Shown piece after piece: positions 1 to 29,031 of a stretch of 29,031 bases of DNA. Below the pieces are notes generated by a model. That model saw only the letters and a list, made by a program, of their open reading frames with translations, was not told the DNA's origin and searched no databases. Source of the DNA: a virus; IMG/VR virus record IMGVR_UViG_3300017746_004795, positions 1-29,031 of that record; one strand, 5' to 3'. The number at the start of each line of letters is the position of its first letter. Position 1 is the stretch's first letter. The position numbers and the translations under genes were made by a program.

Positions 1-195
1 AGAAAAAGCGCATTATAAACGGAGAAATGATCCTGGTTTTTTGGTTTTCTGTTTTCCCTGGTCGTTCCTGGAACCTTTCGGCCGGTAATCTGCCCAGGAG
101 TGCACTACAAATGCAAAAAACTGACCTAAAGGTTCGGGCTCTCTAAATGGTCTCTTTTTTGGCCATTTTTGCGCGAATTCTGCTACTGCGAAATC

Positions 196-373
196 TTGTC
201 CAACGAGCGGCCGAGGTTTCTTTTTGAGTGGCTAATTGGGTGGACAAGGTTGGCCGAAATTGTCCAACGAAGGGTGATTTGTCCAACCAGAGGCCACCCT
301 AGCTTTTTGGTGGGTGGAAAGTCTAAGTTGCTTTTATTTAGTGTTTTATTTCTATCTGTCCAACTGTCCAAGG
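196..373 (+). repeat. TTGTCCAAC short direct repeats (iteron-like)
   Basis: Copies on the plus strand are TTGTCCAACGA at 196-206 and 260-270, TTGTCCAACCA at 279-289, CTGTCCAAC at 356-364 and CTGTCCAAG at 364-372. Inverted copies of TTGTCCA lie at 241-247 and 477-483, and one more plus-strand copy (TTGTCCACT) at 810-818 inside the repressor gene. The word resembles a DnaA box (TTATCCACA) with changes at a few positions. Spacing is irregular, so this is not a CRISPR or a simple tandem repeat. Confidence 0.6.
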
Positions 374-400
374 TAATTTCTTAGAAATTTAAGGATTAAA

Positions 401-456
401 TAAAACCCTATAAAAGGGGTGAAATAGTACATATATATATATATATAAGGGTTTTA
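401..456. repeat. 9-bp inverted repeat flanking an (AT)8 tract
   Basis: TAAAACCCT at 401-409 is the exact reverse complement of AGGGTTTTA at 448-456. Between them lies an AT-rich spacer that includes (AT)8 at 431-446. It could be a cruciform, a DNA-unwinding element, or a weak hairpin at the end of the leftward repressor transcript. The adjacent TTGTCCA repeats favour an origin role, which is inference. Confidence 0.5.
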
Positions 457-539
457 GGTGGGTGGCTAGTGGATGGTGGACAAACCGCCAAAAAAGCACC
501 GCTTATTTTCCCCGAGTTGCTCGGTCCAAAAAGGGGAAG

Positions 540-932
540 TTATTCGTCGAACATCCAGGTCGCCATTTGGTGCAACCATTCGCGAGCTCCAGTGTCTCTC
601 GAGCAGAGGTCTGCCAGGTCAAAAATGATGGACTCCGTCTTTTCATCAAGCGGCGGAAGTGTCCTTTGATTTGGTTTTGAGGTCGCGGTGACTAGGATTT
701 CGTGGAATTTCTTGGGTAGGTAGTCCCGACAAGCGGCCGCGCAGAGGGTTCGAGCGTCTGCCTCGTTCAAACCTCCACAAATCAGACTGAGAGTTTGTGG
801 AGTGAAAAATTGTCCACTTGTCAGCTTTGTAATGACATTTGGAAGACAACCGGAAGCTAAAGCTAAATTATTTTTCTTCCCGTCAAATGAGCTTGAAATG
901 ATTGAGTTTAGGGCAGTCGCTCCGAATTTCAT
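540..932 (-). CDS. Putative phage repressor, HTH (XRE-like) protein
   Basis: This 130-residue protein is the only leftward gene in the window and is divergent from the early operon, the usual place of a lysogeny repressor. Residues about 22-60 read like an XRE-type helix-turn-helix: LALASGCLPNVITKLTSG followed by a helix starting TPQTLSLI. The C-terminal half (LADLC, REWLHQMATW) is helical with no recognised peptidase motif, so it is shorter than lambda CI and lacks an obvious autocleavage domain. It may therefore be a Cro- or P2 C-like regulator. The start ATG is at 932. The 95-bp gap to the next gene would hold the divergent promoters. Confidence 0.5.
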   Translation of the reverse strand: MKFGATALNSIISSSFDGKKNNLALASGCLPNVITKLTSGQFFTPQTLSLICGGLNEADARTLCAAACRDYLPKKFHEILVTATSKPNQRTLPPLDEKTESIIFDLADLCSRDTGAREWLHQMATWMFDE

Positions 933-942
933 AGCTTCAAAA

Positions 943-991
943 TGACAAAATAATTCTTTTGGGGGAAGTTTTTTCTTGTTCCTGTCAAAAT
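943..991. promoter_or_regulatory. Candidate operator repeats in the divergent intergenic region
   Basis: TGACAAAAT at 943-951 and TGTCAAAAT at 983-991 are near-identical direct repeats exactly 40 bp apart, lying between the leftward repressor and the rightward early operon. The second overlaps a minus-strand TTGACA. This would suit repressor binding on one face of the helix, but no clear -10 boxes could be assigned on either strand, so the promoters themselves are not called. Confidence 0.3.
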
Positions 992-1027
992 TCTCTGGGA
1001 GAAACTTATTTCGTCAGAGGGAATATT

Positions 1028-1207
1028 ATGAATAACTTATTATCAATGAAGCTGGAGCTAATCCGGTTTGAGCTACTCACGGTTAAGCAGATGCGGGGCA
1101 ATGCCTCAAATAGCGAGACAAAAACTAAAGCGATTTCTGCGCGAGTGCTCGAGCTCGAGGAATTGATTGGGAAAATAAAAAATCAAATGGGAGGGGCTTC
1201 AAAATGA
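1028..1207 (+). CDS. Small early protein, unknown function
   Basis: 59 residues, first gene of the rightward operon. The ATG at 1028 is preceded by AGAGGG about 8 nt upstream; longer upstream extensions of the frame lack an SD and overlap the regulatory region. The protein is mostly helical and charged (MKLELIRFELLTVKQM; VLELEELIGKIKNQM) and could form a short coiled coil. It overlaps the next gene by 4 nt (ATGA), so the two are translationally coupled. By position it could be a Cro-like or anti-repressor protein, but no HTH is visible. Confidence 0.6.
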   Translation: MNNLLSMKLELIRFELLTVKQMRGNASNSETKTKAISARVLELEELIGKIKNQMGGASK

Positions 1208-1473
1208 AAGTGTCTCTTGAAATTGGTGAGGAAACTCTTGGGCTCTTGGTCCCAGCTTTGCTCGAAGCGGCAGAGCGTAAGGGCTTGGTGGTTCCCAGAG
1301 AAGAAAGAGACGACCCTTTGAGCGCAGAGGAGGCTTCTCGTCGTTCTGGTCTTTCGGCCCAATCGATTAGGCGGCTCGTTCAAGAAGGAGAGCTCAAGCG
1401 AGTTGCTGGAACTGCTCGGATGTTAGTCACTAAAGATTCTTGGAATGCGTGGAGAAAAGGAGGGGCCAAGTGA
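1204..1473 (+). CDS. Excisionase / MerR-type HTH DNA-binding protein
   Basis: 89 residues. Residues about 39-85 fit the winged-helix DNA-binding fold used by excisionases: LSAEEASRRSGLSAQSIRRL, then a wing-like stretch (GELKRVAGTARM) and VTKDSWNAWRKG. The N-terminal 35 residues form a separate helical segment. The start overlaps the previous stop (ATGA) and has GGAGGGG just upstream. In the circular genome it would lie about 2.3 kb from the integrase, compatible with Xis, but an early transcriptional regulator is equally possible. Confidence 0.6.
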   Translation: MKVSLEIGEETLGLLVPALLEAAERKGLVVPREERDDPLSAEEASRRSGLSAQSIRRLVQEGELKRVAGTARMLVTKDSWNAWRKGGAK

Positions 1474-1862
1474 ACACTTACGATGGAAAAGAAACTTTTC
1501 GGCGGACGGGATCGAGTCTTGGGCGTTTGGATGAAACTGAGATGGTGCCCGTAGCCTTTCCAAAATGGAGCGACGCGGTCGTTTCGGCGGTCACTGAGAT
1601 TTTTGGGATCTCAAAAAATGAGCTTTTAGGAAAGTCTCGTCGTCGGAAGTATGCGTGGCCTCGCCAGGTTGGAGCGTCGCTTCACTACCAATATGGTGAT
1701 TGTGCGGCTGCCGGGGTCGGGGATTTTTACGGGGGCCGACATTACTCTTGGGTGTATTGGTCCAGAGCGACTGTTTCAAAAGCGATGGGTCGGAGCGAGC
1801 TCACGACCGGCCAGGTGCAGGCGGTTTATAATTTAGCGGCCGCCAGGTATCTCAAAAAATGA
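1470..1862 (+). CDS. Stand-alone DnaA domain-IV-like DNA-binding protein
   Basis: Start GTG at 1470 is chosen because it overlaps the upstream stop (GTGA) and has a strong SD (AAGGAGG, about 1458-1464). The protein has 130 residues. Residues about 38-103 resemble the C-terminal origin-binding domain of DnaA: a helix with VTEIFGIS, then LLGKSRRR (52-59), PRQV (64-67), and YGGRHYSWV (87-95) in place of the DnaA signature GGRDHTTV. No AAA+ ATPase domain is present. It probably binds DnaA-box-like sequences and could target the TTGTCCAAC repeats at 196-483, either to start phage replication or as a regulator. That link is inference. Confidence 0.65.
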   Translation: MNTYDGKETFRRTGSSLGRLDETEMVPVAFPKWSDAVVSAVTEIFGISKNELLGKSRRRKYAWPRQVGASLHYQYGDCAAAGVGDFYGGRHYSWVYWSRATVSKAMGRSELTTGQVQAVYNLAAARYLKK

Positions 1863-2509
1863 GCTCGGGTCGAGACACCATCGAGGCCGAAGTTTTAGAC
1901 GCGGCTTATGCAAAGCACGGCGGAGAGAGTGCTTGGTCGGCTTTTGGAGATGCTCGGCTGAATCCGGCAGAGATCCTCGAGCGGATTGAGGAAGGGGATT
2001 CGTCTTCGGTCGCGGCTCGGGCCGTGGTGGTTGGCGTGATGCTTGACCTGGTGCTCGAGGGGTGGGCTAAAAATAACGATTTGGCCAAGGTCGGCGAAAA
2101 CGCGGCGCGACTTGCTGCTGCTTTCGGGCATCGTGGGGGCTTTCGATTTGTGCCGCTTTTTGGGGCGGTCAAAAAATGCGGTGGCTGGGAGTCAAAGCCG
2201 GTTGTGGTCAAAGTGCTCGACTCTTGGTTTTGGGACAATCCAGACCAGGAAGATTTGGGCAAGCGGCTCCTGGCGATCGGGCGGTTTTTTAATCATGCCG
2301 AGCTCGAGAGCTGGTCGGTGAGAGGGCTCGCCAGGGCCTTTGGTGAAAGCCGGACCTGGACCGCGAAGCGAGTGCGGAAGGAATGCAATGCGCCAATCGA
2401 AGCGGCGGGGGGAAGGGCCAAGGCAACCTGGCAACAGGGGAACGGACAAAGGGAAAAGAGCCGGGCGGCTCGCATCGAAAGTTTTCAAAAATCAAAAACA
2501 CAGAAATAA
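1859..2509 (+). CDS. Putative DNA-binding early protein, replication-associated
   Basis: 216 residues, starting by ATGA overlap with the previous gene. The N-terminal 150 residues are not recognised. Residues about 150-175 (SWSVRGLARAFGESRTWTAK) look like a helix-turn-helix, and the last 45 residues are very basic and low-complexity (GRAKATWQQGNGQREKSRAA), as expected for nucleic-acid contact. Position between a DnaA-like protein and a ParB-like protein suggests a replication or partition role, but the family is unknown. Confidence 0.5.
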   Translation: MSSGRDTIEAEVLDAAYAKHGGESAWSAFGDARLNPAEILERIEEGDSSSVAARAVVVGVMLDLVLEGWAKNNDLAKVGENAARLAAAFGHRGGFRFVPLFGAVKKCGGWESKPVVVKVLDSWFWDNPDQEDLGKRLLAIGRFFNHAELESWSVRGLARAFGESRTWTAKRVRKECNAPIEAAGGRAKATWQQGNGQREKSRAARIESFQKSKTQK

Positions 2510-2513
2510 AAAA

Positions 2514-3857
2514 ATGACACAAGATGAAATTAAGGAAATCAGGATTGCGAGGCTAAGGCCCTCCGATTCAAATCCTCGGAAAGATTTCCGGGACGTCGAT
2601 CAGTTTGAGCTGATGGATTCGATTAAGTCGGTCGGGGTTTTGTCGTACTTGCTGGTGCGTCCAATTTGCGACTATTACGAGATCGTGGCGGGGGAGCGTC
2701 GTTACCGGGCCGCCAAAGCCCTGGGACTGGAATCGCTTCCGTGCCGGGTTCGTGATTTGAGTGACGAAGCGGTTGGCAAAATTCAACTCATCGAGAATAT
2801 CCAACGCTCCAACCTGTCGGCGACCGAAGAGCTCGCGGGAGTGCGGGAGCTCGAGGAGCTTGGGGTGAGAGGGGAAGAGCTTGCGAAGTCGCTAGGCAAA
2901 ACAAACGACTGGCTGCAACTCCGGCTTGATTTGGGCAAACTTCCAGGCGGAGCCCAGGAGGCGGTCGGAGCCGGTCGCGTGTCCCTGGCGTCGGTCCCTG
3001 ATTTGCTTGAGGTCGATTCCAATGAGTGCGAGCAATTTGTCCAGGAAGTTCTCGAGATCGAGGAGCCCGTCCCGGTGCTAACTCTTCGGGCAATGATCGA
3101 CGAAAGGTATCGCGTCCCGAGAGAATCGAAATCTCGGTGGAATGCTTTTGTTGAAGATTACAAGGCGAAGGCTGGGAAAAATGTTGAGGGTTTAAGCGAC
3201 CCGGAGTCCTGGTCGCAATACGTTCGGCCGTATGGCGAAGGGGTCGGAAAATGGAAGCTTGCGACCGAGCAAATTGGCGGACTTGCGGCTCGCCAGGAAG
3301 AATCGCGACTAACCTGGGGAGACCTGGCGAAGGTGCATGGAGTCCCGGTCGTTTTGGTCCCGGTTGGCGGGGTTCGAGGAGGAGAGATCTCGGCGGCCGA
3401 GTTGGTCGACCGGTCGGTCATTGAGTCGGCTGAAAAGGCGGCAAAAGCGGCGGGGCACGATGTCACTTTGGGAGCTCGAAGAAGTAAATCGGTCGAGCCA
3501 AAACTTGAGGAGGTGAAAGAAAAGGAGCTTGAGGAAAAGCCCGAGCCGGTTGTCGTTTCATTCGACCCGGTCACCAGGTCGACGACCTGGAATCCCTGGG
3601 CCATCGCGGATAATGTTTTTCTTGAAGACGAATATTTTAATCGCGTCCAGTTGTGTCGCGAGGTGCTCGACAAAGAATCTCCCGAGTGGAAAGCGGCGCT
3701 TTTGTCACGGTGCCAGGAATCGATTGAGGAGCTCGATGAGAGTGCACTGGTCGTTTGGTATCTGCTCGAGGGTCTAAAGCTCGAAGACCTTCGAGGTCGT
3801 CGTCTTGCTGCTCTCCTTGGAGTCTCTGAGTTTTGGATGGAGAGGGTGGCGGCATGA
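2514..3857 (+). CDS. ParB-like (ParB/Spo0J/Srx-fold) protein
   Basis: 447 residues. The ATG at 2514 follows an A-rich leader just after the upstream stop; it gives the usual ParB N-terminus (IRIARLRPSDSNPRKDF). ParB boxes are clear: NPRKDF (20-25), GERRYRA (60-66) and ENIQRSNLS (94-102), followed by an HTH-like region (GEELAKSLGKTNDWLQLRL). These motifs form the CTP/phosphate-binding pocket in ParB proteins. The C-terminal half is long and unfamiliar, with an acidic linker (KLEEVKEKELEEKPEP) and a Trp-rich terminal domain. No ParA gene is present, so a role in replication or gene control is as likely as partition. It overlaps the next gene by 4 nt. Confidence 0.75.
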   Translation: MTQDEIKEIRIARLRPSDSNPRKDFRDVDQFELMDSIKSVGVLSYLLVRPICDYYEIVAGERRYRAAKALGLESLPCRVRDLSDEAVGKIQLIENIQRSNLSATEELAGVRELEELGVRGEELAKSLGKTNDWLQLRLDLGKLPGGAQEAVGAGRVSLASVPDLLEVDSNECEQFVQEVLEIEEPVPVLTLRAMIDERYRVPRESKSRWNAFVEDYKAKAGKNVEGLSDPESWSQYVRPYGEGVGKWKLATEQIGGLAARQEESRLTWGDLAKVHGVPVVLVPVGGVRGGEISAAELVDRSVIESAEKAAKAAGHDVTLGARRSKSVEPKLEEVKEKELEEKPEPVVVSFDPVTRSTTWNPWAIADNVFLEDEYFNRVQLCREVLDKESPEWKAALLSRCQESIEELDESALVVWYLLEGLKLEDLRGRRLAALLGVSEFWMERVAA

Positions 3858-4267
3858 TTGAAAAATTGATTGTCACAACTGGGGCCGGTCGAGAGGTCCT
3901 CATTACCTGGCGGGAATATCGTTCGCTCGTGGGAACCATCTCCGCGAAACTTTGCGCGGTTTCGGGCCATGGGACTTTAACGCGGCTCTTTGTTTCGCCT
4001 GGAAATCGACGGGACGGGCTTGGCCGGGCTTTAGTTCGCCAGGGACTTTTTGAACTTCGAGACGCGGGGTGCCACCGAGCTTTTGTCCTAATCAATCCCG
4101 GAGGGATGCGGGAAGAGTCGATTTCTTTTTTTGAGGCGGTTGGATTTGAAACTATTGAGGGAAGCGAATTTGCTCCGCCACTCGGGTCGCTCGTGATGAT
4201 GCGAGAGATCGAAAGGGAAGGGGAAATTTTGCCGGTTCGTTCATACCAAAAAGGAGGGTCAAACTAA
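3854..4267 (+). CDS. GNAT-family N-acetyltransferase
   Basis: 137 residues, start ATG 3854 overlapping the ParB-like stop. The acetyl-CoA binding motif A is visible: LTRLFVSPGNRRDGLGRAL, with RRDGLG at 52-57 as the R/Q-x-x-G-x-G/A loop, followed by a helix and a late strand near ISFFEAVGFE typical of GNAT folds. The substrate cannot be told. An acetyltransferase between a ParB-like protein and a primase is unusual; possible targets are a host protein, a phage replication protein or a small molecule. The stop TAA shares its last base with the next ATG (TAATG). Confidence 0.75.
   Translation: MIEKLIVTTGAGREVLITWREYRSLVGTISAKLCAVSGHGTLTRLFVSPGNRRDGLGRALVRQGLFELRDAGCHRAFVLINPGGMREESISFFEAVGFETIEGSEFAPPLGSLVMMREIEREGEILPVRSYQKGGSN
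4251..4257 (+). promoter_or_regulatory. Strong Shine-Dalgarno of the primase-helicase gene
   Basis: AAGGAGG lies about 9 nt before the ATG at 4267. It is the clearest canonical ribosome-binding site of the early block and contrasts with the late genes, which use a different upstream signal. Confidence 0.75.
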
Positions 4268-6678
4268 TGGCGGACATGGATGCGTGTCGGGCCAAGCTTC
4301 CGATTTGGGGATTGTTTTCTGCTTTAGGATTGCAGGGCGCTGACAAAGTCGGAGCCTGGGGAGGCGGCGGAGGAGAGGCAAAGATTTGCTCACCATTTCG
4401 GGAAGACAATTCGCCCTCGTTTTCGGTTTTTACCCGCGACGGAGTGGGGCTTTGGAAGGATCACGGGACCGGTGAAGGGGGCGATGAAATTAAGTTGATT
4501 GAGGCCGCGAAAGGAATCCCGACAAAAGAGGCAATGCAACTCTATTGCGAGCTTGCCGGGGTGCCCTGGGAAACTGGTGGCAAACCTTCGAGCCCGAGCA
4601 AACCTTGGAAGCCAGCGAAAGAAGTTCCGCCCGTCCTGCCTAAAAAGTCACTTGCGGACCGGCTCGAGGGGGTCGAGGTGCCTAAAAAGGAAAAGCCAAA
4701 ATCGAGCGGGTTTGGTGAGATTGTTAAAGAATACGATTACGAGGACGAAAAAGGAAAATTGCTCCACCAAACGCTTAGGATGGAGCCTAAAAGTTTTCGG
4801 CAAAGAAGACCAGCCAAGCAGGACGACGACCCGGCAACGGTTCGAGGGGGCTTTGTTTGGTCGCTTAAAGATTCCAGGGTCGTGCCCTACCATTTGCCCG
4901 AGCTTTTGGCCGCTCCAAAATGTGAGCCAATCTTCTTGGTCGAAGGAGAAAAGGACGTCGAAAACCTTGAAGCTTTATCGACTCAGGGGCTTGAGGTCGT
5001 CGCGACCTGTTTGCCAATGGGAGCCGGGAAATGGCGTGACGAATTTGCGGAGTATTTCCGGGACCGGTGGGTCGTCGTCATTCCCGATTTTGACAAGCCA
5101 GGGCTAGAAGGGGCTGACCTGGTAGCTCGTAAGATTTTCAAGGTCGCGGACCGCGTCGGGGTGCTTCATCTCGAAAGCTTATCTAAACAGGCCCGCCCAG
5201 GTTGGGACGTCTCTGACTGGCTCGAAGGAGAATGGGAAATTGGGATCACGATTGAAGAGCAATATCGAAAGCTTATGGACCAGGCCGAGCTTGCCGGGAT
5301 CGAAGAGCTCGACTTGTTTTCGGATTGTATCGTTTTAAGAAACAACGGCGGGATGTCTGTCGATCAGGATTTGCTTGCCAGGCTCTTAGTAAAAATCGAA
5401 AACTTGATCTATTGCGGGGACTCTTTTTGGCAGTGGAATCCATCAATCGGAATTTGGGAAAAGCGACGAGAAAAAACTTGGATCGAGAGACAGGTCAGGA
5501 GGCGGATTTGTGCTTGCGGTGGTGGTTCGATTATTACTTCTGCGCTTGTCGCTTCAGTGGTTCGATTGGCAATGAGCGAAAGGGTCTTTTTCCCAGAGGC
5601 TCTAAATAGTCAGAAATCAGGGATGTTTCCGGTTCGCAATGGTCTTTTAGATGTTGCGGTCGGGAAACTTTTGCCTCATCGAGCCGGGCATTTGACAACG
5701 GTCCAGACTCCGCATCGCTTCGAACCTGGGGCCGAGTGCCCGGAGTGGTTAGGGTGGCTTAGGGAGCGGCAGGAAGACCAAGAAACTCGAGACCAAATTC
5801 AAGAGATTTTTGGATATTGCCTGGCGACTCATATCAACTACCACAGCTTCTTTTTCTTTTACGGCGACGGAGGGACCGGAAAGTCGACTTGTGTTGATGT
5901 CCTCGAGTGGCTGGTTGGTGAAGACAACAAGGTCGCGGTCGAGCTCACTGAGCTAGACAATGCTTTTATGCGTTCGCAGTTGGTTGGTAAATCGCTTGCG
6001 CTTTGTAAGGAGCTGACCCGTCACTCGCTAAAACATATCGGTCTAATTAAAGCGATCGTTTCGGGTGATCCCGTGGCGGTCGACGTAAAATATGGGCAGG
6101 GCTACGATTTTAGGCCGAAATGTCGGGTTGTGATGGAGTCTAACGTCTTGCCAATGTCGGCCGATAGTTCGGCCGGGTTCGAGCGTCGTTTTATCCAGGT
6201 CAATTTTGACAAGCCCATCGATCGAGATGGAATTGAGTTTAACTTCCAAGAAAAGTTTCGTGCTGAAATGTCTGGGATTTTGAATTGGGCCCTGGTTGGT
6301 TACAGAAGATTAAAAGAGCGGGGGCGGTTTATTCATACCGAGCGAAGCAAACAAGCAACCGACGATTTCAAAAAGCACCGGGCTCAGGTCGAGACGTTTT
6401 TGAAATCTGGGATTTTGCGAGAATTTCCTCACAAGGAAGAAAACGGAGAAATCACGCGGCTTTGTGTGTGGATGGAAGACATCTACGACAGTTATTTAGA
6501 ATGGTGTGCCCAAGAAGACGTAGTGCCTTTTTATAAGGAAAAGAGTCCTTTTGCTCGTGAGCTTTTTACAAAAAAGCCCGATTGGCGAGTTAGGAAAAAA
6601 CGGGAACGAGTGAACGACGAAATTCGAGATTCCAGGCTCTATGGGATTCAAATCATGGAAAACCTAGTTTCGACCTAA
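4267..6678 (+). CDS. Primase / SF3 helicase fusion (phage DNA replication)
   Basis: 803 residues. The N-terminus resembles the DnaG CHC2 region (CSPFREDNSPSFSVF, 41-55, then WKDHGTGEGGDEI) but keeps only one cysteine, so the zinc site looks lost. A TOPRIM domain follows, with EGEKD at 226-230 and PDFD with acidic residues at 274 and 276. The C-terminal half is a D5/P4-type superfamily 3 helicase: Walker A GDGGTGKST at 533-541, a sensor strand CRVVMESN, and an arginine finger FERRF at 638-642. It should prime and unwind phage DNA. The strong SD and TAATG coupling fix the start. Confidence 0.85.
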   Translation: MADMDACRAKLPIWGLFSALGLQGADKVGAWGGGGGEAKICSPFREDNSPSFSVFTRDGVGLWKDHGTGEGGDEIKLIEAAKGIPTKEAMQLYCELAGVPWETGGKPSSPSKPWKPAKEVPPVLPKKSLADRLEGVEVPKKEKPKSSGFGEIVKEYDYEDEKGKLLHQTLRMEPKSFRQRRPAKQDDDPATVRGGFVWSLKDSRVVPYHLPELLAAPKCEPIFLVEGEKDVENLEALSTQGLEVVATCLPMGAGKWRDEFAEYFRDRWVVVIPDFDKPGLEGADLVARKIFKVADRVGVLHLESLSKQARPGWDVSDWLEGEWEIGITIEEQYRKLMDQAELAGIEELDLFSDCIVLRNNGGMSVDQDLLARLLVKIENLIYCGDSFWQWNPSIGIWEKRREKTWIERQVRRRICACGGGSIITSALVASVVRLAMSERVFFPEALNSQKSGMFPVRNGLLDVAVGKLLPHRAGHLTTVQTPHRFEPGAECPEWLGWLRERQEDQETRDQIQEIFGYCLATHINYHSFFFFYGDGGTGKSTCVDVLEWLVGEDNKVAVELTELDNAFMRSQLVGKSLALCKELTRHSLKHIGLIKAIVSGDPVAVDVKYGQGYDFRPKCRVVMESNVLPMSADSSAGFERRFIQVNFDKPIDRDGIEFNFQEKFRAEMSGILNWALVGYRRLKERGRFIHTERSKQATDDFKKHRAQVETFLKSGILREFPHKEENGEITRLCVWMEDIYDSYLEWCAQEDVVPFYKEKSPFARELFTKKPDWRVRKKRERVNDEIRDSRLYGIQIMENLVST

Positions 6679-6697
6679 CACCTAAAAAACGAAAACA

Positions 6698-7357
6698 ATG
6701 ACTCACGAACTCAAAGAAACTGACAACCAGGAAAGACTTTGGGCTCGACGGTGGGGGGTCACGCTTCGGACCGTGAAAAATTGGATTCAGAAAGCGGAAG
6801 AGCTCGGGGGTTTAGTCCCTTTTGAAACTAAGAATCCCGACGACCTTCTCGAGTGGTATCGCGACGCATTTGGCAAAGCTCCCAAAGGGGAAATCGAAAC
6901 CAGGGCTCGAGAGCTTCGAATCGAGGCGGGGCTTGAGGTCGTCGACCAGGTTGAAATTGACATGGGCCCGATTGAGGTCATTAAGAAAGCCCTGGAGAGG
7001 GTGGGGATGGATCTAACCTTTTCGCGAATTGTTGAGGAAGAGGAGCGGGCCGCCAAAATGTATGAAGTCCTTCGGGTTCGAGGAGTGAGCACAAGCGAAG
7101 CTCGAAGGCAATGGAAGGAAGCAAGCGAAATGAAACGGGCGGCCCAAAAAGGAGACGACGCGGTCCAGGTCGCTCGCGAGCTTCTTCGCGAGTGGGTCTT
7201 AAAAGAATTCGAACCGGTCCAGCGAGACCTTCGCAAAAAAATCAGCGGCTCGGTCTTGGGTGTGCAAGCTCGCCAAGGACTTCTTGAAACGGTCAGCGAT
7301 AAGGAATGGGAACGAGTTTGGGATAAGGAGCTCGAGAAAGTTCTATCTGAGAAATGA
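6698..7357 (+). CDS. Putative terminase small subunit
   Basis: 219 residues, immediately upstream of and overlapping (ATGA) the large terminase. The N-terminus contains a likely HTH (ERLWARRWGVTLRTVKNWIQ, about 12-31), as small terminases use to recognise packaging sites; the rest is helical and highly charged, suitable for oligomerisation. The leader before the ATG is A-rich (CCTAAAAAACGAAAACA) with no SD. The call rests on position and architecture; sequence similarity to lambda Nu1 is not evident by eye. Confidence 0.65.
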   Translation: MTHELKETDNQERLWARRWGVTLRTVKNWIQKAEELGGLVPFETKNPDDLLEWYRDAFGKAPKGEIETRARELRIEAGLEVVDQVEIDMGPIEVIKKALERVGMDLTFSRIVEEEERAAKMYEVLRVRGVSTSEARRQWKEASEMKRAAQKGDDAVQVARELLREWVLKEFEPVQRDLRKKISGSVLGVQARQGLLETVSDKEWERVWDKELEKVLSEK

Positions 7358-9219
7358 AGAGTGATTTTTTAGATTCAATCGGGGTTGAAGTCTCGACCTT
7401 TTCGCGGGAGGTCCAGGAACGGGTTTGGGTTCCTCGAGCTCGCTTAAACTTTGGCGACTATTGCGAGGAAAATATTATTCTCGGTTCGGCCGAAAATGCC
7501 GATTACGCCGGGCCGTATTCCCGCGAGATGACTCCTTCAGTCTCTCGGTTCCTCGAGGAATTTCTGGACGGTGGCGGCGGTGAAAGGTGGCGTGAGTGTT
7601 ATGGGGCAAAAGGTTCCCAAGCCGCGGTTACTGCTCATTCACTGATGGAGATGGTTCGAAGGGCAGATTATGCGCCCGGGAATATTGTATATGGTATCGA
7701 CGCACAGAAAAACGCGGGAGCGATCGCGGAAAGATACGTAGAGTTTTTGAAAAGCTCGCAATCTATGGGGGAGATTGTTGAGAAGCTTCCAGAGTCTTAT
7801 TTGAAAGGCGACGTCATTTCTCTCCCAGGCATGAAAGTTTATTTTGTCGGTGCTGGTTCGGTTGGTCAGGCCGCTTCGAAACCTGGGGTTGTCCTGGTCG
7901 TGATCGATGAAGTCGATACTCACAAAGAAACTAAAGTCGACGGTTCGACGGTTCACCTTTTCGCGCAACGGGGCAAAGCGACCGTTAGCGGAAAGATCCT
8001 GGGCTTTTCAAAACCGACCATCGAGGAGGGTCAAATCTGGCAGCTTGTGACAACCGGGAGCGGTCACCGGGATTTTGTTCCGTGTAAACATTGCGGACAT
8101 TTTCAGTTTTTAAAAATGAGCCAAGTCCGCTACCAACATTTGCGCGACAAATTTGGCGATCTCGATCTAGCTAAAGTGATCCAGGGGGCGGAATACGAGT
8201 GCGAAGCTTGTGGCGGAATGCACCATGAGAGCGACAAAAAAGAAATGCTCGCAAACGGGGAAGTCAGAGCCACGAATTACGTCGAGAAAGGGGAAGGGGA
8301 CCAGAAAGAAAAAGTTCCTGGTTGGCTCCCGAAAAGAATGAGCTTTTACCATAACGATTTATACGCACTTTGGGAGAATTCACGGTGGGGGAATCTCGCA
8401 GTTGAAAAACACGCGGCCGGGCGAGAGCCGGTAAAGCTCAAAGGATTTCTCCAAGATCGACTCGGGGAAGCCTGGGCAGAAGGCGGAGCTCGAAGGGTGC
8501 GCTTGAGTGACGTCCGGGATATGTGCGGGGAATACCGGCGGGGAACCGTTCCTAAAAAGCCCATACTTTGCGGCGTCTTTGCGGATACCCAGGACGATTC
8601 CTGGAAGGCTGTTAAAGTGGGCTATTCGGCCGAAGGTGATATTATGGTTTCCGATTGGGGTTCCTTTTTAACCTGGAAAAATTTCTTGTCCTGGGCTCGA
8701 GCCGGAATCGAGCACGATGGCGTGAAATACTCGGTCCGATGCAATTTGACCGACGAGGGCGGCCACCGGACTTATGAGGTTCGAAAGAATTGCTCGAAAC
8801 TGGCGCCAATTTTTAATCCATCAAAGGGAATAGGAGGAATGCAAGTGAGGCAACGCGGTGGCGACCTTCTTCGATGGAGTAAAAGCCGGGTTTTCAAAAC
8901 AACCCAAGAAGGGATGAGATTGGTCAAGGTGCTTCACTACGACGATGATTCATATCGAAGGCTTTTGTTTCGAACGCTCATTCTGGACCGCGACCAGGTC
9001 GACGAGGAAGGGGTTGAGGTTGAGCAATTTGGAAAGCTTAGTTTTCCCGTCGATGCCCTTCGAGATGACGAGTTTTTGCTTGAGCTCTGCCGAGAGTATC
9101 AAATTAAAAAGGCCGGGAAATGGGCCTGGGAGCACGAACCAGGGAACGACTTTGGGGACGCGGTCAAGATGTCGGTGATTGGTCGGGATGTTTGGTGCCG
9201 CTCCGCGGTGAGAGATTGA
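7354..9219 (+). CDS. Terminase large subunit, lambda gpA-like family
   Basis: 621 residues. The ATPase part has a variant Walker A, KGSQAAVT (86-93), with the lysine at the beginning of the loop as in lambda gpA rather than before the final Thr/Ser, and Walker B VVLVVIDEVD (179-188). Paired cysteines CKHC (244-247) and CEAC (283-286) form a probable zinc site typical of the GpA family. The nuclease domain starts near GVFADTQDD (D411), with further acidic residues at LTDEGGH (467-468) and near GNDFGDAVK at the C-terminus. It packages DNA into proheads. Its stop TGA lies inside the TTGACA signal of the next gene. Confidence 0.85.
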   Translation: MKSDFLDSIGVEVSTFSREVQERVWVPRARLNFGDYCEENIILGSAENADYAGPYSREMTPSVSRFLEEFLDGGGGERWRECYGAKGSQAAVTAHSLMEMVRRADYAPGNIVYGIDAQKNAGAIAERYVEFLKSSQSMGEIVEKLPESYLKGDVISLPGMKVYFVGAGSVGQAASKPGVVLVVIDEVDTHKETKVDGSTVHLFAQRGKATVSGKILGFSKPTIEEGQIWQLVTTGSGHRDFVPCKHCGHFQFLKMSQVRYQHLRDKFGDLDLAKVIQGAEYECEACGGMHHESDKKEMLANGEVRATNYVEKGEGDQKEKVPGWLPKRMSFYHNDLYALWENSRWGNLAVEKHAAGREPVKLKGFLQDRLGEAWAEGGARRVRLSDVRDMCGEYRRGTVPKKPILCGVFADTQDDSWKAVKVGYSAEGDIMVSDWGSFLTWKNFLSWARAGIEHDGVKYSVRCNLTDEGGHRTYEVRKNCSKLAPIFNPSKGIGGMQVRQRGGDLLRWSKSRVFKTTQEGMRLVKVLHYDDDSYRRLLFRTLILDRDQVDEEGVEVEQFGKLSFPVDALRDDEFLLELCREYQIKKAGKWAWEHEPGNDFGDAVKMSVIGRDVWCRSAVRD

Positions 9220-9221
9220 CA
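9216..9221 (+). promoter_or_regulatory. TTGACR late-gene start signal 1 (TTGACA)
   Basis: Its first T is 20 nt before the ATG at 9236. It overlaps the stop codon of the large terminase. Confidence 0.7.
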
Positions 9222-9235
9222 AGCGGGGGCTCGAT

Positions 9236-9550
9236 ATGAGTCAACCGATCAACCGTGCCTTGGTTCGAAGCCTGGCAAGACTTCACACTGTCGCACAATT
9301 AACCACCAAGCTCGACGCCGCAACCGCGGAGCTCGAGGAGGCGATGTCGGCCGACGTAGTGGTGACCGGTGCCAATATGAAAGAATCAGGAACGACTGGA
9401 GAATATCGGTCTGGTGCCCTGGACTTAAAGGTGAGAACCTATGAGGCCGCTATTGGACTTAGGAAAAGAACGGATGCCGGGGCGACTAACGGAGGGGCTA
9501 ACCGCAAAATGAATCACGTTAACTTTAGATTCCGCGAGTGGGGATTTTAG
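9236..9550 (+). CDS. Small head protein, possible head-tail joining (gpW-position) protein
   Basis: 104 residues between terminase and portal, the place of gpW in lambda. The N-terminal half is a helical hairpin (LARLHTVAQLTTKLDAATAELEEAM), followed by RTYEAAIGLRKRTDAGATN. It is longer than gpW (68 residues) and direct similarity is not clear, so the function is by position only. The start is fixed by the TTGACA signal 20 nt upstream. Confidence 0.5.
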   Translation: MSQPINRALVRSLARLHTVAQLTTKLDAATAELEEAMSADVVVTGANMKESGTTGEYRSGALDLKVRTYEAAIGLRKRTDAGATNGGANRKMNHVNFRFREWGF

Positions 9551-9554
9551 TCTG

Positions 9555-9560
9555 TTGACG
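9555..9560 (+). promoter_or_regulatory. TTGACR late-gene start signal 2 (TTGACG)
   Basis: 21 nt from its first T to the portal ATG at 9576, in the 25-nt gap after the preceding stop. Confidence 0.7.
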
Positions 9561-9575
9561 TAGTCGCTCCGACGC

Positions 9576-11105
9576 ATGGGGCAGGACTCAAAAAAATCAC
9601 GGCGAGGAACAAGGGCGGGAAAGAAAGTTCAAGCTAGGAAAGCGGCCTCAAAGGGACCAGTTGACGGATTGCCAAAAACAAAATCTGACCTAGTCAAAAT
9701 GATTTCGTCCTGGGATGCCGCCAGGCATTCCGAGCGACGCGGCCGGGTTGTTATGCCGTCGCTTAATCCGAAGCGTCGAGTTTCACCTACGGAAAGGCTT
9801 GAGATTTCTAGGAAGGTCGAAGCAGCCGAGCAAAATGTCGGATTTGTAAAACGTGCCATTGAGGGCCCGGCTCGACTTGTCGGGAATCTTCACCCGCAGA
9901 GCCAAGCCGGAAATGCCGACTTCGAAGCCGAAATCGAGGAGAAGGTCGGGAACCGGTTTAAAAATCACCTGGCATTTGATGCTGCCGGAAACTTTGATTT
10001 TAACGATTGGCAGACTTGGGTCCGCGAGTCAAAAATCAGAACGGGCGATTGCCTGACTGTTCTAGCTTCGGGCCCGGATGGCGCGGCTCGGGTGATGTGT
10101 TACGAGGGTAACCAAATCGGCGACGGTCAAGGGAGACGGGACCAACCGGAAAACCTTTATGATGGAATATTTTTGGATCGCTTTGGGGGACGCTCTGGAT
10201 TTCAGCTTTTAGACGATGAAGGAAAGGCGGCCAAAGTTGTTTCCCGCGATCGGTCAATCTATCATTCAATCGGAGGAAGAGCCGGGCGGGTTCGATCAGT
10301 GTCGGGCCTTGCTCACGCGGTGGCGAATTTCCTCGATATGGTCGAAATTATAGCCGACACAAAACACGCGGTTAAAGTGGCGGCTTTGTGGGGGGCTTGG
10401 ATTGAACAAGCGGCCAACACCGAAAACAACGAAGACCCAGGGGAAGACCTTCGAGGATTCCTCGAGGCCGCTGGAGAAACGGCCGAGATTGCAGAGGTCG
10501 AAGGGTTGGCTTCTGGCGAAACTTTACCGGATGGGAATATTTTAAGCGTCGAAGATGTTGTCCAGGGCGGTCGGTTCCAGGAATTTGCTCCAGGGCAAAG
10601 CTTGCAAACCATGAACGACACGCGGCCTCATCCGAACGTGCTCGGGCTTTTGTCCTGGTTAATTCGCGATATGGCTTGGGGACTTCCTCACGGAGGGCTT
10701 TCTCCCGAGGTTCTTTGGGACGCGTCGAAAATGAACGGTCCAGGGATGCGTTTTGTCATGGCTGAAACTCGCCGGTTTGTCGCTGATGAGCAAGAACGCA
10801 TGAGACGCGATTGTCAAAAGATTTGGATGTATTTCGCCGCTAAGGAATCTAAGCGAGGAAACCTGGTTATTCCGGCAGAGTTGCAAGCGACCTGGTGGAA
10901 GACTTCTTGGATTCCTCAAGCAGATTTGACAATCGATCGCGGTCGTGACGGGAAGCTTGACCTGGCTCTCCTCGATCAAGGGTTAATGACTCGTGAAGAA
11001 TGGTGGGCTCGCCAGGGGAAAGACTGGAAAACCGAGGAAGCAAAAGTCGCTCGAGAAAAAGCATTCATCCAGGAACAACGGGCCGCGGCCGGGTTGGTAG
11101 ACTAA
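9576..11105 (+). CDS. Portal protein, lambda gpB-like family
   Basis: 509 residues, the usual size of this family. A basic N-terminal tail (KKSRRGTRAGKKVQARKAA) precedes the body. Family-like stretches are RTGDCLTVL, the YEGNQIGD segment, HSIGGRAGRVRSVSGLAHAV, NVLGLLSWLIRDMAWGLPHG and the C-terminal DQGLMTREEWWARQG. It forms the dodecameric vertex ring through which the terminase pumps DNA and to which the neck attaches. Order terminase-small protein-portal-protease matches lambda. Confidence 0.85.
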   Translation: MGQDSKKSRRGTRAGKKVQARKAASKGPVDGLPKTKSDLVKMISSWDAARHSERRGRVVMPSLNPKRRVSPTERLEISRKVEAAEQNVGFVKRAIEGPARLVGNLHPQSQAGNADFEAEIEEKVGNRFKNHLAFDAAGNFDFNDWQTWVRESKIRTGDCLTVLASGPDGAARVMCYEGNQIGDGQGRRDQPENLYDGIFLDRFGGRSGFQLLDDEGKAAKVVSRDRSIYHSIGGRAGRVRSVSGLAHAVANFLDMVEIIADTKHAVKVAALWGAWIEQAANTENNEDPGEDLRGFLEAAGETAEIAEVEGLASGETLPDGNILSVEDVVQGGRFQEFAPGQSLQTMNDTRPHPNVLGLLSWLIRDMAWGLPHGGLSPEVLWDASKMNGPGMRFVMAETRRFVADEQERMRRDCQKIWMYFAAKESKRGNLVIPAELQATWWKTSWIPQADLTIDRGRDGKLDLALLDQGLMTREEWWARQGKDWKTEEAKVAREKAFIQEQRAAAGLVD

Positions 11106-11107
11106 CG

Positions 11108-11401
11108 ATGGCAAAAAGTAAGTTTGCCCCGGCGAGGTGCCTCGCGATTGACGTCGACGGAACGCTTCTAAAGCGGGGGAAAATCAACTGGCCTCTAGCA
11201 AATTGGGCGAAGCAAAAAAAGCTCGAGGGGTTCGAGGTCATCTTGTGGACTGCTCGAGGACGACCACACGCCGCCGCGGTGGTGGAGCGGTTCGAGCTCC
11301 AGGATCATTTTTCGGCTGTCATCGGGAAGCCTGGTTACATTGTCGACGATATGGGGTGGGGGTGGACCAGGTTCACAAAGATCGTGACCAAGTTTCTTTA
11401 G
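11108..11401 (+). CDS. Minimal HAD-superfamily phosphatase-like protein
   Basis: 97 residues, starting 2 nt after the portal stop. All HAD motifs are recognisable in a capless core: motif I DVDGTL (15-20), motif II WTAR (47-50), a lysine at 74 in GKPG, and motif IV VDD (79-81). It is therefore probably an active Mg-dependent phosphatase or phosphotransfer enzyme rather than a degenerate relic. Its place in the head operon, between portal and protease, is odd because head assembly needs no known phosphatase. Substrate unknown; nucleotide, protein or nucleic-acid ends are all possible. Confidence 0.75.
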   Translation: MAKSKFAPARCLAIDVDGTLLKRGKINWPLANWAKQKKLEGFEVILWTARGRPHAAAVVERFELQDHFSAVIGKPGYIVDDMGWGWTRFTKIVTKFL

Positions 11402-11407
11402 TTGACG
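11402..11407 (+). promoter_or_regulatory. TTGACR late-gene start signal 3 (TTGACG)
   Basis: Starts directly after the TAG of the HAD gene and lies 21 nt before the protease ATG at 11423. In frame it could be misread as a TTG start for the protease. Confidence 0.7.
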
Positions 11408-11422
11408 CAATACGGTCAAGCT

Positions 11423-12607
11423 ATGGCAAAAGAATCTTGGTTTGAAATCAGCAACTCCGCGGACCTCGAGCCCCGGAACGAAGGCGGCCGCGTTGCGCGG
11501 GTCGACATTATGGGGCCGATTGGTGGCTGGGATGTTTCTGGTTCCGAGTTTTTGCGAGAGCTTAAAGACCTCGGAGACGTCGACTCCATAGATTTGCGGA
11601 TTCATTCACCGGGTGGTTCGGTCCTTGATGGCTGGGCGATTGCCAACGGAATCAAAAACCACCCGGCGCACGTTGTCGCCAGGGTCGAAGGGCTTGCCGC
11701 TTCAATGGGTTCGGTTGTTTTGATGTCAGCCGACGAGATCGAAGTCCCGGAAAATGCTTACGTAATGATCCACAACGTAAGCGGCGGAGCATTCGGAGAA
11801 GCCGAAGAACTTGAAAGCATGGCGGCACTCATGAGAAAACTCCAGGACGACGTTACTGATTTTTATGCCAACGCGACCGGGAAAGACCGAGAAGAGATTG
11901 CCGAGATGATGGCGGCCGAAACCTGGATGAATGGAGAAGACGCGGTCGAACATGGATTTGCAACTCGCGTTCTCGAACCAGTCAAGGCGGCCGCTTGTGC
12001 CGACCTCGAGACTCTTGTTTCTAAGTTTGAGAATGTTCCCGAGGCAGTCCTCGAGCTCCAAGCCAAAGAGCCCGCCCTCGAGGAAGACCAGGTCGAGGAG
12101 GTTGAGGCACTCGAGGAAGACCAGGTCCAAGAATCCGACGACCAGGAAGCGGCCGAGATCGAGGCCGACCAGGAGGAAATCGAAAAAGAATTGCAGGACG
12201 AAGTGGAGGCAAAAGCCGAGCTGTCGACCTGGGCCAGAATTTTGGCAGCCTTATCGGGTGATAAGAGCGCCGAGAACGACGGGGAATCGAGCGCAAAAGC
12301 TGCTCTTGTCCGTGCTGAAAAACTCGAGGCGGAACTCTCCGGCCGGGTTGATGAGCTCGAAAAAATCCAGGATGAACTTGAGATTTTAAGAGCCGAAAAC
12401 AAGGAACTGGAAAACTGTGCGCTTACGGTCGAATCCCGCTTAATCGAGTGTGGTTTTGACTTTGCAGAAGCGGCCGACCTTCCGGCTCCAAATGCCAAAA
12501 ATGTTGGCAACGTCCTCGAGTCTTACCTGGCAATGCAACCAGGTCAGGAGCGAAGAGAATTCTTTGCAAAAAACCGCAAGGAAATCGAAAGACTTCAATC
12601 GGAGTAA
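11423..12607 (+). CDS. ClpP-like head maturation protease with C-terminal scaffold-like region
   Basis: 394 residues. The first 185 form a ClpP/crotonase-fold serine protease: IHSPGGSV (60-67, oxyanion loop), GLAASMGS with the nucleophile S94, and MIHN with H117; the acidic triad member probably lies later in the domain. Residues about 205-270 are extremely acidic and Gln-rich (LEEDQVEEVEALEEDQVQE, with repeated EEDQV), followed by a coiled coil (about 290-345). This resembles lambda gpC/Nu3, in which a scaffold follows the protease. The protease would trim head proteins and the tail would guide capsid assembly. Start chosen at ATG 11423 by the TTGACG spacing. Confidence 0.85.
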   Translation: MAKESWFEISNSADLEPRNEGGRVARVDIMGPIGGWDVSGSEFLRELKDLGDVDSIDLRIHSPGGSVLDGWAIANGIKNHPAHVVARVEGLAASMGSVVLMSADEIEVPENAYVMIHNVSGGAFGEAEELESMAALMRKLQDDVTDFYANATGKDREEIAEMMAAETWMNGEDAVEHGFATRVLEPVKAAACADLETLVSKFENVPEAVLELQAKEPALEEDQVEEVEALEEDQVQESDDQEAAEIEADQEEIEKELQDEVEAKAELSTWARILAALSGDKSAENDGESSAKAALVRAEKLEAELSGRVDELEKIQDELEILRAENKELENCALTVESRLIECGFDFAEAADLPAPNAKNVGNVLESYLAMQPGQERREFFAKNRKEIERLQSE

Positions 12608-12650
12608 GGGCGAAAAACTAAAACCAAAAACAACTTAACTATCTAAAAAA

Positions 12651-13502
12651 ATGGCAAACACATTTGCAGCAGCCCTCGCAGTGGACACACTCGCCGAGGA
12701 ATCAATTACAACCCTTGGCCCGGTTCTTTCCGTGCTTGATAACTTTAGCTTAGACGTTGCTGTCAATCCAGTCGCGCCTGGCAGCCGGATTCAAGTCGAA
12801 GTCGTTTCGGGTGGCGCAACCGCTCAGACGAATCCCTCGAGCTATACCTCAAGCAGTGACTCCACAAAAATCGCTCGTGCCGTAACAGTCAACCAGCACT
12901 CGATTTCATTTAAAGTCACACAAGCCGAGCTCAACAATGGGCATCGTCTTCGCTCACTTCTTCGGAAGAATCTCCAGGTTATTGGAACCGCTTGCCGCGA
13001 TGCGGTTTTTGCTCCAATCACCGCAGCAAACTATGGGGCCGCTGTTCTGGATTCAACCGCAGCAAACTTTGACTCCAGCGACCTTCAGACCGTTTGGGCT
13101 GGAACTAAAGACTTCCCAACTCGTCACCTGATCCTCGACGGAGCTTATTATTCAAAGCTTCTTCCTACCAACTCTGATTCGTTCCTTCCTGGTCAAGCCG
13201 GGGCTTACGGATTTGATTCTATTGGGGTCAACAATCGTTGGGACGGTGCCGAAGACGACACAATCGGTTTTGTCGGTTCCGCTGACGCCCTTGCAATCGC
13301 TTCCGGAGAGCCAATCATGGACGATGAGATCCAAGATCTCCTCAGCTTCTACGAAGCAGTCGAGCTCCCTGGAGGTTTGACCGCTTACCTTTCAAGCTTC
13401 ACTGATCTTGGGACGCGCACTCGCTACATGAACATCAGCGTAATGCTTGGTGCTGCTGTGGGTGACTCTACCGCTGGGGCTATCATCACGGATGGCACCT
13501 AG
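12651..13502 (+). CDS. Major capsid protein
   Basis: 283 residues directly after the protease-scaffold and closed by a strong terminator, as for a highly expressed coat gene. The sequence is rich in Ala, Ser, Asp and Thr, with features of HK97-fold coats: a helical N-terminus, a strand-rich region (IQVEVVSGG, VTVNQHSISFKVT), a long helix (LRSLLRKNLQVIGTACRDAV), and a terminal domain containing FPTRHLILDGAYYSKL. The 43-nt leader is A/C-rich, ending CTAAAAAA just before the ATG, with neither SD nor TTGACR. The fold is inferred from context. Confidence 0.8.
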   Translation: MANTFAAALAVDTLAEESITTLGPVLSVLDNFSLDVAVNPVAPGSRIQVEVVSGGATAQTNPSSYTSSSDSTKIARAVTVNQHSISFKVTQAELNNGHRLRSLLRKNLQVIGTACRDAVFAPITAANYGAAVLDSTAANFDSSDLQTVWAGTKDFPTRHLILDGAYYSKLLPTNSDSFLPGQAGAYGFDSIGVNNRWDGAEDDTIGFVGSADALAIASGEPIMDDEIQDLLSFYEAVELPGGLTAYLSSFTDLGTRTRYMNISVMLGAAVGDSTAGAIITDGT

Positions 13503-13521
13503 GATTTAAAACAACCATTGC

Positions 13522-13558
13522 AAGCGCGGAGGGCTGGGGGGCTTTCCGCGCTTTTTTT
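13522..13558 (+). terminator. Rho-independent terminator after the capsid gene
   Basis: Stem AGCGCGGA (13523-13530) pairs with TCCGCGCT (13545-13552) around a G-rich 14-nt loop, followed by a run of seven T. It separates the packaging/head genes from the neck/tail genes. Confidence 0.85.
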
Positions 13559-13571
13559 GTGCCCTGGTGGA

Positions 13572-13577
13572 TTGACG
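13572..13577 (+). promoter_or_regulatory. TTGACR late-gene start signal 4 (TTGACG)
   Basis: 20 nt before the ATG at 13592. It is preceded by GTGCCCTGG right after the terminator, a context repeated at 15742-15757. Confidence 0.7.
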
Positions 13578-13591
13578 ACCTCGGTCTTGCT

Positions 13592-13909
13592 ATGGGTTTG
13601 GCGACGTCGCGAATTGCATTTTTAGAGAAAGCCCAGGAATCGCTTGAGAGCGTCTTTCCTGGTTCGATGACCTACAATGGTTCGACCTTTGCTTGCTCGA
13701 GGTCGGGGCTCGAGGTCGTCCAGGGAGCCGAGCCCGGCGGGTTCGAAAACGAGGGCCGCGTGATGGTCCGGGTTCGAACTGCTAACCTTCCGGCCGCTGG
13801 GCTTCCCAGGGAAACCGCGGTCACTTTGGATTCGGTTGAGTATCGCGTCGAGGAATGTTTGCTCGAGCCTGGTGACGTCGCTTGGAGTGTCGAACTTGAA
13901 ACAGTCTAA
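13592..13909 (+). CDS. Putative head-tail connector (neck) protein
   Basis: 105 residues. The ATG at 13592 is preferred over one at 13559 because the earlier one lies inside the T-tract of the terminator and the TTGACG spacing points to 13592. The protein is strand-rich (GRVMVRVRTANL, AVTLDSVEYRVEECLL, VAWSVELETV), like small head-completion or stopper proteins such as gpFII. It is the first gene of the tail transcript, which fits a neck role; family not recognised with certainty. Confidence 0.55.
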   Translation: MGLATSRIAFLEKAQESLESVFPGSMTYNGSTFACSRSGLEVVQGAEPGGFENEGRVMVRVRTANLPAAGLPRETAVTLDSVEYRVEECLLEPGDVAWSVELETV

Positions 13910-13915
13910 AAAAAG

Positions 13916-14125
13916 ATGAGCAGAAATCAAAAAGGATTAGCTTACAAAAAGCGGGGCCGCGGGACTGGTTACAAGGCTGGAATGGAAAGGTTTTGCGGCG
14001 TCGAGTTTAAGGCTCTCAGGCTTCTCGATGAGGTCCGGGAGGCTTGTGACAAATGGCTCGAGGCGAATGAAGACCGTGGGTCAAATTGGGATTCATTCAA
14101 GTATGGCAAAAACGCCAAAAAATGA
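13916..14125 (+). CDS. Small basic protein of unknown function in the neck region
   Basis: 69 residues, ATG 6 nt after the previous stop and preceded by AAAAAAAG. The N-terminus is basic (KKRGRGTGYKAG) and the middle is helical (EFKALRLLDEVREACDKWLE). It overlaps the next gene by ATGA. No family recognised; the coupling implies it is translated with the tail-assembly genes. Confidence 0.5.
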   Translation: MSRNQKGLAYKKRGRGTGYKAGMERFCGVEFKALRLLDEVREACDKWLEANEDRGSNWDSFKYGKNAKK

Positions 14126-14799
14126 GGCTGAAGGTCAAAGTCCAGGGAGCTCGCGAGCTTGCCAGGGAAACCGAAAAGTTCCGAAGGAAGCTAGGGCTTT
14201 CGGCCGGTGAGTTTGCGAACCAGGCCGCGAAAGCGGTGCGGGATACGGTCGTAAGAAACGTCCAGCCATTTGGCACCGGAAACAAAGCACTCGCCCAGGG
14301 ACGCGGGGCGGTTCGAAAAGACCTTCGAAACATTTTTCGAGTGATGCCGGAATCCGCTCGAGGAAGTCGAGGAGTCATTACCTCGGTTTCGGAAGCTCGA
14401 AGGTTCCACCAGTCCCGGCGAGGAGCTCGAGGTCGAACCAGGAAAGGGCGGGAGGCGATGATTCTTGGAAGTGTTTATCGAATTTACCAGGAAGAAGTTT
14501 TGAAGCTTGTAGGAACTGCAAAAGGTTCGGTGATGGGTGGCGACCCTGGAGCTTTAAAAGGAAGATTTTCCGCCTGGGTCAAGAGATGGAAGTCGGCCGG
14601 TTCTTCGCGGCGCAAAAAAAGCATTTTTGGAGCGATTTGGACATTCAAGGCCGAGCCCGCTCACGTTGCCAGTGATCGGGTAATGGGCGAGCGGGGACTT
14701 AAGAAAGTGATGAGGTCAAAAGACCGAGTTTTGAGAAATGTCCTGAGAAGAAAAGTTAAGGCCGAGCTTAAAAAGGCCGAGCGCAAAATTAACCGCTGA
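14122..14799 (+). CDS. Putative minor tail / tail-completion protein (gpZ-position)
   Basis: 225 residues, start ATG 14122 by ATGA overlap; an ATG at 14086 would place the start inside the upstream gene. The protein is strongly basic and helical. The opening LKVKVQGARELARETEKF and the AAKAVRDTVVRNVQPFGTG stretch resemble the start of HK97 gp10 / lambda gpZ-like tail-completion proteins. Position between the neck and the tail terminator supports this. Confidence 0.55.
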   Translation: MRLKVKVQGARELARETEKFRRKLGLSAGEFANQAAKAVRDTVVRNVQPFGTGNKALAQGRGAVRKDLRNIFRVMPESARGSRGVITSVSEARRFHQSRRGARGRTRKGREAMILGSVYRIYQEEVLKLVGTAKGSVMGGDPGALKGRFSAWVKRWKSAGSSRRKKSIFGAIWTFKAEPAHVASDRVMGERGLKKVMRSKDRVLRNVLRRKVKAELKKAERKINR

Positions 14800-14802
14800 C
14801 GA

Positions 14803-14808
14803 TTGACG
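14803..14808 (+). promoter_or_regulatory. TTGACR late-gene start signal 5 (TTGACG)
   Basis: 21 nt before the ATG at 14824, within the 24-nt gap after the previous stop. In frame it can be misread as a TTG start. Confidence 0.7.
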
Positions 14809-14823
14809 AGCCGGGTTCTCTGC

Positions 14824-15258
14824 ATGGTGGTATCTGATCGGCTTCTAGTCGCCCTGGGCGAGTTTTTGAATCAAGACCTGTCTTTAAACCTAACTCCCAG
14901 GCTTCGAGACTATGGCGGCACAAAGGCGGCCAAGACTCTTATATTGGACGCTCAAGACCCGGTCGAGCACGAGGCACTCGACGGGGTTTATGAGCTCGAC
15001 GGTGAGGTGATCTTAAAGTTTCGAAACCGCGACGTCGCGGACGCCACGCAAAGGAGCGAGCTTTCCCAGGTTAACGACGCTCTTCGAGCTCGGGCAATCG
15101 ATTGGATAAACGACACCGACAACGCTCGCGGCCTGGGAAGTGATGAGCTCAAAGTTTTTGACCTTCGAACCACCGACGGAGCTTTCGAGCAAGAGGACAA
15201 GTTTCTCCTGGGCCGAGTGGGATTCTCGGCGGTGATTGTTGGCTTGGACCCGGCCTAA
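14824..15258 (+). CDS. Putative tail terminator protein (gpU-position)
   Basis: 144 residues. It sits just before the tail tube gene, where gpU-type tail terminators are found. A helical N-terminus (LLVALGEFLNQDL) is followed by mixed strands and helices (GVYELDGEVILKFRNRD; RARAIDWIND; LGRVGFSAVIVGLDP), compatible with the alpha/beta fold of tail terminators. The call rests on gene order and general pattern. Confidence 0.5.
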   Translation: MVVSDRLLVALGEFLNQDLSLNLTPRLRDYGGTKAAKTLILDAQDPVEHEALDGVYELDGEVILKFRNRDVADATQRSELSQVNDALRARAIDWINDTDNARGLGSDELKVFDLRTTDGAFEQEDKFLLGRVGFSAVIVGLDPA

Positions 15259-15261
15259 AGG

Positions 15262-15267
15262 TTGACG
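15262..15267 (+). promoter_or_regulatory. TTGACR late-gene start signal 6 (TTGACG)
   Basis: 20 nt before the tail tube ATG at 15282. Confidence 0.7.
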
Positions 15268-15281
15268 GCATTCCGCGGGGT

Positions 15282-15671
15282 ATGAGCGCAAAGATTTACG
15301 GAGCGGCTGTTTTTGGAGTCACCGCAGAAGTTGGTATGTATGCCCAAGACCTTTCGGTCAGTTACAGCATTGACGAGACTTTTCTCCCTGATGAAGCTGG
15401 TGATGATGTCGCGGCAGGGTTTACAAATGCCAAAGCGTCAATTTCCATAAACGGATTTGTCAAAACTGGTGGAAGTGCTTTTTCTACGGATCTGGGAGCC
15501 TCTCTCGCAGTTGCGAATTCTATCGACGCCGCCAGCTTTGTAAATGGAGCATCTGACGACGACGCTGGAGAAACAATCCTGACCGGGGTAAGTTTAGGCT
15601 ACGGCAATAAAGCATTTAAGAGTCTAGACCTGACCGGTGTTTTCGCTCCGTTCTTAGGTGCGGCCCAATAA
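15282..15671 (+). CDS. Putative major tail tube protein
   Basis: 129 residues, followed by its own terminator, as expected for an abundant tail component. The sequence is Ala/Gly/Ser/Asp-rich and strand-forming (FGVTAEVGMYAQDLSVSYSI; ASISINGFVKTGG; TGVSLGYGNKAFKSLDLTG). It is three genes before the tape measure, with the terminator and the chaperone pair around it, which is the tail-tube position. Identity is inferred from context. Confidence 0.6.
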   Translation: MSAKIYGAAVFGVTAEVGMYAQDLSVSYSIDETFLPDEAGDDVAAGFTNAKASISINGFVKTGGSAFSTDLGASLAVANSIDAASFVNGASDDDAGETILTGVSLGYGNKAFKSLDLTGVFAPFLGAAQ

Positions 15672-15688
15672 TTTTCTCACCGACAATG

Positions 15689-15742
15689 AGCGGTCGACCG
15701 GGGTTCTGTGTGTGTTTTTCATCTCCCGGCGGCCGCTTTTTT
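15689..15742 (+). terminator. Rho-independent terminator after the tail tube gene
   Basis: AGCGGTCGACCGGG (15689-15702) pairs with CCCGGCGGCCGCT (15725-15737), leaving one bulged A and one G-T pair, and is followed by six T. The loop is T/G-rich. It parallels the terminator after the capsid gene. Confidence 0.8.
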
Positions 15743-15751
15743 GTGCCCTGG

Positions 15752-15757
15752 TTGACG
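15752..15757 (+). promoter_or_regulatory. TTGACR late-gene start signal 7 (TTGACG)
   Basis: 21 nt before the ATG at 15773, preceded directly by GTGCCCTGG after the terminator T-run. The spacing selects ATG 15773 over the adjacent in-frame TTG at 15770. Confidence 0.7.
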
Positions 15758-15772
15758 GGTTAAATCTTTTTG

Positions 15773-16228
15773 ATGACAGAACAAAATTTAAAACGAGGCG
15801 GCCCGGTCGTCTCGATGGGCGGCAACAGCGACGAAGCGAACTTCGACACCAGGGATTCACTTCTTGCCGGGGCTCTCATGGCGCTTGGAATTGAGCCGGT
15901 CGACGCGGAACCATGCAGGATAATCACTCGCGAGCACTTGAGCGGGTCAACGTATCAATTCTATTTTAAGCCCCTCTCAAACTGCGGAAAGTTTAGGACT
16001 CGAGAGCTCCTTGGATATTGGGCCCAGGGGAATGAATGGGTCGAGAAGAATCCCGACCATCCTTTTGCGTATGCCATCGCGGCGGTCAAAAACTACCGGG
16101 GTCTTTTGGACTTCATTAATAAAAAGGTTCCCTATGGATGGGTTAGCCGAGGCAAAAGCTTCGCAATGCTTCCCCTGGACGCATCAAGCGAGACTGAGGA
16201 AATCATTTTAGGAAGGATGTCGAAATGA
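15773..16228 (+). CDS. Tail-region protein of unknown function
   Basis: 151 residues between the tail tube and the tail chaperones. Residues 60-130 are aromatic and basic (STYQFYFKPLSNCGKFRTRE; NPDHPFAYAIAAVKNYRGLL). No motif is recognised. It overlaps the G gene (ATGA), so it is expressed with the tail-assembly chaperones and may itself be an assembly factor. Confidence 0.55.
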   Translation: MTEQNLKRGGPVVSMGGNSDEANFDTRDSLLAGALMALGIEPVDAEPCRIITREHLSGSTYQFYFKPLSNCGKFRTRELLGYWAQGNEWVEKNPDHPFAYAIAAVKNYRGLLDFINKKVPYGWVSRGKSFAMLPLDASSETEEIILGRMSK

Positions 16229-16623
16229 GTAAGGCGAAAAACAAAAACTTGGTCCTCACGCTTTTCTCAAAACGTCCAAAAGTCGGAGACCATACGCTCT
16301 ACCCTCTCACGGCGGGGCGAATCGCTCTCCTCGAGGACAAAGGAAACAAGCTTTTTGCCGGGAATCTAAAAGAAGGTGACTCGGTCGACTCGTTCGACGT
16401 CTTCGAGGCTTTCATGGTATCGGTCTGCAGCGGGGAAGAGCTCGCGGAGCTTTCAATTCTCAGCGATGAAGAATGGAAGATTGCAACCAGGGCATTCGGG
16501 TTTGACCTCCAGGATCAAACACTGATGGAGTTTTGGGACGTTGTCGAAGCCGAGCGAAAAGCGATCTCAGCCGCTCGAGCAGTGCCAAAAAAAAAGAGAG
16601 CCCGTCGGGCTTCGAAAGCCTAA
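16225..16623 (+). CDS. Tail assembly chaperone G-like protein
   Basis: 132 residues, immediately upstream of the tape measure region. Helical and acidic, with a Lys/Arg-rich end (VPKKKRARRASKA). As in lambda and HK97, this would be the abundant product of a G/GT pair that coats the tape measure during tail assembly. Near its 3' end the A-run at 16587-16595 contains a slippery A AAA AAG, so a fraction of ribosomes would make the longer fusion described separately. Confidence 0.7.
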   Translation: MSKAKNKNLVLTLFSKRPKVGDHTLYPLTAGRIALLEDKGNKLFAGNLKEGDSVDSFDVFEAFMVSVCSGEELAELSILSDEEWKIATRAFGFDLQDQTLMEFWDVVEAERKAISAARAVPKKKRARRASKA

Positions 16624-16868
16624 TCAACCCGCCAGGTGACGAAGCTCCCTGGTGGGCAACCTATGTTTCCGCCCTGGTCCCTGTGACCGGCCGGGATGAT
16701 GATTTTGTTTTGTGGCGTTTGCCCTACGCTAGAGGTCTTCGATACCTTCACGCGGTAGCGGTGGCCAATGGAACGACAATGGAGCTCGAGGAAGGAGACC
16801 AGGCAAAGAGAGATTCTCTTTTTGATGGATTCCAAGACCTTAGAGCCCGACACGGTCTCAAAGATTGA
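16225..16868 (+). CDS. Tail assembly chaperone GT-like fusion by -1 frameshift
   Basis: Reading G to the AAG at 16594-16596 and slipping back one base continues in a frame open to TGA 16866-16868, giving about 214 residues: 124 from G plus a 90-residue T part that begins ESPSGFESLINPPGDE. The slippery heptamer A AAA AAG (16590-16596) is the kind used by dnaX. A small hairpin AGCCC-GTC-GGGCT (16599-16611) begins 2 nt downstream, and a second alternative hairpin overlaps it. The T frame has no good start of its own. The next gene is the tape measure, the classical arrangement. Frameshifting is inferred, not shown. Confidence 0.7.
16587..16611 (+). promoter_or_regulatory. -1 programmed frameshift site (slippery A-run plus hairpin)
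   Basis: Nine A followed by G contain A AAA AAG in the zero frame of the G gene. The hairpin AGCCC/GGGCT follows after 2 nt. Confidence 0.65.
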
Positions 16869-16870
16869 CA
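16865..16870 (+). promoter_or_regulatory. TTGACR late-gene start signal 8 (TTGACA)
   Basis: 21 nt before the tape measure ATG at 16886. Its TGA is the stop codon of the T frame. Confidence 0.7.
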
Positions 16871-16885
16871 ACCAGGGGCTAAAGT

Positions 16886-18451
16886 ATGGCAGCATTGACG
16901 TTCAAAGTCGGCGGAGATACCACTGGTTTAGGCCGAGCAGTCTCAAAGGCAAAAGGGATGCTCTCGGGTCTAGGAACAGCGGCAAAAAATTTAGCTCTTG
17001 GCGGGGCGGTCGCGGGTTCGGTTGCGGCGATTGGTTCCGCTTTTCGAGGGTTAAAGCTTGCCGCGGAAATGGAACAAGTCTCGGTTGCGATGGAGGTGAT
17101 GACCGGGAGCGCAGAAAAAGGAAATCGGGCTATTGAGGCACTGATGGAGTTTTCAAACTCAACTCCTTTAAAACCTGATGAGGTTGTTTCGGCTGGCCGG
17201 GCTTTAATTGCTTTTGGGACTGAAGCCGACGAGGTCGTCAATGTTCTTAAAAAAGTGGGAAACGTCGCGGCGGGCATTGGTGCGCCACTTGGTGAGATTG
17301 CAGAAATCTACGGAAAGGCTCAGGTAAGCGGTCGGCTCTTTGGTGAAGACATCAATCAAATGGCTGGGAGAGGCATTCCAATCCAAAAAGAACTTGCGAA
17401 AGTTTTGGGGGTTACAACTTCAGAAATTAAGAAAATGGTTTCTGACGGGAAGGTCGGATTTCCAGAGCTCGAAAAAGCTTTCACTAATATGTCTAGAAGC
17501 GGAGGTAAATTTGCCGGGATGCTCGATAAACAATCAAAAACATTTTCTGGACTATTATCAACTCTAGTCGGCAAACTTAACGATTTAGTCAGAAATGTCG
17601 GTGTAGGTTTAATGGAGTCACTAAAGCCAGTGTTAAACGCTTTAATTTCTTTAGTGGATGAAAATAGTGAGGCCGCCAAAAGGTTTGGTCAGAATATTAA
17701 AGAAGCTGTTTTAGTTATTACAGAAGCATTTAAAACGGGTGTTCTTGGAGAGCTTTTGAAAAGCAGTTTTTTGTTTGCATCTTCCTTTTTGGTAAACGCT
17801 GTCGTTCAAGGATTTGCAACGGCGGGCGAAATTCTTATGAAGGCCGCGGTCGGGGTTGGGGAAATCATCGGCGGAATCTTTTCGTCGTCCAAAATGGAAG
17901 CTTTTTTAAAGACCATGAAGCTAGGTGCTTTTGAGTTAGTTGTCCCCGACGTTTCAAGCGTCCCAAATCCGTTTGGGCGGGAAGCACTAGAGAACAAAAG
18001 AAATGAACTTATTGAGGAGGCGATGAATGCTTTTGATAGGGTTGATGGTGGCCAAGAAGCTATTTTTAGCGACTTCAAAAAATTCGTGCCTACTTTAATG
18101 GACTCGGAAAAGCATCGAAAAAATTTACAGGACGTAATAAACCCGCTTTTAGATGCGGTGAGAGAAAGGGAAAAAAATTCTAGCCAAGTCGACCGGCCGG
18201 ATATTACTGACGTCGGGAATCCGTCTCGGGCGTCTTTGTTTGGGCTGGATAAAAAAGAAGAAGAAAAGAAAAAGGAAGAAGACCGTTTTAGCTTTAAGAT
18301 TTTAAAGCCGATTGTTTCAAGCTTAGGGAGAATCGGCGGTGATGGAGCTCGAGGGCAAAGCGTCATTTTTCGAATGGATAAGGAGCGCAACAAGCTCCTA
18401 AAGGACATCGCCTTTAATACCGGGAACGGGACGACCGCAGTCTTTGGCTAA
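16886..18451 (+). CDS. Tail tape measure protein
   Basis: 521 residues. The N-terminus (FKVGGDTTGLGRAVSKAKGM) and residues about 60-215 match the common tape-measure domain: AEMEQVSVAMEVMTGSAEKG, then ALIAFGTEADEVVNVLKKVG, QVSGRLFGEDINQMAGRGIP and GKVGFPELEKAFTNMS. Hydrophobic segments follow (about 285-330). The C-terminal third is highly charged (KKEEEKKKEEDRFSFK). By the rule of thumb of about 1.5 angstrom per residue, the tail would be short, roughly 80 nm. Base composition drops in GC from about 17500 to 18200. Confidence 0.85.
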   Translation: MAALTFKVGGDTTGLGRAVSKAKGMLSGLGTAAKNLALGGAVAGSVAAIGSAFRGLKLAAEMEQVSVAMEVMTGSAEKGNRAIEALMEFSNSTPLKPDEVVSAGRALIAFGTEADEVVNVLKKVGNVAAGIGAPLGEIAEIYGKAQVSGRLFGEDINQMAGRGIPIQKELAKVLGVTTSEIKKMVSDGKVGFPELEKAFTNMSRSGGKFAGMLDKQSKTFSGLLSTLVGKLNDLVRNVGVGLMESLKPVLNALISLVDENSEAAKRFGQNIKEAVLVITEAFKTGVLGELLKSSFLFASSFLVNAVVQGFATAGEILMKAAVGVGEIIGGIFSSSKMEAFLKTMKLGAFELVVPDVSSVPNPFGREALENKRNELIEEAMNAFDRVDGGQEAIFSDFKKFVPTLMDSEKHRKNLQDVINPLLDAVREREKNSSQVDRPDITDVGNPSRASLFGLDKKEEEKKKEEDRFSFKILKPIVSSLGRIGGDGARGQSVIFRMDKERNKLLKDIAFNTGNGTTAVFG

Positions 18452-18457
18452 TTGACA
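18452..18457 (+). promoter_or_regulatory. TTGACR late-gene start signal 9 (TTGACA)
   Basis: Begins 1 nt after the tape measure stop codon (TAA, 18449-18451) and lies 21 nt before the ATG at 18473. Confidence 0.7.
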
Positions 18458-18472
18458 AACTAACTCTTTCCG

Positions 18473-19201
18473 ATGGCGAACAAAATTTATCACCCCGGGA
18501 ACCTGGTCGCAATGCCAGGTTTCAAGGCTTCAAAAGATAACGCGGGACTTTGGACGGGGACGCAAATGTATCACTGCAAAGAATCTGAGCTTTTGAATCT
18601 CATGCCCCGCCAGGGGAGCCCGCATCCAAAGTTTCCTTACTTAGCTCTTGAAACGGTTTCGTTTGAAATCTTCCAGGAGGGGCTTGCCAAGATTACCGCG
18701 GGTTATGCCGGAGCTTCCTTTGGGTTCGATGGTTCAGATGAGCCCGAAGAGGAATATAATTTGGACATCTCAACAAGCGAGGAACCTATTTCGACTCACC
18801 ACCGCTATGACGCCTTAAGTGCTCAGGACATCCTTGAAGCGGTAGAGTTAGCAACAAATCCTCCAAGAGGAGAGGATGGCAAAACAGTAAAGCAGCCTAA
18901 TACAACAGGTTGGGCCAATGAAAAGCTCGAGCTTTACAGGGACACTAAAAAAGGAATCGAAGCCTACCGGGAGCCCAGGGTCACCTGGTCAAAACGGTGG
19001 ATTTCAAAAGAAAAGCCAACTGGTTTAAATGATATTGGGAAAAGCGTCCCTAATCCAGAAGGCGACCCTCCACAAGTTGCGGCCGGGAGAAATTGGTTAA
19101 ACATTGGAATTCGTTCGCGTGAGCGGGGCAAAGTCTACGAAAACGAAATCACCTGGGAGCTCTCGGGCCGTGGTGGATGGTTAGCACGTTACTACAGTTA
19201 A
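18473..19201 (+). CDS. Tail protein downstream of the tape measure, unknown family
   Basis: 242 residues, in the place where distal tail proteins are usually encoded. Visible features are a Gly/Tyr-rich central strand region (AKITAGYAGASFGFDG), an acidic linker (EPEEEYNLDI) and a C-terminal segment rich in Trp and Arg (VTWSKRWISKEKP; ITWELSGRGGWLARYYS). It does not resemble Dit or gpM/gpL-type proteins by eye. A tail-tip or baseplate role is inferred from position only. Confidence 0.5.
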   Translation: MANKIYHPGNLVAMPGFKASKDNAGLWTGTQMYHCKESELLNLMPRQGSPHPKFPYLALETVSFEIFQEGLAKITAGYAGASFGFDGSDEPEEEYNLDISTSEEPISTHHRYDALSAQDILEAVELATNPPRGEDGKTVKQPNTTGWANEKLELYRDTKKGIEAYREPRVTWSKRWISKEKPTGLNDIGKSVPNPEGDPPQVAAGRNWLNIGIRSRERGKVYENEITWELSGRGGWLARYYS

Positions 19202-19204
19202 GCC

Positions 19205-20311
19205 ATGAGCAACGTGATTGATTTACCCGCCGACGTAAAAAAAGGCGACCCAGTAAAAGCGGAAGATTATAACAAGCTCCTGGCCGCTCTTCGAAGTTCG
19301 ATCATTCAGCCGGGAACCGGTTACCTTCGAACAATTAACAAAAGCGGGACGACACTTAGAATAAAACAAAACAAAGAATTTCGGCCTCGAATTAATCCAC
19401 CGTTTTCGGTCATCGAAGTTGAGTCGGATGGCGGGAATGATTATGATTTGCGCTTCGAGCCTGGGCGAGTCTGTTCAGCCAACCCAGTGGCGGCGGCGGA
19501 TGGTGATGATGGCTACGATTATGCAATCCCCAGAATAAATGGAACGCCAATGGACCAAAAAGACACCAACGGGGATTTCCCTTCCCTAAGTGTCGAAGAC
19601 GGTTTTTCGGTTTATTGTAAAATCAAAAGACAAGCCGACGGCGTTTTGATTACTCCAGTTGATTTAGTCGCTTTGGATCGCGACGAAGTGAGCGGGCATT
19701 ATTTTCCCGCCGATCCTGACGACTCAGGGACAGAAGAGATTTTCCAGTATCGCAGGATTTTAGACCTGGACGTCGTTTCTGGTGAGGTAGAAATCAAAGT
19801 CTGGCGGCGATCAGACATAGACCTCGAGCCTTATCTTTGGACTGGCGATAATGTTGGAACGGGCGTCGATGTTTTTAAAGAACACGATGAGGAAAATGGC
19901 GTGTACAATTTCCACCGGGTTAATGGCTGTTATGGGCTTAAAGGGGCTCTTGATAGCAACTCGATAAAACTTGATTTTGAAGGGGAAAACATTGGGGAAA
20001 GCACTTCGGGCACTAAAGCAAATGTTTATGTCGAATACGATTTTGACAACGATTCCAACTCTTGCGCTGATAAGGCGCAATTTAGGCCACTTACTCAGGG
20101 AGCAGCAACTGATCGGAAGCAAATTCAAATTGTTGGTGATAATGAAGTCGTCAGAATACAAGGAAACAACGTCGACAAAAAAATTATTTTACAGGATTGC
20201 AACTCAAATGGCTTGGTGACTTTAGAGTTTGAAGATGGGTTATTGAAAGACGCGGGTGATGCTGGAGATGTAACGATACAAATCCCATCATGTGGTTCTA
20301 GCTCACCTTAA
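19205..20311 (+). CDS. Putative minor tail / baseplate protein
   Basis: 368 residues, starting 3 nt after the previous stop. The sequence is Asp/Gly-rich and strand-forming with little helix apart from the N-terminus (KAEDYNKLLAALRSSI). Phrases such as GVYNFHRVNGCYGLKGAL and the terminal DVTIQIPSCGSSSP suggest a beta-structured structural protein. Several cysteines occur in the C-terminal third. No family recognised. Confidence 0.5.
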   Translation: MSNVIDLPADVKKGDPVKAEDYNKLLAALRSSIIQPGTGYLRTINKSGTTLRIKQNKEFRPRINPPFSVIEVESDGGNDYDLRFEPGRVCSANPVAAADGDDGYDYAIPRINGTPMDQKDTNGDFPSLSVEDGFSVYCKIKRQADGVLITPVDLVALDRDEVSGHYFPADPDDSGTEEIFQYRRILDLDVVSGEVEIKVWRRSDIDLEPYLWTGDNVGTGVDVFKEHDEENGVYNFHRVNGCYGLKGALDSNSIKLDFEGENIGESTSGTKANVYVEYDFDNDSNSCADKAQFRPLTQGAATDRKQIQIVGDNEVVRIQGNNVDKKIILQDCNSNGLVTLEFEDGLLKDAGDAGDVTIQIPSCGSSSP

Positions 20312-20315
20312 TCGG

Positions 20316-20321
20316 TTGACG
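20316..20321 (+). promoter_or_regulatory. TTGACR late-gene start signal 10 (TTGACG)
   Basis: 20 nt before the ATG at 20336, in the 24-nt intergenic gap. Confidence 0.7.
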
Positions 20322-20335
20322 TTGCTTCGCGCACT

Positions 20336-21442
20336 ATGGTGCTTTATGTAGATCTCGATCAGGGCCGCTTTGTCGGGGCTCCTGGTTTTGGTGGGCAAAC
20401 CACTAGCATCGATCACAAGCGCGGAGACAGTGGCACGGTTACTCTCCAATTTTGCCAGTCCACAAGCCTGGTTTCACTCCCGGATGATTCGCTGATAATC
20501 TTCCAGGGCAAGCAGGATGGTAAATACGAGGCTTGTCCGTTGATTGAGTGCTCGAACTTTGCAAATGCCGCGTCGGCCGGGGGGGCTCACGTTGGGACGT
20601 TAATGTATGATCTGACGGCTCTAAATGCCCTTCTAAACCAAGATGGTGATTCGACAAACGACATCGAATTTATCAACGCGATGTTCGAAGTCTCTTGGCA
20701 AACTCCTGGAAGCGGATGGTCTTCAACCGACACTTTAAAGGGAAAAATTTATAACGACGTAGTGAAAACCACGGTCGGGGTGCTTGCCCAAATCCCGTCG
20801 GAAGTTCCCGCGGTCAAGGCTTCGGCGGTTTCTCAATTTGCAGGCACCCAAACCATTTCAATTTCCGCGGGAGCCCTAACCGTCGGAACCTGGTCTGTCA
20901 ATCTTTGGGACGGGTCGACCGGTAGCGCTCCCGCGGTTCCTTATTTGAGGTATTCCGGGAATGGAGACTGGGATGAGTGGCTGACGGCCTTGGCAGAATT
21001 GATAAACACCGGGGGGGTGACTCAAACAGGTTTTACACTTGTTGGAACCAGGGCAGCGTCGACTCAAGTAATTGCAACCAAAACAATCGTAAGTTCAACC
21101 ATCCTTTTGGATTTTACGGCCAAGCTCGCAGGAGCCTCGGGCAACTCTATCAGCTATCTTTTAGCAGCGGTTTCGTCGTCTGATGCGGCTGGGAATCTAA
21201 CTGGTGGAGCGGATGGGAGAACGATTGAGAAGCAGGATTTAGTTACGACGACACCAACCAACTTTACCGCGTCGCAAAAAACCCAGGTCATTACCAATCT
21301 TCTCGAAAGCTCAATATTGACAGTCCCGGGCGACCTAGAAACGACAGGCTCGGCCAACGGCTTAATTTTAAAAAGCCCTAACGGAAACCGATACCGGGTC
21401 CAAGTTCAAAACAATGGAACGCTGGCGACGACTCAACTTTAA
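20336..21442 (+). CDS. Baseplate / tail protein with BppU-like N-terminus
   Basis: 368 residues. The N-terminal 150 residues resemble the N-terminal domain of BppU-type baseplate proteins: a region on allowed input values (KRGDSGTVTLQFCQ, SLIIFQGKQDGKY), then TLMYDLTALNALL and a final WSSTDTLKGKIYNDVV strand pair. The rest is a repetitive strand-rich stalk (about 155-300), ending with LKSPNGNRYRVQVQNNGTLA, a short C-terminal module typical of tail proteins. It probably anchors receptor-binding proteins to the tail tip. Confidence 0.55.
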   Translation: MVLYVDLDQGRFVGAPGFGGQTTSIDHKRGDSGTVTLQFCQSTSLVSLPDDSLIIFQGKQDGKYEACPLIECSNFANAASAGGAHVGTLMYDLTALNALLNQDGDSTNDIEFINAMFEVSWQTPGSGWSSTDTLKGKIYNDVVKTTVGVLAQIPSEVPAVKASAVSQFAGTQTISISAGALTVGTWSVNLWDGSTGSAPAVPYLRYSGNGDWDEWLTALAELINTGGVTQTGFTLVGTRAASTQVIATKTIVSSTILLDFTAKLAGASGNSISYLLAAVSSSDAAGNLTGGADGRTIEKQDLVTTTPTNFTASQKTQVITNLLESSILTVPGDLETTGSANGLILKSPNGNRYRVQVQNNGTLATTQL

Positions 21443-21470
21443 AAAATAAAATCAAACCCTAAAAAAGAAA

Positions 21471-21719
21471 ATGCCACTGTCCACAAGCACAGACCCAAAA
21501 ATCATAAATTGCAGTCCTGGGAAAACTTATTTTATTACAACAGACGAAGGTTCGATTTTGGTTGAATCAATAGTCGCGGACCCGGTTGCTGGTGACGTTA
21601 CGAAAACCGAGGGCACACTTTTAGATGGCGATCGTCGACGTTATGAAGGAGGGGCAAACAAGCTCAAAATCACACCAGGAGCGGCCGGGATTTTCTATAC
21701 CGTCACCGAGGCAAAATGA
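21471..21719 (+). CDS. Small strand-rich structural protein
   Basis: 82 residues, preceded by a 28-nt A-rich leader (CCTAAAAAAGAAA) without SD or TTGACR. It reads as a small beta-domain (KTYFITTDEGSILVESIV; KLKITPGAAGIFYTVTEAK). It is coupled by ATGA to the first tail fibre, so it may be an adaptor or decoration protein at the tail tip. Family unknown. Confidence 0.5.
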   Translation: MPLSTSTDPKIINCSPGKTYFITTDEGSILVESIVADPVAGDVTKTEGTLLDGDRRRYEGGANKLKITPGAAGIFYTVTEAK

Positions 21720-23029
21720 GCGACACACTAACACCATCAGGGCTCCAGAGCAGTGCCGGTCTTTATGGTAGTTGCGGGGTCTATCAATTCGATCGCAATG
21801 GGGCTATCTTCAACCCTTTAGATCTTAACCCATATCTTCTTTTCGACGCTGAGAGCTCGATGATTGGCACCCTCGAGAATCCAACCCTGGACCTCGACCC
21901 TACAAAACAAGAATCGCTTGACGTAATCACAGCGACGCGGGCAGGAAATGCAACTTTCGTCAATTTAGACGGCGAAATTGAAATCGCTCAACCGAACACC
22001 GTTCGAGTTGATAACTCTTTAGGCTACCCGGCTATTCTCATAGAACCTTCGGCAACAAACTTGATTACTTACAGTGAAGACTTTAGCCATTCAAGTTGGA
22101 CGAAAACAGCAGCGACAATGGAGGGCGGTCACACTGCTCCTGATGGAACTGCAACCGCTTATAAACTTATTGAAGATAACACCGACTCGGTTCACCGGAC
22201 TTTTCAAACAGCAACCGCATCAGTTTCACCAAGCGCGTCTATTTCCGTGTTTGTTAAATACAGCGGCAGACGTTACGTTTTAATCAGGTTCGCAGACCAA
22301 TCAGTCGGACGTTGGTATGATTTAATTAGTGGAACACTCGGCGGCACTTACCTCGGAACACCAAATGATTCAAGCATAGAGCTTATCGGAAACGATTGGT
22401 ATCGGATTACGCTGAGTCATACTTCAGATGCACAAGCACGATGTGAGTTTTGGGTTTCTGATACCGAATCTGTTTCTTCATACACTGGAGATGGCACAAG
22501 CGGAGTCTACATCTGGGGCGCACAGCTAGAGGCCGGAAGCTTAACGTCCTACATACCCACATCAGGTTCCACCGTGACGCGAGCCGCTGACGACCTTGTT
22601 ATTTCCGGCAGTGCCTTTAGTAGTTTCTATAATGCAAGTGAAGGGACGTTTTACGTTGAGGCGCAATCGAAAGAATCAGCGACCTACCAACCGCATTACC
22701 TAGAAGCACATGATGCGTCTGGACAAAATAGATTTGCGGTATACACGCAAAGTGTAGCTCGCGTCTTCGTAACCGCAAACAACAGTGTTCAAGCTCACTT
22801 GAGTCTCGGCTCTTACACGGCAAACCAATTACAACGAGTCGCTGCATCATATAAGGTTAATGATTTCGTAGGTTCGTCGAATGGAAGTTCAGAAGCCGGA
22901 GATGCTAGTGGGTTAGTCCCGGTGAATCCAACCGCTTTAGCGATAGGCCGACGATATGCAGACGGTTATCATATCCAAGGGCATATTAAACGCTTGATAT
23001 TTTGGCCATACCATAGCGATAGCCTGTAA
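21716..23029 (+). CDS. Tail fibre / receptor-binding protein with lectin-like domains
   Basis: 437 residues. From about 110 the sequence follows a pattern widespread in tail fibres: ATNLITYSEDFSHSSW, a carbohydrate-binding-like beta-sandwich, then WGAQLEAGSLTSYIPTSG near 266-283. The remaining 150 residues look like a concanavalin/LamG-type lectin fold (GTFYVEAQS, NRFAVYTQS, RVAASYKVND, LAIGRRYADGYHIQGHIKRL). It should bind cell-surface glycans. Codon use is less GC-rich than in head genes. Start by ATGA overlap. Confidence 0.7.
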   Translation: MSDTLTPSGLQSSAGLYGSCGVYQFDRNGAIFNPLDLNPYLLFDAESSMIGTLENPTLDLDPTKQESLDVITATRAGNATFVNLDGEIEIAQPNTVRVDNSLGYPAILIEPSATNLITYSEDFSHSSWTKTAATMEGGHTAPDGTATAYKLIEDNTDSVHRTFQTATASVSPSASISVFVKYSGRRYVLIRFADQSVGRWYDLISGTLGGTYLGTPNDSSIELIGNDWYRITLSHTSDAQARCEFWVSDTESVSSYTGDGTSGVYIWGAQLEAGSLTSYIPTSGSTVTRAADDLVISGSAFSSFYNASEGTFYVEAQSKESATYQPHYLEAHDASGQNRFAVYTQSVARVFVTANNSVQAHLSLGSYTANQLQRVAASYKVNDFVGSSNGSSEAGDASGLVPVNPTALAIGRRYADGYHIQGHIKRLIFWPYHSDSL

Positions 23030-23051
23030 TTAATAATATATATTTCAAACA

Positions 23052-25580
23052 ATGGCCCTTACATTATCTACATTAACGAGCCCCTCAAACAATTCGGTTC
23101 TTGAGGAAATTAATACAACAGCCGATTTTCTGGAAGGCGTACCTCTCCTAAAAAACGCAGCGAGGGGGAGTCAGGCCGGAGGTTCGGCCAAGCAAGACGT
23201 CGCCCTAAATCAACCTCGAGCATTGCCTTTAATCAAGAATCCACAGGGCAAACTTGGTGGTTATCTTTACATCCCGAACGCCTCTGGAAACTACGCGACT
23301 GGGCCGGGTGTTACGATTGGAGCCAACCAGACTTGGGAAGCTGAAGTGGACATTGTTATAACTCAGTTTGGGGACTACGTTAGACCGTTAGGTGGTGGGG
23401 ATTGGGATACTGGATTTGGCTTGTTTATATCAGCAACACAAATAATTATTTTTTGCAAAGGTGCGTCAGGAGTTAACGGAAACATCCTTGGAATTACGTT
23501 GGGGAAACCTTTCAATCTGAAATACGGATTCGATGGAACCTACTTATATGCTGAAGTAGATGGGACTCGTGCTAATATTACACAACCATCTAATCAAAGT
23601 TCAGCGATTTATAGGATTTTAGAATTAAACCAGCAAACACTCAACCACATAGGCAACTACGCGATTCAAAAAGCCAAGCTCACGGTCAACAATGCGGTCG
23701 TCTTCGATTGTGATTTCAACGGGTCAACTAGCATTCGCCACGGGGACACCAAGTTTCAAGCAAGTGTCGGCGGTCCGGTGAGTTTAATAAAGGCAGGACA
23801 AGACCCGGTGACGGTGGTGAAGAAAAATATTTTACGCTTCGATGGTGTAAATGATGGTCTTCGCGGTCTCTTTGCTAACAACATCAACGGCGGCTATATG
23901 TTTGCTGCGTTCAGTGTGCTTGGTGATGGTGGTGAAGCTTATGGGCGCGTATTTGGAGCTAACATAAGTGGAGGCTTCGACTACCAAAACACCGGCTTTG
24001 CACTTCGCCGTTTAGACTCAACCGAAACTTTAAACTTAAGGTATTCTGGTGGTTCGGCTGACACGCATCAAAATCTTTTTGACGATGACCGTGGGGATTT
24101 GCTATTGGAATCTCGCGTTGCACCTAGCTCGCAAAAAAGTAAAGTCAACGATGCAGATTTAAACAATGGTGTGACTACAATTCCCGACACTGGTGTTGCA
24201 GCAACTCGCTATTCTATTTCATCAAATTCTACTGGTGCTTCTAATCTCGCAATCGACCTAGAATTCCTTGCATTATTCAGTGCTGACTCTGTGCCAGACG
24301 AAGCGACAGCCAAAAGAATCCGGGATTACATTAATGGCCGAGGGGTTCACCCAATTTTCAGTCTTATTGATTCCGCTGGTTATTATTTCTATGACGCAAC
24401 CAGGGCACCATCTGGGCCAATCTCATCCGGTTCGAGTGCTTGGAGTGGGCGCATTGTTGGCAGTGACAATGGCGATGCCGACAAGCTTGCCACCCAATCC
24501 ACCGCTAACCACCAACCTGTCTCAGATGGATTCAAGGTAACCTTTGCAGACAACACTGACCACCTAGATATTCCATCGACTTCACAAGCAGGCTGGCAAA
24601 TCGTCGGGACTTCACTCGGCTGCTTTATGTATCGCGTGAATGCCAATGCTCAAGTTCGGTTAAACTTACTCGGTTACCGTGGAAACGCATCGTATCGCAA
24701 AGCTGGTGATTTGTATGGCGTAATGCTGTTGCCAGAGTCGGCAAGTTCGTCTGATATTGAATCTGCTCGCAAACTATTAATTGATAGAGGAAGCCTAGAC
24801 GGGTCACTTTCAGCTTCTTACTTTGCCGCTTGGATTGGTCGAAATGACATCGTTGAGTTTAAGTCAGTCGATTTATCCAGCGCAACATCCGTTGAGAGCG
24901 CATGGCAAAGCTGTGGGTCACTGACTACATTCCCAGCGTTAAATTTAAGTGGTGCAACTAATGTTGCTTACGCATGGTTCTTGGATTCCTCTCTTGATAA
25001 TTTCGGAGCTATTGATGCGCGGAATGCAAGCATCTTTTTAAACACTTGGCGCGGCTGCACGGCCCTAACGTCATTCCCGGCGGGCGCAAAGCTCGGCACG
25101 AGCGCAAGCAATGTGAACTTCAGTAGCGCATGGAAGTCTAGTGGACTTACAAGTTTTCCTGCTCTTGAATTAAATAACGGCAATAATTTTGTTCTCGCGT
25201 TTGACGCTTGTTCAAATCTTACAAGTCTTGAAACTGGTATTTCGTTTTCAGCAAATGCAAGCAACATTGCGTTTTACGGAGCATTTTTAAATTGCACGAG
25301 TCTTGTCGATTTCCCTCCAAGAGCTTTTGACGGGTTTGGGACTCCGGCAAACGACAGTTTTTTAAACACTTGGTTAGGCTGTTCGGCTTTGTCGGCAAAT
25401 TCGGTCGAAAATATTCTAGTCTCCATAGATACAAGTGGGCAGTCAGCTCCATCATCAGGCCCACAAATCACAATTTCCTACAATGTATCCACTGGCTCAC
25501 TCAGTGCAGCGACTAACACCGCAGTAACATCACTCAAGTCCAAGGGCTGGAGCATCATCGTGAACAACGTAACACTTTAA
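23052..25580 (+). CDS. Large tail fibre with LamG-like domains and C-terminal leucine-rich repeats
   Basis: 842 residues. Residues about 75-215 look like a LamG/concanavalin sandwich (TWEAEVDIVITQFG; LKYGFDGTYLYAEVDG). A second similar domain covers about 260-430. Residues about 605-800 contain at least seven short repeats with the pattern Trp/Phe-x-x-Cys-x-x-Leu followed by TSFPA (for example AWQSCGSLTTFPAL, TWRGCTALTSFPAG, AFLNCTSLVDFPPR), like the BspA / DUF285 class of leucine-rich repeats. The protein likely provides the main receptor contact. The AT-rich leader and low CCWGG content suggest separate acquisition. Confidence 0.7.
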   Translation: MALTLSTLTSPSNNSVLEEINTTADFLEGVPLLKNAARGSQAGGSAKQDVALNQPRALPLIKNPQGKLGGYLYIPNASGNYATGPGVTIGANQTWEAEVDIVITQFGDYVRPLGGGDWDTGFGLFISATQIIIFCKGASGVNGNILGITLGKPFNLKYGFDGTYLYAEVDGTRANITQPSNQSSAIYRILELNQQTLNHIGNYAIQKAKLTVNNAVVFDCDFNGSTSIRHGDTKFQASVGGPVSLIKAGQDPVTVVKKNILRFDGVNDGLRGLFANNINGGYMFAAFSVLGDGGEAYGRVFGANISGGFDYQNTGFALRRLDSTETLNLRYSGGSADTHQNLFDDDRGDLLLESRVAPSSQKSKVNDADLNNGVTTIPDTGVAATRYSISSNSTGASNLAIDLEFLALFSADSVPDEATAKRIRDYINGRGVHPIFSLIDSAGYYFYDATRAPSGPISSGSSAWSGRIVGSDNGDADKLATQSTANHQPVSDGFKVTFADNTDHLDIPSTSQAGWQIVGTSLGCFMYRVNANAQVRLNLLGYRGNASYRKAGDLYGVMLLPESASSSDIESARKLLIDRGSLDGSLSASYFAAWIGRNDIVEFKSVDLSSATSVESAWQSCGSLTTFPALNLSGATNVAYAWFLDSSLDNFGAIDARNASIFLNTWRGCTALTSFPAGAKLGTSASNVNFSSAWKSSGLTSFPALELNNGNNFVLAFDACSNLTSLETGISFSANASNIAFYGAFLNCTSLVDFPPRAFDGFGTPANDSFLNTWLGCSALSANSVENILVSIDTSGQSAPSSGPQITISYNVSTGSLSAATNTAVTSLKSKGWSIIVNNVTL

Positions 25581-25583
25581 AAA

Positions 25584-25907
25584 ATGAATGACGCCACTCA
25601 TCGCTTCTTCCTTTTCTCAATCGAGGAAAATTATAACGAGCTTTTACAACGAGGCAACGAAGCCAGGGAACTTCCGTCGGAAACAACCGAAAGGTGGATT
25701 GCAAAATGGGAGGACTTATTTCTCGATCCAGAAACTTCCACCTCTCGCCTTTATTGCATCAAGAGGGAAATTATTCTAGAAACAGACATTTTCGAGATGG
25801 ACGGGGTCGAAGAGATTGACCTGGAAACCTACCTGGCACGACTGCGCTGGGAGCCACCGGTCGAGGATGATTTGAAAATGATTGACGAGCTCGAGCTTGT
25901 TGAATGA
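25584..25907 (+). CDS. Small acidic protein after the tail fibre; unknown
   Basis: 107 residues, ATG 3 nt after the fibre stop. It is rich in Glu, Trp and aromatic residues (ENYNELLQRGNEARELPSET; LARLRWEPPVEDDLKMIDEL). By position directly behind a receptor-binding gene it could be a fibre assembly chaperone, but no known family is recognised. It is coupled to the following gene. Confidence 0.5.
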   Translation: MNDATHRFFLFSIEENYNELLQRGNEARELPSETTERWIAKWEDLFLDPETSTSRLYCIKREIILETDIFEMDGVEEIDLETYLARLRWEPPVEDDLKMIDELELVE

Positions 25908-26263
25908 TGGACGAAAACCCCGAAAATCAGGAGCCTTTGACTCCAATCCAAGAAAGCCAGGCAAAGACCGGTTTTCGATTTTTTTCCTGTGATGTCTTGG
26001 TCTACGACCAGCTATCAAAAAAGGTCGATGAGTCTCGCGGATACCCAAACAACCAGGGCACCACTCTGAGAGGGCTTCCCGAGTCTCAGTTCCTGCAAAT
26101 GGCGACTGATGGAAGTGGCAATATTCTAATTGCAATCGATTGCTGGAGGTTTACTCCGGAGGATGACGCCATGATTGAAGCGGCGGGTGATGCAATCAAA
26201 GAGCTCACTCAGACCGAGTTTAATTTGATTCGACCGGCCGCGGTAGAACTTGAGGCAGAATAA
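25904..26263 (+). CDS. Small protein of unknown function, possibly fibre-associated
   Basis: 119 residues. Two adjacent ATG codons (25904, overlapping by ATGA, and 25907) are possible starts. The N-terminus is hydrophilic (ENPENQEPLTPIQESQAK); the middle (FFSCDVLVYDQLSKKVDES; NILIAIDCWRFTPEDD) forms mixed strands and helices. Function unknown. Its stop shares a base with the next start (TAATG), linking it to the lysis genes. Confidence 0.5.
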   Translation: MMDENPENQEPLTPIQESQAKTGFRFFSCDVLVYDQLSKKVDESRGYPNNQGTTLRGLPESQFLQMATDGSGNILIAIDCWRFTPEDDAMIEAAGDAIKELTQTEFNLIRPAAVELEAE

Positions 26264-26439
26264 TGGACAACCATTTGATGTTCCACCCGGTGACTGGTAT
26301 CTTGGCGGCCTCTTATGCCGCGGTTTCGCCTCATATTGAATTTTTCCAAGTCACGCTCTCGATTGTGTCGGGACTCATTGCGCTGATGATTGGCGTTTTA
26401 TCTCTCGCCAACACCTGGCGAAACTTCCGCAAAAAGTAA
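26263..26439 (+). CDS. Small single-span membrane protein, candidate holin
   Basis: 58 residues, with start TAATG-coupled to the previous gene. The protein has one strong hydrophobic segment at about 28-50 (QVTLSIVSGLIALMIGVLSL) and ends in a basic tail (NTWRNFRKK), a topology usual in small holins and lysis regulators. It precedes another membrane protein and the amidase. Too short to assign a family. Confidence 0.6.
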   Translation: MDNHLMFHPVTGILAASYAAVSPHIEFFQVTLSIVSGLIALMIGVLSLANTWRNFRKK

Positions 26440-26452
26440 GCCCTGGGCACGG

Positions 26453-26458
26453 TTGACG
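26453..26458 (+). promoter_or_regulatory. TTGACR late-gene start signal 11 (TTGACG)
   Basis: 20 nt before the ATG at 26473; preceded by GCCCTGGGCAC, similar to the GTGCCCTGG context of signals 4 and 7. Confidence 0.7.
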
Positions 26459-26472
26459 AAATCCTCCCAGGC

Positions 26473-26940
26473 ATGACTAAGAAGATTCTTGCCGGTCAAA
26501 TCCGCGAACTTGTCAATGCGGTGGGCGGAGCGGTGGCGGCCTTTGGTTTTGTGAACCAAGAAATCGCGTCAGCTTCCGGGGGAGTGTTGCTCTCGGTCCT
26601 CATGTTGATTTGGGGCATCAAAGATAAGGAAGGTTTTTCTGTCCTTGCCTCCCTAGTTCGAAAGCTCATTGCCTCGGCGGCCGGTGCCGCTTTGGTGCTC
26701 GGTTGGCTCGACAAAGAAAAATTTGAGGCTCTCGAGTTTATTTCGGCCGCGGTCTTGCCGGTCGTTCTTGGGTTCTCCGCCAAAGCCAACGGCGTGAAAG
26801 TCATCAAAGGGCTCCCGGTGCTTTTGTTTTTTGCCTTTCTTGCCCTGGCTCTCCCCTCATGCGGGGCCTCGATCGAGTATGACCTTGGTCCAGGATTCGG
26901 CGGGGCCATCATTGGGATCGAAATCCCTCATCAAAAATGA
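26473..26940 (+). CDS. Holin-like membrane protein with C-terminal lipobox segment
   Basis: 155 residues. Hydrophobic segments lie at about 14-27, 33-49, 60-78 and 88-103, consistent with a holin. The C-terminal 48 residues read as an independent lipoprotein precursor: VKVIKGLPVLLFFAFLALAL, then PSC with Cys130, followed by a 25-residue strand-rich tail. V108 is encoded by GTG at 26794, so a nested in-frame start would give a 48-residue lipoprotein, as for a small outer-membrane spanin. Full-length protein, nested product, or both are possible. It overlaps the amidase by ATGA. Confidence 0.65.
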   Translation: MTKKILAGQIRELVNAVGGAVAAFGFVNQEIASASGGVLLSVLMLIWGIKDKEGFSVLASLVRKLIASAAGAALVLGWLDKEKFEALEFISAAVLPVVLGFSAKANGVKVIKGLPVLLFFAFLALALPSCGASIEYDLGPGFGGAIIGIEIPHQK

Positions 26941-27599
26941 GTCGACCGCTTGTCGTCCTCGATCCTGGTCATGGCGGCCGCGACCCTGGGGCGGTCAATG
27001 AACTGGTTGGGATTACTGAGGCCCAAATGACGCTCGACGTCTGTGAGCGGGCTCAAGCCCTTCTTTCCAACTGTTGCGAGGTCGTCTTGACCAGGGAAAA
27101 AGATTGTTACGTCTCGCTTAGGGCCCGTCCGGGCCTGGCCAATAAGCTCAAAGCCGACGCTTTTGTGAGCTATCACTTCAACGCTGGGAGCTCTTCAAAG
27201 ACCGCTCTCTCCTTTGAAGGGTTCACCACGCCTGGTCAAAACAGGAGCGATAAGCTCTGCCAGGCGATCCTCGACGCTCATGGGAACCTCTTACCTGAGC
27301 AGTCCCTTCGAGCCGATCGGAGCGACCTGGACGACGACAAAGAAGCCAATTTTGCGGTGATCCGCGGGACGCACTGTCCTTCCTGCCTCATCGAAGGCGA
27401 GTTTATCCACACCATCCACGGGGCGGAGCTCATCAAAAACGACAACAAACGCCAACTTATGGCCCTAGCCGTTGCCTTAGGAGTTAAAAAATTCCTTGGG
27501 CTTCGATCTTCGAGCGATCGGGACCGCCAGGACTTTGATTTTTTGGCATCAATTCGAGTCATTGAAAAAGAGCTCGAGGCCCTCAAAAAACACCTCTGA
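26937..27599 (+). CDS. N-acetylmuramoyl-L-alanine amidase endolysin (Amidase_3 type)
   Basis: 220 residues. Zinc ligands and catalytic residues of the family are visible: DPGHGG (His12), a glutamate in GITEAQ (28), SYHFN (His80) and CLIEGEF (Glu153). It cleaves the amide bond between the sugar and peptide of peptidoglycan. No signal peptide is present, so it depends on the holin for release. The C-terminal 45 residues are charged and helical, with no recognised wall-binding domain. Coupled by ATGA to the holin-like gene. Confidence 0.85.
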   Translation: MSRPLVVLDPGHGGRDPGAVNELVGITEAQMTLDVCERAQALLSNCCEVVLTREKDCYVSLRARPGLANKLKADAFVSYHFNAGSSSKTALSFEGFTTPGQNRSDKLCQAILDAHGNLLPEQSLRADRSDLDDDKEANFAVIRGTHCPSCLIEGEFIHTIHGAELIKNDNKRQLMALAVALGVKKFLGLRSSSDRDRQDFDFLASIRVIEKELEALKKHL

Positions 27600-27610
27600 A
27601 AAAAAGCCAA

Positions 27611-27633
27611 AAGGCCAACCTAAAAGGCCAACC
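27611..27633 (+). repeat. Left pair of AAGGCCAACC arm-type repeats
   Basis: AAGGCCAACC at 27611-27620 and 27624-27633, 13 bp apart. Probable integrase arm-binding sites. Confidence 0.65.
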
Positions 27634-27670
27634 TCAGCCGTTAAATGTGATCGTTATAGGGCCTTTTTAG
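27620..27670 (+). terminator. Possible weak terminator / inverted repeat behind the endolysin
   Basis: CTAAAAGGCC (27620-27629) can pair with GGCCTTTTTAG (27660-27670) with one bulge. The T-run is inside the stem and a further GGGTTTTT follows. It may end the late transcript, but it overlaps the arm repeats and could be part of the att structure. Confidence 0.3.
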
Positions 27671-27736
27671 GGGTTTTTAAGGCGCTGGAACCCTTATAGT
27701 AGCGTTGTAGACCCCCCCTGGAACGTCCAGGCGTAC

Positions 27737-27775
<39 letters not shown>

Positions 27776-27838
27776 TTTTTGTCCTTAATCCCTGATTGAT
27801 AGGGAGTTGAGCGGAATCACCACTTACCCCTAAAACCC

Positions 27839-27861
27839 AAGGCCAACCCCCAAGGCCAACC
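27839..27861 (+). repeat. Right pair of AAGGCCAACC arm-type repeats
   Basis: AAGGCCAACC at 27839-27848 and 27852-27861, again 13 bp apart and in the same orientation as the left pair. Confidence 0.65.
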
Positions 27862-27912
27862 TTAAATCCAAAAAATCTCGCCAGGTTCTCGCGGATTGGA
27901 TAGGTAAAAAGG

Positions 27913-28953
27913 ATGGGATTGAAGTCGACGGGCATCACGAATCTGTTCGTTTCTAGTTACGGGAATTACTATTGGAAAGCCAAAATAAATGGCTCGGTTC
28001 GTCAGGGCACTCTGGGCACTAAATCGATGTCGACCGCCAAGTCTCGATTGTATCGCAGATTGCAAGCTGGGAAGCGGCAATACCAGGGGAAGCATCTTGG
28101 CAAAATTGTCACCCTGGGCGACTGGGCTCGGGAGTGGTTGCGTCGCGAAAAGAAACGCCCCAACATTAAGCCAGGGACAAAATATGATTACGAAAAGAAA
28201 ATCAAAAGCCTCGAAGATGCGCCGGTCATGTCGGTCGCCTTTGCCCGCTTGAATGAAGAGCATTGCCTGGAATGGTGGCAGGAGCTCAATGATAGGGTGG
28301 CACCGGTCACCGCGAATTCTCGCTTCCGGGTCTTTCGATCAATCATTGTCCTGGCGATGGAGGAGACCGGTCGGCTCGATAATCCCATCAAAAAACTTAG
28401 GAGAAAGCCAGTCAGGCGGACCGTTCGAAAGATACCAGGAGCCCAGGAGATTCGAAAGCTCGCCCAGACGATCCGAGAACAGGGCAAGCGTCACTCGCTC
28501 GAGTGCGCGGCGATGGTGGAGTTTGCCGCTTACTCAGGAGCCCGCCCGGCCGAGGTGGCAGCAATCAGGGCCGAGGACATCGATGGAGATTGGCTGGTGA
28601 TTCGAGGGGGAGAAGATGGAACAAAGAACCACGAGGAGAGACTGGTGCCCATTAACAAGGCACTTAAAGAAGTCATCGAGCGGGAAGGGTTCGAGCAACG
28701 GACCGGGAAACTGTTCCACATCAGCACTCCGACACGGGCTCTCCATAACGCTTGCGAACGCTTAGGGATTGATTCGGTCACACCCTATACCTTGCGGCAT
28801 TTCTTCGCGACCTCTTGCATGGAAGCCGGGGTCGATGTCGCTACCGTGGCGGATTGGATGGGGCACAAGGACGGAGGGGTGCTTTTGCTGAAAACTTACA
28901 CCCACGTTCGTCGCGCTCATTCGCTGCGTGAGGCGTCGCGTCTCAACTTCTAG
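27913..28953 (+). CDS. Tyrosine recombinase (phage integrase)
   Basis: 346 residues. An N-terminal arm-binding region (about 1-60) precedes a SAM-like core-binding domain (about 65-160) and the catalytic domain. Catalytic residues: R211 in YSGARPAEVAAI, the box II arginine R295 in TPYTLRHFF (with Tyr292 where His is common), H318 in WMGHKDGG and the nucleophile Y329 in LLLKTYTHV. It should integrate the phage at a host tRNA through the adjacent attP. The ATG at 27913 follows AAAAAGG. It is read away from the att site, toward the window end. Confidence 0.85.
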   Translation: MGLKSTGITNLFVSSYGNYYWKAKINGSVRQGTLGTKSMSTAKSRLYRRLQAGKRQYQGKHLGKIVTLGDWAREWLRREKKRPNIKPGTKYDYEKKIKSLEDAPVMSVAFARLNEEHCLEWWQELNDRVAPVTANSRFRVFRSIIVLAMEETGRLDNPIKKLRRKPVRRTVRKIPGAQEIRKLAQTIREQGKRHSLECAAMVEFAAYSGARPAEVAAIRAEDIDGDWLVIRGGEDGTKNHEERLVPINKALKEVIEREGFEQRTGKLFHISTPTRALHNACERLGIDSVTPYTLRHFFATSCMEAGVDVATVADWMGHKDGGVLLLKTYTHVRRAHSLREASRLNF

Positions 28954-29031
28954 CAGGTTGTCTGATTCTTGCTAGCTGTCGCTAGTAGGAGCATTCTCGC
29001 GGTGGATATTGGCGAAAAAGTAAGCTTTCAG

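Follow-up and report, generated by a model that had tools for sequence, protein, structure and literature searches.

Late genes of a tailed phage, known from a virus record of 29,031 nucleotides that is possibly incomplete (this whole stretch is what we call the window), carry a short box, TTGAC, at a nearly fixed distance before their start codons. Judging from sequence patterns, we hold with moderate confidence that late genes have in this box, placed at -19 to -22, a phage-specific element for initiating translation, which would be read by a putative trans factor. In the clade of the window and its nearer relatives the element takes the form TTGACR-N8-C, with the C at -6 if the distance from the first T to the start codon (the offset) is 20. 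The pattern suggests a special signal that may help to activate genes for the virion and for lysis in the late phase of infection.

A preliminary description of this DNA had listed eleven TTGACR sites 20 or 21 nt before late starts, and all eleven are confirmed with their positions and offsets (eight TTGACG, three TTGACA). For 24 late starts, the 80 nt upstream contain TTGACR at no offsets other than 20 (five starts), 21 (six) and 22 (one); the offset-22 case, start 25904, was absent from the earlier list. The exceptions given there, starts 12651, 21471 and 23052, are correct, and all three have AU-rich leaders. The sites and their surroundings are as follows.

9216..9221, plus strand: TTGACA box, offset 20 to the ATG at 9236, 104 aa gene after TerL; includes the upstream TGA stop
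9555..9560, plus strand: TTGACG box, offset 21 to the ATG at 9576, portal
11402..11407, plus strand: TTGACG box, offset 21 to the ATG at 11423, ClpP-type head protease
12621..12650, plus strand: AU-rich leader without box, before the probable major capsid gene at 12651; the orthologs examined also have no box
13522..13558, plus strand: intrinsic terminator 3' of the probable capsid gene, -24.6 kcal/mol
13572..13577, plus strand: TTGACG box, offset 20 to the ATG at 13592, 105 aa gene; just 3' of the intrinsic terminator
14803..14808, plus strand: TTGACG box, offset 21 to the ATG at 14824, 144 aa gene
15262..15267, plus strand: TTGACG box, offset 20 to the ATG at 15282, 129 aa gene
15688..15742, plus strand: terminator-like hairpin with T run, -25.4 kcal/mol
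15752..15757, plus strand: TTGACG box, offset 21 to the ATG at 15773, 151 aa gene; just 3' of the terminator-like hairpin
16865..16870, plus strand: TTGACA box, offset 21 to the ATG at 16886, tape measure; includes the upstream TGA stop
18452..18457, plus strand: TTGACA box, offset 21 to the ATG at 18473, 242 aa gene
20316..20321, plus strand: TTGACG box, offset 20 to the ATG at 20336, 368 aa gene
21441..21470, plus strand: AU-rich leader without box, start 21471
23022..23051, plus strand: AU-rich leader without box, start 23052
25882..25887, plus strand: TTGACG, a doubtful member, offset 22 to the ATG at 25904, within the upstream gene; the ortholog in G099 has no box
26453..26458, plus strand: TTGACG box, offset 20 to the ATG at 26473, 155 aa holin-like gene

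From its position, the 129 aa gene at 15282 is possibly that of the major tail protein. Many boxes overlap the upstream stop codon or closely follow one. The pattern TTGACRN14-15ATG has 13 matches on the plus strand of the window and none on the minus strand, and the reversed pattern has none; with the spacer widened to N13-17 there are 14 matches against 2.2 expected, a number reached in no shuffle. When the 23 sites of the late region were placed randomly in about 200,000 trials, the best pair of adjacent offsets held at most 4 of them, against 11 observed. These and the following counts are affected by the way late starts were picked (by homology and with a simple ORF caller) and by several motif leaders being near-duplicates among close relatives.

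The preliminary description had held that loss of the hexamer from related phages would speak against its idea. We made the comparison on related contigs obtained through searches with the protease, TerL and the capsid protein, and the idea survives it: nine related phage records, with TerL 51-99% identical where compared, keep the box before homologous late genes. Most or all phages having them carry it before the 104 aa, portal, protease, 105 aa, 144 aa, 129 aa, 151 aa, tape-measure, 242 aa, 368 aa and 155 aa genes. The rule is broken by the 151 aa gene of three phages and the 242 aa gene of G101, and in three other instances the spacing is altered. Offsets of 26-27 at the 105 aa gene (G002:C186 and L159) and of 23 before the 129 aa homolog (G100) were counted as exceptions. 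None of the nine probable capsid starts examined is preceded by a box, nor are the phage early genes examined. Among orthologs the offset shifts between 20 and 21, and the box is anchored to the start codon, GTG starts included, with a tolerance of 19-22 nt. The compared leaders were chosen for having the core, so what is informative is how similar the bases around it are: 25-57% identity in orthologous motif leaders that retain the box.

The signal extends to phages that are much further diverged. Several genes of the G102 clade, whose TerL is 29% identical to that of the window over the aligned part, are preceded by TTGACW at offsets 19-21. When IMG/VR was scanned with a DNA pattern derived from the element, the known relatives came back together with several other contigs, most of which show no repeated signal. 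One of them, 3300037307_000719, encodes homologs of the window's portal (23% identity), tape measure (22%) and 242 aa protein (31%), and has TTGAC at offset 19 before 8 of its 37 candidate plus-strand starts; among 41 reverse-strand candidates there is one TTGAC within 60 nt, at offset 12. The scan selected for one site on this contig, and the remaining ones are independent of that selection. The signal of this motif-found lineage is TTGACN at offset 19, and it stands on the orthologous portal, tape-measure and 242 aa genes.

There is also a second conserved position. It had been stated that the spacers share no sequence, which proves too strong: 14 nt after the first T, all 12 window sites have a pyrimidine, which is C in 10 of them, and this base is mostly C throughout the window clade and nearer relatives. 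Among 41 distinct leaders with offset 20, 95% have C at -6 and all 41 have a pyrimidine directly before the start; in motif leaders overall, A hardly ever occupies this place. The motif-found lineage does not show the conserved C with any regularity.

What distinguishes late genes with the box from those without it is the kind of leader. Motif genes (n=87) have an AU content of 0.37 in -15 to -1, and 11% are Shine-Dalgarno-like (SD-like). Late genes without the motif are either preceded by a gap of at least 10 nt (n=26), with an AU content of 0.71, or start less than 10 nt from the upstream stop (n=40). The AU difference has p=1.5e-8 and the association of motif with gap p=1e-10, both values being optimistic because the phages compared are related. 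Such a three-way split, into leaders with the box, AU-rich leaders and starts close to a stop, is what a translation-initiation element would give. Early genes are enriched in SD sequences (51% versus 14% in the control); motif genes are not (12% versus 9%), where we looked for a purine-rich core complementary to CCUCC at about -5 to -13. Counting against such an element, moderate structure is predicted for the start region of motif leaders. In G002:C186 the box is missing from the T/A-rich leader of the 151 aa gene, which lies 3' of a T-rich stretch; it looks as though the box stood in for a translational feature.

What the sequence shows directly is a conserved box with its spacing, found on late genes only and distributed so as to avoid AU-rich leaders and close-coupled starts; from this we infer that it would act in RNA, raise translation and have a factor reading it. 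Transcription of the late genes would give long mRNAs, on which the box would be needed by cistrons that have a GC-rich leader devoid of an SD sequence and a start not close to an upstream stop. There a putative trans-acting factor would bind it as RNA and place the 30S subunit on the downstream start codon; an RNA-binding protein encoded by the phage, or an initiation complex altered by it, is the most likely candidate. The more specific proposal of an SD-independent code for late genes, in which a phage factor or a modified ribosome would recognise UUGAC 19-22 nt before the start, we put forward only tentatively, as something short of probable; early and late genes would then use different initiation signals. 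Three explanations had originally been offered for the hexamer, namely a non-SD translation signal, a late-regulator site and a processing site; the first appears to fit best.

The alternative that survives best, rather unlikely in our opinion, is that TTGAC-N9-C is a late promoter element, at which an altered RNA polymerase would start at or next to the A of the ATG and produce leaderless mRNAs, so that late mRNAs would need no ribosome-binding site. The pyrimidine, or non-A, before the start would also fit transcription starting at that A, and the rigid two-part form, restricted to late genes, is equally promoter-like. Further, two window sites lie directly 3' of terminator-like hairpins, and SD enrichment, which leaderless mRNAs would not need, is missing from the predicted genes of the two Verrucomicrobiota genomes sampled for it, G002 (L124-L143) and G023 (L315-L340). 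G002 also has weak CTTGA words near -37 and TACT words near -12, which suggest promoters at leaderless distance. Against all this, the stretch between box and ATG is GC-rich, and G-rich in several clades, with no -10 box that could melt; the earlier rejection of a sigma-70 promoter holds as well, since -10-like hexamers occur 15-19 nt downstream in 7% of cases and inside genes in 6%, and none of the 11 sites is among the promoter-like hits in the window. Nor was a polymerase or sigma factor recognised among the window proteins searched (the record may be incomplete). Some genes 3' of hairpins or T-rich stretches have no box, and its presence tracks the gap to the upstream stop and the AU content. 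It is the split of the leaders, together with the absence of a -10 and the G-rich stretch, that leads us to prefer a translational element over a leaderless promoter.

We give less credence to UUGAC being an RNA processing site, at which an endonuclease would cut the late polycistron nearby to leave short leaders for a low-SD host. The frequent position of the box at or just 3' of the upstream stop codon is in line with this, and so are the two sampled genomes without SD enrichment; yet cleavage alone explains neither the tight distance to the ATG nor the conserved C at +14, and no nuclease candidate was identified.

Still less probable is that the phage merely borrowed a translation or promoter signal used throughout the host genome, although temperate phages usually rely on host signals. 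The Verrucomicrobiota genomes sampled speak against it: data at the level of gene starts come from G002, G023, G288, G303 and G074, a scan of 388 genomes giving counts, and no TTGAC peak at the phage offsets is seen in 319 genes of G002, in 771 starts of G023 or in smaller samples from G288 and G303, two of the densest genomes. G023 carries a prophage with the signal while its own genes lack the peak, and phage early genes have no box. Some genomes of the order do contain TTGACRN14-15ATG in excess over an N17-18 control; in G074, the one genome inspected for this, the matches lie mostly in coding sequences and 1 of 30 is start-like, and the host-wide reading of the excess was rejected.

Pairing of the box with 16S rRNA, or with a phage small RNA carrying GUCAA, we consider highly improbable: the 16S rRNA of G002 does contain CCGCCCGUCAA, complementary to both halves of the element of the GC-rich clade, and leaders of clades B and C pair with this segment slightly more strongly than shuffles, but the segment is the decoding centre and cannot be reached from position -20, the window's own clade is barely above shuffles, and there is neither an Rfam match in the window nor an obvious conserved antisense RNA. 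The pairing with CGUCAA of 16S rRNA suggested earlier is thus unsupported as a mechanism, since the segments are internal and GUCAA is missing from one of the three 16S genes examined.

The closest described kind of element is the SAS/ESAS of cluster K mycobacteriophages, GGGATAGGAGCCC, which has an SD-like core and lies immediately upstream of starts, mostly outside structural genes (Pope et al. 2011, PMC3203893; PMC12699233). Both are short asymmetric repeats tied to gene starts in one phage group, for which a role in translation is suggested, and the TTGAC tag is likewise repeated at many starts and kept on orthologs of diverged phages. It differs from SAS in lying at -19 to -22, in having no SD core and in preceding structural and lysis genes. 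The SAS consensus itself is not enriched: a scan allowing up to 3 mismatches gave 5 matches against 6.7 expected.

Work on phages of Bacteroidetes describes a phage-encoded bS21 and a ribosome takeover at a late stage (PMC9723584). It proposes that in SD-poor hosts translation comes to favour phage structural genes late, which resembles our proposal. That system acts through a trans factor, and the accessible text mentions no cis element; here there is a cis element, and a search for a bS21 gene in nine phage records, some of them fragments, gave no match over the cut-off. The Com protein of Mu binds a leader and thereby turns on translation of mom (PMC6483171), but Com has one target gene; the TTGAC tag has many, and no Com-like protein was recognised. 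SD-independent initiation in Bacteroidia relies on upstream adenines and low structure (PMC9976891), which resembles the AU-rich leaders of the capsid gene and other genes without the box; GC-rich leaders of the TTGAC type are not described in the part of that article consulted.

If the element is translational, the switch from early to late genes would take place at the level of initiation, and the box would aid gene calling in uncultured phages of this group. How start codons are chosen in SD-poor bacteria and their phages is, to our knowledge, largely an open question. A late-gene element of strict spacing, kept across about 23% portal identity, offers a directly testable entry to it, namely to find its reader.

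The window has genes for ParB, primase, TerL, portal, ClpP-type protease, tape measure, endolysin and integrase, and its probable capsid protein resembles one from the Akkermansia phage Moulinsart (25.6%). The contig of one relative was placed in a Verrucomicrobiales MAG by binning. For the motif-found lineage, a relative is located in a Verrucomicrobiota genome, on a 120 kb contig where bacterial-type genes are present too, e.g. for a histidine kinase. Phages carrying the start tag are linked to Verrucomicrobiota. A near-identical relative (L084) is binned to an alphaproteobacterial MAG (Marinovum) on a 5.6 kb contig that is possibly misbinned; for the window phage itself, Verrucomicrobiota are therefore a putative host group.

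Several smaller observations may be added. Moulinsart, which was reached through its capsid protein, has no TTGAC at -20; it has (L191) a repeat, GAGACGGYRGGGA, at three gene junctions (2788, 4643 and 15317), each copy running into or up against the 3' end of the preceding gene. In a 65 kb phage a palindrome, CCCTTGCGCAAGGG, stands directly 3' of the TTGAC box in two gene leaders (L288, 10688-10711; L289, 96-119). A conserved, mostly helical protein encoded at 1859-2509 of the window was found in six relatives, and its model, of moderate quality, gave no confident fold match against a PDB library. In the search for a reader of the box, a 219 aa protein turned out to look like a small terminase. 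At 3833-4267 a GNAT acetyltransferase gene adjoins the primase gene, an arrangement kept in the relatives that cover the region. At the left end of the window (196-483) there are TTGTCCAAC-like repeats on both strands, with 6 of the 7 window matches (at most 1 mismatch) clustered there; near the ParB and primase genes, they are possible iterons.
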